In this document: positions 1-64,000 of the stretch, piece by piece | How the letters are laid out: each line of letters starts with the position of its first letter | Position numbering within the stretch: the stretch's first letter is position 1 | Source of the DNA: a virus | Virus record (IMG/VR): IMGVR_UViG_3300017788_003020 | Coordinates: 1 to 64,000 of that record | Length of the DNA stretch: 64,000 bases | Reading direction: 5' to 3' (one strand) | Program-made: the position numbers and the translations under genes | The notes under the pieces: generated by a model | What the model was told of the DNA's origin: nothing | Database searches by the model: none | Seen by the model: the letters and a program-made list of their open reading frames with translations, nothing else

Positions 1-1051
1 ACTTAATCTTTGAGCTCACGGATTTTTTCTCGGTTATTTCTTTCACAACCTGAACTTCTTTCTTTGTTAATGTATAGTTCTTTTTATCGGTTCCAAGCCA
101 ATCTCCATATCCCTTCCATCCTTTGCCTTTGTATGCTATATTAGGATTACTTGGAATATCATGGGGTCTCTTACCAGACTTGGAATATTCTTTCCATTCT
201 TTTACACCTTTGAGTCCTAAACTCCGCACAAACTCTCTTGCTTCTTCAAAGGAAAAGAACTCTCTATCAAACGATGCTATATTTCCAGTTCCAAGCCAAT
301 CTCCATATCCCTTCCAACCTTTGCCTTTGTATGTTTCATAAGGCGCACTTGGAATATTATGAGGTCTCTTACCAGACTTGGAATATTCTTTCCATTCTTT
401 TACACTTTTAATATTCAGGCTTCTCACAAACTCTCTTGCTTCTTCAAAAGAAAGGAACTCTATATCCTGATTTGCAATTCTCCCAGTCCCAAGGAAATCT
501 CCCCATCCTTTCCAACCTTTGCCTTTGTATTCTCTATCAGGTGCACTTGGAATATTATGAGGTCTCTTACCAGACTTGGAATATTCTTGCCATTCTGTTT
601 GACCTTTAATGTTCAGGCTTCTCACAAACTCTCTTGCTTCTTCAAAGGGAAAGAACTCTCTATTAAATGTTGCTATGGTTCCAGTTCCAAGCCAATCGCC
701 CAATCCTTTCCAACCTTTTCCTTTGTATGCTATATTAGGAGAACTTGGAATATTATGAGGTCTCTTACCAGACTTGGAATATTCTTGCCATTCTCTTTCA
801 CCTTTAATGTTCAGGCTTCTTACAAACTCTCTTGCTTGTTCATAAGGAAGGAAATCTTTATATCCACCTTCTCTTCCAAAGAAATCTTTAAATCCTTTCC
901 AACCTTTTTCTTTGTATGTTTCATAAGGCGCACTTGGAACATCATGTGGTCTCTTACCAGACTTGGAATATTCTTTCCATTCTTCTACACCTTTAATATC
1001 CAGGCTTCTCACAAACTCTCTTGCTTCTTCAAATTCTCTAAATTTTTTCAT
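1..1051 (-). CDS. Integrase-repeat-unit protein, 3' end outside window
   Basis: The reading frame is open from the ATG at 1051 to the window edge (350 codons, no stop), so the protein is partial. It consists of about five tandem copies of a roughly 65-residue module with the pattern FEEAREFVRSL-x-I-K-x-x-x-EW-x-EYSKSGKRP-x-x-IPS-x-P-x-x-x-YK-x-x-GWKG-x-x-DWLGTG; copies recur every ~198 bp in the DNA. This module is known as the phage-integrase or helicase-associated repeat and is found as arrays in phage and giant-virus proteins; its function is unknown and a DNA-binding role is only a guess. The last visible stretch (EVQVVKEITEKK) departs from the repeat, so a different C-terminal domain may follow. 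Plus-strand open frames here are shadows of the repeats. Confidence 0.8.
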   Translation of the reverse strand, partial: MKKFREFEEAREFVRSLDIKGVEEWKEYSKSGKRPHDVPSAPYETYKEKGWKGFKDFFGREGGYKDFLPYEQAREFVRSLNIKGEREWQEYSKSGKRPHNIPSSPNIAYKGKGWKGLGDWLGTGTIATFNREFFPFEEAREFVRSLNIKGQTEWQEYSKSGKRPHNIPSAPDREYKGKGWKGWGDFLGTGRIANQDIEFLSFEEAREFVRSLNIKSVKEWKEYSKSGKRPHNIPSAPYETYKGKGWKGYGDWLGTGNIASFDREFFSFEEAREFVRSLGLKGVKEWKEYSKSGKRPHDIPSNPNIAYKGKGWKGYGDWLGTDKKNYTLTKKEVQVVKEITEKKSVSSKIK

Positions 1052-1152
1052 AACATAACTCCTTAAATAATTGAACAAATAATAATTACAAATATAGTTT
1101 ATTTCTGAATACAATCCAAGTTTTTTTTGAAAAAAATTTTAGTAATGGGGAT

Positions 1153-1821
1153 TTAAGCGGAAATATCGCCTAAAAAATTAAGGAGTTCGTCTAAGTATTC
1201 TGGGGAGGTAAGCTCGAACGCTTTTTTCTTGTTTATGTGGGTTAAACTTTTCTTGTCGCTAAATAAGAATAGAGGAATAGATTTTTCTTTACAATAAAGT
1301 ATTAAATCATAGAAGTCTAATTTATAGTCAGAATTATCTTTTAATTCTTTTAGCAAATCTAATATCTGCGGAGCTCCAATTTCATTTGGATTCTCGATAT
1401 AAATATAAGCTTCTATGATATATTCAGAAGCGTTTGGCACAAACTCATCTTTGCTGATTAATCTATCTTCTGCTTCTTTATTCGGCATAGTATGAATATA
1501 ACTATGCATATCTCTCCAATGATTAAATTTCTTGGACTTGTATCTTTGATTTAATTTCCAACCATCTATCTTAAAAACAACTGAACAGAATCGTGGATTA
1601 ACGAATTGTGGATAACCGCTTGTTGTTGTTCTTGCAAAAGACATTCTAAAAAGATAATCAGAAGACATAGCTTCCATATCATCTTGAGCCCAAGCTAAAT
1701 TAAATCTATCGCTTTTGAAGATTTGTATTGCTTTTTCTAATGTAGTTACATGGTAAAGAATTTCTGAAAACCCTTCATTTATAGATTCTTTCCAATTAGG
1801 GAATGTCTTTATGTAATTCAT
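1153..1821 (-). CDS. ART-fold-like phage protein with capsid-targeting-like N-terminus
   Basis: 222 residues. It begins MNYIKTFPNWKESINEG, which fits the leader shared by many proteins in this window and contains an I-N-E site like those cut by T4-type prohead proteases. After it comes ILYHVTTLEKAIQIFKS and, about 35 residues on, FRMSFARTTTSGY, followed by a KEAEDRLIS segment. This H-Y..., S-F-x-R, E order resembles the ADP-ribosyltransferase / RNA 2'-phosphotransferase fold as seen in many phage proteins of unknown substrate. I infer a packaged and injected protein, perhaps an ADP-ribosyltransferase as T4 Alt is, but catalysis is not shown and the fold call is by pattern only. Confidence 0.55.
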   Translation of the reverse strand: MNYIKTFPNWKESINEGFSEILYHVTTLEKAIQIFKSDRFNLAWAQDDMEAMSSDYLFRMSFARTTTSGYPQFVNPRFCSVVFKIDGWKLNQRYKSKKFNHWRDMHSYIHTMPNKEAEDRLISKDEFVPNASEYIIEAYIYIENPNEIGAPQILDLLKELKDNSDYKLDFYDLILYCKEKSIPLFLFSDKKSLTHINKKKAFELTSPEYLDELLNFLGDISA

Positions 1822-1917
1822 GTTGTTTTTAATTTTACATCATTATATATCTTTTTTAGTAGAAATTCTAAACAAATAATAGAAATTCAACTATAAATAA
1901 AAAATAAAAGAGTTACT

Positions 1918-2148
1918 ATGAATAGTCAGAAGACTAATGACAAAATGCAATTAGATATTTCTAATGCGAGCGATTTACTTTGTTCAAGCTGTGGGCATAA
2001 CTTATTCCAACCTGTTCTTATGTTCAAGAAAGTTTCAGCAATAATTTCTCCTACTGGGGAAGAAATGCTTATACCGATAGAAACTTGCGTTTGCGTAAAG
2101 TGTGGTAATATGAATGACGAATTTAATCCTGAAAAAAGAATGCCTTAA
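1918..2148 (+). CDS. Small zinc-ribbon protein
   Basis: 76 residues with two CxxC knuckles, CSSCGH near residue 22 and CVKCGN near residue 59, separated by about 35 residues; this spacing fits a zinc ribbon. The middle (EEMLIPIETCVCVKCG) is typical of short phage zinc-ribbon proteins, some of which act in transcription or as structural adaptors. It stands alone between a minus-strand gene and the metK promoter region. The specific role is unknown. Confidence 0.65.
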   Translation: MNSQKTNDKMQLDISNASDLLCSSCGHNLFQPVLMFKKVSAIISPTGEEMLIPIETCVCVKCGNMNDEFNPEKRMP

Positions 2149-2272
2149 AAGATTTTGGACTAAATTGTAAAATTAAGCCTAATTTACTAAGAATCTTCTG
2201 TCTATTTTTGAATATATCGTTTATATTTGAAGAAAGAAGATTAAAAGAAAGTTAGGTTTTTTTATTTTTTTC

Positions 2273-2303
2273 TTGCGTTTAGTCCGCTTTTCTCTTATAT
2301 TCG
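2273..2303 (+). promoter_or_regulatory. Bacteroidota-type promoter for metK
   Basis: TTG at 2273-2275, 20 nt, then TATATTCG at 2296-2303, one base off the TAnnTTTG -7 consensus. It lies about 80 nt before the metK start. A second TATATTTG at 2222-2229 lacks a well placed upstream TTG. Confidence 0.55.
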
Positions 2304-2385
2304 TAAAGATTATTATTTGATTTGAACTATGTTATCGGAATTTTAGTGTTCAATTTTATTTTTTAACAACCATTTAGGAGGCCTT

Positions 2386-3600
2386 ATGAAAAAAGGAAAT
2401 TACATCTGGACAAGCGAATATGTTTCTCCAGGCCACCCCGACAAAATAGCAGACCAAATATCAGATGCTATTTTAGACTTGTATCTAAAACATGACAAAG
2501 GTGCAAAAGTAGCATGCGAAACCTTGGTAAAGGGAAATGATGTATACATCGCAGGTGAAATTTCATCAGTAGTTACACTTTTTGAATCATCGCTCGAAGA
2601 GAAAATTCGACAAACTATATGTGATATAGGGTATGATGATAATCATTTGAAGTTTAACGGAAAAACATGTTCTATACATTTTAATATTTCTCAACAATCA
2701 AGAGAAATTTCAAATGCTGTTACCCGTGCTAACAAAATAACTGCGGGTGACCAAGGAATTATGTTTGGATATGCTACAAGAGAAACTCCAAACTTTATGC
2801 CTCTACCGATTTATCTCGCAAAGTCTTTTATAACAGAAGCTTATGATAATATGAATACGAAGTATAAGTTTAGACCTGATATGAAAAGTCAGGTTTCACT
2901 TGAATATAAAGATGGTATCCCTTCTTCTATTCATTCGGTAGTATTTTCAACTTGTCACGAAGAACTACTCCAACTTCCACAGTTAAGAGAATTATTCCAT
3001 GATGAATTGATGCCAAGTGTATTAAAAACACTACCTCCTGAAATTCAAGCTCTTTTTAATGATAATACTACCTTTTATATCAATCCAGCAGGTAAATGGA
3101 ATATTGGAGGCCCTGCCTCAGATTGTGGATTGACTGGGCGTAAAATTGTCGTGGACCAATACGGAGCAGACTGCGAAATAGGAGGAGGAGCATTTTCTGG
3201 AAAAGACCCAAGTAAAGTTGATAGAAGCGGAGCTTATATGGCTCGCCATATAGCCCTAAAAACGCTACAATCGAACCCAGAGGCTCAAAAAATCAAAGTT
3301 CAACTATCATATGCCATTGGGTATGAATATCCCGTATCATACAGAATTTTTGACCCAACTACTCAGAAGGAATATGATTTAGTCGGCTTTAGTCTTGATG
3401 ATTTGAAACCAAAGGGTATAATTCAAAAACTTGGATTAGACTCTCCAATTTACCTCAAAACCGCAAAATTCGGTCATTTTGGTATCCCTTCCTTTACTGA
3501 AGATGGAACCGCTTATTTCAAGTGGGAAGATTTCCAGCCAAGTTCTTCTAATTCTCAGATATATACTGAAAAAGAAGAACTTTCAAATGCGCCATATTAA
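2386..3600 (+). CDS. metK: S-adenosylmethionine synthetase
   Basis: 404 residues, close to the usual length of bacterial MetK. It would make S-adenosylmethionine from methionine and ATP. Visible signatures are SPGHPDKIADQISDAI near residue 14 (ATP/methionine binding), AGDQGIMFGYA near residue 120, GGPASDCGLTGRKIVVDQYG near 245 and the glycine-rich loop GGGAFSGKDPSKVDRS near 265. The second block has SDCGLTG where most family members have GDAGLTG. The start has a strong Shine-Dalgarno (TAGGAGG, 4-5 nt spacer), unusual in this window. Its product would feed the several SAM-dependent methyltransferases encoded elsewhere here (21585, 27423, 55256, 55869). Probably catalytically intact. Confidence 0.95.
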   Translation: MKKGNYIWTSEYVSPGHPDKIADQISDAILDLYLKHDKGAKVACETLVKGNDVYIAGEISSVVTLFESSLEEKIRQTICDIGYDDNHLKFNGKTCSIHFNISQQSREISNAVTRANKITAGDQGIMFGYATRETPNFMPLPIYLAKSFITEAYDNMNTKYKFRPDMKSQVSLEYKDGIPSSIHSVVFSTCHEELLQLPQLRELFHDELMPSVLKTLPPEIQALFNDNTTFYINPAGKWNIGGPASDCGLTGRKIVVDQYGADCEIGGGAFSGKDPSKVDRSGAYMARHIALKTLQSNPEAQKIKVQLSYAIGYEYPVSYRIFDPTTQKEYDLVGFSLDDLKPKGIIQKLGLDSPIYLKTAKFGHFGIPSFTEDGTAYFKWEDFQPSSSNSQIYTEKEELSNAPY

Positions 3601-4123
3601 ACTATACGAAGAATTTTCAGAATACAGCCCTGACGGTGTAACATTGTCGGGGCGTATTCCTGTTTATCATTTTACAGATTATGATATGGGAGAATATGCC
3701 GTATTAGACCCGAATGAAACTGTAAACAAAAGAAATTTCTGGTCTAATAATGATTACAAACGTTCAGATTTCCCAAGAGTATTTTATTTTACAGATATTA
3801 AAAACGTAGAAACTGCAATTAAAAATTCAAGCAAGTATCTTTATAGGGGATTTGTAAAGGGAGAAAGGATACTTCATTTGAAAAATACAATAGATGCATA
3901 TAATATAGATAAGAATAGCTTAAAGGAACAAAACATTAAAGCATATGAATCTATTCATAATTTTATGGTAGGTTTAGCTCTTAATTTTGATGTTTTGTTT
4001 AGAGATGTAAGTCTCAATTTCGATGGGATTTACTATGATGTAAGAGTTCCTATTATCAATCTATTCATCCCTCTTGAAGTAGAAAATATAGGTAAGGATA
4101 TAGACGCAAAATCTGTTGCATAA
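3587..4123 (+). CDS. ART-fold-like protein with capsid-targeting-like N-terminus
   Basis: 178 residues when started at the ATG at 3587, which overlaps the metK stop by 14 nt; the open frame extends upstream, but this start yields MRHIKLYEEFSEYSPDG, matching the leader shared by other proteins here. The body has PVYHFTDYDMGEY near residue 22 and FPRVFYFTD near residue 60, a YHFT...FYFTD arrangement like other ART-fold-like phage proteins. It sits between metK and an endolysin in the same direction. Function unknown; a packaged protein is inferred from the leader. Confidence 0.6.
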   Translation: MRHIKLYEEFSEYSPDGVTLSGRIPVYHFTDYDMGEYAVLDPNETVNKRNFWSNNDYKRSDFPRVFYFTDIKNVETAIKNSSKYLYRGFVKGERILHLKNTIDAYNIDKNSLKEQNIKAYESIHNFMVGLALNFDVLFRDVSLNFDGIYYDVRVPIINLFIPLEVENIGKDIDAKSVA

Positions 4124-4162
4124 ATCTGCACCAGAAAAAGCATAAAAATAAAAAAATATAAT

Positions 4163-4930
4163 ATGAAAATTACAAGAACACTTAAAACAGGAATGAGCGG
4201 GGATGATATAAAGTTTTTGCAGGATTCTCTGAACTCAATAGGTAATTATGGTCTAACTATAACTGGAACATTCGATAGTTCTACAGAATCTGTTGTTAAA
4301 GCATTCCAAAAAAACAATGGTCTTACATCAGATGGTATCGTTGGACAAATGACAAGAAATGCTATCATAAGTAAATTAACTGTTGCATCTAAGCCATCTG
4401 AATCTAAGCCATCTTCAATTACAGAAGCAATTTTAGAAACTGCACAGTCTTTTGTAGGCCAAAAAGAAATTTCTGGTAATATGGGATTTAAGCAACCATT
4501 TTTTCTAAAACTTATGGAAAGTATCGGATGGAAAAAGTCTTGGGCATGGTGTAGTATGTTCTGTAAATTGGTTTATACAGAAGCAAGTAAGAAAGTAGGT
4601 CTTGACCCTAAACTTATCACAAAATATATTTCTCCAAGCGTTCAGCAAACAAGAGCTAACTTTTTGAAAGCGGGATATCCTCTCATAACTAATTGGAAAC
4701 AAGCCAAGCCTGGTGCGTATATTTCTTGGGTAAGTGCATCCGACAAAACAAAAGGTCACACTGGAATTCTTGTTGAATTTATTGAGAATGGTCAAAAGAT
4801 GATTACGATTGAAGGAAATACTAATTCAGAAGGTTCAAGAGAAGGTGATTCTGTTGCAAAGAAAACACGACAAGCAGTTGTTGGAAGTGGGAAAGGACTA
4901 ATCCTTCAGGGTTGGTTTAATGTTGTTTAA
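4163..4930 (+). CDS. Endolysin: peptidoglycan-binding domain plus CHAP/NlpC-like peptidase
   Basis: 255 residues. Residues 8-75 form a peptidoglycan-binding type 1 domain (GMSGDDIKFLQDSL, then TFDSSTESVVKAFQKNNGL and DGIVGQMTRNAI). After a Ser/Pro linker the second half has AWCSMFCKLVYTEA, GHTGILVEFI and ITIEGNTN, giving Cys-His-Asn in the order expected of a CHAP/NlpC-type cysteine amidase or endopeptidase. There is no signal peptide, so release would need a holin. A second, GH19-type lysin is encoded at 10656, so the phage carries at least two wall hydrolases. The gene is closed by a clear terminator. Confidence 0.8.
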   Translation: MKITRTLKTGMSGDDIKFLQDSLNSIGNYGLTITGTFDSSTESVVKAFQKNNGLTSDGIVGQMTRNAIISKLTVASKPSESKPSSITEAILETAQSFVGQKEISGNMGFKQPFFLKLMESIGWKKSWAWCSMFCKLVYTEASKKVGLDPKLITKYISPSVQQTRANFLKAGYPLITNWKQAKPGAYISWVSASDKTKGHTGILVEFIENGQKMITIEGNTNSEGSREGDSVAKKTRQAVVGSGKGLILQGWFNVV

Positions 4931-4954
4931 GATGAATCTAACCAATAAAAACAA

Positions 4955-4979
4955 AAGCACCCTTTGAGGTGCTTTTTTT
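4955..4979 (+). terminator. Intrinsic terminator after endolysin gene
   Basis: AAGCACC, a 6-nt loop and GGTGCTT followed by a T run. It lies between the convergent endolysin and ankyrin genes. Confidence 0.85.
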
Positions 4980-4997
4980 ATTTATATTGTGTTATTT

Positions 4998-5531
4998 TTA
5001 ATTTAATAGAGATTTCACATCTTCTATTATGACTTCATACCGTTCATCCATTCTTTCTGCTCCATATTGGAGTAAAAGTTCTATTAATTCTGGGCCTACT
5101 TTAAGAGCAAAATCAAGTGGAAACTCATTTGAATGGTTACACACATTTGGATTAGCACCCCAATCTAAGAGTTTTTGAGCGCAATCAATATAACCAAAAT
5201 TACAAGCAATAATAATTGCTCTATAACCTAAGTCATCAGAAAACTCTATATCATCACCCATTCTTAATAGTTTGCTGATTGCATTTGCATGTCCATATTG
5301 AGAAGCCATCAGTAAAAAAGAATTTGCATATTCTTTCTTAAACCTATTATTTATTTTCATTATTTCTTTTTCTTTATTACAGAAATAAATAGAGTCCAAT
5401 AACAAGTCTACATTTGGAAATCTTTTCTCATATGAAGACATTTCTACTTTGATAATATCAAGTAATTCTTCATCACTAAAACTAACAAGTTCAAATTTGG
5501 TATAACTATTGTTAAAAGTATGCTTATTCAT
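4998..5531 (-). CDS. Ankyrin-repeat protein
   Basis: 177 residues from the ATG at 5531; the frame is open to 5579, but the upstream part is Ile/Lys-rich like untranslated sequence. About three ankyrin repeats are visible in the second half: NSFLLMASQYGHANAISKLLRMG, YRAIIIACNFGYIDCAQKLLDWGANPN and FPLDFALKVGPELIELLLQYGA. Ankyrin repeats bind proteins; in phages the partner is generally unknown. A second ankyrin protein lies at 34158. It follows the tyrosinase gene on the same strand, with a hairpin terminator between them. Confidence 0.7.
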   Translation of the reverse strand: MNKHTFNNSYTKFELVSFSDEELLDIIKVEMSSYEKRFPNVDLLLDSIYFCNKEKEIMKINNRFKKEYANSFLLMASQYGHANAISKLLRMGDDIEFSDDLGYRAIIIACNFGYIDCAQKLLDWGANPNVCNHSNEFPLDFALKVGPELIELLLQYGAERMDERYEVIIEDVKSLLN

Positions 5532-5587
5532 TATTTTTTTAATTATTTGAATATAGATGTAAGAATCTACAAAACCCACAGAAATAA

Positions 5588-5605
5588 AAAACTCCTATGG
5601 GTTTT
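5588..5605 (-). terminator. Probable terminator between tyrosinase and ankyrin genes
   Basis: On the minus strand AAAACCC, a 4-nt loop, GAGTTTT and then a T-rich stretch; the stem includes one G-T pair. Confidence 0.5.
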
Positions 5606-5616
5606 ATATCTATATA

Positions 5617-7086
5617 TTATCGTATGTTGATAGATTCTATAACTAAATCTGATGTGTGCATTCCATTATGTTTATACACAGAAATAGAATAAGATTGAGC
5701 TTTGTTTATTTCAAATTCGAATGACATTGTGGTTCTACCACTCTTTGTTGTTTTTCTACAACAACCACCATCACATCCTTCTTCTTTCATTTGATGGTCT
5801 GAACCGAAGAATGTCATGAATCCGCCAAATGAGGGTATACTTGGGTGAGGGATAATTCCTTTTGGTAAGTTTGCATACACTTCATATACTCCTCTTGGTT
5901 TCTTTGTAAAAGAAACTGTTACTCTACATAAGACCTTTTTTTGACTTTTGTTTAGAGTTTGTTGGGGCATATCAATAGTAAAGTCTGTTCTTTTTCCAGA
6001 TACACTAATGTTAACTTTTTTTGAAATCCCAATAGAAGTTATCGCTGATAGTATTTGATTTTCTTTTTTTGATTTTACCTTTGTATCATCAAAATCGTAA
6101 TCTAAATCATAGATGATGCCTATTATTTGTTCTGGGGTGTAAACGACCTTTTTTCCATGCTCATCAAAGAACACATAGTCCCATGGAACTGATTTTAATT
6201 CTTCAAGCGTGATTAATTTTCCATTTTCTGAATTTGTCCATTGTTGCCAAATTCTATCAATATTTGAATGATGTGTCCAGAAAACAGGGTCAAATCCAGC
6301 AGTTCTAACTGAGCCCATAAGTCCATCTGGGGTTATAGTTCCTGTAATTGGATTGTTAAATCTTTTTTCTGTTGTATCATTTCCATGTCCAACATAATCA
6401 TGTATAGCTCCATGAGGAGCGGCATCTATAACATTACTAAACATATCAAATCGTGTATATGACATTAGTTTTGTTAAATCAAGTGAGCGTTCCACTTCGC
6501 CTTGCATTGGGAATCCTAAATTCAAACTATCAAATCTACATGCTTCATAAAGAGAAGAAGCCGTTGTTCTGAATGCAGGATGTAAAGATTTATCCTTAGT
6601 GGAGTTATTTGTATATGCCCAATAAGGAAGTGCAAATTCAGGATAGCCAGATAGTTTCCTGATTATTTTCTCGAAGTGATAGATATACAATCTATGCCAT
6701 ACTAAAAAATGAATTTTCTCTTTACTGCTTGGAGAGTGAGTACAATTATCCCAAGCTATTTTTTTATCAGTAAATGTATGATATGATTCGCAAAGAGGAT
6801 TATTTGAAATTGAATCTGGAACCCAGTGGATGGCCGATTGATAATACCAACTTAAAGGATTATCACATGGCATTTTCCGCATTATTTCCATTGCTTTCAT
6901 CATAGCATCAACATCTTTTTTAGCTTCGATGCTATGTATATTTTTTCTAACATATCTTTTTTCTACTTGTGAGACTATATTAAAGACTGGAATAACACTA
7001 ATTACAATTGAACAAGCAACAAATATCAAAATTGTTGATATTGCAATTAGAAATATCTTTTCTTCAAATTTTTCAAATTTACTCAT
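5617..7086 (-). CDS. Membrane-anchored tyrosinase / polyphenol oxidase family protein
   Basis: 489 residues. A hydrophobic segment at residues 11-34 predicts an N-terminal membrane anchor or uncleaved signal. The type-3 copper centre of the tyrosinase family is recognisable: H87 (SAIHWVP), H117 or H126 and H131 (HFLVWHRLYIYHFEK) for CuA; H225 and H229 (HGAIHD, spaced HxxxH) and H272/H273 (FDPVFWTHHSNIDRIWQQW) for CuB. Family members oxidise phenols to quinones using O2. The C-terminal third, with GCDGGCCRK near residue 440, resembles the domain that follows the catalytic core in polyphenol oxidases. Catalysis outside the cytoplasmic membrane is inferred from the anchor. Such a gene is very unusual in a phage. 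Spacing between the CuA histidines is not standard, so activity is uncertain. Confidence 0.85.
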   Translation of the reverse strand: MSKFEKFEEKIFLIAISTILIFVACSIVISVIPVFNIVSQVEKRYVRKNIHSIEAKKDVDAMMKAMEIMRKMPCDNPLSWYYQSAIHWVPDSISNNPLCESYHTFTDKKIAWDNCTHSPSSKEKIHFLVWHRLYIYHFEKIIRKLSGYPEFALPYWAYTNNSTKDKSLHPAFRTTASSLYEACRFDSLNLGFPMQGEVERSLDLTKLMSYTRFDMFSNVIDAAPHGAIHDYVGHGNDTTEKRFNNPITGTITPDGLMGSVRTAGFDPVFWTHHSNIDRIWQQWTNSENGKLITLEELKSVPWDYVFFDEHGKKVVYTPEQIIGIIYDLDYDFDDTKVKSKKENQILSAITSIGISKKVNISVSGKRTDFTIDMPQQTLNKSQKKVLCRVTVSFTKKPRGVYEVYANLPKGIIPHPSIPSFGGFMTFFGSDHQMKEEGCDGGCCRKTTKSGRTTMSFEFEINKAQSYSISVYKHNGMHTSDLVIESINIR

Positions 7087-7113
7087 AAAAACCTTTTATT
7101 TTTATTTTTAATT

Positions 7114-7662
7114 CTATGCATTTGCAGGAATTAAATTTGATTTTGTGATTAGTTTGTCAGAAATAACTTTTAATTGATTTTGGTTATATTCTGTTATATC
7201 TTTTGAGAGTATAATATTAGAAATTTTACAGAGGTCTATTGTTTTAACTAAGGTTATTGTATCTTCTCTGTTGCTTCTTCTATAAAATTTATAGAGAGTT
7301 GGCTCAGTATAAAACCTATCGACATCTGTGCATTTTTCTTCAATTAATTTTATGAGTTTAGTTCTTTTAACTACTACCCAATAATCAAGTGTCTCAAATA
7401 CTATAAAGTTAGATTGACCATATAGCCAACCATTTTGACCATATACATTACGCAATTCTACCCAATGTATATTTTCATCAAACTCTTCATCATGCCTATT
7501 TTTCTTTCTTAATCCTTTAACATCGAACTTTGTGTCATATAAAGCAATATCCCAATGTTCATACATATCTTCATTTTGATTTGCTTCTCTGACTTCTCCA
7601 AAATGTTCAAGAAATTGAGCAAATTTCTTTTCTACCTCTTTTCCTTTTTTAAGAAAACTCAT
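7114..7662 (-). CDS. PD-(D/E)xK nuclease-like protein
   Basis: 182 residues. The segment HWDIALYDTKFDVKGLRKK (about residues 36-54) has the D...DVK arrangement of a PD-(D/E)xK nuclease, and a predicted alpha helix (GKEVEKKFAQFLEHFG) precedes it, as in resolvase-like members. HWVELRNVYGQNGWLYG may supply further core strands. It could be a DNA endonuclease for host or phage DNA processing; the exact class cannot be told. It is upstream of the tyrosinase gene, 27 nt apart on the same strand. Confidence 0.5.
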   Translation of the reverse strand: MSFLKKGKEVEKKFAQFLEHFGEVREANQNEDMYEHWDIALYDTKFDVKGLRKKNRHDEEFDENIHWVELRNVYGQNGWLYGQSNFIVFETLDYWVVVKRTKLIKLIEEKCTDVDRFYTEPTLYKFYRRSNREDTITLVKTIDLCKISNIILSKDITEYNQNQLKVISDKLITKSNLIPANA

Positions 7663-7681
7663 GGTAATTCCTGAATAGGAT

Positions 7682-8125
7682 TTATTCTTCTATTCTAAGA
7701 ATAGATTGAGATAGAATTTCTTTAGTTTTATTGAAATCGCCTGTGATTGTATCTTGAATCAATCGAAAGTTAAGATTTCCAGTTTCTTCATCTTGACCTA
7801 AGAAAACAAATGAAAGATTATATCTGGCATCTTTAACATAACTTTTCTCATCATTTTTAATTTCAACAATATTTTTTCTTTCTTGAATATCCTCATCCAT
7901 CATTTTATTGACAATTTCTTGATATTCTTTTGTTGGAGTTGCCAGACTATAAAGAATTTGCTTTGCTTCCTCTTCAGGAGTGATAAGTGTGATTATGCCA
8001 TTTTCATCTGAGACATAATTCAAATTTTCTTCAATCGGAGAAACTTCTCCATGAAAAATATAAATAGGAATGGATAAAATATCCGCTTCCACATTATAAA
8101 CCTTTTCGTTTTGCACGTCTTGCAT
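7682..8125 (-). CDS. Hypothetical phage protein
   Basis: 147 residues from the ATG at 8125, chosen because the longer frame would overlap the preceding gene by about 60 nt. The protein is acidic and mostly hydrophilic, with a central segment ARYNLSFVFLGQDEETGNLNFRL. I do not recognise a family. It lies in a minus-strand run 8471 to 7114 with gaps of about 20 nt, suggesting cotranscription with the nuclease-like gene. Confidence 0.6.
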   Translation of the reverse strand: MQDVQNEKVYNVEADILSIPIYIFHGEVSPIEENLNYVSDENGIITLITPEEEAKQILYSLATPTKEYQEIVNKMMDEDIQERKNIVEIKNDEKSYVKDARYNLSFVFLGQDEETGNLNFRLIQDTITGDFNKTKEILSQSILRIEE

Positions 8126-8147
8126 AAGGGTTTCCTTATATTTATTT

Positions 8148-8471
8148 TTAGATGAAATTCTTGTCGTAGTTAAACTCTTCAACTTGGAGTTTGTGAAATT
8201 CAAATGCACGCATTCCAGTTATATGGCTATCGGTTGGAAAAAAGTATTTCCAACCTTTACTCATCCCATTGGGGATATAATAAAAGAAAGCTATTCCTTG
8301 TTTTCCTGAATTTTTAGAAAAAATAACTGATGCTGTATGGTCGCTCGTTGGTATTATTTTCTGTATTGTAAAACTCTCCGAGTTAAAATTCATTTCTCGG
8401 TCAGCTCTACTGAATCTGCTTTCAACCACTTTTGCAAATTCGTATAGTTCTTTTGCAATTTCTTTTTTCAT
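8148..8471 (-). CDS. Hypothetical phage protein
   Basis: 107 residues, beginning MKKEIAKELYEFAKVVESRFSR. No known domain recognised. It is the first gene of the minus-strand run down to 7114 and is preceded, 26 nt upstream, by a palindromic copy of the GATATATA element. Confidence 0.6.
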   Translation of the reverse strand: MKKEIAKELYEFAKVVESRFSRADREMNFNSESFTIQKIIPTSDHTASVIFSKNSGKQGIAFFYYIPNGMSKGWKYFFPTDSHITGMRAFEFHKLQVEEFNYDKNFI

Positions 8472-8496
8472 ATACTTCTTTTATTTTTAACTATTT

Positions 8497-8508
8497 AGAT
8501 ATATATCT
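8497..8508. promoter_or_regulatory. GATATATA element (palindromic copy)
   Basis: AGATATATATCT lies in the divergent gap between genes starting at 8471 (minus) and 8604 (plus); the minus-strand reading has the spacing seen for other copies. Confidence 0.4.
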
Positions 8509-8553
8509 TATAGAATTTTATTCAAATTTGTTTAGAACTCAATTAAACTTGAG

Positions 8554-8562
8554 GATATATAA
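8554..8562 (+). promoter_or_regulatory. GATATATA element
   Basis: GATATATAA, 42 nt before the start of the ArdC-like gene. Confidence 0.4.
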
Positions 8563-8603
8563 GAAATATGTCTAATTATGGCAAAATTTAATATAAATTC
8601 GTT

Positions 8604-9908
8604 ATGAAATACATCAAACTCTTTGAACAATGGGAATTGAATACTAAATCAAATTCACCTATTTATTTAATCGATGATTCTTCTAATAAAAAAGAAAGAA
8701 GCGTGGAGCAAATGGCATTACATGAAGCTCTTAAACTTAAAATAAACAAAGAGGCTAATGAATTGGTAGTTGTATCGGATTTAGAAGGAAGAGAAGGAAG
8801 TCAAGAAACATTTGCAAATAAAAATGTACTTAAAAATAGCGGTTTTAGATGGAATAAAAATAATTGGACTATAACAGCAGATAAATTTGAAGAAGCTAAA
8901 TCTGTGATAAGTCTTATAAATAAAGTCGATTATATTATTGGTTCTCTTGAAGAACTTGAAGAAATGGTTGAAAATGTAGAAGAGTCCGATAAGAAGAATA
9001 TATTAAAAGCAAGGTTATCTGCATTTATACTTGAATTGGCAAATGCAACAGATGAAACAGTGCTTTCTGAAAAAATCAGGAAATACTTAGACTTTTTCTC
9101 TAAATTCCATAATTATAGTTACAATAACAGAATTTTGATTTATATCCAAAGACCAGATGCAACAAGAGTCGCTTCATATGCGAAATGGAAAGAAAAAAGC
9201 AGACAAGTTAAAAAGGGCGCAAAGGGAATTAGTATATTCGTCCCCATAATTAAAAACAAAGAAGTATCAAAAGAAGATGATGATGCAATAAATGCCGTAG
9301 AGTTTGATGGAGATAATCAAGAAACCAAGGAAATGAAGAAGAGTTTAGTTGGTTATAGAATAGGAGTAGTATTTGATATATCAGATACAGAAGCCGTTGG
9401 GCCAGAAGGTGAAATTCCTGATGCGCCTCAATGGTGGGGCGAAAATACCCCATCTGAAACGGCGGATGAATTGTTCGGTTATGTTTCAGAGATGGCAAAG
9501 GATATGGGAATCAAAATAACAACCGAACAAGCTACAGGAGGGGAACGAGGTTATGCGGCGGGTGACCATATCAATATATCATCAGGAGTAGAGGGCGTTG
9601 GAAGATTATCAACAATGATTCATGAAGTTGCACATGAATTAATGCACTTTAGGAAAAACTCTATATTCTATCAAGGAGAAACGCTTGATTTAACAAAAGA
9701 ATTGATGGAGCTACAAGCAGAGAGTGTATCATATGTTGTATTGAAACATTATGATTTACCTGCAACTCACCATTCTACTTATTTGGCTTTGTGGAAAGCA
9801 AACAAAGATGTTATTGAAGCTAATTTAGCAGTTATTTCAAAAGCTTCTCAATTCATCATTACTAAAATCGATGAACAAGCTGAATTCGCTAAAGAAAAAT
9901 CCTATTAA
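8604..9908 (+). CDS. ArdC-like antirestriction protein with zincin domain and capsid-targeting-like N-terminus
   Basis: 434 residues, starting MKYIKLFEQWELNT, a clear copy of the shared leader. Residues ~150-215 (FHNYSYNNRILIYIQRPDAT...SYAKWKEKSRQVKKGAKG) match the N-terminal ssDNA-binding domain of ArdC-type antirestriction proteins, and residues ~338-349 (MIHEVAHELMHF) give the HExxH zinc site of the zincin domain that follows in that family, with a downstream ELMELQAES that could give the third ligand. A region near residue 70-95 (NSGFRWNKNNWTITADKFEEAKS) is extra. ArdC of plasmid pSa protects incoming DNA from host nucleases. With the leader, I infer that it is packaged and injected with phage DNA, comparable in logic to T4 internal protein I*. 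Confidence 0.8.
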   Translation: MKYIKLFEQWELNTKSNSPIYLIDDSSNKKERSVEQMALHEALKLKINKEANELVVVSDLEGREGSQETFANKNVLKNSGFRWNKNNWTITADKFEEAKSVISLINKVDYIIGSLEELEEMVENVEESDKKNILKARLSAFILELANATDETVLSEKIRKYLDFFSKFHNYSYNNRILIYIQRPDATRVASYAKWKEKSRQVKKGAKGISIFVPIIKNKEVSKEDDDAINAVEFDGDNQETKEMKKSLVGYRIGVVFDISDTEAVGPEGEIPDAPQWWGENTPSETADELFGYVSEMAKDMGIKITTEQATGGERGYAAGDHINISSGVEGVGRLSTMIHEVAHELMHFRKNSIFYQGETLDLTKELMELQAESVSYVVLKHYDLPATHHSTYLALWKANKDVIEANLAVISKASQFIITKIDEQAEFAKEKSY

Positions 9909-10576
9909 TTAGGTAAATTCTTTCTACCAATCCATAATTTGAAATCAGGATTGTAGATTGTAGTCATTTTGTTTTTATCACCAGAAACATGTTTGATAAC
10001 TACTCCTGCATGTGGAATTCTTTTTTCTGTTGTTTCTACATAATTATCATAGATAAAACTATCTTGGAGTTCTCCGTCCCATTCTCCTGTATGGAGAATT
10101 TCAACATGTGGAAGATTTAGAAGAGTATCAAAAATGAGTTTTGAAGCATCGGGTGATTCAAAATTTTTATTTACAAAAACATCTGTTCCTAAAAATTCTA
10201 TAGTGTCCATATCATAATTATAGATTTTATGGACATTTTTTCCAAAGATGACTCCATATATCGTAAATTCATCACCTATAAAGTTTTTACCGAGAGATTT
10301 TACAACTCCCCATAAAACCTTTTCCATATTGTATTTTTCTTCTATGAACTTCATATTTCTATAACTTGGGTTCATATCATAATCTTGTAATTGGGCATCT
10401 ACATCTGAATATACATAGGAATATAAATACTGATATTCCATCCATTCATCTGCTTTATTAAAGAATTTTTTTAGCTTTTCGAATATAGAAAGTTTTTTCT
10501 TTTTCTTTATTTGGAAAAAGCAATCCATCCCATACATTTTTCTGGTTATTTGAACTTCATCATCTGGAGTAAACAT
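9905..10576 (-). CDS. RNA ligase (Rnl2-like nucleotidyltransferase)
   Basis: 223 residues from the ATG at 10576; the frame opens further upstream but would run into the GH19 gene on the other strand. QITRKMYGMDCFF near residue 9 gives the lysine of motif I (K-x-x-G), FTIYGVIFG near residue 101 resembles motif III, and HAGVVIKHVSG near residue 193 resembles motif V (EGVVIK in the family). The size and order fit the adenylyltransferase domain of Rnl2-like RNA ligases, which seal nicks in RNA. Motif I has G-M-D rather than the usual K-x-D/H-G, so some doubt remains. Phages use such ligases to repair host cleavage of tRNA; that role is inferred. The gene overlaps the end of the convergent ArdC-like gene by 4 nt. 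Confidence 0.6.
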   Translation of the reverse strand: MFTPDDEVQITRKMYGMDCFFQIKKKKKLSIFEKLKKFFNKADEWMEYQYLYSYVYSDVDAQLQDYDMNPSYRNMKFIEEKYNMEKVLWGVVKSLGKNFIGDEFTIYGVIFGKNVHKIYNYDMDTIEFLGTDVFVNKNFESPDASKLIFDTLLNLPHVEILHTGEWDGELQDSFIYDNYVETTEKRIPHAGVVIKHVSGDKNKMTTIYNPDFKLWIGRKNLPN

Positions 10577-10620
10577 AATTAAACCCGAGTTTAAATAATA
10601 ATAATGAGTTATGTTGTATT

Positions 10621-10629
10621 GATATATAG
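10621..10629 (+). promoter_or_regulatory. GATATATA element
   Basis: GATATATAG, 27 nt before the GH19 lysin start and immediately followed by a second, overlapping GATATATC. Confidence 0.45.
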
Positions 10630-10655
10630 ATATATCAAAAATAAAGTTTATCCAT

Positions 10656-11258
10656 ATGGAAAAAATTGAAAAATTAAAGGGAATGGTTACGGATAAGGTT
10701 TTAGAAGAATTACCGAGTGTTATTGAAAAATTTGCCATAACCACAACACTTAGATTAGCACATTTTTTAAGTCAATGTGCCCATGAATCAGCCAATTTTA
10801 AGGCAGTTTCTGAAAATTTGAATTATTCAGCACAGGGGTTAAAAAGAACATTTCCTAAATATTTCCCAGGAACTCTGAATGAATCTTATGCAAGAAAACC
10901 TGAAAAAATAGCATCGAGAGTATATGGTGGTAGAATGGGTAATGGGCCAGAAACCACTGGCGAAGGCTTTAAATTTAGAGGCCGAGGGTATATCCAGCTT
11001 ACTGGTAAAAATAATTTTAAAAGGTTTTCTGATTTTATCGGGGAAGATGTTGTTGCAAATCCAGATTTAGTAGCTAAGAAATATCCTTTAACTTCTGCTG
11101 GTTTCTTTTTTCATTCTAATAACCTTTGGTCTATTTGTGATAAAGGTGCGACAGATGCCGTTGTTACTGAATTAACGAAAAGAATCAACGGTGGAACAAA
11201 CGGTTTGGCAGATAGGATAGCAAAATTCAAGAAATTTTATTCGGCACTGAGCAAATAA
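10656..11258 (+). CDS. GH19-family endolysin (chitinase-like lysozyme)
   Basis: 200 residues, a usual length for phage GH19 lysins. FLSQCAHESANFKAVSENLNYS near residue 33 carries the first catalytic glutamate (HES), followed by VYGGRMGNGPETTGEGFKFRGRGYIQLTGKNNF, the hallmark stretch of this family, and INGGTNGLADRIAKF near the C-terminus. It hydrolyses glycan strands of peptidoglycan. No signal peptide is present. A strong terminator follows 3 nt after the stop. It complements the peptidase-type endolysin at 4163. Confidence 0.9.
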   Translation: MEKIEKLKGMVTDKVLEELPSVIEKFAITTTLRLAHFLSQCAHESANFKAVSENLNYSAQGLKRTFPKYFPGTLNESYARKPEKIASRVYGGRMGNGPETTGEGFKFRGRGYIQLTGKNNFKRFSDFIGEDVVANPDLVAKKYPLTSAGFFFHSNNLWSICDKGATDAVVTELTKRINGGTNGLADRIAKFKKFYSALSK

Positions 11259-11260
11259 GA

Positions 11261-11288
11261 AAAGGAGATGTTTTTTGCATCTCCTTTA
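11261..11288. terminator. Bidirectional terminator
   Basis: AAAGGAGATG, 7-nt loop, CATCTCCTTT, then TATTTTT; it separates the convergent GH19 gene and the phosphodiester glycosidase gene. Confidence 0.8.
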
Positions 11289-11291
11289 TTT

Positions 11292-12248
11292 TTACCAATA
11301 TAATATCGTTGGAACCTTTCTACTTGTTGCAATTTTAATCTCACCATTCCTTACAAAAAATGTGCTATTACCACTATCCATACAAATCGCATTGATAGCT
11401 CCAGCCATTTTCATTTTTTCAGCTAATATTTTTATATTAGCCTTAGGAGTAACATAAGCTATAATATCGCCTTTTGCTGTTATTCCGATTCCAGTTCTCG
11501 GTCTCATTGCCATTTCAGAAGGCCCGCCATTTACATCGTGAATTGAACCGTTTTTTATAAGCAAATCACTTCCCGAAAATGCCTCCATTGGATACATAGC
11601 CCCTTCACCTCTTTCTACGATTTCAAGTTCTGGCTTTAAAATCATCATAGGCCAATGTCTAAATTGATTTAACTTTTCTCCTAAGTTTACACCGTTAGAA
11701 TAAAAATTACCAGTTGGTCTGTAATTTCTCTCATAATATGTTAAATTTATAAAATTCTTATAGCCTTTTTGTATCCATTCGGTTGCATTATGCGGTTTGA
11801 AATCAGAATTAAACCCCATTTGTATTGCGGTTGGGTCAATTATTTGTATAAAATCTTCACCGAAATCGGCAGATTTTGAGAGTTTTTCTACCCCTGGTTT
11901 TATTTCTTTAATTGTAGATTTTGTTTGTTCTTGGGGTTGCATAACGGGTATTATAATATCCAAGCCCATAGATTTTAAGGTTTTAGAATCTACAACTCCA
12001 TTTTGTTCTAACCCCTTTGATTTTTGAAAGTTTACAAGAGATGCTCTTGACTCTTCTCCAAATTTACCATCTATCGCTGGCTTCCCATTTGTTCTTATGG
12101 GGTTCATAAATGAATTTTTAACTAAAAAATCCTGAACTTTCATAATATCATCAAATGTAAATCCCATGTTATTATAAGATTCAGATTCGTTTATTGAAGA
12201 ATTTTCACTCCAAGATTCAAATAATAGTACATTTTGTGTGAATGGCAT
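11292..12248 (-). CDS. Peptidoglycan-binding domain plus NAGPA-like phosphodiester glycosidase, with capsid-targeting-like N-terminus
   Basis: 318 residues. The N-terminus, VLLFESWSENSSINESES, is a variant of the shared leader with an I-N-E site. Residues ~30-100 form a peptidoglycan-binding-type domain (FTFDDIMKVQDFL, DGKFGEESRASLVNFQKSKGL, GVVDSKTLKSMG). Residues ~150-318 match the phosphodiester glycosidase (NAGPA/DUF2233) domain: FINLTYYE, GPSEMAMRPRTGIGIT, INAICMDSGNSTFFV, which in homologues removes N-acetylglucosamine linked by a phosphodiester or acts on wall glycans. A role in getting past the cell envelope at entry or exit is inferred. The same domain pair is known in phage and bacterial wall proteins. 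Confidence 0.75.
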   Translation of the reverse strand: MPFTQNVLLFESWSENSSINESESYNNMGFTFDDIMKVQDFLVKNSFMNPIRTNGKPAIDGKFGEESRASLVNFQKSKGLEQNGVVDSKTLKSMGLDIIIPVMQPQEQTKSTIKEIKPGVEKLSKSADFGEDFIQIIDPTAIQMGFNSDFKPHNATEWIQKGYKNFINLTYYERNYRPTGNFYSNGVNLGEKLNQFRHWPMMILKPELEIVERGEGAMYPMEAFSGSDLLIKNGSIHDVNGGPSEMAMRPRTGIGITAKGDIIAYVTPKANIKILAEKMKMAGAINAICMDSGNSTFFVRNGEIKIATSRKVPTILYW

Positions 12249-12275
12249 AGTTTTAGGTTATTTAATACTTATACA

Positions 12276-12284
12276 CTATATATC
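12276..12284 (-). promoter_or_regulatory. GATATATA element
   Basis: GATATATAG on the minus strand, 27 nt before the start of the phosphodiester glycosidase gene. Confidence 0.45.
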
Positions 12285-12304
12285 AAAAAAATAAAGGTAG
12301 ATTT

Positions 12305-12313
12305 GATATATAG
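12305..12313 (+). promoter_or_regulatory. GATATATA element
   Basis: GATATATAG, 12 nt before the start of a 47-residue basic protein; divergent from the copy at 12276. Confidence 0.45.
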
Positions 12314-12325
12314 ACTAAAAACAGC

Positions 12326-12469
12326 ATGAAGAAGTCATCAAACAACACAGGAAAGAAAAAGGTAGAGTCTAAACCTAAGAAAACAAGACAAGGCAAGAGT
12401 ATCAACACTAAATTATCAGCAACTCCCTCTAATCATAAAAAGAAAGCATATAGAGGGCAAGGCAAGTAA
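12326..12469 (+). CDS. Very basic 47-residue protein
   Basis: An ATG-started frame (MKKSSNNTGKKKVESKPKKT...) of 47 codons ending in AYRGQGK before TAA. About one third of residues are Lys or Arg, with no hydrophobic segment, so it likely binds nucleic acid or sits inside the virion. A GATATATAG element is 12 nt upstream and a strong terminator begins 20 nt after the stop, which supports it as a real one-gene unit. Function unknown. Confidence 0.65.
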   Translation: MKKSSNNTGKKKVESKPKKTRQGKSINTKLSATPSNHKKKAYRGQGK

Positions 12470-12489
12470 GACATTAGTATAATTCAAAT

Positions 12490-12520
12490 ACCTCAATGAT
12501 TAATTTCATTGGGGTTTTTT
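12490..12520 (+). terminator. Intrinsic terminator
   Basis: Perfect 10-bp stem ACCTCAATGA/TCATTGGGGT (one G-U pair in RNA) followed by six T. A close copy stands at 14428. Confidence 0.85.
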
Positions 12521-12604
12521 GTTTTACCAAATCTTAACATTAGAAATCTCCCAACTCACAGTTTTTCAACTATTTAGATTAAATTCCACTCCATATATAG
12601 TTTC

Positions 12605-13579
12605 ATGAGAATTTTATATGGAATACAGCTTAATGGTAACGGTCATATCACAAGAGCATCTGAGATAATAGAACAATTAAATCAGATAGGATGTTCTGTG
12701 GACATTATAGCATCGGGTAATAATTCAAATTTAAGTTTAACACATCCAATAAAGGAAAAATTCAAGGGGCTTTCTTTATACTATAACTCAAAGGGAACAA
12801 TAGATTGGTTTAGTTCAATAAAAGATGCTAATCTATATCAACTCATAAAAGACACTAACTACGATGTAAGTAAGTATGATTTAGTTATTTCAGATTTTGA
12901 GCCAATCTCAGCTTGGTCTGCTTACAAAAGTGGTGTAAAAAGTATTAATATATCAAATCAAAATTCCCTCTTATTCAAATCAACGCCTAAATTCAATAGA
13001 GATTTTACAGCAGAGTTTTTCTTAAAATACTTTGCTTATTCCAAAAATAGAATAGGAATACACTATCAACAATACCATAATCAAATCTTTCAACCGATTA
13101 TACCTAAATCTATACTAAGCAATCCATATAAGATAGAAAGTTTTATTTCTGTCTATCTACCAGCATATAACTTAAAATACCTCATAGAATCGTTTAAGAG
13201 ACACAAAAGTAAAAAATGGGTTATATTCTCAAAGGAAGTGGATAACTATTACTATGACCAAAATGTGAAGGTTTTTCCACTATCTTTGATTAATTTCCAA
13301 GAGCATCTTAAAAAATGTTCTGGGGTAATAACAGCATCTGGTTTTTCTACAACCGCAGAGGCTTTGGTATTGGGCAAAAAACTTTGGTCTATTCCTATAA
13401 AGAAGCAATATGAGCAAATTTGTAATTCAAAGACTTTGGAAGATATGGGTGTATTCATAGAAGATTTAGATTATAGTAATATTCAAAAATGGATAGAAGA
13501 GTATGAATCTATAAATTATGATTGGAAAAATCCCATAACATCAATAATGGATAAAATATTTGAAATTTATGAAAGTTAA
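12605..13579 (+). CDS. MurG-like (GT28/GT-B) glycosyltransferase
   Basis: 324 residues. The N-terminus (MRILYGIQLNGNGHITRASEI) has the glycine-rich loop and GHITRA segment typical of GT-B glycosyltransferases of the MurG/UDP-glucuronosyl type; the C-terminal half has GVITASGFSTTAEALVLGKKLWSIPI followed by YEQICNSKTLEDMG, the nucleotide-sugar binding region (usually GGxxT...E). It would transfer a sugar from a nucleotide donor to an unknown acceptor, which may be phage DNA, a virion protein or a host glycan. It overlaps the metallophosphatase gene by about 20 nt, suggesting a functional pair. Confidence 0.8.
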   Translation: MRILYGIQLNGNGHITRASEIIEQLNQIGCSVDIIASGNNSNLSLTHPIKEKFKGLSLYYNSKGTIDWFSSIKDANLYQLIKDTNYDVSKYDLVISDFEPISAWSAYKSGVKSINISNQNSLLFKSTPKFNRDFTAEFFLKYFAYSKNRIGIHYQQYHNQIFQPIIPKSILSNPYKIESFISVYLPAYNLKYLIESFKRHKSKKWVIFSKEVDNYYYDQNVKVFPLSLINFQEHLKKCSGVITASGFSTTAEALVLGKKLWSIPIKKQYEQICNSKTLEDMGVFIEDLDYSNIQKWIEEYESINYDWKNPITSIMDKIFEIYES

Positions 13580-14306
13580 AACTCTTTTTATATCTGATGT
13601 TCATTTAGGAACAGTAAAGTCCCAACCTGAAAAACTCTTAAAGGTATTCAAAGAATATGAATTTGAAGAGCTCATAATAATAGGTGATTTTATTGATTTA
13701 ACATCCCTCAAAAGAAAGGTTTACTGGGATAATAATCATTCTGCTGTTTTACAAAAAGTGTTGAAGATGTCAAGAAAAAATATATCCGTTAAATATATTT
13801 TAGGGAATCATGATTTTTATTTAAGGGACTTAATTAGAGAAGAAGATTTGGAGTTAGGAAACATAACTATATGCGATGAACTTATACATCAAACTATAAG
13901 TGGAGAAAAAATTTATATTTGCCATGGTGATCAGTTTGATGGTTTTGTTAGGATTCATCCTATTATCTATCATTTAGGGGATATAGCATATGAATTCAGT
14001 TATTCTGTAAATAAATTGTATAATAAATTAAGAGGGATTTTGGGTTTGAATTATTGGTCTCTTTCAAAGTATCTAAAAACAAAAGTAAAGAATGCTATAT
14101 TTTACTTGAATGATTTTAAGCATATAGCCATGAAGAAAATTCAAAATTCTGATTGTCATTCTATAATGATAGGACATATACATAATCCATGTATAGAACA
14201 AATTGAAGATAAAATGTATTACAATTCTGGGGATTTTTGTGAATCTTGCTCTTTTTTGTATGAAGACTATACGGGCAAAGTCAATCTTGTAATTTTAGAA
14301 GATTAA
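13560..14306 (+). CDS. Calcineurin-like metallophosphatase (LpxH-like)
   Basis: 248 residues (a start at residue 4, MKVKTLFISDVHLG, is equally possible). All metallophosphoesterase motifs are present in order: DVHLG, IIGDFIDL, LGNHDFY, CHGDQFD and IGHIHNP. The SDVHLG and CHGD spacing and the length resemble UDP-2,3-diacylglucosamine hydrolase (LpxH) and its relatives rather than nucleases or Ser/Thr phosphatases. The overlap with the glycosyltransferase gene suggests a part in sugar-nucleotide or lipid-glycan chemistry; the true substrate is unknown. Confidence 0.8.
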   Translation: MKFMKVKTLFISDVHLGTVKSQPEKLLKVFKEYEFEELIIIGDFIDLTSLKRKVYWDNNHSAVLQKVLKMSRKNISVKYILGNHDFYLRDLIREEDLELGNITICDELIHQTISGEKIYICHGDQFDGFVRIHPIIYHLGDIAYEFSYSVNKLYNKLRGILGLNYWSLSKYLKTKVKNAIFYLNDFKHIAMKKIQNSDCHSIMIGHIHNPCIEQIEDKMYYNSGDFCESCSFLYEDYTGKVNLVILED

Positions 14307-14346
14307 TTCTTGAATATACACACTTACAATTAAAAAAGTATATGTC

Positions 14347-14394
14347 ATGAAATTTTTGAAATTATATGTAGAGTGGAAATCTGATGAATCATAA
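14347..14394 (+). pseudogene. Orphan 15-residue capsid-targeting-like leader peptide
   Basis: ATG-started frame reading MKFLKLYVEWKSDES and then TAA. The sequence fits the leader found at the start of about ten longer proteins here (MK-x-I/L-KL-F/Y-x-x-W), yet nothing follows it before the terminator at 14428. It may be the remnant of a lost packaged protein or an unused leader; chance similarity cannot be excluded. Confidence 0.35.
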
Positions 14395-14427
14395 CTTAAT
14401 TATTTAATTATTAAATATCTAAAAATA

Positions 14428-14458
14428 AACCCCTATGATTAAGTTCATTGGGGTTTTT
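14428..14458 (+). terminator. Intrinsic terminator
   Basis: ACCCC-T-ATGA / TCAT-T-GGGGT stem with one mismatch and a T run; sequence close to the terminator at 12490. Confidence 0.75.
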
Positions 14459-14497
14459 TGTTTTAGCAAATATGAATTGAATATTAAGAAACTACTA

Positions 14498-14797
14498 TTA
14501 CATAATAGCAATACACTCAATTTTTTCTGTTCTTGTATTCCAAGTATCACCTATGTAACAATCTTCTAAAAAGTCACCTAATGTTTCTTCTGAATCCCAA
14601 TCTGTTTCATCTAAATCCCAATGTTGCTCAATATGGGTTTTATCTAATTTATAAGGCTTAGCGCTTCTTCCTGTTTTGTCTGTGACGGCGAAATACTTCT
14701 CTTCTCTTTTCATATTAATAGAGTTTGGATTACTAATTTGATTATTAAAATTTTCACCCAAAAAGTCTTGAATTTTTGTTTTTATAAATTTACTCAT
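14498..14797 (-). CDS. Hypothetical small acidic protein
   Basis: 99 residues starting MSKFIKTKIQDFLGENFNNQ, which weakly resembles the shared leader (K-T-K-I-Q-D-F-L-x-E). The rest is rich in Asp, Glu and Trp (HWDLDETDWDSEETLGDFLEDCYIGDTW). No family recognised. It overlaps the upstream gene by 8 nt on the same strand, so the two are probably translated together. Confidence 0.6.
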   Translation of the reverse strand: MSKFIKTKIQDFLGENFNNQISNPNSINMKREEKYFAVTDKTGRSAKPYKLDKTHIEQHWDLDETDWDSEETLGDFLEDCYIGDTWNTRTEKIECIAIM

Positions 14798-15074
14798 GGA
14801 TATAATTGTTTATTTTTATGAGTTTAAGTTTCAAATCACCATCGCCTTTGATTAACCTATGATATACACCCATAGGTATAAAAGTAGGAGAATTGATTTC
14901 TTTTGGTAATTCATTATCTAATTGAATCTTCCAATTTGTTTTTTCTATCGATTCAATTATTCTATCTTCTCTATCTCTATGCCAAACTAAATCTCCTGAT
15001 TCTACATCATTATAGAATGTTCGTATAAAAACAGCTTCTTCTATCTTATTTTCTTCAAATGGAAATGCATCCAT
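14790..15074 (-). CDS. Cupin-like small phage protein
   Basis: 94 residues with the order SGDLVWHRDREDRIIESIEKTNWKIQLDNELP and FIPMGVYHRLIKGDGDLKLKL. The two histidine-bearing strands (WHRD, GVYHRLIKG) are what a small single-domain cupin shows. Proteins of this type recur in large phages; their substrate is unknown. Second gene of a minus-strand run beginning at 15668. Confidence 0.6.
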   Translation of the reverse strand: MDAFPFEENKIEEAVFIRTFYNDVESGDLVWHRDREDRIIESIEKTNWKIQLDNELPKEINSPTFIPMGVYHRLIKGDGDLKLKLIKINNYIHE

Positions 15075-15086
15075 AAGTCTACTCCT

Positions 15087-15668
15087 TTACCAATATCCTG
15101 GATAAGTTTTACCACCCCAAAGAGAAGCATAACGATTTGCTCTACATGCCCAATATCCAGCCTTTGTTTTATCTTTTTTCATTTTGCAATTATGTCTACT
15201 TGCAAATCTTTTTCTTGCTTCTGGGTCTGATACTTTTGCTTTAAGACCTCCGCTAACATCTCCAAAATGAACAACCATAATTCTACCAGTTTTAGGGTTT
15301 TTTACATAAACCTTATATTTTTTAGGGCCTGAACTACGCATAGGTTTATTTAATTCTACTTTTCTACCTGCATATTCAGCTTCATTTAATTCCGATTCAT
15401 CAAGTAAAGGCAAGTCAAGTGGAACTATCTCCCCGTCAAACTCCTCAAATTTCCCTAAGTCTGTATTCTCAAAAAGATAAGAATCGTTTTCATTTAATTC
15501 TATAAGTTCTCCTCTTTCAAATAATTCTCTCGATTCTTTTAAAAGTTCATAGTAAGATTCAGAACCTACTCTGAATATGTTGTCAGTTATAGATATATCA
15601 TTATCAATGTGATATTGTAAGTGTTCGGATATTGAACTATAATTTTCAAATAATTTGATATATTTCAT
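15087..15668 (-). CDS. Capsid-targeting-like leader protein with C-terminal His/Cys domain
   Basis: 193 residues starting MKYIKLFENYSSISEH, a clear shared-leader copy. The C-terminal half has KYKVYVKNPKTGRIMVVHFGD, then DPEARKRFASRHNCKMKKDKT and GYWACRANRY, a conserved module seen in many phage proteins with an R-H-N-C ... W-A-C arrangement that could bind zinc. The middle is acidic. Predicted to be a packaged or head-associated protein on the strength of the leader. A terminator and a GATATATA element both lie just upstream. Confidence 0.7.
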   Translation of the reverse strand: MKYIKLFENYSSISEHLQYHIDNDISITDNIFRVGSESYYELLKESRELFERGELIELNENDSYLFENTDLGKFEEFDGEIVPLDLPLLDESELNEAEYAGRKVELNKPMRSSGPKKYKVYVKNPKTGRIMVVHFGDVSGGLKAKVSDPEARKRFASRHNCKMKKDKTKAGYWACRANRYASLWGGKTYPGYW

Positions 15669-15688
15669 TTGTAAATTTATATTTGTAT

Positions 15689-15697
15689 GTATATATC
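15689..15697 (-). promoter_or_regulatory. GATATATA element
   Basis: GATATATAC on the minus strand, 20 nt before the gene starting at 15668. Confidence 0.45.
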
Positions 15698-15707
15698 TAT
15701 ATAAAAC

Positions 15708-15738
15708 AAAACCCCAACCATATTTTGGTTGAGGTCTT
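15708..15738 (-). terminator. Intrinsic terminator for the exported-protein pair
   Basis: Minus-strand ACCTCAACCA, 5-nt loop, TGGTTGGGGT then TTTGTTTT; it follows the gene at 15771-16991. Confidence 0.75.
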
Positions 15739-15770
15739 GTTTATTAGAAGGTGCTTATTATTCTTTGGTA

Positions 15771-16991
15771 TTATTGGATAACCATCCAATTTGTTCCTGT
15801 ATACCACAATGTTCTTGATTGACCTGCTGGAATAACAACATTCAAGAATGTATCAATACTCCAAGTAACGCCATTAAGGGTTACAACATTTGCTGTAGAA
15901 CCATTGTGTATAGTAACCAATTGACCCATAATTGGATTTGTAATAGTTACCATATTATAGTCTACTGCAACACGGCTAACAATGTAGCGTGATGTATTTG
16001 AAAGAGTTGCAGGTGAAATTGTGTGAAGTTGCACAGAACTTGTAAAATGATGTGGATTTACAGCCCATGTGAGACCACTTACACCAGCCATTGCATAAGA
16101 ACCAATGGTAGCAGAGTTTCCACCATGAAGAGCGTTCAATTTAACAGAACCATTTTTGAAGTGACTCGCTACAATCACTGAATCTTGAAGATTGCTTGCG
16201 ATTGAAGAAGTTGCTGAATGCCCTGCATTAAGAGCATATTGTGCTGTATCTGAATGAACAGAGTGATTTGCATTTACAGCATACAGGGAAGAATCAGAAC
16301 GATAAGAACGACCAGCAGTTCCTGCATAAAATGCGGTATCTGCAATATCTGCTCTTCCTGAACTTGCTGAATATCCTGAAACTTTTGCATAAATTGCAAG
16401 AAGAGCTACATCAGAAGTATCAGCAAATGCTGAGTGAACAGAGTGTTTAGAGTTGATTGCAGAATCTGCAATAGAACTACGAACTGAATGAGCGGATTTC
16501 ACAGAAGAATCTGCTACACCAGAAACTAAACTTCTTAGTGACAGAACAGATGTATCTGCGATTCCTGCTCGTCTTGCTACAACAGCTCTTTCAGCATTAA
16601 CTGCATTTTGTGCAAGTTCTGCTTTGCTACTGAATCTTGAAGAAACAGCATAAGGAACTTTATGCAAAGCAAGTTTTCCAAGAGAAACTCCATTTACATA
16701 AGCATAAACAAAGATATTTCCTTGATTTCTTGTAAAAATAGAATCTGCAATGTTTTCTAAAAGAACATTAATCATTCCATTATTTACACTAACTGATTTT
16801 TCTTCAACATACCAGAATGCTGATGTGTTTAAGTGTGAGTTCTCATTAAAAGAACTATCTGCGAGATAAGCTGAAAATTTAATTTCATTGCTAACTCCAG
16901 AAGGAACATGTGCTTGATATTGCAAATCTGTTGTTTGAGCGGACAGATTAACTGCGATAAGCGTAAGAAACGCAATCAAAAAGGTTTTCAT
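15771..16991 (-). CDS. Exported fibrous Ala/Ser/Asp-repeat protein
   Basis: 406 residues. A classic signal peptide is present (MKTFLIAFLTLIAVNLSAQ, with a predicted cut after SAQ). A globular N-terminal part (to ~residue 115) ends in KVPYAVSSRFSSKAE, followed by about 160 residues of degenerate repeats of the type IADTAxxAxxAxHSVHSD, predicted to form a fibrous or coiled structure, then a C-terminal domain ending TGTNWMVIQ that resembles tips of phage fibres and some Bacteroidota surface proteins. The similar arrangement occurs in host secreted proteins. Export through Sec is expected. It is preceded by the T9SS-tailed gene at 17007 with a 15-nt gap, so the two probably form one surface-expressed unit. 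Confidence 0.7.
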   Translation of the reverse strand: MKTFLIAFLTLIAVNLSAQTTDLQYQAHVPSGVSNEIKFSAYLADSSFNENSHLNTSAFWYVEEKSVSVNNGMINVLLENIADSIFTRNQGNIFVYAYVNGVSLGKLALHKVPYAVSSRFSSKAELAQNAVNAERAVVARRAGIADTSVLSLRSLVSGVADSSVKSAHSVRSSIADSAINSKHSVHSAFADTSDVALLAIYAKVSGYSASSGRADIADTAFYAGTAGRSYRSDSSLYAVNANHSVHSDTAQYALNAGHSATSSIASNLQDSVIVASHFKNGSVKLNALHGGNSATIGSYAMAGVSGLTWAVNPHHFTSSVQLHTISPATLSNTSRYIVSRVAVDYNMVTITNPIMGQLVTIHNGSTANVVTLNGVTWSIDTFLNVVIPAGQSRTLWYTGTNWMVIQ

Positions 16992-17006
16992 TAAATCCTC
17001 GTATTT

Positions 17007-17447
17007 TTAGTTAAAAATGACTCTTGATGAGTAAACTTTATCGTTTGTTGTGGTGAATGTGATATAAAATACGCCTCTATAAGGAAGAGTGATTTTACGA
17101 GCTGACAAATCATATGCATTTGTGATGATTGTTCCGTAGATGTCATAAATCAAAATAGACTTAACATCATCCATCATAAAAAATACAGTTTCTTGATTTG
17201 TCGGGTTTGGATATACAGTAGAAATATATGAAATTTCTTTACCTGAAAAATCTTCAACAGAAGTTGTTAGTCTTCTTGGTATTCTAATTCCAATATGATT
17301 TCCATTTTTATATCCTGCTATTACCTGACCGATAGTAGCGTTGTTATTACCACCTGTTACTACTTTTTTGAACAAGTCGATGGTATAACATGAATATGTA
17401 GTAGTATATGTAACTACACACAGAAAAAGCGCAATGATATACTTCAT
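17007..17447 (-). CDS. Secreted protein with type IX secretion C-terminal sorting domain
   Basis: 146 residues from the ATG at 17447, favoured over the ATG 12 nt upstream because GGAG lies 6 nt before it. The N-terminus MKYIIALFLCVVTYTTTYSC is a signal peptide. The last ~75 residues read ISTVYPNPTNQETVFF, then SILIYDIYGTIITNA, LPYRGVFYITF and SRVIFN, the recurring pattern of the type A T9SS sorting domain (YPNP..., I-Y-D-x-x-G, G-V-Y), which takes proteins across the outer membrane of Bacteroidota and anchors them to the surface. The short middle segment is not recognised. A phage gene bearing this signal implies use of the host secretion system, perhaps to alter the cell surface. Confidence 0.8.
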   Translation of the reverse strand: MKYIIALFLCVVTYTTTYSCYTIDLFKKVVTGGNNNATIGQVIAGYKNGNHIGIRIPRRLTTSVEDFSGKEISYISTVYPNPTNQETVFFMMDDVKSILIYDIYGTIITNAYDLSARKITLPYRGVFYITFTTTNDKVYSSRVIFN

Positions 17448-17551
17448 TGTGGTCTCCATTCATTTATGTTTATTAGATTGCATCATAGTTTATATAAAGA
17501 GTTGGAAAAAAGTTCAATTTAATCGGAAACTATTTTTTAAGTTTTAAGTTC

Positions 17552-17560
17552 GATATATAA
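17552..17560 (+). promoter_or_regulatory. GATATATA element
   Basis: GATATATAA, 36 nt before the membrane protein gene at 17597. Confidence 0.4.
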
Positions 17561-17596
17561 GATTATCTGGTATAAACATAAATAAAAACCCTTAGA

Positions 17597-18016
17597 ATGG
17601 ACTTGATGAACAGAAAATTTACTATTAATTTAACTACCCTTATAGGCATAATATCAGCCATATCTACAATTATTGGGGGGTACTGGTATTTCAAAAACAC
17701 GATAGAAACAACAAGAGATGGTATAAAATCAGCAAATGAAAACTACAAAGAACTTAAAAACGAAATACAACTTTTAAGAGAAAGGTTATATGAAATGGCT
17801 ATTACCTATAATAAAAATGTCCAGCTTGAAAATGAGATACATCCAGATAAAAAAATCAGAAGAAGTTATACAAAATATGAAGAAGATACTGTTATAACCC
17901 CTCCTTTTAGGATGGTTCCTGAAGAAAAAAGGATAAAACCTGTAATGGATACGATAGACATATCAAAGATAAAGATAAAACCAAATATTCAATTACCTAT
18001 TAAACTAAAAAAATAA
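17597..18016 (+). CDS. Single-pass membrane protein with coiled coil (possible inner-membrane spanin)
   Basis: 139 residues. A hydrophobic segment at residues ~12-31 (LTTLIGIISAISTIIGGYWYF) is followed by a charged helix likely to form a coiled coil (SANENYKELKNEIQLLRERLYEM) and a Pro-rich basic tail. Length and layout resemble inner-membrane spanins (Rz-like), which help disrupt the envelope at lysis, but there is no sequence signature to prove this. It is followed immediately by a bidirectional terminator. Confidence 0.5.
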   Translation: MDLMNRKFTINLTTLIGIISAISTIIGGYWYFKNTIETTRDGIKSANENYKELKNEIQLLRERLYEMAITYNKNVQLENEIHPDKKIRRSYTKYEEDTVITPPFRMVPEEKRIKPVMDTIDISKIKIKPNIQLPIKLKK

Positions 18017-18018
18017 AA

Positions 18019-18048
18019 AAGCCCCTAAAAGTATTTATTTAGGGACTT
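18019..18048. terminator. Bidirectional terminator
   Basis: GTCCCTAAA / TTTAGGGGC, 9-bp stem, with T runs on both strands; it ends the gene at 17597 and, on the minus strand, the candidate RNA below. Confidence 0.85.
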
Positions 18049-18272
18049 TATATATGGTTGCGCCAGAAACGAAACAACGATATTTAAGTGCAGTGAGAAA
18101 AATCTAAGAAAAATCTACACTCATCGCAGGGAAAATTACTTTTACCCTTTTCCGCCAAACTATTCTTCTGGATGGACTAAGGAGTTTATATCTTAAAACA
18201 TAAAAGAACTAAGTTTTAGATATAAAGGCGGTTTCCATAGCATTAGGAGATTTAATACTCACAAGCTCAATT
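18019..18272 (-). ncRNA. Candidate structured noncoding RNA, about 255 nt
   Basis: The 406-nt gap between genes holds no credible frame but has a consensus promoter on the minus strand (TATATTTG at 18286-18279) and a strong terminator at its other end. Between them several helices can be drawn: CCGCC (18152-18156) with GGCGG (18227-18231) enclosing a 9-bp stem TTTATATCT/AGATATAAA (18185-18193 with 18218-18226); a GGG/CCC hairpin at 18129-18147; and AGTGTAG/CTGCACT near 18085-18120 flanked by a GCGAT/ATCGT pair. I tested RNase P RNA, tmRNA and 6S RNA signatures by eye and found none. The class is unknown. Confidence 0.6.
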
Positions 18273-18278
18273 CCTGTA

Positions 18279-18309
18279 CAAATATAAAGAACTTTCCAAT
18301 AAAGTTCAA
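18279..18309 (-). promoter_or_regulatory. Bacteroidota-type promoter for candidate ncRNA
   Basis: Minus strand TTG (18309-18307), 20 nt, TATATTTG (18286-18279); a full consensus match in a gap without genes. Confidence 0.75.
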
Positions 18310-18331
18310 ATTTTTCTGAAAATTTTATTTT

Positions 18332-18361
18332 TTGTTTTCCCGATTCTTTTTATTAGATTTG
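18332..18361 (+). promoter_or_regulatory. Bacteroidota-type promoter
   Basis: TTG (18332-18334), 19 nt, TAGATTTG (18354-18361), upstream of the ART-like gene at 18423 and divergent from the ncRNA promoter. Confidence 0.65.
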
Positions 18362-18422
18362 TAACAATAGTGATATTAAACGATATTAGTTAAAACATAA
18401 CGATAATTTAGAGGGTTTATTT

Positions 18423-19313
18423 ATGATTCAAAACACCAGAATACCTCAAGGGTATGATAGCCTAAAACGCTATAATGAAAGAGAGCAGTATGAAAATGCT
18501 ATCTTAGACTATTATCACAAAAACAAAAATTATCAAAACCTTGTTTTATGTGAAAATGGAGATTTCTTTTATATAGACTATTCTAATAGAGGCAAAGCCT
18601 TTGATAGAAAGGATAGTAACTATATTGGCTCTATTTATGATGATAAGATAAATTTCGCAACGGCTAAGTTCATCTATGATTATAATTATATGTCAAATTA
18701 TGATTGGGCAGTAAAACTTAAAAAGCATATTTCAAGATGGATTGATGAAATAAGAATAAAACAATCAAATAATACAGATTCTGTTTACTTAATGTTCAAA
18801 CTCCCACAGAATGAAAAGCAATATTCTGTTAGATTTTCAGACCATAGCGATAGAAAATTTATCGCAGATTTTAATTTTGCAATTCCTCTTGGTTCAAACT
18901 TAAATGGTAAAAATTGGGATGATTTGATTAATTGGTTTGATTTTTTGCTCAACAACAATATTGTTACCCTTAGTCAGCCTTATTTATACCATGCTACATA
19001 TGCTCCTTTAATTGAGAGTATTAAAAGAAATGGGATAGATAGTTCTTTATCTGAATTTAATTGGATAGACTCTAAAATAGGTGTGAATTATCTTTCAAGA
19101 GACCCTATGATGGCTTATAATTACGCAAAAGTTTCATCTATCGTTCCTGAGTCTTATTTAAGAGATATAGTCGTTTTGACTATTTCTTCAAGTAAATTAG
19201 ATAAAACTAAGTTGTTTTCGCCGACAAATACAACTTGTTTTGATGATAATTCTACGATTGAATGTAGAGATTTCATACCATATGAAAGTATATTAAAAAT
19301 TGAGAAGTATTGA
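18423..19313 (+). CDS. ART / RNA 2'-phosphotransferase-fold-like protein
   Basis: 296 residues. The C-terminal third (from ~residue 195) reads PYLYHATYAPLIESIKRNGID, then VNYLSRDPMMAYNYAKVSS, DIVVLTISSSKLDKTKLF and IECRDFIPYESILKIEKY. The order YHAT, G-I, V-x-LSRD, A-x-x-YA, VVLTI, L-D, Y-x-x-IP-x-x-I is typical of ART-fold proteins in phages and bacteria that include tRNA 2'-phosphotransferase-like members. The N-terminal two thirds are not recognised. Unlike other ART-like proteins here it lacks the packaging-type leader and has a host-type promoter, so it is more likely made early in infection. Confidence 0.55.
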   Translation: MIQNTRIPQGYDSLKRYNEREQYENAILDYYHKNKNYQNLVLCENGDFFYIDYSNRGKAFDRKDSNYIGSIYDDKINFATAKFIYDYNYMSNYDWAVKLKKHISRWIDEIRIKQSNNTDSVYLMFKLPQNEKQYSVRFSDHSDRKFIADFNFAIPLGSNLNGKNWDDLINWFDFLLNNNIVTLSQPYLYHATYAPLIESIKRNGIDSSLSEFNWIDSKIGVNYLSRDPMMAYNYAKVSSIVPESYLRDIVVLTISSSKLDKTKLFSPTNTTCFDDNSTIECRDFIPYESILKIEKY

Positions 19314-19316
19314 TTT

Positions 19317-19325
19317 GATATATAG
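19317..19325 (+). promoter_or_regulatory. GATATATA element
   Basis: GATATATAG, 18 nt before the leader-bearing gene at 19344. Confidence 0.45.
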
Positions 19326-19343
19326 AGAAAATAAATTTTTCCT

Positions 19344-20045
19344 ATGAAATATATCAAAATCTATGAATCTTGGGTAAATGAAGCAGAAGCCACAAAATTT
19401 GATGTAAGTAAGCCACAAGCATATCCTATGTTAAAAATAACACAAGGAGAACTTTATACAGGAAATGAAGAAAACTTCAGAAAAACCTTGGCAAGTCTTT
19501 ATAGCAGAGGTATAGAAAAGAAAGAAGTCAGTGAGACTGACCCATATGGTGTTATTAATTTTTTTAATATAAAGATAAAGTCAATAGATTCTAAAAAAAA
19601 CTCAATGTCTTTTAAGTTCGCAAAAGCCCAACAAGATGTTTCTATAACAACTGAATTGAAAGTTACCGCTGGATTTACAAGCGTGATGAATGAAATGGGA
19701 TATGATATAAAGTCCGAGTCGGGTTTAGAACAAATAAAAAATGCTTTTTTAGTTTATCCCAAAGCAACTGATAAATCAAAAGTAATCACAAAATCTGAAG
19801 ATGGTTCTATAAAAGTATCCACAGAATCCGCAGTCATAGTAATTTTACCCAAAGAACCTTACGATAAAGAAGACTTAGCTATAAATTTAGATAGTTTATG
19901 TATAGCAAAAGGAGAAGCGAAAGATTGTGTTGTAGGTCAATCTTCTGCTTATATTGCTCTTGAATTCAAAATTCCAGGTGCATTATCTTCAACTCAATAT
20001 GGGGATGATAAATTCTTCACAAAGACTATATTCAAAAAAGCGTAA
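19344..20045 (+). CDS. Leader-bearing (capsid-targeting-like) protein of unknown function
   Basis: 233 residues starting MKYIKIYESWVNEAEATK, one of the best shared-leader copies, with a V-N-E site at residues 11-13 that a T4-type prohead protease might cut. The body (DPYGVINFFNIKIKSIDSKK, SMSFKFAKAQQDVSITTELK, VIVILPKEPYDKED) suggests a beta-rich domain, but no family is recognised. A packaged internal protein is inferred. Confidence 0.65.
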   Translation: MKYIKIYESWVNEAEATKFDVSKPQAYPMLKITQGELYTGNEENFRKTLASLYSRGIEKKEVSETDPYGVINFFNIKIKSIDSKKNSMSFKFAKAQQDVSITTELKVTAGFTSVMNEMGYDIKSESGLEQIKNAFLVYPKATDKSKVITKSEDGSIKVSTESAVIVILPKEPYDKEDLAINLDSLCIAKGEAKDCVVGQSSAYIALEFKIPGALSSTQYGDDKFFTKTIFKKA

Positions 20046-20061
20046 AAATAATATTACTTAT

Positions 20062-20217
20062 ATGAATTACAATTCTGAATTTGATTTCGAAGATACAGGT
20101 GATTTAGTATGTTGGGATACTGTATATTATGCAACAACAACTTCAAACAAAAAGATAAATATAGTTTATACACAATCTGAAAAATCTGAACATCCCGTTG
20201 AACATAATCAAAAGTAA
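20062..20217 (+). CDS. Small acidic hypothetical protein
   Basis: 51 residues from the ATG at 20062 (MNYNSEFDFEDTGDLVCWDT...). The longer open frame would overlap the preceding gene by nearly 100 nt, so this start is preferred. Nothing recognised. Confidence 0.45.
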   Translation: MNYNSEFDFEDTGDLVCWDTVYYATTTSNKKINIVYTQSEKSEHPVEHNQK

Positions 20218-20273
20218 CAACTATATTCTGTAAATTGAGTTAATTTCTATAAACAGATTATATTGGTTAATTT

Positions 20274-20543
20274 ATGAAAGTATATGAGCCTCTTTGTTGG
20301 ATATGGGATGATTATTCAGCATCAACTATCGATGTAAAAGAAATGGGTCTTTATTCAACAATAGAACTCGCAAAAGAAAAGATTGAATCTTTCTACAAAG
20401 AAATGATGTCTCCCTCGGAAAAGGTATTAAGGCTAAATGAAGATATAAAAGTCCAAAATGAAGATAGATACAACCTATCTGTATTTACAAATAAATATGA
20501 ATTTCATTTTAGAGTTATAGAACGAGAACTCATTTTAGAATGA
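20274..20543 (+). CDS. Small hypothetical protein
   Basis: 89 residues, MKVYEPLCWIWDDYSASTID... . Mixed charged sequence with ELAKEKIESFYKEMM as a likely helix. No family recognised. In line with 20580 on the same strand and ahead of a shared terminator at 20858. Confidence 0.5.
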   Translation: MKVYEPLCWIWDDYSASTIDVKEMGLYSTIELAKEKIESFYKEMMSPSEKVLRLNEDIKVQNEDRYNLSVFTNKYEFHFRVIERELILE

Positions 20544-20579
20544 GTCTCTTAGATTAAATCACAGTTAAAGGAAAGCACT

Positions 20580-20831
20580 ATGATGCTTGACATTAAAAAT
20601 GACCATATGATGCGTATGGAGTTTGATGAAAATACCCTGTTAAAAATGGGTTTTACTATTTCTTATTTAGGTAAAGAAAATAGTTATACAATATCGACAA
20701 AACAAAAGGGAACTCATTTCATCTTGCAAAAGGATGGAACTTTGCTTGTTCATGATGAATACGATACAATCAAATTAGCTAAGGTAGAAAACTTAGAGGA
20801 ATTGAATCAGATTATTGGTCTCTTTTGCTGA
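20580..20831 (+). CDS. Small hypothetical protein
   Basis: 83 residues, MMLDIKNDHMMRMEFDENTLLKMGFTI... . Repeated beta-like stretches (GTHFILQKDGTLLVHDEYDTI). A terminator follows the stop by about 27 nt. Not recognised. Confidence 0.5.
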   Translation: MMLDIKNDHMMRMEFDENTLLKMGFTISYLGKENSYTISTKQKGTHFILQKDGTLLVHDEYDTIKLAKVENLEELNQIIGLFC

Positions 20832-20857
20832 TTTTACTTTACATGTTTTGTAAAACA

Positions 20858-20884
20858 AAAACCCCAGAATTTCTGGGGTTTTCT
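20858..20884. terminator. Bidirectional terminator
   Basis: AACCCCAGAA/TTCTGGGGTT with a 1-nt turn region and flanking T/A runs; lies between convergent genes. Confidence 0.8.
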
Positions 20885-20891
20885 TTTAATA

Positions 20892-21098
20892 TTAAAGTAT
20901 AGAACGAAATGTTCTGAAAACATTCCAAAAAATCGGAGCATATTTAATGATGATATATGCTGATGTTGAATAATATAATATGGATATAATTATAGATATA
21001 ACCCTAAGCTTTTTTTCCAAATCGGGTTTGTTTTTAATACGAATCTCTAAAAAAAGTTTAGCGATTGATATTACTGACAGAAATAACAGTAAAAGCAT
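20892..21098 (-). CDS. Two-pass small membrane protein
   Basis: 68 residues: hydrophobic residues 1-18 (MLLLLFLSVISIAKLFLE), a short basic loop (RIKNKPDLEKKLR) and a second membrane segment (VISIIISILYYSTSAYIIIKYA). The shape would fit a holin or other small membrane effector, but nothing specific supports that. The convergent terminator next to its stop favours a real gene. Confidence 0.5.
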   Translation of the reverse strand: MLLLLFLSVISIAKLFLEIRIKNKPDLEKKLRVISIIISILYYSTSAYIIIKYAPIFWNVFRTFRSIL

Positions 21099-21165
21099 GA
21101 TATTTGATATTTTTAATTTGAACTTTTCTATTTAGAATATATACCAGCAAACAAATAAAGTTCTT

Positions 21166-21516
21166 ATGAAATCAAAAAAATACATATTTAAGTATGAAGA
21201 GTTACATGAAACAATACATAGAACTCTTACAAAATTAAAGCTCATAATAACAGCAGAAACAATACTATTCAAAGATAAAGAATTCAGAAATGGACTAAAC
21301 AATACTTTATACAGAAATGCCCTTTCTTACAAATTAGTTGAGTCTTACCCTAATAAATTAATATACTCAATTCAAATAGACTACAGTAAATTCAAAATTT
21401 TAACTGATTTTTCAAATAACATAACAAGAGACATAAATGTAATGTTAGATACAAAAGGATTAAAGGGGGCAGAATCTTCAGTAGACCATCACAGGATTTG
21501 GATAAAACTTCCATAA
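21166..21516 (+). CDS. Hypothetical protein
   Basis: 116 residues (MKSKKYIFKYEELHETIHRTLTKLK...). Basic, with predicted alternating helix and strand. No family recognised. Followed after 68 nt by the methyltransferase gene on the same strand. Confidence 0.5.
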   Translation: MKSKKYIFKYEELHETIHRTLTKLKLIITAETILFKDKEFRNGLNNTLYRNALSYKLVESYPNKLIYSIQIDYSKFKILTDFSNNITRDINVMLDTKGLKGAESSVDHHRIWIKLP

Positions 21517-21584
21517 TTTTTTTTGAACTAAATCGGCTATTTTTCTATAAATAATAAGTATTAACTTAAAATATAAGGTAAGCT

Positions 21585-22532
21585 ATGCCTCAAGGTTCTT
21601 ATTTAGATTCCAAATTTTATATTCTGTTGATTGAAAACAAATACTTTCTAACTTCTGAATTGTATAGAAAGGAAAAACCTCTCGATGAGTTTTTTTCAAA
21701 TAGATGTTTTTTAACAACTGAGTCTGATATTATTTCTGCGGTTTCAATCTATAAAAGCATCAAAGATAAAGTTTCAGCTTCTATGTATATGTATACTTAT
21801 GATTCTGAGGCTATTACAAAATCAAGAAAAATTCTTGAAGATTTTGAAATAGATAATCTTATGGATAATGTCTTATCTCATTATATCCCTGATGTTTTTT
21901 CTTTACAGCCCATAATCAAAGAGATTACATTGGAATCTTTAAGAAGCACAGAAATCTATAAAATGCTATGCGAAGCTCATACTTCACCAGAAGGAAATCT
22001 ATTAGAGAATATTGTAAACTTAGAAACAACAAATGCTCAAATTTCCTTTTTTAAGTATGCCTTAAATATAATAAAGAATCAAAATATTGAAGGTTGTCTT
22101 TTAGAAGTAGGGACAAATAAAGGATTCTTTGGATATATTGCTTCAACTATTTTGGGAAAAAGAACTTTGCATACAGTAGATGTAAATATGGAAAGTTCGA
22201 AGGTAGTTCCAATTCTTGCAAAAATGGGTATGAATGTTATATTTAACTGTGGTGATTCAACACATATATTAAATAACTACACGATAGACGAACCTGTAGC
22301 ATTTGCTTGGGTAGATGGTGGTCATAAATACGAAGAAGCTTTATCTGATTTAAGAAATGCCGCAAGACTTGGGGCAAAATACATTGCTCTGGATGATGTT
22401 AAATTTTTCCGTGGTAAAGTAAATACCGCATATATTGATTTCTTGACTGAACATCAAGAATATATGAACATAGATAATCCTTATTGGGAACATGATGATG
22501 TTGGAATAGCTTGGTGTAAATTAACAGATTAA
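21585..22532 (+). CDS. SAM-dependent methyltransferase (class I)
   Basis: 315 residues. The Rossmann core starts at ~residue 165 with GCLLEVGTNKGFFGYIAS (motif I, E-V-G-T-x-x-G), then LHTVDVNMESS, MNVIFNCGDSTHIL and VAFAWVDGGHKYEEALSDLRNAA, AKYIALDDV, which resembles the Methyltransf_24 group that often modifies sugars or small molecules. The N-terminal 160 residues are unassigned. Substrate unknown; the glycan-directed genes in this window make a sugar substrate plausible. Confidence 0.7.
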   Translation: MPQGSYLDSKFYILLIENKYFLTSELYRKEKPLDEFFSNRCFLTTESDIISAVSIYKSIKDKVSASMYMYTYDSEAITKSRKILEDFEIDNLMDNVLSHYIPDVFSLQPIIKEITLESLRSTEIYKMLCEAHTSPEGNLLENIVNLETTNAQISFFKYALNIIKNQNIEGCLLEVGTNKGFFGYIASTILGKRTLHTVDVNMESSKVVPILAKMGMNVIFNCGDSTHILNNYTIDEPVAFAWVDGGHKYEEALSDLRNAARLGAKYIALDDVKFFRGKVNTAYIDFLTEHQEYMNIDNPYWEHDDVGIAWCKLTD

Positions 22533-22533
22533 T

Positions 22534-22857
22534 TCACATCTTATCTTCATAATAAAATGAAGTAAACTTTTTTATTGTGATTAAACCAAATTTTTCGGCT
22601 ACTTTCACGATATAGAGCTTAGAAATCTTATTATGAATATTTTGCATCATAGACTTGAATTTGAATATATTTGAATGCCCCTTATAGTGATTACATATTT
22701 CACAACTTGGCATTAAATTTTCAAATTCCTCAGTTCCACCTAATTTTTTAGGAATAAAGTGGTCAATTTTTAAGTCTTTATATTCTAAATAATTACCACA
22801 ATAAGCACATTTTCCATCAAATTTTCTGTACACTAATTTTCTTAAATCTTTATTCAT
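22534..22857 (-). CDS. HNH endonuclease
   Basis: 107 residues from the ATG at 22857; a longer frame to 22893 would run under the plus-strand gene. CAYCG and CEIC (zinc-binding pairs) bracket LKIDHFIPKKLGGTEEFENLMPSC, which is the DH...N...H core of the HNH fold, ending NHYKG. A small free-standing HNH gene like this is usually a homing or restriction-type endonuclease in T4-like phages. It is convergent with and 1 nt from the methyltransferase gene. Confidence 0.85.
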   Translation of the reverse strand: MNKDLRKLVYRKFDGKCAYCGNYLEYKDLKIDHFIPKKLGGTEEFENLMPSCEICNHYKGHSNIFKFKSMMQNIHNKISKLYIVKVAEKFGLITIKKFTSFYYEDKM

Positions 22858-22884
22858 AAAAGAAAGTTTTTGTATATTGCTCAC

Positions 22885-23061
22885 ATGGAACATTTACTCT
22901 ATATACTTCAATCTATACAGACTTTTCTTAAGTCAAGGGAGTTTGTGGATTATAACATTTATTTTTGTGTTTTTGTGATAAGCATGTTTTTTTATTTGTT
23001 CGTAGCTTATCCAATACTGTTAAATTATATAAAAAAGGAAAAAGATTATGCAGATGATTAA
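22885..23061 (+). CDS. Small single-pass membrane protein
   Basis: 58 residues (MEHLLYILQSIQTFLKSREF...) with a membrane segment YFCVFVISMFFYLFVAYPILLNYI and a charged C-terminus. It overlaps the next gene by 14 nt, which suggests coupled translation. Not recognised. Confidence 0.4.
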   Translation: MEHLLYILQSIQTFLKSREFVDYNIYFCVFVISMFFYLFVAYPILLNYIKKEKDYADD

Positions 23062-23299
23062 AGAAAAAATAGTAAGATTCGTAGAGGCATTTGAGTTTGT
23101 TCAAAAACATCAAATTTTGAATGCTTTAGAGATGTATAATGTAGAACGAGTTCAAAATTGTATAAATGAACTGGTTAGCGAAGATGCTCTTGCTATGAAA
23201 GAAAATCCAATTGATGGGACTTGGCATTACTATCTTTCTTATATGTACAAGAATAGTCCAAATTTTAATTATCTAAAACCGCTCGATAAACAAATTTAA
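23048..23299 (+). CDS. Small hypothetical protein, possible winged-helix fold
   Basis: 83 residues. VQKHQILNALEMYNVERVQNCINELVSEDALAM has the helix-turn-helix then GTWHYYLS strand order of small winged-helix proteins. The call is weak and rests on pattern only. Confidence 0.45.
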   Translation: MQMIKEKIVRFVEAFEFVQKHQILNALEMYNVERVQNCINELVSEDALAMKENPIDGTWHYYLSYMYKNSPNFNYLKPLDKQI

Positions 23300-23302
23300 G
23301 TT

Positions 23303-24379
23303 TCATCTGGGTAAAGAAAGAGCATGGGGTCTACTTTCATTTATAGATGAATTAGAAACTCTAACATAAGTTGCATTTGTATAAAGGCCAGATAACTTAT
23401 TCACACCTGAATAAGAGCAACCGCTCCCTATACTACCTATTATTGACCTCATAGAGTCTCTCAGAGCCCCTTTATATGGAACAACGGTAGAAACTCCCTC
23501 TGAGACAGAAACTCCCCCCAGCCAGTCTTCTTGGGCTTCTTTTGAAGCCATGCCTCTAAATTCCTTCATTGGCGAATTATAGCCATCTCGAATGAGTTCT
23601 CCTGGTGATTCATCATAACCACTCAATAAAGAACCAAGCATAACAGCAGAAGCACCAAATGCAAATGCTTTTACCATATCACCTGTATTTCTTATACCAC
23701 CATCTGCTATAATAGAATATAATCCATCTTTTTTATTAAAAATCTCTTCATGATGCTTACAATCCATAATAGAAGAAAGAGTAGGCATTCCGTGGCCTGT
23801 TACTATTCTTGTTGTGCAAGCACTACCGCCTCCTATCCCAACTCTAACTGAATCAGCACCAGCATTGATTAAATCAATATAAGCTTCATAGGTTGATACA
23901 TTACCGCACATGATATGAATATGAGGGTTAACTATTTTTCGAAGCTCTGTGACCGATTCTAATGCCCTTTTTGCATGTCCATTTGCAGTATCTATGCAGA
24001 TAACATTTGAACCAGCATCTAATAAACTATAGATTATAGATTTATCTTTTGCTTCCAATAAAGAAACAGCTATTCCTTTATTGCCCTCTACTTTTTTCAA
24101 ATTTTCTATTCTCTTTTCCACCTCCATGAATCTATGAATTATGCCAATAGCTCCAGCTTTACTTAATTCTTGAGCCATTTTATATTCACATACAGTATCC
24201 ATAGGAGATGCTATAATAGGAACTTTAAGAGAAATTATGGCTTTCTCATTTTTTTCATGACCTAATTTCATCTCTAAATCAACGGAAAAACGGCTTTCTA
24301 CGTTTGACTTAGATTGGGGGAGAAGTAAAACATCATCAAAACATAATGCTAATTCAGTTTGTAAATTCTTTTCTCTCAT
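23303..24379 (-). CDS. IMP dehydrogenase / GMP reductase family protein, without CBS domains
   Basis: 358 residues, the length of a catalytic barrel alone. Recognisable segments are ALCFDDVLLLPQ at the N-terminus, VPIIASPMDTVCEYKMA, GAIGIIHRF, NVICIDTANGHAKR, GADSVRVGIGGGSACTTRIVTGHG with the active-site Cys, IIADGGIRNTGDMVKAFAFGA and FRGMASKEAQ. These are shared by GuaB (IMP to XMP) and GuaC (GMP to IMP); the CBS regulatory pair of most GuaB proteins is missing. The GGGSACTTR loop differs slightly from the usual GPGSxCTTR. Either direction of purine conversion is possible, and I cannot decide. Divergent from the packaged-protein pair at 24512. Confidence 0.85.
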   Translation of the reverse strand: MREKNLQTELALCFDDVLLLPQSKSNVESRFSVDLEMKLGHEKNEKAIISLKVPIIASPMDTVCEYKMAQELSKAGAIGIIHRFMEVEKRIENLKKVEGNKGIAVSLLEAKDKSIIYSLLDAGSNVICIDTANGHAKRALESVTELRKIVNPHIHIMCGNVSTYEAYIDLINAGADSVRVGIGGGSACTTRIVTGHGMPTLSSIMDCKHHEEIFNKKDGLYSIIADGGIRNTGDMVKAFAFGASAVMLGSLLSGYDESPGELIRDGYNSPMKEFRGMASKEAQEDWLGGVSVSEGVSTVVPYKGALRDSMRSIIGSIGSGCSYSGVNKLSGLYTNATYVRVSNSSINESRPHALSLPR

Positions 24380-24467
24380 GTTTTTGTTTTGCTATTTTTA
24401 TGAAACATATCAGGTCTGTAGATTTATAGAGTTGTTCGGAAAGTTTGTTTATTCTTAAAAAAATTTA

Positions 24468-24476
24468 GATATATAG
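24468..24476 (+). promoter_or_regulatory. GATATATA element
   Basis: GATATATAG within TTTAGATATATAG, 35 nt before the leader-bearing gene at 24512. Confidence 0.45.
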
Positions 24477-24511
24477 GACTATAGATAAAAAACTAAAAAA
24501 ACCTTATTTTT

Positions 24512-24793
24512 ATGGGAAATGTTCTTAAATTCGAGGACTATGTTCTTAACGAAGCGAAGAAAACGGTATCTAAAGTAAATGTTAAAGAAGGAAAAATGCA
24601 TAAACTTTTGGGAGTTCCTTCTGGAGAAAAGATTGAAGACCATTACAAAACAGGTATGGAATTAGCAAAAGCTTTGGTTAAAGCTCTTAAAGGAGACCAG
24701 AAAAAAGCGGCTGGAATGCTTGCTTGGGCGGCTAATATCCAAAAGCGTGGAGATATTTTCGATAATGCTTTGGCCTCATTAAAAAAAATCTAA
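24512..24793 (+). CDS. Small basic leader-bearing protein
   Basis: 93 residues starting MGNVLKFEDYVLNEAKK, a shared-leader copy with an L-N-E site at residues 12-14. The rest, GVPSGEKIEDHYKTGMELAKALVKALKGDQKKAAGMLAWAANIQ, is helical and lysine-rich, as expected of a T4-type internal DNA-associated protein. It is 5 nt ahead of another leader-bearing gene, so the two likely form an operon of packaged proteins. Confidence 0.7.
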   Translation: MGNVLKFEDYVLNEAKKTVSKVNVKEGKMHKLLGVPSGEKIEDHYKTGMELAKALVKALKGDQKKAAGMLAWAANIQKRGDIFDNALASLKKI

Positions 24794-24798
24794 TAGAA

Positions 24799-25689
24799 AT
24801 GTCTGTATATTCATTTGAACAATGGAATCTTAACGAAAAATCAGGTAAAAAGAAAGCTACGCCTGAAAAAAGCTTGATGGACACCATCTCAAATCTTATG
24901 CCTAATAAGCAACCCGCAGTTTCTACTGAGGTAGCGAGGAGATTTAAGTTTTTAGATTTTGAAGAAAAGGAAAAAGGCGCAAAGACTGTTGAACAAATGA
25001 AACTAATAAAGGATGTAGATTTCTTTTTGAAAACTTTCAAATACATAGAGTCTTTGAAAGTTTTAGTTAATCCAGAAGTAGCGAAACAAGGATTGAACTT
25101 TGAAAATCAAATTCCAAATTACGCATATGATTATGGTAATTTACCTGACCTTATAAACTTGCCCGTTGATTTGACGAAATATATTGTTCGCTTCTTTATG
25201 ACGGCGGGTTTATCTAAAAGCGGTGCAGTTGCGTTGGCTGCTAACTTTTGGAAAGAATCGAGATTCAATCCGCATCAAAATCAAATTGGGGGAGGACCTG
25301 GATTTGGTTTAGCACAATGGGGCAAAACGGATAGATGGAGTAGATTCGTTAACTCTTTCCTTTCGGTGTTTAGAAGCTCAGACCCAAAGTTCTCTTCTAT
25401 GAATAAAGAAGATTTAGATGCACAATTAAGTTATACGATATATGAACTAAAGACATTCTATAATGATGTATATTTAGAACTATTGAAGCCATATAGATTA
25501 GAGTCAAAGGTTATCTTGATTATGAAGAAATATGAAGTATGTAGAGATAGAGATAAACCAGAGGAACAAAGAGAAAGATTTGACATATCAAAGAACATAG
25601 CTGTTATTATAGCTTTTGACCATTGGATAGATATTATAGAGAAGTCTATTTTTGTTTTGAAAGATTTAGACTTAGGGAAATTCTATTAA
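24799..25689 (+). CDS. Phage tail-type lysozyme with capsid-targeting-like N-terminus
   Basis: 296 residues starting MSVYSFEQWNLNEKSGKK, a shared-leader copy with L-N-E. The catalytic part begins near residue 128: YIVRFFMTAGLSKSGAVALAANFWKESRFNPHQN, then GPGFGLAQWGKTDRWSRF, the hallmark of the phage tail lysozyme family; the Glu in WKESRF is the likely catalytic acid. The gp5-like hub protein at 46016 lacks a lysozyme domain, so this may supply the entry lysozyme in trans, or be ejected into the host. The ~120-residue N-terminal spacer is not assigned. Confidence 0.75.
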   Translation: MSVYSFEQWNLNEKSGKKKATPEKSLMDTISNLMPNKQPAVSTEVARRFKFLDFEEKEKGAKTVEQMKLIKDVDFFLKTFKYIESLKVLVNPEVAKQGLNFENQIPNYAYDYGNLPDLINLPVDLTKYIVRFFMTAGLSKSGAVALAANFWKESRFNPHQNQIGGGPGFGLAQWGKTDRWSRFVNSFLSVFRSSDPKFSSMNKEDLDAQLSYTIYELKTFYNDVYLELLKPYRLESKVILIMKKYEVCRDRDKPEEQRERFDISKNIAVIIAFDHWIDIIEKSIFVLKDLDLGKFY

Positions 25690-25711
25690 AATTAATAGAC
25701 CGCGAAAACAC

Positions 25712-25742
25712 TTGCTTTTTATCGAATATTCCTTTATATTTG
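25712..25742 (+). promoter_or_regulatory. Bacteroidota-type promoter P1 upstream of HU gene
   Basis: TTG (25712-25714), 20 nt, TATATTTG (25735-25742). Confidence 0.75.
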
Positions 25743-25822
25743 TGTTATGAAAGAAATTTTAATCTATTTTATGCTCTAAAATGTCGAAAATCACCAAAAA
25801 GAAAAAAAGTTTCAGATTTTCC

Positions 25823-25852
25823 TTGCTTTATCGAAAAAACCCCTTATATTTG
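25823..25852 (+). promoter_or_regulatory. Bacteroidota-type promoter P2 upstream of HU gene
   Basis: TTG (25823-25825), 19 nt, TATATTTG (25845-25852). The two promoter regions share CTTGCTTT-x-ATCGAA and look like a local duplication. Confidence 0.75.
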
Positions 25853-25952
25853 CAGTTGTGAATCGGAAAGTTGATATACAGAACGAAAGAATTTTTAACA
25901 ATACATATACCAAAATGGTATAATTTTCATTTTCATTTTTTGGAGTTATTTT

Positions 25953-26237
25953 ATGAATAAGACAGAATTGATTAAATCAATCGTCGAAAAGTCTGGTCAA
26001 GACAAAAAAACAGTAGATGCTGTTTTAGGTGCTCTTGATGAAATCGTGAAGACAAGTGCTTCTAATGGAGACTCAGTCCCAGTAGCAGGTCTTGGAATCT
26101 TCAAGGTCTCTGATAGACCTGCGAGAACAGCACGCAATCCTATGACTGGTGAGACTGTTCAAGTCCCAGCAAAAAGAGTTGCGAAATTTGCAGTATCAAA
26201 ATCCCTCAAGGATATTGTTGCTGGAAATTCTAAATAA
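25953..26237 (+). CDS. HU/IHF-family DNA-bending protein
   Basis: 94 residues, the normal HU length. It begins MNKTELIKSIVEKSGQDKKTVDAVL, continues with VPVAGLGIFKVSDRPARTARNPMTGE (the DNA-binding arm with the RNP tip motif) and ends in VAKFAVSKSLKDIV. HU bends DNA non-specifically and may compact or remodel the phage genome or support replication and packaging. It is driven by two tandem host-type promoters, a sign of strong early expression, and ends at a hairpin terminator. Confidence 0.95.
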   Translation: MNKTELIKSIVEKSGQDKKTVDAVLGALDEIVKTSASNGDSVPVAGLGIFKVSDRPARTARNPMTGETVQVPAKRVAKFAVSKSLKDIVAGNSK

Positions 26238-26251
26238 ATAAGATGGGGCTT

Positions 26252-26275
26252 TTCTTCATCGAAGAAGAGCCCTAT
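26252..26275 (+). terminator. Probable terminator after HU gene
   Basis: GGGCTTTTCTTC / GAAGAAGAGCCC hairpin; the tail is only moderately T-rich. Confidence 0.55.
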
Positions 26276-26369
26276 ACTTTACCCCACCTGTATAACTTCG
26301 GACAAAGTTATATTGAACCTCAAATAGTCCACTATATTAATATTGTATTTGTAATTAGGTAAAAACACT

Positions 26370-27377
26370 ATGGAAAATCAAACAAAAAATCAGAGAAATT
26401 TGAAAATTGGCGTATTTTATGATGGTAATTTCGTAAATCATGTTTCAGATTATTACGCATTTAGACATCCAATAAAAAGTAGGCTATCTCTAAAGGGATT
26501 GGAAGAATATATCATAGCCGAAATAGCAAAAAGAGAAAATTTGGATTCTACTTTTAATTGTAAAATTATTGAATCACATGTGTATAGAGGGCGCTCAACA
26601 GCCCGAGAAGCAGATGAAAGAGATGTTCTCTATGGAGAACGTGTATTTGATGATGCTTGTATGTATGATGGGATTACTACCCACTATCTTCCTATCAAAA
26701 TCCAAAATGGAAGAATTCAAAATAAAGGTATAGATGTTTGGATGGCATTGGATGCATATGAATTAACATCTATGAAAGATTTGGATGTAGTTGTATTGGT
26801 GACAAGCGATACTGACTTCAAACCGCTTATTAGAAAATTGCACTCTTTGAATGCTAAAACATTGCTTTTAGGTTGGAATTTTGAATGGGAAGGAGAAGGT
26901 GGCCCTTATATTTCAAGAACATCGAGAGAATTGACAGAATCTGTTAATTGGTTTATTGATGTTGCATCAAAGGTTAATGAAGATTCAGAAGGAATGAAGA
27001 AAATTTTTGTTCCAAAGATAGAAAGAGAATATAAAGAAAATTCAGAAGAGTATTCAACTCAAACATATTCTGCAAGACAAAGATTTTCAAAATACCCTAA
27101 GCCAGATGAAGTTCAAAATTCAGATATTCCTTTTGACCCAGATAATAGAATAGAGTCTGAGATTTTGAATATAAAGAATGGTTTTGGTTTTATATTATAT
27201 CCACCGAGTAATATATTCTTCCACGCCTCAGATGTTATAGACGGAGCCTTTAATCATTTAGAAGAAGGCGATGCTGTGGAATTTCAAATTTATACAAAAC
27301 CGAATGGTGAGATAGTAGCAAAGCATATTAAGCTATTATTCGGTAATGATGGAATGAATCATAGTTATTCTATGTGA
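26370..27377 (+). CDS. NYN-domain (LabA-like) ribonuclease fused to a cold-shock-type domain
   Basis: 335 residues. The N-terminal ~195 residues have LKIGVFYDGNF, DVWMALDAYELTSMKDLDVVVLVTSDTDFKPLIRKLHSLNAKTLLLGW; the D residues in YDGN, KGIDVWMALD and TSDTDF are the acidic site of NYN/PIN-like nucleases. A charged linker leads to residues ~255-330, IESEILNIKNGFGFILYPPSNIFFHASDV, then EEGDAVEFQIYTKPNGE, a cold-shock-like OB fold (G-F-G-F-I, F-F-H-x-S/A). The whole predicts an RNA-binding ribonuclease. It follows HU on the same strand. Which RNA it cuts is unknown. Confidence 0.75.
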   Translation: MENQTKNQRNLKIGVFYDGNFVNHVSDYYAFRHPIKSRLSLKGLEEYIIAEIAKRENLDSTFNCKIIESHVYRGRSTAREADERDVLYGERVFDDACMYDGITTHYLPIKIQNGRIQNKGIDVWMALDAYELTSMKDLDVVVLVTSDTDFKPLIRKLHSLNAKTLLLGWNFEWEGEGGPYISRTSRELTESVNWFIDVASKVNEDSEGMKKIFVPKIEREYKENSEEYSTQTYSARQRFSKYPKPDEVQNSDIPFDPDNRIESEILNIKNGFGFILYPPSNIFFHASDVIDGAFNHLEEGDAVEFQIYTKPNGEIVAKHIKLLFGNDGMNHSYSM

Positions 27378-27410
27378 TGGCTTCCCACAATCACCACCAC
27401 TAAGACAAAA

Positions 27411-27441
27411 AAACCCATTCAGTTATCTGATTGGGTTTTTT
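27411..27441. terminator. Bidirectional terminator
   Basis: AAACCCA-T-TCAG / CTGA-T-TGGGTTT stem with one mismatch and T runs; it overlaps the stop codon of the convergent gene. Confidence 0.75.
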
Positions 27442-28718
27442 GTTATTATTCCTAATCCGTTGTATAAAGGATAATAGTAGTAATGCATGTTATATTTTCT
27501 TGCCAAGTCTTTTACTGCCACATTTACTTCTTCAAAGCTAACAACATCATGAAAAACAACAAAATCAGAATGTTTCAAAGCCCAATCTCCAGCTGAGAAT
27601 GTGTTTTTATAATCATGGATTATATCAATATGGACAAAATCAAATCTTTCTTCATCTGCTATTGTTTTAGACCATGATTCCCAATCTGATTTGATTAAGG
27701 TTATATTTGAGAAGTCTCTTAAACATTCTTTTGTATGTTCGAAGTGATTTTCTTTTACTCCACTATGTATGTCGCCAGTGAATGTATCGATTCCTATAAC
27801 TTCTTTGAAGCAACCAGAGAATACGGATGTGCTATATCCCCACTCTACTCCAAATTCTAATGCTTTATTCGGATTGATATTAAAATCCCGAATCATAGGC
27901 TCCATTATTCTCTCAAGACCAACCCAAGCAGATATAACATCATACTTAGGCTTATTCCAAGATTCTTCAATTGTTTTATACTCTATTCTTTCTATTTCTT
28001 TATACTCTTCAAATTCTATGTAATTGTCAAATGTATATTCTTTCTCATAATGATTTACATTAGAATTATGGGCTTCATACATTCTGGCATTATCTCCGCT
28101 ACCAATCCAAAACTCAGAATAAACTCTGTCATCTTTTCTTCCGAGGTCTTCAAGAAAATATTCTTTTTTTAACGATGAAAGATATTTTGTAGTTGCCCAC
28201 CAAAAATTACCGCTATAGTGGATGTGATAACCATAATAATCATTAGCTTCTCTTAGATTTACACCATAAGAATCCCACAAACCACTGGACAGAACTACTT
28301 CTGCGTTTTTCCATAAGTTTATGTTGAAATGTTCCATGTACTTACGCCAAGCGATTTGTTTTCTCCTAAAACTTCCAGATAAAGAATAGTCTTCTTCAAG
28401 AAAATACGATATTCCTTTTGTATGCATATAGAGAATCATTTCATTCTCTTCTCTTTCTTTTGCAAATTCATTTATTCTTGATAAAGTAGTTCTTTCTGCT
28501 AAATATTCATTTTCATCCAGAATAACTTTTATTTTTTCAAATTTTGAAGTTAAATTCAAAAGCCACTCTAAATTACTTTTATCTGAACATAAAAGTATTA
28601 TGTTTAAGGATTCTATTTTATCATAAAGGCCACTTTCAAATACTCTTGAAAGTTGTTCCTGAACTAAATCGCACCAGTTAAATCTGGGAAAAATATGATA
28701 GAATATGTGTTTTTTCAT
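27423..28718 (-). CDS. Glycosyltransferase-like domain fused to SAM-dependent methyltransferase
   Basis: 431 residues in two parts. Residues 1-~245 resemble a small GT-A-like glycosyltransferase (FYHIFPRFNWCDLVQEQL, ILYMHTKGISYF, YYGYHIHYSGNFWWATTKYLSSL). Residues ~275-431 form a class I methyltransferase: ALEFGVEWGYSTSVFSGCF (motif I), EVIGIDTFTGD, FDFVHIDIIHDYKNTFSAGDWAL and FVVFHDVVSF. The pair suggests that one protein adds and O-methylates a sugar, or acts on a methylated glycan. Other glycan genes in this window (12605, 36891, 51423) point the same way. Acceptor unknown. Confidence 0.7.
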   Translation of the reverse strand: MKKHIFYHIFPRFNWCDLVQEQLSRVFESGLYDKIESLNIILLCSDKSNLEWLLNLTSKFEKIKVILDENEYLAERTTLSRINEFAKEREENEMILYMHTKGISYFLEEDYSLSGSFRRKQIAWRKYMEHFNINLWKNAEVVLSSGLWDSYGVNLREANDYYGYHIHYSGNFWWATTKYLSSLKKEYFLEDLGRKDDRVYSEFWIGSGDNARMYEAHNSNVNHYEKEYTFDNYIEFEEYKEIERIEYKTIEESWNKPKYDVISAWVGLERIMEPMIRDFNINPNKALEFGVEWGYSTSVFSGCFKEVIGIDTFTGDIHSGVKENHFEHTKECLRDFSNITLIKSDWESWSKTIADEERFDFVHIDIIHDYKNTFSAGDWALKHSDFVVFHDVVSFEEVNVAVKDLARKYNMHYYYYPLYNGLGIITKNPIR

Positions 28719-29070
28719 GTTACTTTTACTTTTATATTTTATTTATTATAGTTTTAGATTAAGTATTGTTCAAAATTAAAATGAAAGTCAAAAAATGGAA
28801 ATTCCTACTTAAAAATAGGGATATATATGAGATATAAAATAAATTAAAAAAGTCACATGCTTAACTTTATTGTAACTCATAAGGTTAAGAGTATAAACGG
28901 GATATGATTAAAAAAGTAATGCCCCAGTGATGTTTTTGAATGTAATCGGGAAAATAACGGATATGAATGATTACATTTATTCAGAAAAATAAGGTCAAAT
29001 GGCTAAATTTTTCATTTTAAGTAAACTATATTTCACTATATAGTAGTTAAAAATTATCAGGGCATAATAT
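28719..29070. other. Gene-free stretch
   Basis: 352 AT-rich bases between divergent genes. Only short frames of under 20 codons were found, no clear terminator, tRNA or consensus promoter. Near 29036 a CACTATATAGTAG sequence resembles the TATATAG part of the GATATATA element and may serve the gene at 29071. Confidence 0.5.
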
Positions 29071-29496
29071 ATGGAACTTGATGAAAACACTCGAATGTGT
29101 TTAGGTATAGGAATAATAGGCTCTAAAAATTTCAAAGATTCTGATTTAATTCATGCTTGGCTGGATAGATTACATAAAGAATTAGGCCCATTTGACAAAA
29201 TCATCATAGGTGGTGTTGGTGGAACTGATAGCTTTGCACAGAGCTGGGCTAAAAAGAATGGAATAGATATAAAGGTTTATTATGCCGATTGGTCAAACTA
29301 TGGGAAAAAGGCTGTTTATGTTAGAAATATTTTCATAGTTGAGCACTCCGATATTTTAGTTTCATTCTGGGATGGAGACTCTAAAGATTCTGCACATGCT
29401 ATACGGATAGCAAGGGTTTCAAACAAACCTCTCTTAGTAATTTCAGAAAGAGGAGAAATAAACGAAATTCTCTCAAACATAAAACTTTCTGATTAA
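29071..29496 (+). CDS. SLOG / YspA-like (DUF2493-type) nucleotide-binding protein
   Basis: 141 residues. CLGIGIIGSKNFKDSDLIHAWLDRL, IIIGGVGGTDSFAQSWAKKNGIDIKVYYADWSNYGKKA and ILVSFWDGDSKDSAHAIRIARVSNKPL follow the order of the short Rossmann-like YspA/DUF2493 proteins of the SLOG superfamily (G-S-R/K-x-F, GG-x-x-G-x-D, A-x-x-R-N, W-D-G-x-S). They are thought to bind nucleotide derivatives. Its C-terminus overlaps the first of three direct repeats reading AAACTTT(T)CTGATT. Confidence 0.75.
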   Translation: MELDENTRMCLGIGIIGSKNFKDSDLIHAWLDRLHKELGPFDKIIIGGVGGTDSFAQSWAKKNGIDIKVYYADWSNYGKKAVYVRNIFIVEHSDILVSFWDGDSKDSAHAIRIARVSNKPLLVISERGEINEILSNIKLSD

Positions 29497-29536
29497 ACTA
29501 AACTTTTCTGATTGGATTAAACTTTTTCTGATTCAA
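29484..29536 (+). repeat. Three imperfect direct repeats, ~20 bp
   Basis: AAACTTTCTGATT, AAACTTTTCTGATT and AAACTTTTTCTGATT recur about every 20 bp, starting in the last codons of the SLOG gene and running toward the structured element at 29566. They could bind a regulator or come from slippage. Confidence 0.6.
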
Positions 29537-29565
29537 CTCTATAATAGGTAATTCTCATGCTAATT

Positions 29566-29706
29566 GCGAGTTAGTTTGAAAATATAAACCGCGAGCTGAT
29601 TAAGATTCTTTTTACTCCGTTTGAGTCTTTGTCAAATCTAACATTGCCCTGATGCCAAGATTTATAGCGAGTTTATATTTAATCAAAAACTAACTCGCAT
29701 TTTTTT
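29566..29706 (+). ncRNA. Candidate structured RNA element before the dCMP deaminase gene
   Basis: A perfect 12-bp outer stem GCGAGTTAGTTT (29566-29577) / AAACTAACTCGC (29687-29698) is followed by seven T. Inside it a 10-bp stem AAATATAAAC (29580-29589) / GTTTATATTT (29671-29680) adds to the rod, enclosing an ~80-nt core with smaller pairs (AGATT/AATCT, ACTC/GAGT). The element ends 12 nt before the ATG at 29719. It could be a stand-alone ncRNA with its own terminator, or a leader that controls the deaminase. No known riboswitch class was recognised. Confidence 0.6.
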
Positions 29707-29718
29707 AAAAATTGACAT

Positions 29719-30147
29719 ATGGATACACGACCAAATTGGGACGAATACTTTTTAGATATTGCAGAAAAGGTTGCAACTCGCTCTACTTGTTTAAGATTAA
29801 AGGTAGGTTCTGTTCTTGTGGCAGAAGATAATAGAATTTTAGCAACGGGGTATAATGGTTCTCCGAAGGGAACTCCACACTGCATAGAAGTAGGATGTCT
29901 AAAAAATGAAGAAGGAAGATGTATAAGAACAATACACGCTGAGATAAATGCTATTCTTTCTGTTGATATGCATGTAAGAAAAAACAGTATTCTTTATTGT
30001 ACACATGAGCCTTGTGAAAACTGCACGAAATCTATTATTCAAGCTGGAATAAAAAAGGTCGTTTTTAAGAATTCCTATTCACATCCAAACTCAGCAAATT
30101 CTTATTTCAATCCTTATTTAGAGTGGATTCAATACAAAAAAGACTAA
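29719..30147 (+). CDS. dCMP deaminase
   Basis: 142 residues. The zinc site is given by TIHAEINAI (HAE, near residue 74) and HEPCENCTKSIIQAGIKKVVF (PCxxC, near residue 98), with a further Cys/His-bearing stretch GTPHCIEVGCLKNEEGRCIRT as in T4 Cd and ComEB-type enzymes, where an extra zinc is bound. It makes dUMP from dCMP for thymidylate synthesis. The gene is preceded by a structured RNA element and ends at a bidirectional terminator. Confidence 0.9.
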   Translation: MDTRPNWDEYFLDIAEKVATRSTCLRLKVGSVLVAEDNRILATGYNGSPKGTPHCIEVGCLKNEEGRCIRTIHAEINAILSVDMHVRKNSILYCTHEPCENCTKSIIQAGIKKVVFKNSYSHPNSANSYFNPYLEWIQYKKD

Positions 30148-30152
30148 AACAA

Positions 30153-30180
30153 AAAAGCCAATCTTTCGATTGGCTTTTTC
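30153..30180. terminator. Bidirectional terminator
   Basis: AAAGCCAATC, TTTC loop, GATTGGCTTT with T/A runs on both sides; separates the dCMP deaminase and clpC genes. Confidence 0.85.
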
Positions 30181-30181
30181 T

Positions 30182-32719
30182 TTACTCAGGTTCTGTTGTT
30201 ATTTGACTTGAACTCGAAGAGGTGAATATAAGTTTTTCTGATTTCTTATCCAGTTTTATTTTCACAGAACTGCCATCTTTAATGAGACCAGATAGCAATT
30301 CTTCTGAGAGCGGGTCTTCTAAGTGTTGTTGGATACTTCTACGAAGTGGTCTTACTCCATACTTCTCATCAAATCCCTTATCAACCAAAAACTCTTTAAT
30401 GGGCTTCGGTATTGAAAGAGTAATGCTTCTTTCAGATAATCTATCTTCGAGCTTTTTAATTTGAATATCGATAATGCTAATCATATCTTCTTTCTTCAAT
30501 CTCTTGAAGTATACGATTCTATCAAGTCTATTTATGAATTCAGGTGAGAAATTTTGCTTTATTGAAGTATCTATTGTTTCTTTAATATGAACTTCATTGC
30601 TTCCACCTTTATCAACAGAAAAACCAAGGCTACCACCTGCTTTGATATCCTTCTGTCCTATATTGGATGTCATTATCAAAATGGTGTTTCTAAAGTCGAC
30701 CTTTCTTCCTAAACCATCTGTTAGATGGCCATCATCAAAAACTTGAAGAAGAGTATTCAAAGCATCTGGATGTGCCTTTTCAACTTCATCGAGAAGAACT
30801 ACGCTAAATGGTCTTCTTCTTACTTTTTCTGTAAGTTGTCCTCCTTCATTATATCCAACATAGCCAGGAGGAGCTCCAATCAGCTTACTAACAGAAAACT
30901 TTTCCATATACTCAGACATATCTACTCTAATTAGAGATTCTTCTGAGTCAAATAAATGAGAAGCCAAAGTCTTAGCAAGTTCTGTTTTACCTACACCAGT
31001 TGGCCCAGTAAAGAGAAAAACTCCAATAGGTCTTGATTTATCTTTTAGACCAGCTCTTGAACGCTTTATGGATTTTGAAATAACTTCTATTGCTTCGTCT
31101 TGTCCAATTACTTTTTTGTTTAACTCTTCGTGAAGAGTAAGTAATCTATTTGCTTCATTTTGAGTAACTTTTGTAACTGGTATTCCTGTCATCATTGATA
31201 CTATTGATGCGACATCATCTTCTGTTACAGTTTGAATATCACCTTCAAGATTTTTTTCCCAATTTTTTTTGAACGCTTCAAGTTCCTCTCTCAGTTTACG
31301 CTCAGCATCCCTTATCTCAGCGGCTTTCTCAAATAATTGAGACTTAACTGCTGAGTTCTTTTCTATGCTTAGTTCTGAGAGCTTATCTTCTATAACAACT
31401 ATTTCTTTAGGTATTTTTATGTTTGTGATTTTAACCTTAGAGCCAGTTTCATCTAAAACATCAAATGCTTTATCTGGTAAAAATCTATCGGTGATGTATC
31501 TATCTGAGAATTTAACACAAGCTTCAATTGCAGAGTCTGTATATCTCACACCATGATGCGATTCATACTTATTCTTTACATTATGTAGAATCTCAAGAGT
31601 TTCATCAATCGAAGGTGGTTCAACTAAAATCTTTTGAAATCTTCTATCAAGAGCACCATCTTTCTCGATGTTTTCTCTATATTCATCTAATGTTGTTGCT
31701 CCTATACATTGGATTTCTCCTCTTGCAAGAGCTGGTTTAAGCATGTTCGCAGCATCCAAAGAACCAGACGCACCACCTGCCCCAACAATTGTATGTAATT
31801 CATCGATGAAAAGAATAACATCATCATTTTTTTCCAATTCTTGAACAACAGACTTAACTCTTTCCTCGAATTGACCACGATATTTTGTCCCAGCTACCAT
31901 AGAACCTAAATCTAAAGTTATAACTCTTTTATCTAAAAGAACTTTTGGGACTTTTCTTTCAATGATTCTTAAAGCTAATCCTTCTACGATTGCGGTTTTA
32001 CCGACACCTGGTTCACCAATCAATACAGGATTATTCTTTTTTCTTCTTGCTAAAACCTGAACAACTCTTTCTATTTCTTTTTCTCTACCAATAACTGGGT
32101 CAAGTTTGTCTTCAATAGCAAGACGAGTTAAATCTTTACCGAAGTTATCAAGAACTGGGGTCTTTTTGAGTTTGTTTGTTCCAGTATTGTTTACTGGTTT
32201 ATTTCTTCCAGTTTTAGAGGAAGGCTTTCTTGATTTAGAATTATTTACATCTGTGTCTGAATCAGAATCAGATTCTTCATCTAAGTTCAAACTTTTGTCC
32301 AATTCTTTTCTGAAAACGTCATAATTGATGTCTTGTTTATGAAGGCATTTTGTTGCTTCATTTTCTTCATCTCTCAAAATAGAAAGAATCAAATGCTCAG
32401 TTCCGATTCTGTCTGACTTATAAAGTCTTGATTCGAGGTATGTTACTTTCAATACTTTTTCAGAATTTTTAGAAAGTGGGGTAGATGATTCTCCTATTAG
32501 AGTGACAATAGAATTTTCCATCTCTTTTTCTATGTCTTTCTTTAATTTTTTGAAATTAACTCCAAGAGATGTCAAAACTTCAATACCCAAACCTTCTCCT
32601 CTGCGAACAACCCCAAGTAAAAGGTGACCGATGCTAATCACATCATGTCCGAGTCTTAGAGCTTCTTCTCTTGAAAATCTTATGACTTCTTGTAATCCAT
32701 CTGAAAAATTTCCTTTCAT
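30182..32719 (-). CDS. clpC: ClpC-type AAA+ protease ATPase
   Basis: 845 residues, full length for ClpC. Two Clp N-domain repeats occupy ~1-145 ([18 protein letters not shown] and [15 protein letters not shown]). D1 has [17 protein letters not shown] near residue 234 and [15 protein letters not shown]; a coiled-coil M domain of ClpC/ClpB type follows (~420-480, [21 protein letters not shown]), and D2 has [18 protein letters not shown] near residue 570. The short M domain and N-domains favour ClpC over ClpB. The Ser/Asp-rich linker before D1 is long. It unfolds substrates for ClpP, encoded 88 nt upstream on the same strand. Confidence 0.92.
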
Positions 32720-32774
32720 ATATTATCCTGTTTCCTTTTTAGTTCTATAATTTTCGTCTAAACGAACTTATTCT

Positions 32775-32783
32775 GTATATATC
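32775..32783 (-). promoter_or_regulatory. GATATATA element
   Basis: GATATATAC on the minus strand, 55 nt before the clpC start, in the gap between clpP and clpC. Confidence 0.35.
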
Positions 32784-32807
32784 GATAAAAGACATATCAT
32801 CTTTAAT

Positions 32808-33389
32808 TTATTGGAGTATTTTATCAATTATGCCATAATTCAAGGCATCCTGAGGAGACATCCAATTATCTCTATCAGCATCGCTTCTAATTTTGTTTAT
32901 ATCCTGTCCAGTATGTTCAGAAATCAAGGAATATAAGGTTTCCCTTATTTTTATCATTTCCTTCGTATAGATTTCAATATCGGAGGCTTGACCATTTGTT
33001 CCTCCCAAGGGCTGATGCATCATTATTCTTGAATGAGGTAAAGAAAACCTCTTTCCTTTTGCTCCCGCTGTCAATAAAAATTGACCCATAGAGGCGGCAA
33101 GACCTACACAAATTGTAGATACATCAGGCTTAATATACTGCATTGTATCATAAATAGCCATACCAGCGCTTACGCTCCCTCCTGGGGAATTTATGTAGAG
33201 AAATATGTCTTTTGTTGAATCTTCGGATTGTAAAAACAACATTTGTGCTACAATAAGAGAAGCAATAGTATCATCTACTTGAGTTCCTAAAAAGATGATT
33301 CTATCTTTAAGAAGACGTGAATATATGTCATATGACCTTTCTCCACGGGAGGTTTGCTCTATAACATAAGGAACAAGATGTGAATACAT
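32808..33389 (-). CDS. clpP: ClpP serine protease subunit
   Basis: 193 residues, the usual mature length. The catalytic triad is visible: S100 in [13 protein letters not shown]125 in [10 protein letters not shown] and D174 in [13 protein letters not shown]. The N-terminal propeptide is very short or absent ([21 protein letters not shown]), and [21 protein letters not shown] forms the strand-helix core. It assembles into a 14-subunit chamber with an AAA+ partner, here presumably the phage ClpC encoded next to it, though host ClpX could also dock. Confidence 0.95.
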
Positions 33390-33658
33390 AATAACTCTTG
33401 AATGAGGATTAAATAGTTAATTTCTGAGGTTTTTGATAAGAATCGCCACTTCTTACACTTTCACTTATAGTCAAATATCAATAAATGTTCTACAATTTAT
33501 CCAATAAATGACAAAATCAAAACAGGAAAATCTCTATTATTTTTAGCTATATCATCTAAACTCTTATTATTCAAAGGAATAGGTGAAATACGTAGAAATA
33601 TGAAATTAGACTTGTATTCTCAAAATATATACGAGATAAGTTTAATTATCAAAAAACC

Positions 33659-34084
33659 ATGGGTATTTTAGAGAAAAAGAATGTCTGTAAAATTGTATGC
33701 ATCGAATGGGACAATGTATGCGAAAGATGGATTATCAAAATAGATGAACCCAAGTCTGTTTCTATAATCAAAAGCAATTTCGAGTTTATATTAAATAAAT
33801 CCAAAAAAAGAATTTACATACATGAATCCGCATTTGATTTTTTAGTTTTATTTTATCCAGTAGATGAAAATGACAAATATCTTACAAACATGATTTGGGC
33901 GGCTTCTAACTTACATGAGTGTATTTTTTTTGTAGAATCTGAAGAAGATATAATAAGAGGAATTTGTAACTTTTACAGAAATTTAATAGTCATGGAAAAT
34001 AGAGAGACCTTAAAAGGATATAGAACTGAGCAGTTTTTGAAAAAAATACAATTTTCACATGGTCTTTCTATTGATTTTTTTTAG
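33659..34084 (+). CDS. Hypothetical protein
   Basis: 141 residues (MGILEKKNVCKIVCIEWDNVCERW...). Contains VSIIKSNFEFILNKSKKRIYIHESAFDFLVLFYPV. No family recognised. It lies between the clp genes (opposite strand) and the ankyrin gene. The 33390-33658 gap before it holds nothing I can identify. Confidence 0.5.
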   Translation: MGILEKKNVCKIVCIEWDNVCERWIIKIDEPKSVSIIKSNFEFILNKSKKRIYIHESAFDFLVLFYPVDENDKYLTNMIWAASNLHECIFFVESEEDIIRGICNFYRNLIVMENRETLKGYRTEQFLKKIQFSHGLSIDFF

Positions 34085-34090
34085 AAGCTC

Positions 34091-34121
34091 TTGTTTTTAG
34101 TCAAATCTTTTATTATTTTTG
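34091..34121 (+). promoter_or_regulatory. Bacteroidota-type promoter for ankyrin gene
   Basis: TTG (34091-34093), 20 nt, TATTTTTG (34114-34121). Confidence 0.7.
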
Positions 34122-34157
34122 TAACGGCTTATTTAATTGTTTTAGCAAAATAATACT

Positions 34158-34832
34158 ATGAAAAATTTAGAAAAAATGCTTTTTGAAGGTACTCGAGAAA
34201 ATAATATCAACAAAGTTAGATGGGCTTTGAATTTAGGAGCAGATATAACAAAAAGAGATAGATTAAAAAGATGTCCATTGCACTATACTACATCCAAAAA
34301 AGATTTAGAGCTGGCGAAGTTTTTAATTCTTTTAGGGGCTGATGTAAATGCAAAAGATTGGATGGACAGAGTTCCAATACATAATACACGCAACATCGAA
34401 ACGGTTAGATTATTAGTCGAATCTGGGGCAGATTTAAGTGTAAAGGAAGGAGTCAGTGAGTTCCCCATTTTACATAATTATATAGATTGTTCGGATAATT
34501 TAGAAATATTTAAATTCCTAATACCATTAGGGATTGATGTCAATGCGTCAGACTGTGATGGATATACTACATTACATAGAATAGCAGATAGTGTGTGTAA
34601 TTTATCAAGATTGGTTGATATTATGGTTCTACATGGGGCTGATATAAATGCAAAAAATAAGTTTGGTGAAACCCCATTGCATATAGCAGTAAAGAGAGAG
34701 AATGCAATATTGGTAGAATCTATTTACAAAGCGGGCGCAGACACAACTATCGAAGACAATAACGGTCTGATGCCATATTCCGTAAAGAATAATAGTAGAA
34801 TCAGAAGAATTTTGATTCAAAGAAGAAAATAA
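34158..34832 (+). CDS. Ankyrin-repeat protein
   Basis: 224 residues made almost wholly of ankyrin repeats (about six): LFEGTRENNINKVRWALNLGADI, CPLHYTTSKKDLELAKFLILLGADVNAKD, VPIHNTRNIETVRLLVESGADLS, then FKFLIPLGIDVNASDCDGYTTLHRIAD, VDIMVLHGADINAKNKFGETPLHIAV and AILVESIYKAGADTT. Such proteins bind host or phage proteins. The host-type promoter suggests early expression, which would fit a host-interaction role. The tmRNA gene starts 57 nt downstream with its own promoter. Confidence 0.85.
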   Translation: MKNLEKMLFEGTRENNINKVRWALNLGADITKRDRLKRCPLHYTTSKKDLELAKFLILLGADVNAKDWMDRVPIHNTRNIETVRLLVESGADLSVKEGVSEFPILHNYIDCSDNLEIFKFLIPLGIDVNASDCDGYTTLHRIADSVCNLSRLVDIMVLHGADINAKNKFGETPLHIAVKRENAILVESIYKAGADTTIEDNNGLMPYSVKNNSRIRRILIQRRK

Positions 34833-34841
34833 AAAAATAGT

Positions 34842-34871
34842 TTGCAGATATCAGAATTTTCATTATATTTG
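34842..34871 (+). promoter_or_regulatory. Bacteroidota-type promoter for tmRNA
   Basis: TTG (34842-34844), 19 nt, TATATTTG (34864-34871); the mature tmRNA 5' end is 19 nt further on. Confidence 0.8.
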
Positions 34872-34889
34872 TAATAGTTCATTGAAAAT

Positions 34890-35279
34890 GGGGGTGTCAT
34901 TGGTTTCGATTGGCTTTTGACGCACTAAGAAGCAACCCGTGCTGATACTCGGTGGAGCACGATAATACAACTGAGTAAATCATAAGTGGCAATAATAGCA
35001 CACATATTTTCAATCAATATCCATTGGTTGGAAATACCCAGACACAATACGCAGTAGCGGCTTGAGTCCGAGTGATGTAATTTGTAGCTGTTCTCATTAT
35101 ATCACTCGTCGCCTATAACAGCATATACTATAAAGGGCTTTCACTTTATAGTGAATTTTTGAAAGCAAAAGAATTATCGGCTGTCCTTTGCCTAAATAAT
35201 TCTTACTATAAAAGGACTATGGTTGTAGTGGTCTGGTAACTTGATAGTCAAGACGGGGGTTCGAATCCCCCCACCTCCA
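34890..35279 (+). ncRNA. ssrA: tmRNA (SsrA RNA)
   Basis: A complete one-piece tmRNA of ~390 nt. The 5' end GGGGGUG pairs with CACCUCC at the 3' end to give the acceptor stem; the T arm reads GGGGGTTCGAATCCCCC; CCA is not encoded. Pseudoknot 1 is clear: CGUGCU/AGCACG plus ACUCGGU with ACUGAGU. Eleven nt after it a resume codon GGC would start a tag of 25 codons, beginning GNNSTH and ending TQTQYAVAA, then UGA. The YAVAA end is the classic ClpXP/ClpAP degron form. The tag is longer than the 8-15 residues usual in bacteria and includes an 8-bp hairpin (CAATCAAT/ATTGGTTG). The frame choice rests on the pseudoknot spacing and tag end. Trans-translation by this RNA would need SmpB, which I did not find here. 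Confidence 0.95.
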
Positions 35280-35311
35280 CAATTTTTTATTTTTATTTTA
35301 AGGTTAATGTT

Positions 35312-36076
35312 ATGGAATATTATGAGAAAATGTGCTCGATGGCATCAGACCCGAGCAAGAAAAAAACTAAAAGTGACTTGGAATTATTAGATTTACTAAA
35401 AACATGTGAAATTTTTTGTATTCATCCTAATAACCCAAACCCTACGCATATTGAAAGTGACCATGAACTCATCCATGACCCAGAAGGGTATAAAGGAGAT
35501 TTAGATTCTCCATTCAAGACTGTTTGGATAGAAATGGGAGAATTGAATGGTTCAAAATATAAACTGACTGTCGATGAACATCCATACAAAATCCACGAAC
35601 CAGTTGTTGATTGTCTTGGGATTCTTATTCATGAAACTACTCCTAAGATTTTTAGAATATGGGGCTTGTTTGAAGTTTATGGAGCTTTCAGTGACTTAAA
35701 TAAAAAACGATTAGTCATAATTGAAACTTCTACTTTAAGCTCTCTTGCTGAATCCATGATTGATAGAATAAACAAAGAAGCATGGGGATTGGAAGCACCA
35801 AAAACAAAGTTAAAAATAGGAACAGGTGACTTAAAACAAATTAGAAGAATAAATAGAGTTATTCATATAACTCCAAAAAGAAATACCAAGAATATAAAAG
35901 GTAGCGGTAAGAAAATAGATTGGTCTCATACTTGGACAGTAAGAGGACATTGGAGAATTATAAAAGGAATCGGAAAAGACAGAGATGGTATAGCTTCAGT
36001 TCAAGGTCATACTTGGATTGGTTCTTATCTGAAAGGAGCTGGTGAACTTATCAAAAAAGCAAGACTTATTAAATAA
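35312..36076 (+). CDS. Hypothetical phage protein
   Basis: 254 residues. The C-terminal region INRVIHITPKRNTKNIKGSGKKIDWSHTWTVRGHWR, ending GHTWIGSYLKGAG, is basic and aromatic with the W-T-V-x-G-H-W-R pattern seen in many uncharacterised phage and mobile-element proteins. The N-terminal part has FCIHPNNPNPTHIESDHELIHDPEGYKG. No enzyme motif is evident. It follows the tmRNA gene by 32 nt. Confidence 0.55.
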   Translation: MEYYEKMCSMASDPSKKKTKSDLELLDLLKTCEIFCIHPNNPNPTHIESDHELIHDPEGYKGDLDSPFKTVWIEMGELNGSKYKLTVDEHPYKIHEPVVDCLGILIHETTPKIFRIWGLFEVYGAFSDLNKKRLVIIETSTLSSLAESMIDRINKEAWGLEAPKTKLKIGTGDLKQIRRINRVIHITPKRNTKNIKGSGKKIDWSHTWTVRGHWRIIKGIGKDRDGIASVQGHTWIGSYLKGAGELIKKARLIK

Positions 36077-36099
36077 AAGATTAGGCATTAAAATTTACT

Positions 36100-36894
36100 A
36101 TGGAAAATGAAAAAATCTCAGAATATGAATTATTGAGAATATTCTCTGAACTACAGTCGAATTCTTCTTTTGATAAATTAGCTCCAACTTGGACACCGAG
36201 GCTACTTAAAATTAAAGAATTGTTAGGACTATTTCAAATTCCATATAAAGTCAAGCATTATGTAGTTCCTGGTTATGAGAGTAGATATTTTACTAATTTC
36301 TATGTCTCATTTAATAAGGATAGCCAAGAGAAAGGTCTTATTTTCCTTGCCCACCATGACATAACTAATGAAAGGTCTGAGAACTCGCAAGACAATACAT
36401 CTTCTGTTTGTCAGTTACTTTCATTGATGCAAATAATTAAAAATAAAGAATTGACTCGACCTATTCATTTTGCACTTGTTGATTCAGAAGAACATAAAAA
36501 TTTTAATTGTTGCGGTAGCCAAGTTTTATCAGAAGATATACACAATCGAGAGTTCGGAGAAGTAGAGTTATGTATTAATTTAGAATTAACAGGTCTTGGG
36601 AAAAATATATGGGTTAGTAATTATGAAAAATTCCCCGAATCTTCTCAAGATATAATACAAAAACTAAATGCTCAGAGGGTTAAAACGCCCTTTAATGATG
36701 CATATGTTTTGTCTCTTTATGATGTTCCAGCTATTTGCATTGGTCTTTTAGATGATGATGATATAATTACAGCTATTGAATCAACAGGATACCCCAAAAT
36801 TTGGTCATTATGTCATAGCATGGAAGATACTTTTGATAAAATATCAGAAGAAGATATGGTTCAATTTCAAAACTTAATTTCAAGCCTTTTATGA
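36100..36894 (+). CDS. M28-like zinc aminopeptidase
   Basis: 264 residues. The metal ligands of the M28 family can be placed in order: H in FLAHHDI, D in SQDNTSSVCQLLSLM, E in LVDSEEHKNF (catalytic and ligand Glu), a second acidic ligand in INLELTGLG and H in LCHSMEDTFDK. The family removes N-terminal residues or acts as carboxypeptidase; no signal peptide is present, so it acts in the cytoplasm. Its stop overlaps the RmlB start by 4 nt. The AHHD block replaces the commoner G-x-H-x-D. Confidence 0.7.
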   Translation: MENEKISEYELLRIFSELQSNSSFDKLAPTWTPRLLKIKELLGLFQIPYKVKHYVVPGYESRYFTNFYVSFNKDSQEKGLIFLAHHDITNERSENSQDNTSSVCQLLSLMQIIKNKELTRPIHFALVDSEEHKNFNCCGSQVLSEDIHNREFGEVELCINLELTGLGKNIWVSNYEKFPESSQDIIQKLNAQRVKTPFNDAYVLSLYDVPAICIGLLDDDDIITAIESTGYPKIWSLCHSMEDTFDKISEEDMVQFQNLISSLL

Positions 36895-37871
36895 AACATG
36901 CATTAGTTACTGGTGGTTTAGGATTTATTGGTAGCTCTTTTGTAAGACTATTGATTCGATATGGAGTAAAGGTTACAATAATTGATAATTATAGTTATGC
37001 TTCTGATGAAAATAGAGTAAATTCCGAGAATCCAAATCTTTCAATTAAACGTGCAAATATATGCAACGATGAAGCTTATGACTCTCTCTCTGATGATATA
37101 GATTCTATATTTCATTTTGCGGCAGAAACTCATGTTGACCGTTCTATAAAATATCCTCATATATTTTTGGAAACGAATGTTATCGGAACTCAAAAGGTTT
37201 TAGAATACGCTAAAAAAATAAAAAAAAGAATAGTAATTATATCAACAGATGAGGTGTATGGTTCAGCTCCCGATGGAAAGCATTTTTCAGAAACGGATGT
37301 ATTAAATCCAAGTTCGCCTTATTCAGCATCAAAGGCATCTTCTGATTTGTTAGGACTTTCTTACCATACTACTTTCAATACTGATGTTATAATAACCCGT
37401 TGTAGTAATAACTATGGCGAATATCAAACAATAGAAAAATTAATACCCCTTTCTATTTACAATATTTTACATGATATACCAATACCTATTTATGGAGATG
37501 GTATGCAACAAAGAGATTGGATTCATGTAAATGACCATTGTATCGGAGTTCTCTATGCATTTAACTACGGTCAATCTGGAGAAATTTACAACATAGGAAC
37601 GGGAGTAGAAACTCCAAACATAGAACTTTTGAAAATTCTTGCAAAAGAGTTGAATAAAGATGTGACATTTGAGTTCATAGGTGATAGATTAGGGCATGAT
37701 GTTAGATATGCTCTTGATAGTTCTAAACTCATGGGACTTGGATGGAGACCTTTTTATTCTTTACAAGATGGAATGAGCGATATTGCCCATTGGTATAAAA
37801 ACAATACTGATTGGCTTGAACAAAACAGAGATAAAAATAAACAATGGTTGAGTGAGCAATATGGAAAATAA
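36891..37871 (+). CDS. rmlB: dTDP-glucose 4,6-dehydratase-like protein
   Basis: 326 residues, close to the family norm. The N-terminal GGLGFIGSSFVRLLIRYG binds NAD; ISTDEVYGSAPDG carries the catalytic Thr-Asp-Glu of RmlB, and YSASKASSD the Tyr-x-x-x-Lys pair. RSNNYG-like CSNNYGEYQ and QQRDWIHVNDH also match. It would make dTDP-4-keto-6-deoxyglucose, a precursor of rhamnose and other sugars. An RmlD-like gene at 51423 might act later. Part of a tight run 36100-38058. Confidence 0.85.
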   Translation: MKHALVTGGLGFIGSSFVRLLIRYGVKVTIIDNYSYASDENRVNSENPNLSIKRANICNDEAYDSLSDDIDSIFHFAAETHVDRSIKYPHIFLETNVIGTQKVLEYAKKIKKRIVIISTDEVYGSAPDGKHFSETDVLNPSSPYSASKASSDLLGLSYHTTFNTDVIITRCSNNYGEYQTIEKLIPLSIYNILHDIPIPIYGDGMQQRDWIHVNDHCIGVLYAFNYGQSGEIYNIGTGVETPNIELLKILAKELNKDVTFEFIGDRLGHDVRYALDSSKLMGLGWRPFYSLQDGMSDIAHWYKNNTDWLEQNRDKNKQWLSEQYGK

Positions 37872-38058
37872 TAGATTAAGACCTTTGAAACAACCTTCTA
37901 TTGACTTGAATGAAGAAACTATGAATCCTCTTCTTAAAAAGATGATAAAGAAGATGAACTCAGAGTCATTCATGACCGATGAAAAAGATGTTTTAGTAAG
38001 ACTTGAGAATTACAAGAAAAAGAAAGGTTCCTTTGAAGAGGATGGAGAAAGTGAATAA
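37861..38058 (+). CDS. Small hypothetical protein
   Basis: 65 residues from the ATG at 37861 (MENNRLRPLKQPSIDLNE...), overlapping the rmlB stop by 11 nt. Charged and helical; no family recognised. A strong terminator follows at once. Confidence 0.5.
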   Translation: MENNRLRPLKQPSIDLNEETMNPLLKKMIKKMNSESFMTDEKDVLVRLENYKKKKGSFEEDGESE

Positions 38059-38060
38059 TG

Positions 38061-38087
38061 AAAAAGGAGGCATTTGCCTCCTTTTTT
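38061..38087. terminator. Bidirectional terminator
   Basis: AAAAAGGAGGCA, TT loop, TGCCTCCTTTTTT; between convergent genes. Confidence 0.85.
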
Positions 38088-38988
38088 ACTCGTAGCTTAC
38101 AATAGAACTGCTGAATTCTTCTGAAAAATAATGAAGTATAAATTCATACATAAAGTCATTAATATAGTGAAGTATATTCCACCCAATCGTAGATGCTGTT
38201 GTATCTGGTCTTTTTAGTTTCATTTGTAAAAACCCTCTTGCATTAGAAAGAACTTCGATATATTCTTCCATTCCAAATGCTGGATTTTCTTTAACTCCAT
38301 CGCTTGTTTGCTTTTTATATGCTTCTACGCATTCATCCTTTTGATTTACAATTTTAAGGATTTCTGATACAGTTACATAATCGGGTTCCATTCTTAGTAT
38401 TTCTCTTAATTGACCGCTTCTTGCCAACTTTCTTACATTTTCTGGGTTTTCTAATTTATATTTCTTCAAACTGGGGCTAAATGTCATGTTCCACTTACCA
38501 TATTGATTTAACATATTTATAAGTTTATCTATAAGTCCTCCAAGATATCCAGTTGAGTAATAACCTGCATTGACCGCTTGTTCTTGTTGCATTTGGATAT
38601 ACCATTCTTCGTTTCTATAATCTTTTGATGCTCCATCTGTCAAATAATCCATTTTTCCTTCTAAGTCTTCTTTACTTATATTTCTATCACTTGTATATTG
38701 GTCTATATTTGACCATAAAACATAAAACAACTCATTGGCTTTTATTTCATCTGTCCCATATTTTATGACAATATTATTGTTCATGGGGTCTCCTTGAAAT
38801 TCCTTACCGTAAACTATATTTTTGGCTACTCTCCACATTCTATCGTGAATGTAATCATATAAATCCTTGTAAGTTATGCTTCCAGCTTTCAAGTTCTTGT
38901 ATTGATATTTTTCGTTTAAGATGCTTTCTATCTCTGAAAAATTCAAACTTTCATTCACGAATTGCTCAAAATTTGCTATTCTTTTCAT
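38086..38988 (-). CDS. Leader-bearing (capsid-targeting-like) protein of unknown function
   Basis: 300 residues starting MKRIANFEQFVNESLNFSE, a strong copy of the shared leader with V-N-E at residues 11-13. The body is mostly helical (YKDLYDYIHDRMWRVAKNIVYG, AGYYSTGYLGGLIDKLINMLNQYGKW) and no domain is recognised. A packaged internal protein is inferred. A GATATATAG element sits 28 nt upstream. Confidence 0.65.
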   Translation of the reverse strand: MKRIANFEQFVNESLNFSEIESILNEKYQYKNLKAGSITYKDLYDYIHDRMWRVAKNIVYGKEFQGDPMNNNIVIKYGTDEIKANELFYVLWSNIDQYTSDRNISKEDLEGKMDYLTDGASKDYRNEEWYIQMQQEQAVNAGYYSTGYLGGLIDKLINMLNQYGKWNMTFSPSLKKYKLENPENVRKLARSGQLREILRMEPDYVTVSEILKIVNQKDECVEAYKKQTSDGVKENPAFGMEEYIEVLSNARGFLQMKLKRPDTTASTIGWNILHYINDFMYEFILHYFSEEFSSSIVSYE

Positions 38989-39016
38989 TTGTTTTAAGTT
39001 AAATTTCTTTGTTTTT

Positions 39017-39025
39017 CTATATATC
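39017..39025 (-). promoter_or_regulatory. GATATATA element
   Basis: GATATATAG on the minus strand, 28 nt before the leader-bearing gene starting at 38988. Confidence 0.45.
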
Positions 39026-39101
39026 CATTATTTTAATCCACATGGTAAAATTTAGTTAAAACTTAAAAATAAAGAGTCTTTCAAACTTTAATCTATAAAT
39101 T

Positions 39102-39110
39102 GATATATAC
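39102..39110 (+). promoter_or_regulatory. GATATATA element
   Basis: GATATATAC, 33 nt before the gene at 39144. Confidence 0.45.
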
Positions 39111-39143
39111 TTATACATGGTGATTTCTTAAAAATAAATAGGC

Positions 39144-39512
39144 ATGTTTATGGAATTAATTATTTTGGTTGTTCTTTTAGCTGTTATAGCTGGAGCAATC
39201 GGTATCGCTACAAAAAATTCAGATGGTGGCGAAACATCAAGTAATGTTGGATTTGATTTAGAGGCAAGAGGTCCTTTTGAATCAACTCCTTCATTAAGCA
39301 CTTCAGCAAAACCTGCAAGAAAGGCATCAAAAAAGGTTAGTGCAAAATCTACAAAGGAAACTCCTGCTGTAAGTGTTAAGAAAGGAAAGCCTGCGAAAAA
39401 GGCAACTACGCCAACTCCTGCTCCTACAACTTCTAAAAGAGCTGTTGAAAAAGCTCAACCTGCAATTGAAGTAAAGGCTACAAGAAAAGGAAAAGCAGGA
39501 AAAAGAAAATAA
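39144..39512 (+). CDS. Membrane-anchored Lys/Ala/Pro-rich (histone H1-like tail) protein
   Basis: 122 residues. Residues 4-23 (ELIILVVLLAVIAGAIGIAT) form a membrane helix; after a short acidic spacer the rest is Lys/Ala/Pro/Thr-rich (KPARKASKKVSAKSTKE, KKGKPAKKATTPTP) like histone H1 or HC1 tails. The layout suggests a protein that ties nucleic acid to the membrane. A start at residue 3 is possible. A strong terminator follows. Confidence 0.6.
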   Translation: MFMELIILVVLLAVIAGAIGIATKNSDGGETSSNVGFDLEARGPFESTPSLSTSAKPARKASKKVSAKSTKETPAVSVKKGKPAKKATTPTPAPTTSKRAVEKAQPAIEVKATRKGKAGKRK

Positions 39513-39544
39513 AAAATTACTATATAGACTAAGTAGTTATTTTC

Positions 39545-39573
39545 AAATGCTCTCATGTGAGAGCATTTTTTTT
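39545..39573 (+). terminator. Intrinsic terminator
   Basis: AAATGCTCTCA, TG, TGAGAGCATTT then a run of eight T. Confidence 0.9.
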
Positions 39574-39638
39574 AGGTTGTCTTGAACTAATTGCTATTTT
39601 TGCATATAAAAATATGCAACCCAAATGGAGATTTGGTT

Positions 39639-39875
39639 ATGATAACCATAGAAGACCTCTCTCGTATAATCGAGGTAGTGAAAATAAAAAAGATATGTGA
39701 AGATTGTGGAATGAACTATTCTACAATCATGGCTAAAATTCAAAGAAAGACTGAGCTTTCTATTAAAGAAAGTGAATGTATAACTAATGTCTTACAGGCA
39801 TATGGATTAAAGTTTGGATATCCTCCGAATCCAGACAAAGAAGAAAAAAAACAAGAACAATATGAAAATAAGTGA
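39639..39875 (+). CDS. Small HTH-like protein
   Basis: 78 residues from the ATG at 39639 (MITIEDLSRIIEVVKIKKICED...). IKKICEDCGMNYSTIMAKIQRKTELSIKESECI has the helix-turn-helix spacing of small Cro-like regulators. A TATTTTTG sequence at 39595-39602 could be a -7 element but lacks a well spaced TTG. Overlaps the next gene by 14 nt. Confidence 0.5.
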   Translation: MITIEDLSRIIEVVKIKKICEDCGMNYSTIMAKIQRKTELSIKESECITNVLQAYGLKFGYPPNPDKEEKKQEQYENK

Positions 39876-40104
39876 ACTAAAACAATTTTTGAATAATATA
39901 CCAGAAGAATTAGAGTCATATCAGATAATCTATCGAAGATTTGAAGATGAAGGAGAAAATATACTATTCTTAGATTATCCTCTAAGTACACTCTATGTCG
40001 ATGATGAAAATGGTGAATTTATATTTCTTGATAAAGACGGTTGGGATTATTTTGACAATAATCTGCTTCTTCGTGATGGTGATGATGATTCTGAGGATGC
40101 TTAA
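39862..40104 (+). CDS. Small acidic hypothetical protein
   Basis: 80 residues from the ATG at 39862 (MKISELKQFLNNIPEELESY...). Very acidic C-terminus (RDGDDDSEDA). It overlaps the preceding HTH-like gene, suggesting coupled translation. Not recognised. Confidence 0.5.
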   Translation: MKISELKQFLNNIPEELESYQIIYRRFEDEGENILFLDYPLSTLYVDDENGEFIFLDKDGWDYFDNNLLLRDGDDDSEDA

Positions 40105-40140
40105 AAGTAAACAAATAACTTAAAAACTTATATATTAGAT

Positions 40141-40233
40141 ATGAAAAAGAAAATACAAATAGAAGAATTGGTGCCTTATTTAAGCATAGCTATAGCATTA
40201 TCTTATATTATTTTTGACTTGGTAAAATCATAA
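40141..40233 (+). CDS. 30-residue membrane peptide
   Basis: ATG-started frame MKKKIQIEELVPYLSIAIAL..., a basic start then one membrane-length hydrophobic segment ending DLVKS. It fits neatly between two genes on the same strand. Possibly a small membrane effector; evidence is only its position and composition. Confidence 0.35.
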   Translation: MKKKIQIEELVPYLSIAIALSYIIFDLVKS

Positions 40234-40245
40234 AAGGACTTTGAT

Positions 40246-40440
40246 ATGTTGTTTTTATTCTCGATTACCCTGCTTATTTCCATTTTTACATTTTCTTTTC
40301 TATTTAACACTTTAAATAGATACTGGAAAACACTCGTTCCCAAAAGAAAAAGACTTTATATTATACTTACGACTATTAACTTTAGTATGATTATCTTAAA
40401 TATATTTCTCATATTCAATTTTTTCTTAAAATTTATTTAA
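40246..40440 (+). CDS. Small two-pass membrane protein
   Basis: 64 residues: two membrane segments (LFLFSITLLISIFTFSFLFN and LYIILTTINFSMIILNIFLI) joined by a basic loop NRYWKTLVPKRKR. Holin-like in shape but not identifiable. Confidence 0.4.
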   Translation: MLFLFSITLLISIFTFSFLFNTLNRYWKTLVPKRKRLYIILTTINFSMIILNIFLIFNFFLKFI

Positions 40441-40447
40441 TATAATT

Positions 40448-40456
40448 GATATATAG
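40448..40456 (+). promoter_or_regulatory. GATATATA element
   Basis: GATATATAG, 79 nt before the gene at 40536; the spacing is longer than for other copies. Confidence 0.3.
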
Positions 40457-40535
40457 TTTACTCTTACTTTTAGGGATTTAGTTATTTTCTCTACATATAA
40501 TGAAAAAAACAAAAAATAATATAAAAAATTAAACA

Positions 40536-40913
40536 ATGGTAATTTTAGGCGCATCTGAGTCTTATGAAAATAGGGGAAATATTGAAGAACTTACAAGGGT
40601 AATAGGTGATTCAACAAAGAAAATAGAAAAAATCAAAAGTAATTTCGATACCCTTCTTTATGATATTTTTGATGAAATGATTGAGTCTGACAAAAACTTG
40701 GTATATGTGTTAAATGAAAAGTTTCAAAAAGAAATAGAAACCCTACCTGATTTTGTTGATTTATATGCTATATCCACAGAAATAGACCTAATGACCTCAG
40801 ACATGAAAGCAACTGAAGAATCAGAAGCCTTAATAGAAATATGCAAAGAACATGAGTCTTATTTTGAATATTACATAGACATACAAAAAACTCTGATAAA
40901 CATATACAGATGA
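40536..40913 (+). CDS. Hypothetical helical protein
   Basis: 125 residues, mostly predicted helix (NIEELTRVIGDSTKKIEKIKSNFD, EKFQKEIETLPDF). No family recognised. It lies just ahead of the structural gene block and ends in a terminator. Confidence 0.5.
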   Translation: MVILGASESYENRGNIEELTRVIGDSTKKIEKIKSNFDTLLYDIFDEMIESDKNLVYVLNEKFQKEIETLPDFVDLYAISTEIDLMTSDMKATEESEALIEICKEHESYFEYYIDIQKTLINIYR

Positions 40914-40915
40914 CA

Positions 40916-40941
40916 AAAGCCCCCAAAAATGGGGGTTTTTT
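40916..40941 (+). terminator. Intrinsic terminator
   Basis: GCCCCC-AAAAAT-GGGGG stem-loop then six T. Confidence 0.85.
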
Positions 40942-40998
40942 ATTTTATGGAGCCATTATACATTTTTTTAAGAAGTAGACCTAATATTTAATTTTTAA

Positions 40999-41007
40999 GA
41001 TATATAG
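40999..41007 (+). promoter_or_regulatory. GATATATA element at the head of the structural block
   Basis: GATATATAG within TTTAAGATATATAG, 20 nt before the first structural gene at 41028. Confidence 0.5.
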
Positions 41008-41027
41008 AATCATAAAATTTAACCTTA

Positions 41028-41765
41028 TTGCACATGACGCGTGATGAATTAGTTGAACTTGTCCAAGATGAGTTGACAGTTTCGAGTGGATTGCCTAACT
41101 CAATCTCTCCAAAAGAAATAGAGCGTATAATAAAGAATGCAGAACGTTGGTTTTTCATAAACTATAAAAATGCGGTTGAATCTGATTTTTATGTAGTTCC
41201 TCATTCATATTTCACCTCATCTGAATTTACAGATAGAAGATATATTCAATTACCTGACTGTGTTATGACTATCCAAGATTTTCGTGAAATTAGAGGTGGT
41301 TCAAGAATTGGTATAGTTGACCGAGACATTACAGAAAATAAAATCATAGCTTCTGAATTATTCCTCTCACCAGTTATTGGAGATGACCTTGTTATGAGGA
41401 CTGCCCAATATGCTTACTGGGATTTAACAAAAGCATATTTCTTAGATACAGTCGCTTACACGTTTAATCAAAATACAAAAAGAATAAAAATATTAGGTAG
41501 AAATCCAAGAACAAGCACAATTATCAAATGCTTTTCTAAAATACCAGAAGCTAATCTATATGATGATGATTTATTCATTAGGTGGATTTTTGCTAAAAGT
41601 AAAATAGCACTTGGGTATATGTATTCACTTTATACATATCAATTGCCAGGTGGCGTAACAATAAATGGAAGCATCTTAAAGGATGCTGGTGAAAAAGAAC
41701 TTCAAGAAGTAAAAGAACAGATAGATAAAGAAGCACCACCAGATTGGTTCTTGGTTTATAATTGA
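41028..41765 (+). CDS. Virion structural protein (neck or baseplate type)
   Basis: 245 residues. The C-terminus DDDLFIRWIFAKSKIALGYMYSLY, then LPGGVTINGSILKDAGEKELQEVKEQIDKEAPPDWF, is a conserved block in T4-like structural proteins of uncertain position. No start signal other than the GATATATA element is obvious; an alternative start at residue 3 is possible. It opens a run of same-strand structural genes to 50628. Confidence 0.55.
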   Translation: MHMTRDELVELVQDELTVSSGLPNSISPKEIERIIKNAERWFFINYKNAVESDFYVVPHSYFTSSEFTDRRYIQLPDCVMTIQDFREIRGGSRIGIVDRDITENKIIASELFLSPVIGDDLVMRTAQYAYWDLTKAYFLDTVAYTFNQNTKRIKILGRNPRTSTIIKCFSKIPEANLYDDDLFIRWIFAKSKIALGYMYSLYTYQLPGGVTINGSILKDAGEKELQEVKEQIDKEAPPDWFLVYN

Positions 41766-41805
41766 TGATTTTACTAAAAGAATATATAAAATAAACATAA
41801 TAAAC

Positions 41806-42369
41806 ATGCCTGCTAAATCTAAAGCCCAAGGTCGTTTAATGAGAATAGCCCTTGCATATAAAAAAGGTCATTTGAAAGCAAGTGAAGTCTCAGATTCGGC
41901 TAAAGAAATAGCTAACTCCATGACAATAAAGGAGTTAGAAAAATATGCAACAACACCTGAAAAGGGTTTGCCTATGCATGTAGATGAAGAGTTTGCAACT
42001 CTTGATGCTACTCCTGGTATGGGGGATGTAACTCCACCAACAGCAACTACTCCTGGAAGTGGTGATGTATTTAACGCATACGGTTTATACACACAAGGAT
42101 TTTTGAAAAAGACTAAAAAGGATAGGAAAGCTAAAAAAACAGACCCTATGAAACATTATCATCCTGAAAAAGGAATAGTTAATTTTCAACCTCATGGTAG
42201 TATTGTATATTTTGAAGACTTCATTAAAAATTTGAGAACAACAAGTTCCAATTCTTTTAATGACCATAATGATGATTATCAAGGTTTCATAAATACAGAT
42301 TCACAATATACAGGCCCAGAATCTGGGGATGGTGGATATGATGGTGGATATGATGGTGCTGGTGATTAA
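41806..42369 (+). CDS. DUF3008-like protein with glycine-rich tail
   Basis: 187 residues. MPAKSKAQGRLMRIALAYKKGHL, then SDSAKEIANSMTIKELEKYA and TPEKGLPMHV, matches the short MPAKSK...family (DUF3008) found in phages. A Gly/Asp-rich tail (GGYDGGYDGAGD) ends it. The internal segment GSIVYFEDFIKNLRT partly resembles the leader found on packaged proteins but is not N-terminal. Function unknown; placed among structural genes. Confidence 0.65.
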   Translation: MPAKSKAQGRLMRIALAYKKGHLKASEVSDSAKEIANSMTIKELEKYATTPEKGLPMHVDEEFATLDATPGMGDVTPPTATTPGSGDVFNAYGLYTQGFLKKTKKDRKAKKTDPMKHYHPEKGIVNFQPHGSIVYFEDFIKNLRTTSSNSFNDHNDDYQGFINTDSQYTGPESGDGGYDGGYDGAGD

Positions 42370-42416
42370 ATAGTTCTAATTAAACAATTAAGTATAAACA
42401 TAAGTATTGAATTTTA

Positions 42417-45400
42417 ATGGTATACGCTGCTGATAAATATCTAAGAACGTTTTTAGGTTTAAATGGTATAAGGAATCCTGCTCTTTTGGCTAATACAGAG
42501 TATGAAGACCCTACATATCCTATGTTTCATGTCCAATTTAAATTTGGGCCAGCATTGCCAGATGCTAAACATCCAGACTATGTCGCAAATAGGTTGCTTG
42601 ATTCTGGTAGTAATCCAGAGTCCGCCATAAGTTACTTAAAAAGTATATCTGAACCCGAAAGAGCAGAAAGTTTAAGTAAGTTTATAGATGCTCTAAAAAC
42701 TATAAGCGAAAAGACACCATATTATTTTCAAGGTATATCTGGAATAGATAATCTTATGAAAATGCATTATCCTGTTGATTCAAAAACTCCATTTGCAGAA
42801 CAACAGGATATTCTTCTTTCGGTAAAAACTCTTGAAAGTATTGACTTTAGAATTTTAGCGCTAAAGGACTTGTATAATAAATCAGTTTTCGATAGAAAGT
42901 ATAGAAGATGGGTGTTACCTGTAAATCTCAGAAGATTCAGAATGAGAATTATGATAGGCGAGTATCGCCAGATGGCTATTACAGAAGAAAATTTTTCTGT
43001 AAATCCAAGGCAACTTATGGACACATTAAGAGATGTTGATATATTTAATGCTTCTAATGTTGGTGGTAAATTATTAGGAAGAGTAAGTGAAGGAAGTTTA
43101 AGTTTTATAAAAAGATTACAGTGGTGGGATAATCATTTTTCATGTCTTGTATTTGATTGTCATGATTGTGAGTTTGAAATGAACTCAGCCCCTGAAGCTT
43201 TTTCTAATTTATCACATGGAGATAGTCTAAGGAATCCTTTAACTAACTCATTTGGAATTAGAGTAGGTAGAGTTGTAAATACGAATGTGTATAGTTTGTT
43301 GAAATTTGTTTTAACTGATGATATTTTATACCAATCGTTTTTGAGAGCTCAGGCTCAATCAACAACTAAAAATAGTACAGCGGATGATAAGAAGTATGGT
43401 AATATAATGAAAAAATTAACTAAAGAAGATACAGAAGAAAAGGCAGCTATACTTTCAAAACAATATCAACAAATATTCAAGCCTGTATATGATTCTTGGG
43501 GTAGCTATCAGAATCTTTTAAGAGAGAAGGGTGATAATAAAAGGGTTATACTGGAAAATAGGGATTTTGAAAGTGCTGTAAGTGCAGATTTAAATGAAGG
43601 ATTAGGTGCTTTAGGTATAGGAGATGCTTTAGGTAATGGAACAAATTTCGGACCTGGTTTGGGTTCAGTTGGTAATTTTGTTGGCGATACTCTTTCAGGT
43701 TTAGCACAAGAAGCATTAGGAATGGCGACCGAACAGGTTACTAAAAATGTATTTGATAATGCTCTTTATAATTCTATTGCAGGAACTGCTCTTGGTGTAT
43801 TAAATGGAGACTTAAATGCGGCGGCAAGAAACTTTACAAACCCAGCATTAGCGGCTCAATTGGGTATAAATTTAGAATTTTCAAATAATCCTGTCCCTCC
43901 AAATCTAAGAGATGGAGTTCCATCTAAATTGGATTTGACTCCTCCAAATGTTCAGCGTTCTCTTACGGACGTTAGAGCTAATTTAACGGGAGAGGGAGCT
44001 GACCCAAGATTTCAAGCTATTGGTAGACCTGGTCAGAGTTTATTCTCTAACCCAGAAAGCATAGAAAAAGCTATGCAACCTCAAACCATAGAATTTACTG
44101 AAGTTAGAAAAGAAACTAAGATGTCTACTACTAATGTAGAATTTACTGAAGTAAAAAAAGAAACTCGATTAAATCCACAGAAAGAAACTCTCGTTGGAGC
44201 TACTCCAAAGAAAACCTTTGATTCTACAAATGCAGACTTGCAGGGCGCTCAGGCTCTTAAAGACCTAACACCATCTAATGCAGATTTAACTGGTGCTCAG
44301 CCTATAAGAGACTTGAATCCTACAAATGCAGACTTGCAGGGCGCTCAGGCTCTTAAAGACCTAACGCCATCTAATGCAGATTTAACTGGTGCTCAACCTA
44401 TACGAGACTTGAACCCTACAAATGCAGATTTAGAAGGAGCTCAACCTATACGAGACTTGAACCCTACAAATGCAGATTTAGAAGGAGCTCAGCCACTTAA
44501 AGACTTAACGCCATCTAATGCAGATTTACAAGGCGCGCGACCTCTCAAAGACTTAACGCCATCTAATGCAGATTTAACTGGTGCTGAACCTATTAAAGAC
44601 TTAACGCCATCTAATGCAGATTTAACTGGTGCTGAACCTATTAAGGACTTAAAGCCATCTAATGCAGATTTGCAGGGCGCACAACCTCTCAAAGACTTAA
44701 CGCCATCTAATGCAGATTTAGAGGGGGCTCAACCTATAAGAGACTTAAATCCTATAAATGCAGATTTGATTGGTTCTCAACCTCTCAAAGACTTAACGCC
44801 ATCTAATGCAGATTTACAGGGAGCACAACCTATACGAGACCTAACTCCATCTAATGCAGATTTACAGGGCGCACAGGCAATAAAAGACCTAACTCCATCT
44901 AATGCAGATTTGCAGGGGGCGGAGGCAATAAAAGACTTAACGCCATCTAATGTAGGCCTACAAGGCATACAGCCCATGAGAGATTTGAATACTACAAATG
45001 CAGACTTAACTGGCGCTGAGGCAATAAGAGACCTAACACCGTCTAATGCAGATTTACAAGGTACACAACCTATACGAGACCTAACACCATCTAATGCAGA
45101 TTTACAAGGAGCTTCTGCTCAAAGAGCATTTACGGAAACAAACGCTGATTTGAATGGAGCCTCTCCATCAATGAGATTCGATAATGATAATGTAAAATTG
45201 GAGGGTAAACTTTCTTCTGACAAATTCAATTCTTCAAATGTAGGTTTTACTGGTTCTTCTACAAAAACTGTAAATAATTTAGGAGTAGAAAATCTTGAAG
45301 GTAAAGATGCTCTAAGAGAGTTTACAGAAACAAATGTTGGTGACATGCAATCTAACACAAAAGAATATTCTTCATTGGGAACTGAAGCACTTGTAGGCTC

Positions 45401-45983
45401 TGAACCCATAAGAAATATGAATATGTCAAATGCTGACTTAGATATAAACAGCTCTAATTCTAAATTACAGACAAATGTTGAATTATCTGGATATGAACCA
45501 ACTCAGCCAATATTGGGAGTAGAAAATTTAACAGGAGCCAAACCTTTAACTAATTTAGTTATGAGAAATTCAGAATTAGTCGGAGCGGATAATAATTCAG
45601 GCGCTACAAGAATTGTGAATGTTGATTTAGAAGGTGCTCAAAAGCAAACTTCCATGATGAATAAAGATGAATTAAAGGGGGCGGGTAAATTAACATCTAT
45701 GAATCAAAAAAATGTTAACTTAAAACAAGCTGCTCCAAGTAATACTATGGTTCCAAAAAATACAGAATTAATTGGTTTTAATCCGTCAGTTACAATGACT
45801 CAAAATGTAGATTTTATAACTATGTCTTCAAGTGAAACATTGGAAATACAAACTGTTGAACTTGAAGGGAAACCTAAAACTGTGGATGTTTCTATGACAA
45901 ATGTAGGTTTAAGTGGGTCTTCAAAAGAAGAGACTTTTCAGATTAAAAATATCTTAGGAATACAACCTCCAAAGACTGATTAA
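42417..45983 (+). CDS. Large virion protein with 16-residue NADLxGA tandem repeats
   Basis: 1188 residues. The N-terminal ~450 residues look globular (FGPALPDAKHPDYVANRLL, VFDRKYRRWVLPVNLRRFRMRIMIGEYR) and resemble T4-like tail/baseplate proteins. From ~residue 600 to ~915 about 20 copies of a 16-residue unit (NADLQGAQPIRDLTPS and variants) run in register, with a 48-bp DNA period; weaker copies continue to the C-terminus. The A-D-L-x-G core recalls pentapeptide repeats, but the 16-residue spacing differs. The repeats probably form an elongated beta structure such as a fibre or tape. The internal DNA identity suggests recent expansion or recombination. Confidence 0.65.
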   Translation: MVYAADKYLRTFLGLNGIRNPALLANTEYEDPTYPMFHVQFKFGPALPDAKHPDYVANRLLDSGSNPESAISYLKSISEPERAESLSKFIDALKTISEKTPYYFQGISGIDNLMKMHYPVDSKTPFAEQQDILLSVKTLESIDFRILALKDLYNKSVFDRKYRRWVLPVNLRRFRMRIMIGEYRQMAITEENFSVNPRQLMDTLRDVDIFNASNVGGKLLGRVSEGSLSFIKRLQWWDNHFSCLVFDCHDCEFEMNSAPEAFSNLSHGDSLRNPLTNSFGIRVGRVVNTNVYSLLKFVLTDDILYQSFLRAQAQSTTKNSTADDKKYGNIMKKLTKEDTEEKAAILSKQYQQIFKPVYDSWGSYQNLLREKGDNKRVILENRDFESAVSADLNEGLGALGIGDALGNGTNFGPGLGSVGNFVGDTLSGLAQEALGMATEQVTKNVFDNALYNSIAGTALGVLNGDLNAAARNFTNPALAAQLGINLEFSNNPVPPNLRDGVPSKLDLTPPNVQRSLTDVRANLTGEGADPRFQAIGRPGQSLFSNPESIEKAMQPQTIEFTEVRKETKMSTTNVEFTEVKKETRLNPQKETLVGATPKKTFDSTNADLQGAQALKDLTPSNADLTGAQPIRDLNPTNADLQGAQALKDLTPSNADLTGAQPIRDLNPTNADLEGAQPIRDLNPTNADLEGAQPLKDLTPSNADLQGARPLKDLTPSNADLTGAEPIKDLTPSNADLTGAEPIKDLKPSNADLQGAQPLKDLTPSNADLEGAQPIRDLNPINADLIGSQPLKDLTPSNADLQGAQPIRDLTPSNADLQGAQAIKDLTPSNADLQGAEAIKDLTPSNVGLQGIQPMRDLNTTNADLTGAEAIRDLTPSNADLQGTQPIRDLTPSNADLQGASAQRAFTETNADLNGASPSMRFDNDNVKLEGKLSSDKFNSSNVGFTGSSTKTVNNLGVENLEGKDALREFTETNVGDMQSNTKEYSSLGTEALVGSEPIRNMNMSNADLDINSSNSKLQTNVELSGYEPTQPILGVENLTGAKPLTNLVMRNSELVGADNNSGATRIVNVDLEGAQKQTSMMNKDELKGAGKLTSMNQKNVNLKQAAPSNTMVPKNTELIGFNPSVTMTQNVDFITMSSSETLEIQTVELEGKPKTVDVSMTNVGLSGSSKEETFQIKNILGIQPPKTD
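44222..45160 (+). repeat. Coding tandem repeat, 48-bp period
   Basis: About twenty imperfect 48-bp units encoding NADLxGA-x-x-x-x-DLxPS. Neighbouring units are often nearly identical at the DNA level, e.g. the units at 44571 and 44619. Confidence 0.9.
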
Positions 45984-46001
45984 CTAAGTTTATTTTTTTA
46001 G

Positions 46002-46010
46002 GATATATAC
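46002..46010 (+). promoter_or_regulatory. GATATATA element
   Basis: GATATATAC, only 5 nt before the hub gene start at 46016, so its use for this gene would give a nearly leaderless mRNA. Confidence 0.3.
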
Positions 46011-46015
46011 TAATT

Positions 46016-46765
46016 ATGAACAGAAATCACACTTATTTTGGTAAAGTAGTCATAAGCGATGACCCAGAAAGAATGGGTAGATGTAAGGTTAGAATCTTAG
46101 GTGTTCTTGATGAACTTAAAGATGAAGATTTACCTTGGGCTTTTCCTGCATATAATTCTACTTTTGCAGGAGGAGAATCAAAAGGGTATGGTTCTATAAG
46201 TGTTCCTAAAAAAGATACAGTAGTTAGAGTAAGATTTGAAAATGGAGATGTGTATACCCCAGTTTATTGGAGTATACCGATTGTAAATGAAGCTATGAAA
46301 GCTGAGATAGATGCTTCATATCTTAATTCTCATGTTTTAACATATGATGAAGATGAAGATATGAAAGTTCTTTATAGTCCATCTATTGGTCTTAAATATC
46401 ATCTAAATGGCTCACATCTTACTATCAATCCAGATAATTCTATAACTATTGAGCATGAGGCAACACAGTCTGTTATCGAATTGAATGGCTCAAATATAAC
46501 TATCGTTGCGAATAATCAAACGGAAATAACTGCTCCTACGAAGATAGAAATTAATAGTTCTTATGTTCATGTAAATGGAGTAAAAACAGAGCTTGGTGCG
46601 GCTCCTGTATTTTCAAATATATGCGCAGAACCACTTTGGGTTTTTCTCAAAGCTCTTGCGGCAGCTACTGATGCTAAATGGCCACCTTCACCTGGAGTTT
46701 TATCAGGTTTAGCGGCGACAGCCGAGGTAGCAAGCACTTCAAAAACAGTAAAAACATCTCTATAA
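46016..46765 (+). CDS. gp5-like baseplate hub / spike protein without lysozyme domain
   Basis: 249 residues. YFGKVVISDDPERMGRCKVRILGV and DLPWAFPA with SVPKKDTVVRVRFENGDVYTPVYW form the OB fold found at the N-terminus of T4 gp5 and of VgrG-like hub proteins. Residues ~115-190 (LTINPDNSITIEHEAT, VIELNGSNITIVANNQTEI, PTKIEINSSYVHVNG) look like the triple beta-helix of the spike. The lysozyme domain between these parts in T4 gp5 is absent. The hub would puncture the outer membrane. It opens a pair with the 1098-residue protein after a 6-nt gap. Confidence 0.8.
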   Translation: MNRNHTYFGKVVISDDPERMGRCKVRILGVLDELKDEDLPWAFPAYNSTFAGGESKGYGSISVPKKDTVVRVRFENGDVYTPVYWSIPIVNEAMKAEIDASYLNSHVLTYDEDEDMKVLYSPSIGLKYHLNGSHLTINPDNSITIEHEATQSVIELNGSNITIVANNQTEITAPTKIEINSSYVHVNGVKTELGAAPVFSNICAEPLWVFLKALAAATDAKWPPSPGVLSGLAATAEVASTSKTVKTSL

Positions 46766-46771
46766 AATACA

Positions 46772-49700
46772 ATGGTTCAATCTTTATTACAAATAACACC
46801 ATACGCTTTAGTTGAATACAACTATGATATAACAGAGTTGGGAACGGAAGATATATCATTTATTTTAATAGATTCTTCATATACGAATTCTCGTCAAATA
46901 CTAAACGAAACAAAGGGAAATAATCCAACTTCTAATATATTGGATAGGTCTGCTGTTAGACTATCCGATACAAGAACTTGGGGTTATTTAGACCAAGATA
47001 GACCTATACCCTACAATATTCTTGATGCATCGAATTTAATTTCAAATAATTTAAGTGAAATTACAAATACGAATTGGCCAGTAAAATATGAAACTGTAAA
47101 GTTGCATTTACTTTCTGGATACAATTTAGAAGACTTGGATGGTCTTTTATTATCAATAGAATATCCAGAGGTTTCTGGTAAAACTAATGTTGTAGCTCAG
47201 ATTGCTTATTTGAAAGGCGATGAGTATGTAAACTTAAACCCAAGACCTATCATCATAAATGGGATTACTTATGATAGATATATCGAGGTTCAGATTCCAT
47301 CTTTGTATTATTTGAATTCTGCTTTTTATGCAACACCTACAAGCGCTTCTTTGGCTTATTGGTTAACATCCGATAACAAAGGTTTCGTAAGAGAAGGCTT
47401 AATCAATATAACTCTGAGGGAGATTGCAACATCATCAGATGATGGTTCAAAACTTTTACTTACAACAGGAAATGAGAGAAGCGTATCTTTCAAACAAAGA
47501 GATGCTTATAGCTCTCTTGTAGCTGTTTTGAAAGAAAATGAAGAGGAAGATTGTTTTGAGTATTATCCAACATGGGAAGGTAATTTCATAGAAGATTTAG
47601 TTGCTAACTTAAATGGGATAGGTGGAGATTATTATGTTTTCCACGAACTTTATGTATATGAGCAAGTTGGATTTAGTCAAATAAAAACAGATTATTTCGT
47701 TTCCTTACAAGAAGGCGACTTCAATTCCCCAAAGAAATTTAGACCTGTTTTGAAACAAGCAGATTCTGCATATTCTTTTAGCATTGACTATGTTATGCGT
47801 CTGACTGACAGGGGCAGTGGTAATCAAATAATTAGGATGGCAAGTTTAACCTCATTCGACCCCAAACGATATGGTAGAAAGATAGAGAAGGTAAATCTCG
47901 ATGGTTCTGTAAAATCATTCAAAATTTATAATAAGATTGTAGAAGAAAATAAACTTAGCATAAATAAAAAGTCTGTAGAAAGGAAAATAGAAAAACTCTA
48001 TACTCCCACATTTTTTGATTTTAATGAAGTTGCAGTAAATACATCAAATGTTATTCTAAAATCAGATGGGACTTTTACAAGTGAATCTGTTTGGAATTGG
48101 GATGTTATATTTGGTCAAGGTGAGGCTATAATTCTTTTACATCCTTTTGAGAATTATGTTAAATTCAAATTACATAGATTCTTAGAAGCAAATAAAACTC
48201 AATACTTAGATTTAAGATATGAAGTTGATTTATTCTTAGTAATAGAATATGCTGGAAAGCAAGTAAGATTTTCTAAGGTTGATGGGTTTTACTCAACAAA
48301 TTTAGCAGAAGGTGAAGTTATATTTAAGATACCTACCAGAGAAGCTAATGCGATATATGCAAACGAAGGTGGAACATTTTACATAACTTCAAAAGTCCCT
48401 TCTTTCATTAAAGTTAAAGTAAAAGACAATTTCATAGGCGGTATTGCAAATAGAGAAGCTAATATAATATCAAAGGAATTCTACTCTAAAGGTGAGACAG
48501 ATAACTTAGAATTGATATTTGAAGGAACTACTTATTTTGTTCCAAAGAATATGCTACAAGTAATCCAAGTTATACCAAATGGTTCTGGTGTTAGTGAAAC
48601 AACACTTTACACAGGAAAATGGAGAAGAATGCAAGAAGCTGATAAAGTTAAAGACGAAATTGAAAACATTAGGAAAGCAGAGCTCGAAAAAGTAATAAAT
48701 CAGATTAGAACTTCTCAATTATCTCTAAATGCAAGACAAACAGAATTAGACAAAAAATCCGCTGAGCTCTTAGCTCTTGAAGCAAAACTCACAGCACAAT
48801 CTGCTTCTTTGACTTCAAAGGATAGTTTGCTTAATAATTTACAACAAGATTTAACCTCAAGGGATAAAGTTTTATCTCAAAGAGAAAAGGAATTGAGAGA
48901 TAATGCCAAAAAAGCTGCTGATGCTGAAAATGCTAATATAGCCGCCTTTCAAAACCAATTAAATAAAATCTTAGATGCTATTGAGAACATAGATACCTCT
49001 GGTTCTGGAACAGGTGGAGGAACAGGTGGAGGAACAGGTGGAGGACAAGGCTCTAATACAGATGAAGGCGGAGGAACAGGCTCAGGCACAGGCACGGGAA
49101 CAGGCACAGGAACGGGAACAGGCACGGGAACAGGCACAGGCTCAGGTACAGGTGGAGGAACAGGTACAGGTGGAGGAACAGGTTCTGGAACAAGAGTTAC
49201 CGCGAAGGATGTTATAAATTCTACTGGCACATTTAATAACAGAGTATCTAATAATGTTACAATAACGAATGTTGCTTCAAGGATAAACTATGTTGATTTT
49301 GCAGGACGTTCTGGTAATGATTTAGGAGTTCTACCAGGCCTTGGTCTTAAACCATTAGATACGGATTCTGGGCTTAATAGTTCTCAAAAAGGTTTCGGTA
49401 TAGCTAATTCAGGTTCAAAAGTAGGTGGAACTACAGCTACATTCGTAGGCTCAAAATCAAGCCTAACTTTACCTAAATCGACTACAAGTGCAAATCGTTC
49501 AAATAACTTTACAGATAGTTATAGTAATACTGGTGTAGGTAACAATAAAAAGTTAAATAACAATGCAGACTCAAACTCAGGCTCTTCATCTACACCACCA
49601 GCAGGGAATACAGAAAAGGTAGTTATTGGTAAAATAAAAGATTGGATTGTAGGATTAGATAATGAATCTCAATTCTTCCAGACTGATATTAATCTCAATA

Positions 49701-50068
49701 AAGTATTTTCAAGAAATTCCGCAGTTAATTCAAGATATCTCTGCGAATTACAGGTTGATACAATTAAATATTTATCAGTTGGAGATATTTTAGTAAGTAG
49801 TGATGGGTATGTAAATGTTCAAATTACAAGCGTAACTACACCAAATAAAGTAATAGCTCTTTGGTTAAAAGGAACAAAGGAATATCCTACCAATAATCCT
49901 TTTATCAACTTAGGAATCACAAGCACAACAGGAACTCAATATATCTATAATACAGCCTTATACGATACAAACAAGATTTCTTGGACGATAATCAAGCCTG
50001 TCCCTGAAGATAAAGGGAAGGGTGGCGGAGGCGGAGGAGAAGGCTCTTCAGTTAAACGACCATTATAA
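46772..50068 (+). CDS. Large virion protein with coiled coil and Gly-Thr tract
   Basis: 1098 residues. The first ~610 residues are globular and beta-rich and not assigned. Residues ~620-740 form a long predicted coiled coil (VKDEIENIRKAELEKVINQI... LQQDLTSRDKVLSQREKELRD). Residues ~746-807 are almost only Gly, Thr and Ser (GTGTGTG type), followed by a ~290-residue C-terminal region with Ser/Asn-rich parts and a final globular domain (IGKIKDWIVGLDNESQFF...). Likely a baseplate or fibre component in which the Gly-Thr tract acts as a flexible hinge. Assignment to a named T4 protein is not possible. Confidence 0.6.
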   Translation: MVQSLLQITPYALVEYNYDITELGTEDISFILIDSSYTNSRQILNETKGNNPTSNILDRSAVRLSDTRTWGYLDQDRPIPYNILDASNLISNNLSEITNTNWPVKYETVKLHLLSGYNLEDLDGLLLSIEYPEVSGKTNVVAQIAYLKGDEYVNLNPRPIIINGITYDRYIEVQIPSLYYLNSAFYATPTSASLAYWLTSDNKGFVREGLINITLREIATSSDDGSKLLLTTGNERSVSFKQRDAYSSLVAVLKENEEEDCFEYYPTWEGNFIEDLVANLNGIGGDYYVFHELYVYEQVGFSQIKTDYFVSLQEGDFNSPKKFRPVLKQADSAYSFSIDYVMRLTDRGSGNQIIRMASLTSFDPKRYGRKIEKVNLDGSVKSFKIYNKIVEENKLSINKKSVERKIEKLYTPTFFDFNEVAVNTSNVILKSDGTFTSESVWNWDVIFGQGEAIILLHPFENYVKFKLHRFLEANKTQYLDLRYEVDLFLVIEYAGKQVRFSKVDGFYSTNLAEGEVIFKIPTREANAIYANEGGTFYITSKVPSFIKVKVKDNFIGGIANREANIISKEFYSKGETDNLELIFEGTTYFVPKNMLQVIQVIPNGSGVSETTLYTGKWRRMQEADKVKDEIENIRKAELEKVINQIRTSQLSLNARQTELDKKSAELLALEAKLTAQSASLTSKDSLLNNLQQDLTSRDKVLSQREKELRDNAKKAADAENANIAAFQNQLNKILDAIENIDTSGSGTGGGTGGGTGGGQGSNTDEGGGTGSGTGTGTGTGTGTGTGTGTGSGTGGGTGTGGGTGSGTRVTAKDVINSTGTFNNRVSNNVTITNVASRINYVDFAGRSGNDLGVLPGLGLKPLDTDSGLNSSQKGFGIANSGSKVGGTTATFVGSKSSLTLPKSTTSANRSNNFTDSYSNTGVGNNKKLNNNADSNSGSSSTPPAGNTEKVVIGKIKDWIVGLDNESQFFQTDINLNKVFSRNSAVNSRYLCELQVDTIKYLSVGDILVSSDGYVNVQITSVTTPNKVIALWLKGTKEYPTNNPFINLGITSTTGTQYIYNTALYDTNKISWTIIKPVPEDKGKGGGGGGEGSSVKRPL
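49009..49192 (+). repeat. Hexamer-based Gly-Thr coding tract
   Basis: GGAACA/GGCACA/GGCTCA-type hexanucleotide repeats encode the Gly-Thr/Ser stretch; such tracts can change length in frame. Confidence 0.85.
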
Positions 50069-50082
50069 AATTTCATTCTTAA

Positions 50083-50628
50083 ATGATACTAAATGCCAGA
50101 CAAAACTTATTTGATTTTAGATTCCCAAAGGGATTTTTCTTTCCAGAAATAGAAGAGAAGTATAAGCCGTATATTAGGGCTTTACCTTTGCCTATTGATA
50201 ATGTATCAGATTTCATAAATCATACAATACAATCATTTAGGATGCCTTCTATATCTGTTCCTTCCGCAGAACAAAGACTAAGTGCAAGAAGAACACTTTG
50301 GAGGGGAGGTTTACCTTTTCATTTACTAACAGACCAGAAATTCTCCGTTACTTTCAAATTAACTGAAGGTTATGTGAATTATTTCATCATATATGACCAA
50401 CTTCGTCTATTTCTTGAATTTTCAAATGAAATAGAATATCTACCTACATGTAAACTTAGGCTATTAGACTATGGTGGAAAAGAATTTGTTTCTATTAGAC
50501 TTCAACAAATAACCATGGTTGGAATAGGAACTCTTGAACTAAGTTTCACATCCGCTTTGCCTCAACAAAGTAATTTTACCTGCGATTTCACATTCAATAT
50601 TTTTGAATTAGAGAAAGAATATCAATAA
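50083..50628 (+). CDS. Tail-tube-like virion protein
   Basis: 181 residues. The C-terminus FVSIRLQQITMVGIGTLELSFTSALPQQSNFTCDFTFN has the long beta-hairpin and final strands seen in tube-forming and tube-initiator proteins of contractile tails (gp19/gp54-like fold). Length is close to tube proteins. It lies directly after the baseplate genes, consistent with a tube or tube-initiator role. Sequence similarity by eye is weak. Confidence 0.5.
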   Translation: MILNARQNLFDFRFPKGFFFPEIEEKYKPYIRALPLPIDNVSDFINHTIQSFRMPSISVPSAEQRLSARRTLWRGGLPFHLLTDQKFSVTFKLTEGYVNYFIIYDQLRLFLEFSNEIEYLPTCKLRLLDYGGKEFVSIRLQQITMVGIGTLELSFTSALPQQSNFTCDFTFNIFELEKEYQ

Positions 50629-50678
50629 TATTCCTTATATTTGCATACAAATTTTCAATTACATAAGGAGGTATTTGT

Positions 50679-51389
50679 ATGTATAATATTGCATATCTTA
50701 GAAACTGTTTGTTTTTTGATATCGAAACAGTAGGGAGATGTCAAACATTTGATGAATGTTTGGAAAAAGAACCTGTCGTAGCTGACATTTGGTTGGAAAA
50801 AGGTTCTATGATGGATAAGTTCAAATCTAACCCAGAGGGATTTTATGAAACTAATGCGGGTCTTTATCCTGAATATGGAAAAATTATTTGTATTTCTTTT
50901 GGGTATTGGGATACATCAGATAAGAAATGGAAAATAGAGTGTCTTGATGAATCCAATATGACTGAAAAAGAAATGCTTTTTGAATTCGGTAAAAGATTAA
51001 ATACTGATTTTAGAAATCATGTTCTTTCAGGGTATAATATCAAAAATTTTGATATCCCATATGTTTACAGAAGAATGCTCGCTAACAAGATACTTCCACC
51101 ATCTCAAATAGATAATGGCGATAAAAAACCATGGGAAGTTAGAGCATATGATTTGTATAGAACTTGGACTGAATCCAGTGGAATAGTTGGAATGTGTAAC
51201 TTTGAATTAGTATGCACATTGATGGGAGTTCCTTCATCAAAGGGCGGTTCAGTTAAAGGTAAGTATGTTTCTAAAGCATATTACGAAGGAAGGATAAAAG
51301 AAATTAGCGAATATTGCGAAAGAGATGTAGAAGCATCTATAAAATTAGCAATAGAATTTTCGGCGGAAAAACTTGAAGAAACAATATAA
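50679..51389 (+). CDS. Stand-alone PolB-type 3'-5' exonuclease (DEDD family)
   Basis: 236 residues. All four exonuclease acids can be placed: NCLFFDIETVG (Exo I, D-x-E), LSGYNIKNFDIPYVYRR (Exo II, N-x-x-x-F-D) and ISEYCERDVEASI (Exo III, Y-x-x-x-D). The fold is the RNase H-like exonuclease of family B polymerases, here without a polymerase. The gene has a strong AAGGAGG before its ATG and a TATATTTG at 50636-50643, without a well placed -33 TTG. It could proofread for the split polymerase at 59961 or act in recombination or repair. Confidence 0.85.
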   Translation: MYNIAYLRNCLFFDIETVGRCQTFDECLEKEPVVADIWLEKGSMMDKFKSNPEGFYETNAGLYPEYGKIICISFGYWDTSDKKWKIECLDESNMTEKEMLFEFGKRLNTDFRNHVLSGYNIKNFDIPYVYRRMLANKILPPSQIDNGDKKPWEVRAYDLYRTWTESSGIVGMCNFELVCTLMGVPSSKGGSVKGKYVSKAYYEGRIKEISEYCERDVEASIKLAIEFSAEKLEETI

Positions 51390-51422
51390 AAAAGTAGAAC
51401 TTAAATGTTCTCCTTTTTATTT

Positions 51423-52196
51423 TTAAAGTTCATCGAACAGCTCTTTGAAACTTGGAATATTTCTATACTTAGAAAGAGACCAAATTTTTTCAAGTTCTGA
51501 GTATTTAGATGTCTTCAATATATGATTTATTGGTGTATTAGAAGTTGCTCTTTCGATATAAGGACTTTTACCTTTTTTCCAAGCAACATAATTCAAAAGT
51601 TCATATTCGGTGTGCGTATCTTTTGGTATAATATGATATGTGCCTTCTTTTATTTGGGTATGGTTTTCTACTATAGTTTGAATTAAAGAGTTAAGAGCAG
51701 TTTTAGTTATCATTGAACGTTTTATATCAATAGCACCATGATACACTCTATCTTCCGAAAAGTCTATATTGCTAATTGACATTTCATCAAACAATTCATA
51801 TCTTAAAGTCCATACTCTGTTGCTTACAATTTCTTCTTTGGAAATGATTTCTAAAAATTCTTGTTCGGGATTATATTCATCAATTTCTGTAGATTCATTC
51901 CAGTTTGAATTTCCAAATACATATCCAGATGATGTGAAAATAAATTTAAGATTAGGATATGTTTCATACAAAAATTTAGAAACTCCTGAATGAAATACCC
52001 ATGGATAGTTTGTATCATAAATTACCCACTCTATTGAGTTATTACTTTCCAAAGTCTTAATGATAAATTCTTTTGGATTATCATCTGAATAATCTTCATT
52101 AGATACAAAAACACTTGCGTTCCATGGTTTTATTACTTTAGATAGTACAAGAACTTTTATTCCTTCGTTATGATGATGAGTTGGTTCTATCTGCAT
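51423..52196 (-). CDS. RmlD-like sugar reductase, divergent
   Basis: 257 residues. LKFIFTSSGYVFGNSNWNESTEIDEYNPE resembles the S-T-D-Y-V-F-D-G segment and following loop of RmlD (dTDP-4-dehydrorhamnose reductase), and HIIPKDTHTEYELLNYVAWKKG its C-terminal part. The N-terminal G-x-x-G-x-x-G nucleotide motif and the Y-x-x-x-K pair are not obvious, so it may be inactive or altered. Function by context: the RmlB-like gene at 36891 could supply a precursor. Confidence 0.45.
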   Translation of the reverse strand: MQIEPTHHHNEGIKVLVLSKVIKPWNASVFVSNEDYSDDNPKEFIIKTLESNNSIEWVIYDTNYPWVFHSGVSKFLYETYPNLKFIFTSSGYVFGNSNWNESTEIDEYNPEQEFLEIISKEEIVSNRVWTLRYELFDEMSISNIDFSEDRVYHGAIDIKRSMITKTALNSLIQTIVENHTQIKEGTYHIIPKDTHTEYELLNYVAWKKGKSPYIERATSNTPINHILKTSKYSELEKIWSLSKYRNIPSFKELFDEL

Positions 52197-52232
52197 GAGG
52201 GTATATCCTAACTTTATTACTGGAATTTATAG

Positions 52233-52937
52233 TTATAGTGAATTTTCAGGATTTTGTTCTTCTTCGTTAGGTTCTTCATATTTTAACTTTATAACATCAA
52301 TCTTCTGCTCTGTTATTTCGTCAATTCTTTTTTCTTCTTCAAAAGTTTTTCGAGTTTCTTCTATCTCAGTTGCATTTTTTATAGCCATGAGAAGATTCTT
52401 AGTTCCTCGAAATTTAAGAGACTCTGAATTAACATTTTCAGTGTTTTCAATCGACAGCTTGTTTTGCTCAAATAATTCACTCTTTAAATCTTTATAGTTT
52501 TTCTCCAAAACCATTATAGTTTGGAGTAATTCTTTGGGTAAATTATTTTTTGTTCCTAAAATAGAAGAAAGAGCGGCATACATCTTATAGTCATCATCTC
52601 CAGAATCTATTCTTTCCATGATTTGAATTACCGCAACATCACTCACAGCTTTTTTCCAAAGAATTTCAGATAAGGCTATTGAATCTATATTCAATCTCTG
52701 TTGAATCTTTGGGTCGAGCATATTTTCATTTGTGACATAAGATTCACAAAATGCTTCTATGATTGGTCTAACACTTTGATTAGTTTCATCAAGAAGTTTT
52801 CTGAAATCTGTAAAACCAACCTTTGGTTTTGTAACAGATTGCATGATTTTAGGGTCTTGGCGTATTTTTCCTTGGAGGTCTTGATTTACCTTTTCAAGTT
52901 CTCTAAGTATGTCTATTTCTTGACTATTTGAATCCAT
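52233..52937 (-). CDS. Hypothetical virion-associated protein
   Basis: 234 residues, acidic and mostly helical, with EKVNQDLQGKIRQDPKIMQ near the N-terminus and a charged C-terminus (EEEKRIDEITEQKIDVIKLKYEE). It sits between two minus-strand genes near the structural block. A scaffold-like or assembly role would fit the composition but is a guess. Confidence 0.5.
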   Translation of the reverse strand: MDSNSQEIDILRELEKVNQDLQGKIRQDPKIMQSVTKPKVGFTDFRKLLDETNQSVRPIIEAFCESYVTNENMLDPKIQQRLNIDSIALSEILWKKAVSDVAVIQIMERIDSGDDDYKMYAALSSILGTKNNLPKELLQTIMVLEKNYKDLKSELFEQNKLSIENTENVNSESLKFRGTKNLLMAIKNATEIEETRKTFEEEKRIDEITEQKIDVIKLKYEEPNEEEQNPENSL

Positions 52938-52968
52938 ATTGTAACCTTTCTTTAACTATTATATAAAA

Positions 52969-54939
52969 TTATAGCAATTTGTTTGGATGCCCACCAACGT
53001 AAGGCAATTTAATTCTTGGTATTGCATTATCTATGATTAAAGATTGATTAGAATCTGCAACTATTGATTCATTCAAGAATTTTTGCATCTTTTCAGGTTC
53101 AATAGTAACTGACATCAATCTTAGATTTGTAATCTTCATATAACTTGCAGGTAACTTATACTTGTAAACATGAGATACATCTGTTACTGCAATATCATTA
53201 TAGGTGTATTCATATAAAACATCCATATCTGTAGTTGTAGGCATATTTGTAGCAGGACTCCACTTTCTTTTTAAGATGCTCAAAGAAACTTGCTTATATT
53301 TTGCTGAATAATTAAATACCAAACAATACCAAGTATCGAGCTCTAACTTGTTAGGCAAAACGAAATTATAATCTATAGTTCCTATTCTTGCTAAAAAGAA
53401 CCTACCTTCATGTGATTGTAAAACCACACCTTTATTAGTATAAATTCCATCTATGAAAACATTTGGTAAGTTCTTTCTTACTTTAACGCCAACATAAAAT
53501 TCCCATCCTGTAAAATTACCGTCTACATAGGCTTTTACCTCTGGTTCAATGCTTATTCTAACTTTGTTAGCGGCTATTTTTTGAATGACTACTCCCCATA
53601 GTGAAAACCCACTATCTGCTTTTGAGAAGGTGACGACTTCTCCTAATTTTGCGCCAATATCGGCATTTGTTGTAATAATATATTCAAGACCATATTCTTC
53701 AATATTTGTTACGCTTCTAACGATAGTCGTTGGGTTTTTAAGTAAAAACCAACAAGTAAATGCCCTTTCTGCACTTGTATCCCACGAAACAGGAACGAGA
53801 TAATCTACCATAGTTCTCGTAACTCCTTCTTTATCAATAGGAGATGCGCTTAAATCATATCTATAATGTGATATAAGTGTATGATAATTGAGTAGGTCTC
53901 TTTCTTCTATTTGTAGATTTGGGTCAATATAGTCTCTAACTTTATCTGAACGCCTTGTTGCGATTGTAAACTGTTGTTCATTCGTTATTTTATCTATTTC
54001 ATTATCAAGAGCAACACCGAATAACTCTTCTGTTGAATTTGATAATTGGTCTATTTCCGACAATAAGCTTTCATCTTTAATAACATTTGCTTTATCAGCA
54101 TACTTAACAAGAGAAACTATAAAGTATAAGTCTTTATACATGAAATCTCTATGTGGATAAGAAGAAGATACTTCATATAAACGATTTGTAATAGGAAGAT
54201 AAATGATATCTCTTTTTTGAGGCATTAGTCCTTTTCCAAAAAATGCTTCAAAATATCTTTTGTCTATATGAACTAAAAATGGCTCTTCATAATCAATATT
54301 AAATGGATTAAAATTTAATTTTGAATCTGGGAATTGATTCTGAGGAACCATAATTTTAAGACACTTATAGTCTTTCGATGATTGATATATGCCATATTCT
54401 TTAAGTATAACATCCAAAGAACGCATTTGTGGGGTTACACGAATATAAGCGGCATTGTGACCAAATATCTTATTTATATTTAAGGATAGATTCTTTTGAA
54501 GCTCAAGGCCTAAATTAACGGCATATGGGTCAAATGAAAAATCGTTTAAGAAAGCTGTTCCGCGAGAGTTACCAACGCTAAAGGCATTCACTGGCGTTGG
54601 CATAAAGCTATCTCTTGGGTCTGGGACTGTTGTTGTAATAAGTTTCCCTATGCTATTTATAGTTATCGGAGAACCCGATGCGAGGATATATTTAAGTTGT
54701 AAATATAATATATCTTCGCCTACAACATCTATGTTTTGAAGGTTCGTTAAGTTAAATTCTATCCAAGCAGACCAAGTATCTTGGTCATAACTCCAACGAA
54801 GTTGGCGGTCTATAGAAGTTCCGTCATAATCATCATATTGTATATCTTCATCTATTTGATAAGTTTCAATCTTATCAAGATTTGTATAACTTTGGGTTAG
54901 AACTATATAATCACCAGGAAGTGATAGATATGATGCCAT
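52969..54939 (-). CDS. Large virion structural protein with LamG-like C-terminal domain
   Basis: 656 residues. The N-terminal half (SWSAWIEFNL, GEDILYLQLKYIL, NHDFMYKDLYFIVSLV-like segments) is beta-rich and unassigned. Residues ~440-640 have VFIDGIYTNKGVVLQSHEGRFFLARIG, then LELDTWYCLVFNYSAKYKQVSLSIL and MKITNLRLM, the pattern of concanavalin/LamG-type domains that bind sugars. A baseplate or receptor-binding role is plausible. A GATATATAG element is 25 nt upstream. Confidence 0.6.
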   Translation of the reverse strand: MASYLSLPGDYIVLTQSYTNLDKIETYQIDEDIQYDDYDGTSIDRQLRWSYDQDTWSAWIEFNLTNLQNIDVVGEDILYLQLKYILASGSPITINSIGKLITTTVPDPRDSFMPTPVNAFSVGNSRGTAFLNDFSFDPYAVNLGLELQKNLSLNINKIFGHNAAYIRVTPQMRSLDVILKEYGIYQSSKDYKCLKIMVPQNQFPDSKLNFNPFNIDYEEPFLVHIDKRYFEAFFGKGLMPQKRDIIYLPITNRLYEVSSSYPHRDFMYKDLYFIVSLVKYADKANVIKDESLLSEIDQLSNSTEELFGVALDNEIDKITNEQQFTIATRRSDKVRDYIDPNLQIEERDLLNYHTLISHYRYDLSASPIDKEGVTRTMVDYLVPVSWDTSAERAFTCWFLLKNPTTIVRSVTNIEEYGLEYIITTNADIGAKLGEVVTFSKADSGFSLWGVVIQKIAANKVRISIEPEVKAYVDGNFTGWEFYVGVKVRKNLPNVFIDGIYTNKGVVLQSHEGRFFLARIGTIDYNFVLPNKLELDTWYCLVFNYSAKYKQVSLSILKRKWSPATNMPTTTDMDVLYEYTYNDIAVTDVSHVYKYKLPASYMKITNLRLMSVTIEPEKMQKFLNESIVADSNQSLIIDNAIPRIKLPYVGGHPNKLL

Positions 54940-54964
54940 TTTGATTAAATATAATATTACCCCT

Positions 54965-54973
54965 CTATATATC
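54965..54973 (-). promoter_or_regulatory. GATATATA element
   Basis: GATATATAG on the minus strand, 25 nt before the structural gene starting at 54939. Confidence 0.45.
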
Positions 54974-55059
54974 TTATATTTTTAAGTGTTTGTATATTCC
55001 ACAGTAAAAACTTCAGGTTAGAACTTTAACATGGTGTAAGCAAAATATGCTAAATTTTA

Positions 55060-55068
55060 GATATATAA
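55060..55068 (+). promoter_or_regulatory. GATATATA element
   Basis: GATATATAA within TTTTAGATATATAA, 22 nt before the leader-bearing gene at 55091. Confidence 0.45.
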
Positions 55069-55090
55069 ATCTCAAATTAATAGAATAACT

Positions 55091-55270
55091 ATGAATTATC
55101 TTGAATTATTCGAAAAATGGTCTGAAAAATACAAGAAGAGCATAAATTGCAAAAACCCCAAGGGATTTTCTCAAAGGGCTCACTGTGCAGGAAGGAAAAA
55201 GAAAGCTCGTAAAAAATTGAAGAATTATGAGTCTTGGGTTATAGAAAATTATTATCTAAAGCAAACTTGA
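55091..55270 (+). CDS. Small basic leader-bearing protein with GFSQRAHC motif
   Basis: 59 residues starting MNYLELFEKWSEKYKKS, a shared-leader copy. Then comes NPKGFSQRAHCAGRKKKARK, a short motif that recurs in phage proteins, here between C20 and C32 with H31 beside it, so zinc binding is possible. Strongly basic, as expected of a small DNA-associated internal protein. It overlaps the convergent Dam-like gene by 15 nt. Confidence 0.6.
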   Translation: MNYLELFEKWSEKYKKSINCKNPKGFSQRAHCAGRKKKARKKLKNYESWVIENYYLKQT

Positions 55271-55846
55271 TATATTAGAATTACTCTTATTTAATCCCGT
55301 AGTTTTACTTAATAATGGTGTTATATCAACTACAGCCCCATATTCAATAAATACATCAAAAAATTTAGAATAATTATCACCCCAGTATGTCATGGCACAA
55401 GCCATAGGAGCGCCCTTTCCAACATCTTTTCCATTTTCTAAAAAGCGCAGTCTTGTATCATATAGAAAACATATAGATTTAGCCTTACTAAAAACATAAT
55501 TTTTCCAATGGGATGTATTAGAAGCAACAGGTATTAGTGCTAAAACTTCTGAATTATATTTTTCATTGGCAAACGCACACTTTTCAAGCCAATGCTTAAT
55601 AGATGTTTTTCTAATTTTGTCTATACCATATGGGGGATTGACATAGATTGATGGATAATTCCATTGCTCTTTAAGTCCATCATGTTTAGGTAGTCTATAT
55701 TCAACAATAGCATTTACTATTGAGTATTCATTAGAACATGGGTCTAAGTGTATTTTACCGCCAAAAAATTTTCTTACAGCGTTTACATATTTTTCAGGCG
55801 TGCCCCAACTTTGACTTTTAGTATTTATTTTTCGACCTGCACTCAT
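55256..55846 (-). CDS. Phage-type DNA N6-adenine methyltransferase (Dam-like)
   Basis: 196 residues. WGTPEKYVNAVRKFFGGKIHLDPCS and YVNPPYGIDKI match the phage Dam family (DNA N-6-adenine-methyltransferase), with NPPY as the catalytic motif and LDPCS in place of the SAM-binding motif. It methylates adenine in DNA, likely to protect phage DNA from restriction. SAM would be supplied by the phage MetK. It lies at the end of the minus-strand replication operon. Confidence 0.9.
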   Translation of the reverse strand: MSAGRKINTKSQSWGTPEKYVNAVRKFFGGKIHLDPCSNEYSIVNAIVEYRLPKHDGLKEQWNYPSIYVNPPYGIDKIRKTSIKHWLEKCAFANEKYNSEVLALIPVASNTSHWKNYVFSKAKSICFLYDTRLRFLENGKDVGKGAPMACAMTYWGDNYSKFFDVFIEYGAVVDITPLLSKTTGLNKSNSNISSLL

Positions 55847-55868
55847 TATAGATGTATTAAGATTTGAA

Positions 55869-56561
55869 TTAAATATCTCTTGGTTGCATTATAGCCGAGT
55901 CTCTTTCTTTTTTACCGTCAATAAAAAATACATCAAACGGAGTTTGTTTTCTTAGTTCTTTTTCAAAAACAACAACACTATCGTGATAATGAATCCCAGA
56001 AATTGTATTTGCATAATACTTATTCTCTGTTTCTGGATTATCAAAATGATAAGCGGTTAAGTGGTCTATTAAATTTTTAGTAAATTCCACCATAGTATGA
56101 GGTTCTCTAAATCCACCACCATAATATGACCAATAAGATGTATGAGTATCTTCTATAAAATAAATTCCACCATCGTTTATGATAGGAAAAAGCCATGTGA
56201 AAGAATTTATCACATGTTCATTCAGATGGCTACCATCATCTATGATGATATCAAAACTTCCATATTTTTGTATAATTCTATCTATATCATCTTTACTGTT
56301 TTGACTACCTATAAAAACTTCTATATTTTCACCAGAATGTTCTAAACAATTTGAGTCTATATCTAATCCAACTATTAAGGAGTTTTTACCGAAATAATTT
56401 TTCCACATTCTAAGTGAGCCCCCACCGCTCACGCCTATTTCTAATAGACGGATGTCTTTATCCTTAAACTTTGAGAAATATTTTCTGTAAAGTTCAAAAT
56501 AATGGTTCCACTTGTGGACAAGTCTGCCCTCTGTATTCCCTAAAAAATCTAAATTTTCCAT
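55869..56561 (-). CDS. SAM-dependent methyltransferase (MycE/macrocin-type)
   Basis: 230 residues. RLLEIGVSGGGSLRMWKNYFG (motif I), SLIVGLDIDSNC, FDIIIDDGSHLNEHVINSF and GGIYFIEDTHTSYW match class I methyltransferases related to macrocin O-methyltransferase, which modify sugars. FREPHTMVEFTKNLIDHL also fits. The substrate is unknown; glycan methylation would match other genes in this window. It precedes the Dam-like gene on the same strand. Confidence 0.8.
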   Translation of the reverse strand: MENLDFLGNTEGRLVHKWNHYFELYRKYFSKFKDKDIRLLEIGVSGGGSLRMWKNYFGKNSLIVGLDIDSNCLEHSGENIEVFIGSQNSKDDIDRIIQKYGSFDIIIDDGSHLNEHVINSFTWLFPIINDGGIYFIEDTHTSYWSYYGGGFREPHTMVEFTKNLIDHLTAYHFDNPETENKYYANTISGIHYHDSVVVFEKELRKQTPFDVFFIDGKKERDSAIMQPRDI

Positions 56562-56573
56562 ATATTTTTTACT

Positions 56574-57032
56574 TTAGAATAGTCTTCCTATTTTTTTATT
56601 TTTGAATATTTTATAATCAACATTTAATTCGTTTAAGAGCTCTTCTTTGAATTTTACTGGGATTGCATTAAAAAACTGGGAAAGATTAATCTTTAGAATT
56701 TCTGATGTTTTATTGATAAGTTCAACTCTTGACCACTCTAAATTTTTAGTATTTGCATGTACAAAAACATATAATTCAGATAGATGGTTTTTTGGAAATT
56801 TCTTTTGCTCAACTAAATAGTGAGCAAATTCTGATTTTTCTATTATCTCTACAAGGTGGTCTTCTAATCTGGATTTTCTATCATACTCTTGTGGGTCAGT
56901 GCAATAGTCCATATAATCATTAACAAAGACGGAATCGAGAGTATTGCTTGAATTTGCAGTGAACTCAATATTGCTTTGGTTATAATCATTATCTAAGATT
57001 TTATCTCCTCTTTTATACTTCGAATTGCTCAT
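56574..57032 (-). CDS. Hypothetical protein in replication operon
   Basis: 152 residues. Helical and charged, with SRLEDHLVEIIEKSEFAHYLVEQKKFPKNHLSELYVFVHA. It follows the helicase gene by 17 nt. By position it could be a helicase loader or other replication accessory factor, but nothing in the sequence shows this. Confidence 0.5.
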   Translation of the reverse strand: MSNSKYKRGDKILDNDYNQSNIEFTANSSNTLDSVFVNDYMDYCTDPQEYDRKSRLEDHLVEIIEKSEFAHYLVEQKKFPKNHLSELYVFVHANTKNLEWSRVELINKTSEILKINLSQFFNAIPVKFKEELLNELNVDYKIFKNKKIGRLF

Positions 57033-57049
57033 ATTTATTTCCTTTATTT

Positions 57050-58369
57050 TTATTCCAAATCTTGTGTTATTTCAGACTCATCATCCTCAACAATTCTCAT
57101 TAAGCTATAATTAACATTAAATCTCTTTCTGAAATTTTTAGCTTGTGCATGTCTTGTCAATAAGGCTTTAATGATATAACTTTGTTCACTATACATAAGA
57201 GGGTCTTGGATGATTGCACCCATGAAATCAACAGTATGAGCAAGAGAAGCACCTTCTGCTATGTTTGTTATATTGATATTTGTAGAAGCAAATGCTCCTC
57301 TATTTACCTGCATAGCAGTAACTACACACCATTTATTTTTTTGACCCATAGCTCTAAGGTCTTCAGAAATATGCTTGATTTTTATATATGTATTTTCTGA
57401 GTTGGGAATACGCCAATTTTTTACAATCCCGATATAATCAATAACAACCACATCAAATTGTATACCATGCAATTCCTGTTCTCTTTTAAGATAAGATTCA
57501 AAGTCAAGTACAGAAGCAGTTGACATTGGAAATTCTTTTATGAAAAGCTGACCTGGGATTATAAAGTTTGATGTTGAATTTTCAAACTTAAACTCCTTTA
57601 TCTTCTGTTTCATGGTTGCAGAATCTTCAGCTGATTCTGAATATTCATCCATGGAAAGATTCAGAAGATTAGCTCCACATCTTTGTGTAATATCAAAATC
57701 TTGCAATTCAAGTGTTATGTAACATACATTGTGTCCATTTCTAACCGCATTACAAGCAAGATTTACAAGCCAAACGCTTTTTCCAACTTTAGGTTCACCA
57801 AGCAAAACAACTAAATTACCATAACCATAACCGCCACCCATCACAACATCAAAGAAATCATAGCCAGTTTTGAACCTTTCTATTCTTTTTGATTTGTGAG
57901 AATCAGCATTATAGAAGTCCAAACCTCCATTAAAATCTAACCCTAATGAATCTCCTTCACTTACGGTTTTTTTAAGAGTATGGACAAAGTCGTTTATGTT
58001 TTCTGTATTGACTTCGGTTGTTTGAGCATAATCAACCGCACTTTCAAGTTTAATAAGTATGTTTCTATATTCAAGAAAAGTATGAAAATTCTCTTTCAAC
58101 CATTCTTGGTCATACTCATTTATGTCAGTATCAAAAACAGAATCTACCGCTTCGTTGCTAATTTTATCCGTTATTTTCTTAGCAATAAGAAGATGCTCGA
58201 ATTGCTTTTTCGTAGGGACTTTGTTATATCTTTCGAAAAAGCTTTTGACTACCTTAAAAAAATGTTGGTATTCTTTAATTCTAAAGAACTCTGGATTTAT
58301 CTTGTGTAGATAATCAGGATTTTCTATGGTATATCTTAGATATAAACGCTCAAATTGAGTAGATTCCAT
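57050..58369 (-). CDS. DnaB/gp41-type replicative helicase
   Basis: 439 residues. The RecA-fold core begins near residue 180 with NLVVLLGEPKVGKSVWLVNLACNAV (Walker A near 189-196); VVVIDYIGIV gives Walker B and later GQKNKWCVVTAMQVNRGAF fits helicase motif H3/H4. The N-terminal ~150 residues (EYQHFFKVVKSFFERYNKVPTKKQFEHLL) resemble the DnaB/gp41 N-terminal domain. It would unwind DNA 5' to 3' at the fork. It lies downstream of uvsX in one minus-strand operon. Confidence 0.9.
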   Translation of the reverse strand: MESTQFERLYLRYTIENPDYLHKINPEFFRIKEYQHFFKVVKSFFERYNKVPTKKQFEHLLIAKKITDKISNEAVDSVFDTDINEYDQEWLKENFHTFLEYRNILIKLESAVDYAQTTEVNTENINDFVHTLKKTVSEGDSLGLDFNGGLDFYNADSHKSKRIERFKTGYDFFDVVMGGGYGYGNLVVLLGEPKVGKSVWLVNLACNAVRNGHNVCYITLELQDFDITQRCGANLLNLSMDEYSESAEDSATMKQKIKEFKFENSTSNFIIPGQLFIKEFPMSTASVLDFESYLKREQELHGIQFDVVVIDYIGIVKNWRIPNSENTYIKIKHISEDLRAMGQKNKWCVVTAMQVNRGAFASTNINITNIAEGASLAHTVDFMGAIIQDPLMYSEQSYIIKALLTRHAQAKNFRKRFNVNYSLMRIVEDDESEITQDLE

Positions 58370-58377
58370 TATGTATT

Positions 58378-58656
58378 TTATTCCCAGCCATGTTTTAGCA
58401 TCTGGAAGTTTTCATCATCCATTTGCTTCAAAAATTGTTTTTTGCAAAGTTTTGATGTAAGCATCTCTAACTTTTCTTCATCATTGGATAATATCTCCAA
58501 TATCTTTTTTCTACTTATAACATCTTTATCTTGATGTTCAAGATATCTTGCAATTTCATACAAAACACCTTCTTCATCGGGCCATTTTTTTGTTTTTCTA
58601 TGAATCTTCAATTCATATTTAACGGGTATTTTTTGTGGGTCTAATGGTATTCCCAT
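58378..58656 (-). CDS. Hypothetical protein between uvsX-like and helicase genes
   Basis: 92 residues from the ATG at 58656, which is 1 nt after the recombinase stop; the longer frame starting at 58692 would overlap it. MGIPLDPQKIPVKYELKIHRKTKKWPDEE begins a mixed basic protein with ISRKKILEILSNDEEKLEMLTSKL. No family recognised; a replication accessory role is inferred from position. Confidence 0.55.
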   Translation of the reverse strand: MGIPLDPQKIPVKYELKIHRKTKKWPDEEGVLYEIARYLEHQDKDVISRKKILEILSNDEEKLEMLTSKLCKKQFLKQMDDENFQMLKHGWE

Positions 58657-58657
58657 A

Positions 58658-59950
58658 TTATTCCTCATCACCATCATCATTGACAGAATCAATACCTAAT
58701 TGTTCCAAGTCTTCATCTAAAGCAACAAATTCATCATCATTGATAGCTTCAGGAAGTAAGAAGATTCCAGCCATCTTTTTATCTAATGCTTCTAATACTT
58801 CAGGTGTGAAAACATGCTTTGTAAACAAATCTTTTGCAGAGCGGATGTTTTTACCCAGATGTCTAACTGCCCATGTTTTTGAATTATCATCTGCAACAAA
58901 CTCAATTTCATTTGTTTCTATTTCTTCAAACTTGGGCTTTCCTCTGTAAATAACCTGCTCTCCATTTTCATCAAGAACTGGTCTCTTTTCAATCTTTTTA
59001 GTCAAACTTCCTTTTTGGATTCCACAAGTTTCCCAATCAACATAGTTTTCCAAGAAGATGTATTTATTCATACCAGTAAAGAAGTTGATTTGCATCTTAA
59101 TTGGAATAGGTCTTGTAAATCTTGACTTATCAAGTTTTGATGTTACAATGATACCAGTTTGAGACATATTTGCTTCTTTTGATTGCTTGGTTTCTTCTTT
59201 CAACTTTGCTTTTGATAAGATAATGTTGACGGAAGGATTATACATAACACCGCTACCACCTGCAATTTTATCAGTTGGAACATAAGCTGTTGTATCTGTA
59301 TAAGTATGATTCACAAAAAGAATAGGAACATTTAGTTTACCAGATTGAACAGTAACTGTTCTGAACAGAGATTTGATTTCAGAAGGTCTTGTCATATCTC
59401 TCTTATGTTCACCTAATTTAGAATCGGCTTCTTCTTTTGCAGTTTTTAAGTTACCGATTGAGTCAATTATGATGATAAATTTACCTGGGTCTTTTTTTGC
59501 TTTTTGAGCATCTTTCATTGCTTCAAAAATTTCAATAATTTGATGTTTTACATTATGAATAACATCTTCTGGAATAAGAGTAAATTCATTAGTATCAATA
59601 CCAAACTTCGATACGTGGTTTTCATCAATTGCAAATTCTGTATCAAAATACAAAACGTGATAGCCTATTTTTTGAGCTTCTCTTGCCATATTTAGAGCAA
59701 GATAAGTTTTACCAGTTCCAGACGGGCCACTGATTCCAATGATTCTGTTTGAAGGAATACCTTTGTAAATAGAACCAGAAATCTGACAGTTAAGAGCAAA
59801 ATTTCCAGTAGGAATCCACTCTTTAATTTCACCAAAAGCAGATTCGCTAATTAAAGCAGCATCTGGATTCATTTTTTTTAATCTTGATAAAATAGAACCT
59901 TTTGCAGATTTAGCTCCATCCTGTGATTGTTCTTCTTTTTGCTTAGCCAT
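58658..59950 (-). CDS. uvsX: UvsX-like recombinase (RecA superfamily)
   Basis: 430 residues. GISGPSGTGKTYLALNMAREAQ (Walker A at 75-82), HVLYFDTEFAID and KFIIIIDSIGNL (Walker B) followed by VPILFVNHTYTD are the RecA-core motifs in the UvsX arrangement. The acidic C-terminus (NDDEFVALDEDLEQLGIDSVNDDGDEE) is typical. It catalyses strand exchange in recombination-dependent replication. The gene is third in a clamp-polymerase-recombinase-helicase operon. Confidence 0.92.
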   Translation of the reverse strand: MAKQKEEQSQDGAKSAKGSILSRLKKMNPDAALISESAFGEIKEWIPTGNFALNCQISGSIYKGIPSNRIIGISGPSGTGKTYLALNMAREAQKIGYHVLYFDTEFAIDENHVSKFGIDTNEFTLIPEDVIHNVKHQIIEIFEAMKDAQKAKKDPGKFIIIIDSIGNLKTAKEEADSKLGEHKRDMTRPSEIKSLFRTVTVQSGKLNVPILFVNHTYTDTTAYVPTDKIAGGSGVMYNPSVNIILSKAKLKEETKQSKEANMSQTGIIVTSKLDKSRFTRPIPIKMQINFFTGMNKYIFLENYVDWETCGIQKGSLTKKIEKRPVLDENGEQVIYRGKPKFEEIETNEIEFVADDNSKTWAVRHLGKNIRSAKDLFTKHVFTPEVLEALDKKMAGIFLLPEAINDDEFVALDEDLEQLGIDSVNDDGDEE

Positions 59951-59960
59951 AATATTTTCT

Positions 59961-61202
59961 TTAGAATAATGAATTTGTTACAATTAATGTTTCAGGTATA
60001 GGTCGAACACCTATAACTTCAAGAATCCTATTTGTAGGTTCTATGATTTTTTTAGCAAATTGTTTATCGAAATCGATAAATGGTGCAAATTCTTTTGGGT
60101 GACTCATTGGAAGAAAGCAAAAAACATCATCCTTTTTAGATGAGGTTTTTGCATAATATAACTTTACCTTATCACCTGATTTTATTCTGTGATATTTCAT
60201 GCTATATTTAGACTTATTCAAAGTATAGTTGTAAATCGCAGCGCCCCTTACATGTATTGGACATCCTGATTTTACAGCAATCTCTGAGCGGTCATTTAAT
60301 ATGAATTTATCATAATCAGATATTTTTTTAGTCTCTGATATTTCTTCCAATTCCTTCATTTCCATTTCTTTACGCCATTTCTTCAAAACCTTTACTATAT
60401 CTTCATACTTGATTTTACCATCCGACTTTTTAGAAGTCAGAATAATTTCAATCATTTCTTTTAGCTTTTTTCTACACCATGAGGGATGTGAAGGTTTAAC
60501 TGCTTCTAAGCCAGTTACAGTTATTTTAACATCTTTATATTTAATTCCTTCAACTTCAACTGTTCCATCTTCAAGAGAATAAATTGAAGTTGTTTTCCAT
60601 GCTAATTCTATCGCATAGTTTTTCTTTGCTATAAAAATACCAATTCTAATGAGCTTCTCAAATTCAAAATCCATCAGATTTTCTGTATTTCTTTTTTGAG
60701 CATACATATTATATGCGTTGACAATATAACCATGTAATCTATTTTTATAGATTGCTAAAATAAATTCTACAGGGTCATCTCCATCATAATTCGCAGACTC
60801 CAAAACTCTATCAAATCTAAAATAAGCAGAGTCTGTATCTCCTTGAATTAGAAGGCTATCTTCTCCAAGAGAAGTTACCTTAGATGAGTCTAATTTCAAT
60901 AAATTATGTAGTTTTTTATCTTTATGCCAATGGTTAGTAAAATAATTGTCAAATATTTTTTTTGCATGTAAGGATATATCAACACTTTGCTGAGTAATAG
61001 CCTCTGCTACATTTATATTGTAGCATAAGAAGTGTTGATTACCAAATGCGCCATAAACAGAATTGATGAAGATTTTAATACCTTGTTCTTCATTAAACAA
61101 ATCATGTTGAAGTTTTGTCAATCTTGCTATTTCAAGTTTGATTTCTTCATATGTTGCTTTATCTGGGTCTATTTGACAATATTTTAAGCCATTAGACTGC
61201 AT
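59961..61202 (-). CDS. Family B DNA polymerase, C-terminal half (split gp43-type)
   Basis: 413 residues. About 45 residues in comes GIKIFINSVYGAFGNQHF (motif B, K-x-x-x-N-S-x-Y-G), then LIQGDTDSAYFRF (motif C, D-T-D) and a thumb-like C-terminus ending IPETLIVTNSLF. The N-terminal exonuclease domain and motif A (D-x-x-SLYP) are missing, and the upstream gene is a different protein, so this is the C-terminal part of a polymerase whose N-terminal part is outside the window or absent. The start codon and 11-nt overlap with the clamp gene make it a real translated gene and not a pseudogene fragment. It would pair with an N-terminal subunit to make DNA polymerase. Confidence 0.85.
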   Translation of the reverse strand: MQSNGLKYCQIDPDKATYEEIKLEIARLTKLQHDLFNEEQGIKIFINSVYGAFGNQHFLCYNINVAEAITQQSVDISLHAKKIFDNYFTNHWHKDKKLHNLLKLDSSKVTSLGEDSLLIQGDTDSAYFRFDRVLESANYDGDDPVEFILAIYKNRLHGYIVNAYNMYAQKRNTENLMDFEFEKLIRIGIFIAKKNYAIELAWKTTSIYSLEDGTVEVEGIKYKDVKITVTGLEAVKPSHPSWCRKKLKEMIEIILTSKKSDGKIKYEDIVKVLKKWRKEMEMKELEEISETKKISDYDKFILNDRSEIAVKSGCPIHVRGAAIYNYTLNKSKYSMKYHRIKSGDKVKLYYAKTSSKKDDVFCFLPMSHPKEFAPFIDFDKQFAKKIIEPTNRILEVIGVRPIPETLIVTNSLF

Positions 61203-61986
61203 CGTTTCTTCCTACAACAAGATAGGTTTTAGAATCTGTGGATGTAAATACTAAGCGATTTTCTCCAACAGAAACTCTATATGATTCGCCGTCAAGCATG
61301 CTTAAATAATTCTTAGGGAATCTTGCTGTACCGTTTTTACGAGATTCTGTGTTTTTAGATGTGATTTTGTATTTGAATGTTTGATTTCCAAAGACGATAT
61401 CATTGACTTTACACTCAACATTCAAGTTATTATCGATTTTATCTATGGCAGAGAACTTCTTTATTTTCAATAAATCTTCAAGTTCTAAGTCAAATTCAAA
61501 TATAGGTTCTTCTATATTTGCTATTTCTTTGAAGAACTTATCATTTGTGATTGTTCCATATATGGAAAGAGAACCATTCTCGAATGAGAATTGAAGGTCT
61601 TTGTTATTATTGAGAGAAGTTTTCGTTGCTACTGATTCTTCTTCTACATCTAAACCAGCTAAATTTAGGTAATGAATATCCAAAGAAACTTGGTCAGATG
61701 AAGAATCCAAAAACTTCAATGCTTGTTGGTATTGTTTAATATTAATCAATCCAATTTTAAGTAATTCTGGTAAATCTCCATCTTCTTTCATCTGCAATAC
61801 TTCTTCAAACGGCAAGGCAGAATACTTAATAGCACTTCTATCAGGAGTATATGTTTTGGCGTATAATTCACTTTCATTCAATTCTAAAAGAAGATTTTCA
61901 TCGAATTGGTGGAATCTATCCAAAAATTCATGGACTTTGTTGACATGAATGTTGACAAAGTTTAAGGTTTTACCTTTTTGTTTCAT
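61192..61986 (-). CDS. Probable gp45-like sliding clamp
   Basis: 264 residues. FPKNYLSMLDGESYRVSVGENRLVFTSTDSKTYLVVGRN at the C-terminus resembles the end of T4 gp45 (a strand-loop-strand closing with a Y-V-V-A/G-L strand), and the rest is alternating strand and helix, as in clamps. The gene is directly upstream of the polymerase half, where a clamp gene would fit. Assignment rests on position and weak similarity, so other replication factors are possible. The 5' leader has two hairpins. Confidence 0.5.
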   Translation of the reverse strand: MKQKGKTLNFVNIHVNKVHEFLDRFHQFDENLLLELNESELYAKTYTPDRSAIKYSALPFEEVLQMKEDGDLPELLKIGLINIKQYQQALKFLDSSSDQVSLDIHYLNLAGLDVEEESVATKTSLNNNKDLQFSFENGSLSIYGTITNDKFFKEIANIEEPIFEFDLELEDLLKIKKFSAIDKIDNNLNVECKVNDIVFGNQTFKYKITSKNTESRKNGTARFPKNYLSMLDGESYRVSVGENRLVFTSTDSKTYLVVGRNDAV

Positions 61987-62022
61987 TTTTTTCTCCGTAA
62001 AATATATTCGTTATCAATAGTA

Positions 62023-62067
62023 TTCAGAGTCTAATTCTGAAAAATAACCAGAAACAAAGGTTATTTT
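62023..62067 (-). promoter_or_regulatory. Two hairpins in the leader of the replication operon
   Basis: On the minus strand, AAAATAACC/GGTTATTTT (62041-62067) and TTCAGA/TCTGAA (62023-62041) lie 37-81 nt before the ATG at 61986. In T4 the polymerase binds a hairpin in its own leader to repress translation; a comparable operator is inferred here. The rest of the 61987-62345 gap (359 nt) holds an inverted repeat AGCTTAATATTAAGC near 62136 and the GATATATAC element below, and no gene was seen. Confidence 0.4.
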
Positions 62068-62298
62068 CTTCAAATTATTTCGATTTCGGTTTTTCTATAC
62101 CAGAAATCTATCCTTACTTTATGGCTTTTAGCTTAATATTAAGCCTTTTATTCCTTTTTGAGTCTTTTCGTGACCTATACATTATACTCTAAATTGGAAA
62201 TAAGTTCATTCGGAAATATAGGTAAAATCCAAAAGGGTCATTTTTTAATTTTAGGAAATAGAAAATATTGTTAAAAAAATAACTTTTTCTAAAAAATT

Positions 62299-62307
62299 GA
62301 TATATAC
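62299..62307 (+). promoter_or_regulatory. GATATATA element
   Basis: GATATATAC, 38 nt before the structural gene at 62346. Confidence 0.45.
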
Positions 62308-62345
62308 TAATAGAGAAAGTATTACCTAATTAAAACATTAAAAAA

Positions 62346-64000
62346 ATGACACCTGCTGATAATAGTTTACACGATATTTTACAAGAATTGATGAGAACAC
62401 ATGCCAATTCTATTGAAATATTATCAAAATTTTCAGAAGCGTTTACTTCTACGACAGAATCTGTTACTGTTAACTTAAAAACAGATAGTGGGCAAACAAC
62501 TTCATATCAAGTTCCTTCTTTGGGATTTTTACAATCTGAGATAAAAAGACTTGAAGAAAATGTAAGAGGACTTGCTGGATTAGACTCAGGGAGTGCTAAT
62601 ATCCGTTTAGAAGATGGCACATATAAAAGAATTATGACATCTTCCACAAATCAAGAGCCTTCAAGAATTGGAAATGTGACCGTTCCTTCTTCTTTTTCAA
62701 GAAGAAATAATTGGTTTTTTGATAATTTCATCAATCCTATGTTGATGGTTAGTTTTGATGTTTCAAACTATGTTTCTTCAAATATACGAAATGTATGGTA
62801 TAGAAGAGTTATTGTAAACACAGATACTGACGAAAAAAGACAAATATTTGATGATAACATAAGAGGTAGAAATGATATTGAATATGAAACCCTTATGTTA
62901 TTCTTAAACGCAAGAGGAATGAATCACTTTGTTGATGAAGATGAATATAGGTTTCCCCCATCTGTAAGTCAATTTACAGGAACTTTTGATGTTATTAGCA
63001 TTCTGAATACAGATACCGCTTCAAGTGGAAACATACGCTCTTATAGATTAAATAAATTAACCTATACGAATAATTTAAGCCCAAATGTTGATACTGAAAC
63101 CCTAAAAATCGGAGATATTGTAGCAACAAAGGGCGGTGCAAGATATAGAGTAGAGGAAGTCAATAAAATTGAGAATACAGTTAGATTAACTTTAACGAGT
63201 GGATATGAATTGATTAGTATAGGAACCGATGTTTTGTATATCATTTCGGATGCTCTTACAATTCGTCAAGTTGAAGTTTCCGTTGGTCATGATGAAAGAC
63301 AGGTTATATTTTTTAGACCAGTTGATTCTGGAACTCAAGTCGCTTCTACAAAATGGTCACCAGGGGTTGGCATTTATTCAAATGAACTTAGAATTAGAAC
63401 CGCTGACTCTGAAATGAGTTTGGATGACTATTATAGAACATATTGTATAGATTTCGGTTCACAATTGCTTGATGCGGCTAAAAACAAGCCAGTTCCTAAA
63501 ATTCTCGGTATTAAGCCAGATGCACCTACTTTAAGAACTGAAGATTTTAAGGTTTTAGTCATAAATGAGCATAAAACACAATCTCAAGATTCTGAAACTC
63601 TTCGTCAAAAATTTTCAGAAAAAACAAGGCTACAATCAGAAATTCAACAACTCGACTCTGCTATTTCGAAAACAAAAGAAGAAATACAAACTTCAAATAA
63701 TGCAACTTCTTTTGATAAGAGAGCCTTAACGAATAAGTTAAATGCTCTTGTAGAAAAAAGAAATTCCCTCTCAAGTTTATATTCAACAACCGTTAGAGAA
63801 TTGGGCGCTTTAAGCACAACAACAGTTGCTACCGAATCACCTAAATATAGAATTAGAGGATTTTTCCCTATTCCTTCACCTAAGGTTGAAAATAAAACTG
63901 GTCAGCAACAGATTATCCAGTTTATTGTTCAATATCGTTATTTAAGATTAGATGGAACAGCAACTGGGCCGAAATCATTTGAATTTGTAGATTCTTCTGG
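62346..64000 (+). CDS. Virion structural protein (baseplate-like), 3' end outside window
   Basis: The frame is open from the ATG at 62346 to the window end (551 codons, no stop). Starts MTPADNSLHDILQELMRTHA, then a helical N-terminus with TTESVTVNLKTDSGQTTSY, a NNWFFDNFINPMLMVSFDVSNYV segment, beta-rich middle parts (RYRVEEVNKIENTVRLTLTSG) and a predicted coiled coil (RQKFSEKTRLQSEIQQLDSAISKTKEEIQ) near residues 420-450. It has a GATATATAC element upstream, like other structural genes here. Assigned by context; no named T4 counterpart recognised. Confidence 0.6.
   Translation, partial: MTPADNSLHDILQELMRTHANSIEILSKFSEAFTSTTESVTVNLKTDSGQTTSYQVPSLGFLQSEIKRLEENVRGLAGLDSGSANIRLEDGTYKRIMTSSTNQEPSRIGNVTVPSSFSRRNNWFFDNFINPMLMVSFDVSNYVSSNIRNVWYRRVIVNTDTDEKRQIFDDNIRGRNDIEYETLMLFLNARGMNHFVDEDEYRFPPSVSQFTGTFDVISILNTDTASSGNIRSYRLNKLTYTNNLSPNVDTETLKIGDIVATKGGARYRVEEVNKIENTVRLTLTSGYELISIGTDVLYIISDALTIRQVEVSVGHDERQVIFFRPVDSGTQVASTKWSPGVGIYSNELRIRTADSEMSLDDYYRTYCIDFGSQLLDAAKNKPVPKILGIKPDAPTLRTEDFKVLVINEHKTQSQDSETLRQKFSEKTRLQSEIQQLDSAISKTKEEIQTSNNATSFDKRALTNKLNALVEKRNSLSSLYSTTVRELGALSTTTVATESPKYRIRGFFPIPSPKVENKTGQQQIIQFIVQYRYLRLDGTATGPKSFEFVDSS

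What the first reader, a model, noticed from the sequence alone, without database searches (positions are those of the whole stretch)
1153..55270. A family of about ten unrelated proteins shares a capsid-targeting-like N-terminal leader
Seen: the starts MNYIKTFPNWKESINE (1821-), MRHIKLYEEFSE (3587+), MKYIKLFEQWELN (8604+), VLLFESWSENSSINE (12248-), MKYIKLFENYSSISE (15668-), MKYIKIYESWVNE (19344+), MGNVLKFEDYVLNE (24512+), MSVYSFEQWNLNE (24799+), MKRIANFEQFVNE (38988-) and MNYLELFEKWSE (55091+) follow one pattern while their bodies differ. Known: T4 internal proteins and Alt carry a short N-terminal capsid-targeting sequence that is cut by the gp21 prohead protease after I/L-x-E. Inference: this phage loads and injects a set of effectors, including ArdC-like, ART-like, lysozyme and phosphodiester glycosidase proteins.
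Basis: partly seen in the sequence, partly recalled or inferred. Interest (0 to 1): 0.93.

Follow-up and report, generated by a model that had tools for sequence, protein, structure and literature searches.

The report
Phage cargo tag on unrelated proteins
At least ten otherwise unrelated proteins of this large phage begin with the same short tag, which most likely loads them into the virus head and is then cut off, so that they enter the bacterium with the DNA; the tag gives a way to list a phage's injected proteins from sequence alone.

Summary
All ten leaders are at the stated places (one start is six codons further upstream). A profile trained on four other phages finds 7 of 82 N-termini in this record at ≥10 bits, against 0 of 17,869 internal positions. 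The exact tag MKYIKLFE starts proteins in at least 116 viral stretches, against 1 for a scrambled tag. Sampled leader proteins fall into 137 unrelated body clusters, and the DNA spelling varies freely, so the peptide is what is selected.

Capsid targeting is well supported. The tag matches the T4 capsid targeting sequence in form. An [ILV]xE cut site is enriched 39-fold at one fixed position. Leader proteins sit inside head operons beside a gp21-type (S77) protease and a gp23-like capsid gene. In the window they share a GATATATA motif with structural genes. In cyanophage S-CREM2, whose virion proteome is published, the T4-style leader occurs on virion proteins (SAM hydrolase, kinase, cytidylyltransferase) and on none of 175 non-virion genes.

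The window record is a fragment without head genes; its relative LR756500 has protease, capsid protein and about 40 leader genes. Injection and effector action are inferred. Verdict: a new variant of the T4 CTS with an unusually large, diverse cargo set.

The parts
1774..1821 (-). Leader MNYIKTFPNWKESINE of protein 1153-1821 (222 aa, function unknown)
   Evidence: 6.2 bits; GATATATA 30 nt upstream; Vibrio phage K566 relative has its own leader MKKFNEFANELAE
3587..3622 (+). Leader MRHIKLYEEFSE of protein 3587-4123 (178 aa)
   Evidence: 20.4 bits; GATATATA 29 nt upstream
8604..8642 (+). Leader MKYIKLFEQWELN of the ArdC-like protein 8604-9908; no [ILV]xE exit
   Evidence: 26.5 bits; Pfam ArdcN E=3e-11; homologues align only from residue 130 or later
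12186..12248 (-). Leader MPFTQNVLLFESWSENSSINE of the PG-binding + phosphodiester glycosidase protein 11292-12248
   Evidence: 11.7 bits; Pfam NAGPA E=2e-15; GATATATA 36 nt upstream
15624..15668 (-). Leader MKYIKLFENYSSISE of protein 15087-15668 (phrog_7595 C-terminal domain)
   Evidence: 17.9 bits; relatives in cultured phages immuto and Melnitz
19344..19382 (+). Leader MKYIKIYESWVNE of protein 19344-20045 (233 aa)
   Evidence: 20.1 bits; GATATATA 27 nt upstream
24512..24553 (+). Leader MGNVLKFEDYVLNE of protein 24512-24793 (93 aa)
   Evidence: 7.0 bits; GATATATA 44 nt upstream
24799..24837 (+). Leader MSVYSFEQWNLNE of phage lysozyme protein 24799-25689 (second gene after 24512)
   Evidence: 10.5 bits; Pfam Phage_lysozyme2 E=1e-17
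38950..38988 (-). Leader MKRIANFEQFVNE of protein 38086-38988 (300 aa)
   Evidence: 17.7 bits; GATATATA 37 nt upstream
55091..55126 (+). Leader MNYLELFEKWSE of the 59-aa basic protein 55091-55270
   Evidence: 7.4 bits; GATATATA 31 nt upstream
55211..55267 (+). Second, C-terminal leader-like copy KLKNYESWVIENYYLKQT in the same 59-aa protein
   Evidence: 18.1 bits
42199..42234 (+). Internal leader-like SIVYFEDFIKNL in the SKAQxRLM-type protein 41806-42369; a similar domain carries an internal leader in phage G012, and an SKAQ-type protein is annotated as virion protein in S-SCSM1
   Evidence: seen by eye, not scored
1844..1851 (-). Late-promoter-like GATATATA before leader gene 1821-
3558..3565 (+). 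GATATATA before leader gene 3587+
8554..8561 (+). GATATATA before leader gene 8604+
12277..12284 (-). GATATATA before leader gene 12248-
15690..15697 (-). GATATATA before leader gene 15668-
19317..19324 (+). GATATATA before leader gene 19344+
24468..24475 (+). GATATATA before leader operon 24512+ / 24799+
39018..39025 (-). GATATATA before leader gene 38988-
55060..55067 (+). GATATATA before leader gene 55091+
14753..14797 (-). Weak further leader candidate MSKFIKTKIQDFLGE of protein 14498-14797
   Evidence: only 0.9 bits

Best explanation
The shared N-terminus is a capsid-targeting propeptide of the T4 internal-protein kind, in a new sequence form: M-K-x-[IVL]-x-x-[FY]-E-x-[FWY]-[IVL]-N-E|[AS]. 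Late in infection the leader proteins are made from GATATATA promoters together with the structural proteins. The leader docks on the scaffold core of the prohead. The S77 prohead protease, which in these phages is one long protein probably fused to the scaffold, cuts after the [ILV]xE in most of them. The freed proteins stay in the head with the DNA and enter the next host cell, where they act before phage genes are expressed (anti-restriction, cell-wall and other enzymes). Shown here: the leader, its statistics, context, promoter link, cut-site enrichment, and the link of leader to virion in a published cyanophage proteome. Inferred: docking on scaffold, the cut in this phage, retention, injection and effector action.
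For: (1) The form matches the T4 CTS. T4 IPII and IPIII start MKTYQEFIAE|A; in IPIII residues 4 and 7 direct targeting and 8 and 10 direct processing, and Asp10 blocks cutting but not targeting (PMC9026906). Eight of the ten window leaders have a hydrophobic residue at 4 and F/Y at 7. (2) Cut site: among 174 leader proteins, [ILV][NSTDAK]E sits at Phe+6 in 27%, against 0.7% at +30 to +60; the next residue is most often A or S. Seven of ten window leaders end in [ILV]xE. The capsid proteins of these phages carry LINE|A and LNE|S-like sites in their N-terminal region. (3) Head operons in relatives: leader genes lie between portal, S77 protease/scaffold and capsid gene. (4) The protease is present in 14 of 27 large leader contigs, and in LR756500 with 292 bits, beside a 679-bit capsid protein; LR756500 shares about 21 proteins with this record and has about 40 leader genes. 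(5) GATATATA: 22 in the window against 5.7 expected. It precedes all nine first-in-operon leader genes by 27-50 nt, and also structural genes (adaptor Ad2, baseplate, head closure). Leader against other genes P=9e-5. (6) Proteomics: in S-CREM2 the T4-style leader is on 6 of 50 virion ORFs (one, ORF122, looks spurious) and 0 of 175 others, P=9e-5. S-SCSM1 virion NMNAT starts MKSFLQFLKE|A. (7) Selection acts on the peptide: 63 DNA spellings in 108 leaders.
Against: No protease or capsid gene in this record, which is a fragment. About two thirds of sampled leaders lack the canonical [ILV]xE at Phe+6, and 3 of 10 in the window lack any [ILV]xE. The protease was found in only half of the large leader contigs and in 2 of 5 comparably large control contigs, so co-occurrence alone is weak. 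The proteomic support comes from phages with the T4-style leader, not from a phage with this exact form. One S-SCSM1 leader gene (SSCSM1_30) is not marked as a virion protein.
Confidence: 0.85

Rival explanations
1. The leader is a sorting tag for another place: a phage nucleus or compartment, the membrane, or a host chaperone or adaptor, not the capsid.
For: Bodies are enzymes that could work in the cell during infection (PPK2, tRNA nucleotidyltransferase, NUDIX); many leaders lack the cut site.
Against: Leader genes inside head operons beside the protease, late-promoter link with structural genes, [ILV]xE at a fixed place, and leader-to-virion link in S-CREM2. None of these is expected of a cytoplasmic sorting tag.
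Confidence: 0.08
2. The leader is an expression element: AT-rich start region or translation signal copied with a promoter, without peptide function.
For: The leader genes share GATATATA 27-50 nt upstream, so promoter and start could travel together.
Against: Codons vary freely, 63 spellings in 108 leaders; structural genes with the same motif lack the leader; the conserved features are residues (I4, F7, [ILV]NE), not bases.
Confidence: 0.02
3. The proteins are paralogues whose bodies diverged beyond recognition, so the leader is residual homology.
For: Some families are expanded inside one phage, such as the seven-member cluster in LR756500.
Against: Bodies belong to unrelated folds (ArdC, NAGPA, lysozyme, ankyrin, LRR, RimK, PPK2); ArdC homologues elsewhere align only from residue 130; the homologue of 1821- in K566 has a different leader.
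Confidence: 0.02
4. The proteins are targeted to the prohead but mainly serve assembly (core or scaffold components that are digested or expelled), and are not delivered to the host.
For: Small acidic leader proteins sit exactly at the gp67/68 position in head operons; T4 core proteins are digested by gp21 (PMC9026906).
Against: Most leader genes lie far from head operons and carry catalytic or defence-related domains; enzymes with such leaders persist in mature S-CREM2 virions.
Confidence: 0.12

Closest known systems
T4 capsid targeting sequence (CTS) of internal proteins IPI, IPII, IPIII and Alt, cut by gp21
   Same: Short N-terminal leader with hydrophobic residues at 4 and 7, Glu at the cut, on unrelated bodies, with a gp21-type (S77) protease in the relatives; head-operon context.
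   Different: Cut site lies three residues further on ([IVL]NE at 11-13 against IAE at 8-10); conserved FE-x-F block; T4 has a handful of such proteins, these phages about 10 to 40; internal and C-terminal copies occur.
T4-like cyanophage virion-associated enzymes (S-CREM2, S-SCSM1, S-CRM01)
   Same: Unrelated enzymes (SAM hydrolase, kinase, NMNAT/cytidylyltransferase, Cas9-like nuclease) with leaders MKxFxxFLxE|, found in virions by MS in S-CREM2 and S-SCSM1.
   Different: Their leader is nearer to T4 (MKNFSSFLTE); the authors did not report the leader in the passages read here and left contamination open.
phiKZ-like and SPN3US ejection proteins; phage P1 DarA and Hdf
   Same: Head-loaded proteins that enter the host, trimmed by a prohead protease; P1 proteins counter restriction, as an ArdC-like protein might.
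   Different: Different propeptides and capsid clade; compared from the literature only, not tested.

Membership tests
T4-type capsid targeting sequence (CTS) | Short N-terminal leader shared by otherwise unrelated proteins of one phage | tested here: met
T4-type capsid targeting sequence (CTS) | Hydrophobic residues at positions 4 and 7 (targeting residues in IPIII) | tested here: met
   8 of 10 window leaders in register; T4 rule from PMC9026906
T4-type capsid targeting sequence (CTS) | Leader ends in L/I-x-E, the gp21 cut site | tested here: inconclusive
   5 of 10 have L/I-x-E, 2 more V-x-E, 3 none; 39-fold enrichment of [ILV]xE at Phe+6 across phages, but only in 27%
T4-type capsid targeting sequence (CTS) | Same phage encodes a gp21-type S77 prohead protease | tested here: inconclusive
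   Not in this fragment; present in relative LR756500 and 14 of 27 large leader contigs
T4-type capsid targeting sequence (CTS) | Late expression with the head proteins | tested here: inconclusive
   Shared GATATATA motif with structural genes supports it, by sequence only; no transcription data
T4-type capsid targeting sequence (CTS) | Leader proteins present in mature virions with the leader removed | not testable with these tools
   No proteome for this phage; published MS of S-CREM2 supports presence for the T4-style leader
T4-type capsid targeting sequence (CTS) | Leader sufficient to package a foreign protein | not testable with these tools
   Shown for T4 IPIII in the literature; needs an experiment here
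T4-like phage (gp20/21/23 head module) | gp23-like capsid protein, portal and protease in one operon | tested here: inconclusive
   Absent from this 79.6-kb fragment; present in relative LR756500

The most novel reading that the evidence does not exclude
Large T4-related phages use one portable cargo tag to load dozens of unrelated enzymes into each head (about 10 in this record, about 40 in LR756500), some as tagged multi-part proteins with internal or C-terminal tags. The virion would then be a delivery package for a changeable effector set, comparable to a secretion-system effector repertoire, and readable from sequence.
Probability: 0.4. Interest if true: 0.9.

Novelty: new variant of a known kind. 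Interest (0 to 1): 0.77.

Why it matters
What tailed phages inject besides DNA is mostly found one protein at a time. If the leader is the loading tag, the injected repertoire of a phage can be listed from its genome, including candidate anti-defence proteins of unknown fold, and tested by virion proteomics. It also offers an explanation for the enzymes found in cyanophage virions, which the S-CREM2 authors could not separate from contamination.

Tried and rejected
Searches for the protease, portal and capsid gene in this record with Pfam and with tailored profiles found nothing: the record is a fragment without head genes. Protease co-occurrence as proof: large leader contigs 14 of 27, but size-matched controls are few (2 of 5 large) and smaller contigs were uninformative (2 of 23 against 1 of 8), so I do not lean on it. 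The ART reading of 1821-: no Pfam or PDB match and an unusable single-sequence model (pLDDT 34); a viral scan for relatives failed. Tenacibaculum phage PTm1 as a proteomics test case: no clear leaders of this form in the 100 kb examined. PAU gp70, annotated 'internal capsid protein', has no such leader. An expression-only explanation was rejected by codon diversity. Leader lists in relatives contain some false positives at low scores, for example a ribonucleotide reductase.
Full report
What was checked. The only correction is 12248-, whose protein starts MPFTQNVLLFESW...; the quoted V is a GTA codon inside it. The window is 64 kb of a 79,624-base linear virus record.

Is it more than chance? 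I trained a 10-column profile on 44 leaders from four other phages only and applied it to this record. At ≥10 bits, 7 of 82 N-termini pass, against 0 of 294 internal methionines and 0 of 17,869 internal 20-mers. At ≥6 bits the count is 13 of 82 against 27 of 17,869, and all ten claimed leaders are included. In 257 Gb of bacterial and archaeal genomes the tag gave 19 stretches, two of them on one contig with at least three copies that is probably a misbinned phage. So the tag is real and largely a phage feature.

Is it a peptide signal? After removal of the first 14 residues, 209 leader proteins sampled from related phages fall into 137 clusters. They include ankyrin and leucine-rich repeats, RimK, PPK2, tRNA nucleotidyltransferase, polynucleotide kinase-phosphatase, NUDIX, M15 peptidase, GNAT and oxygenase families, with a few false inclusions. 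In the window the bodies include ArdC, a peptidoglycan-binding phosphodiester glycosidase and a phage lysozyme. ArdC relatives in plasmids and phages align only from residue 130 or later, so the leader is an addition. The leader DNA is spelled 63 ways in 108 cases, so the peptide and not the DNA is conserved.

What does it resemble? T4 IPII and IPIII start MKTYQEFIAE|A and IPI starts MKTFKEF. A review of Black's work states that in IPIII residues 4 and 7 direct targeting, 8 and 10 direct processing, and Asp at 10 blocks cutting but still allows targeting; it also suggests that the CTS is how T4-like phages take various proteins into the capsid (PMC9026906). Eight of the ten window leaders have a hydrophobic residue at 4 and F or Y at 7. 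Across 174 leader proteins, [ILV][NSTDAK]E occurs at Phe+6 in 27%, against 0.7% further on, and is most often followed by A or S. The exit is three residues further on than in T4. Leaders without the site are common and could be targeted but uncut, as with T4 Asp10; this is inference.

Context in relatives. In several large contigs with the leader the head operon reads portal, small leader protein, S77 protease fused to a long tail (probably scaffold), sometimes a second leader protein, gp23-like capsid protein, often another leader protein. Protease residues including the DHP and SSRAAG motifs are invariant in 12 sequences, and the capsid proteins have LINE|A and LNE|S-like sites in their N-terminal region. 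The window record has no head genes. Its relative LR756500.1 (462 kb) shares about 21 proteins with it, has a 292-bit protease and a 679-bit capsid protein, and about 40 leader genes. Protease co-occurrence by itself is not decisive: 14 of 27 large leader contigs, 2 of 5 large control contigs. In no protease-negative leader contig was a full-length capsid protein of this type found, so those are probably incomplete or divergent.

Expression. GATATATA occurs 22 times in the window, against 5.7 expected. In the record it lies 27-50 nt upstream of all nine first-in-operon leader genes, and upstream of the head-tail adaptor (41028), baseplate (46016), head-closure (52969), a large structural gene (62346) and an endolysin (10656), but not of the replication genes. 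Leader against other genes: P=9e-5. The same trend holds in three other leader phages and in LR756500 (P=0.005). This resembles the T4 late promoter TATAAATA (own knowledge); late expression is inferred from sequence.

Independent test. S-CREM2 is a T4-like cyanophage with a published virion proteome of 52 proteins (PMC10665884). The motif [FYLIVM]xxF[ILVMF]xE in the first 24 residues is present in SAM hydrolase (MKDFDSFLEE), APH/ChoK-like kinase (MKRFDAFLTE), cytidylyltransferase (MKNFSSFLTE|A), ORF13 (MKDLHSFLTE) and ORF136 (MQTFSMFFSE), plus ORF122, which looks like a chance match. All are virion proteins, and 0 of 175 non-virion genes have it (P=9e-5; about 5e-4 by hand without ORF122). 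The Cas9-like virion protein ORF12 has RFASFMAE|A just outside the 24 residues. S-SCSM1 NMNAT, annotated as a virion protein, starts MKSFLQFLKE|A; S-CRM01 and P-SSM2 relatives start MKLFNQFFKE|A and MKSFSQFLTE. One S-SCSM1 leader gene is not marked as virion. The S-CREM2 authors left contamination open; the leader argues for packaging.

Further details. The 59-aa protein at 55091 carries a second leader copy at its C-terminus, and other phages have internal copies; T4 Alt is also processed at its C-terminus. The SKAQxRLM-type protein at 41806 has an internal leader-like stretch, seen by eye; a similar domain carries an internal leader in G012, and an SKAQ-type protein is a virion protein in S-SCSM1.

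Judgement. What it works like: a T4 capsid targeting sequence, confidence 0.85. Membership: form features met, late promoter, cut site and protease only partly testable in this fragment, packaging and cutting not testable. Delivery to the host and effector action are inferred (about 0.65). It is a new variant of a known kind, notable for the size and diversity of the tagged set.

Noticed in passing
L237 (Flavobacterium phage immuto, NC_055915, 80001-130000): This cultured T4-like phage uses other shared N-termini, such as MKKSQLRxIIKE and FDLKKFLVENKLTxNSxxLxE, near its gp20/21/23 genes: possibly group-specific capsid leaders.
   Followed up: partly
L239:301-879 (Vibrio phage K566): Homologue of window protein 1821- carries a different leader, MKKFNEFANELAE|A: same body, different tag.
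   Followed up: partly
L130-L139, L174-L183: In these phages the S77 prohead protease is the N-terminal part of a 570-800 aa protein, probably fused to scaffold, unlike the roughly 217-aa stand-alone proteases in control contigs.
   Followed up: partly
L251 and L256 (CAIWBA010000291.1): A 254-kb 'uncultured Bacteroidetes bacterium' contig with several MKYIKLFE starts is probably a misbinned jumbo phage.
   Followed up: no
window 42417-45983: 1188-aa protein with about 25 copies of a LKDLTPSNADLQGA repeat in the tail gene region.
   Followed up: no
window 34890-35280: The record encodes a tmRNA with tag GNNSTHIFNQYPLVGNTQTQYAVAA.
   Followed up: no
window 5617-7086: Possible tyrosinase-like protein with an N-terminal membrane segment (judged by eye, not tested).
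   Followed up: no
L142:5036-6316, L217:7944-9206, L094:2833-4101: A leader protein with the motif LxEGGAxGHxxHPFxD recurs in several of these phages and has no PHROG match: a candidate conserved cargo protein.
   Followed up: partly
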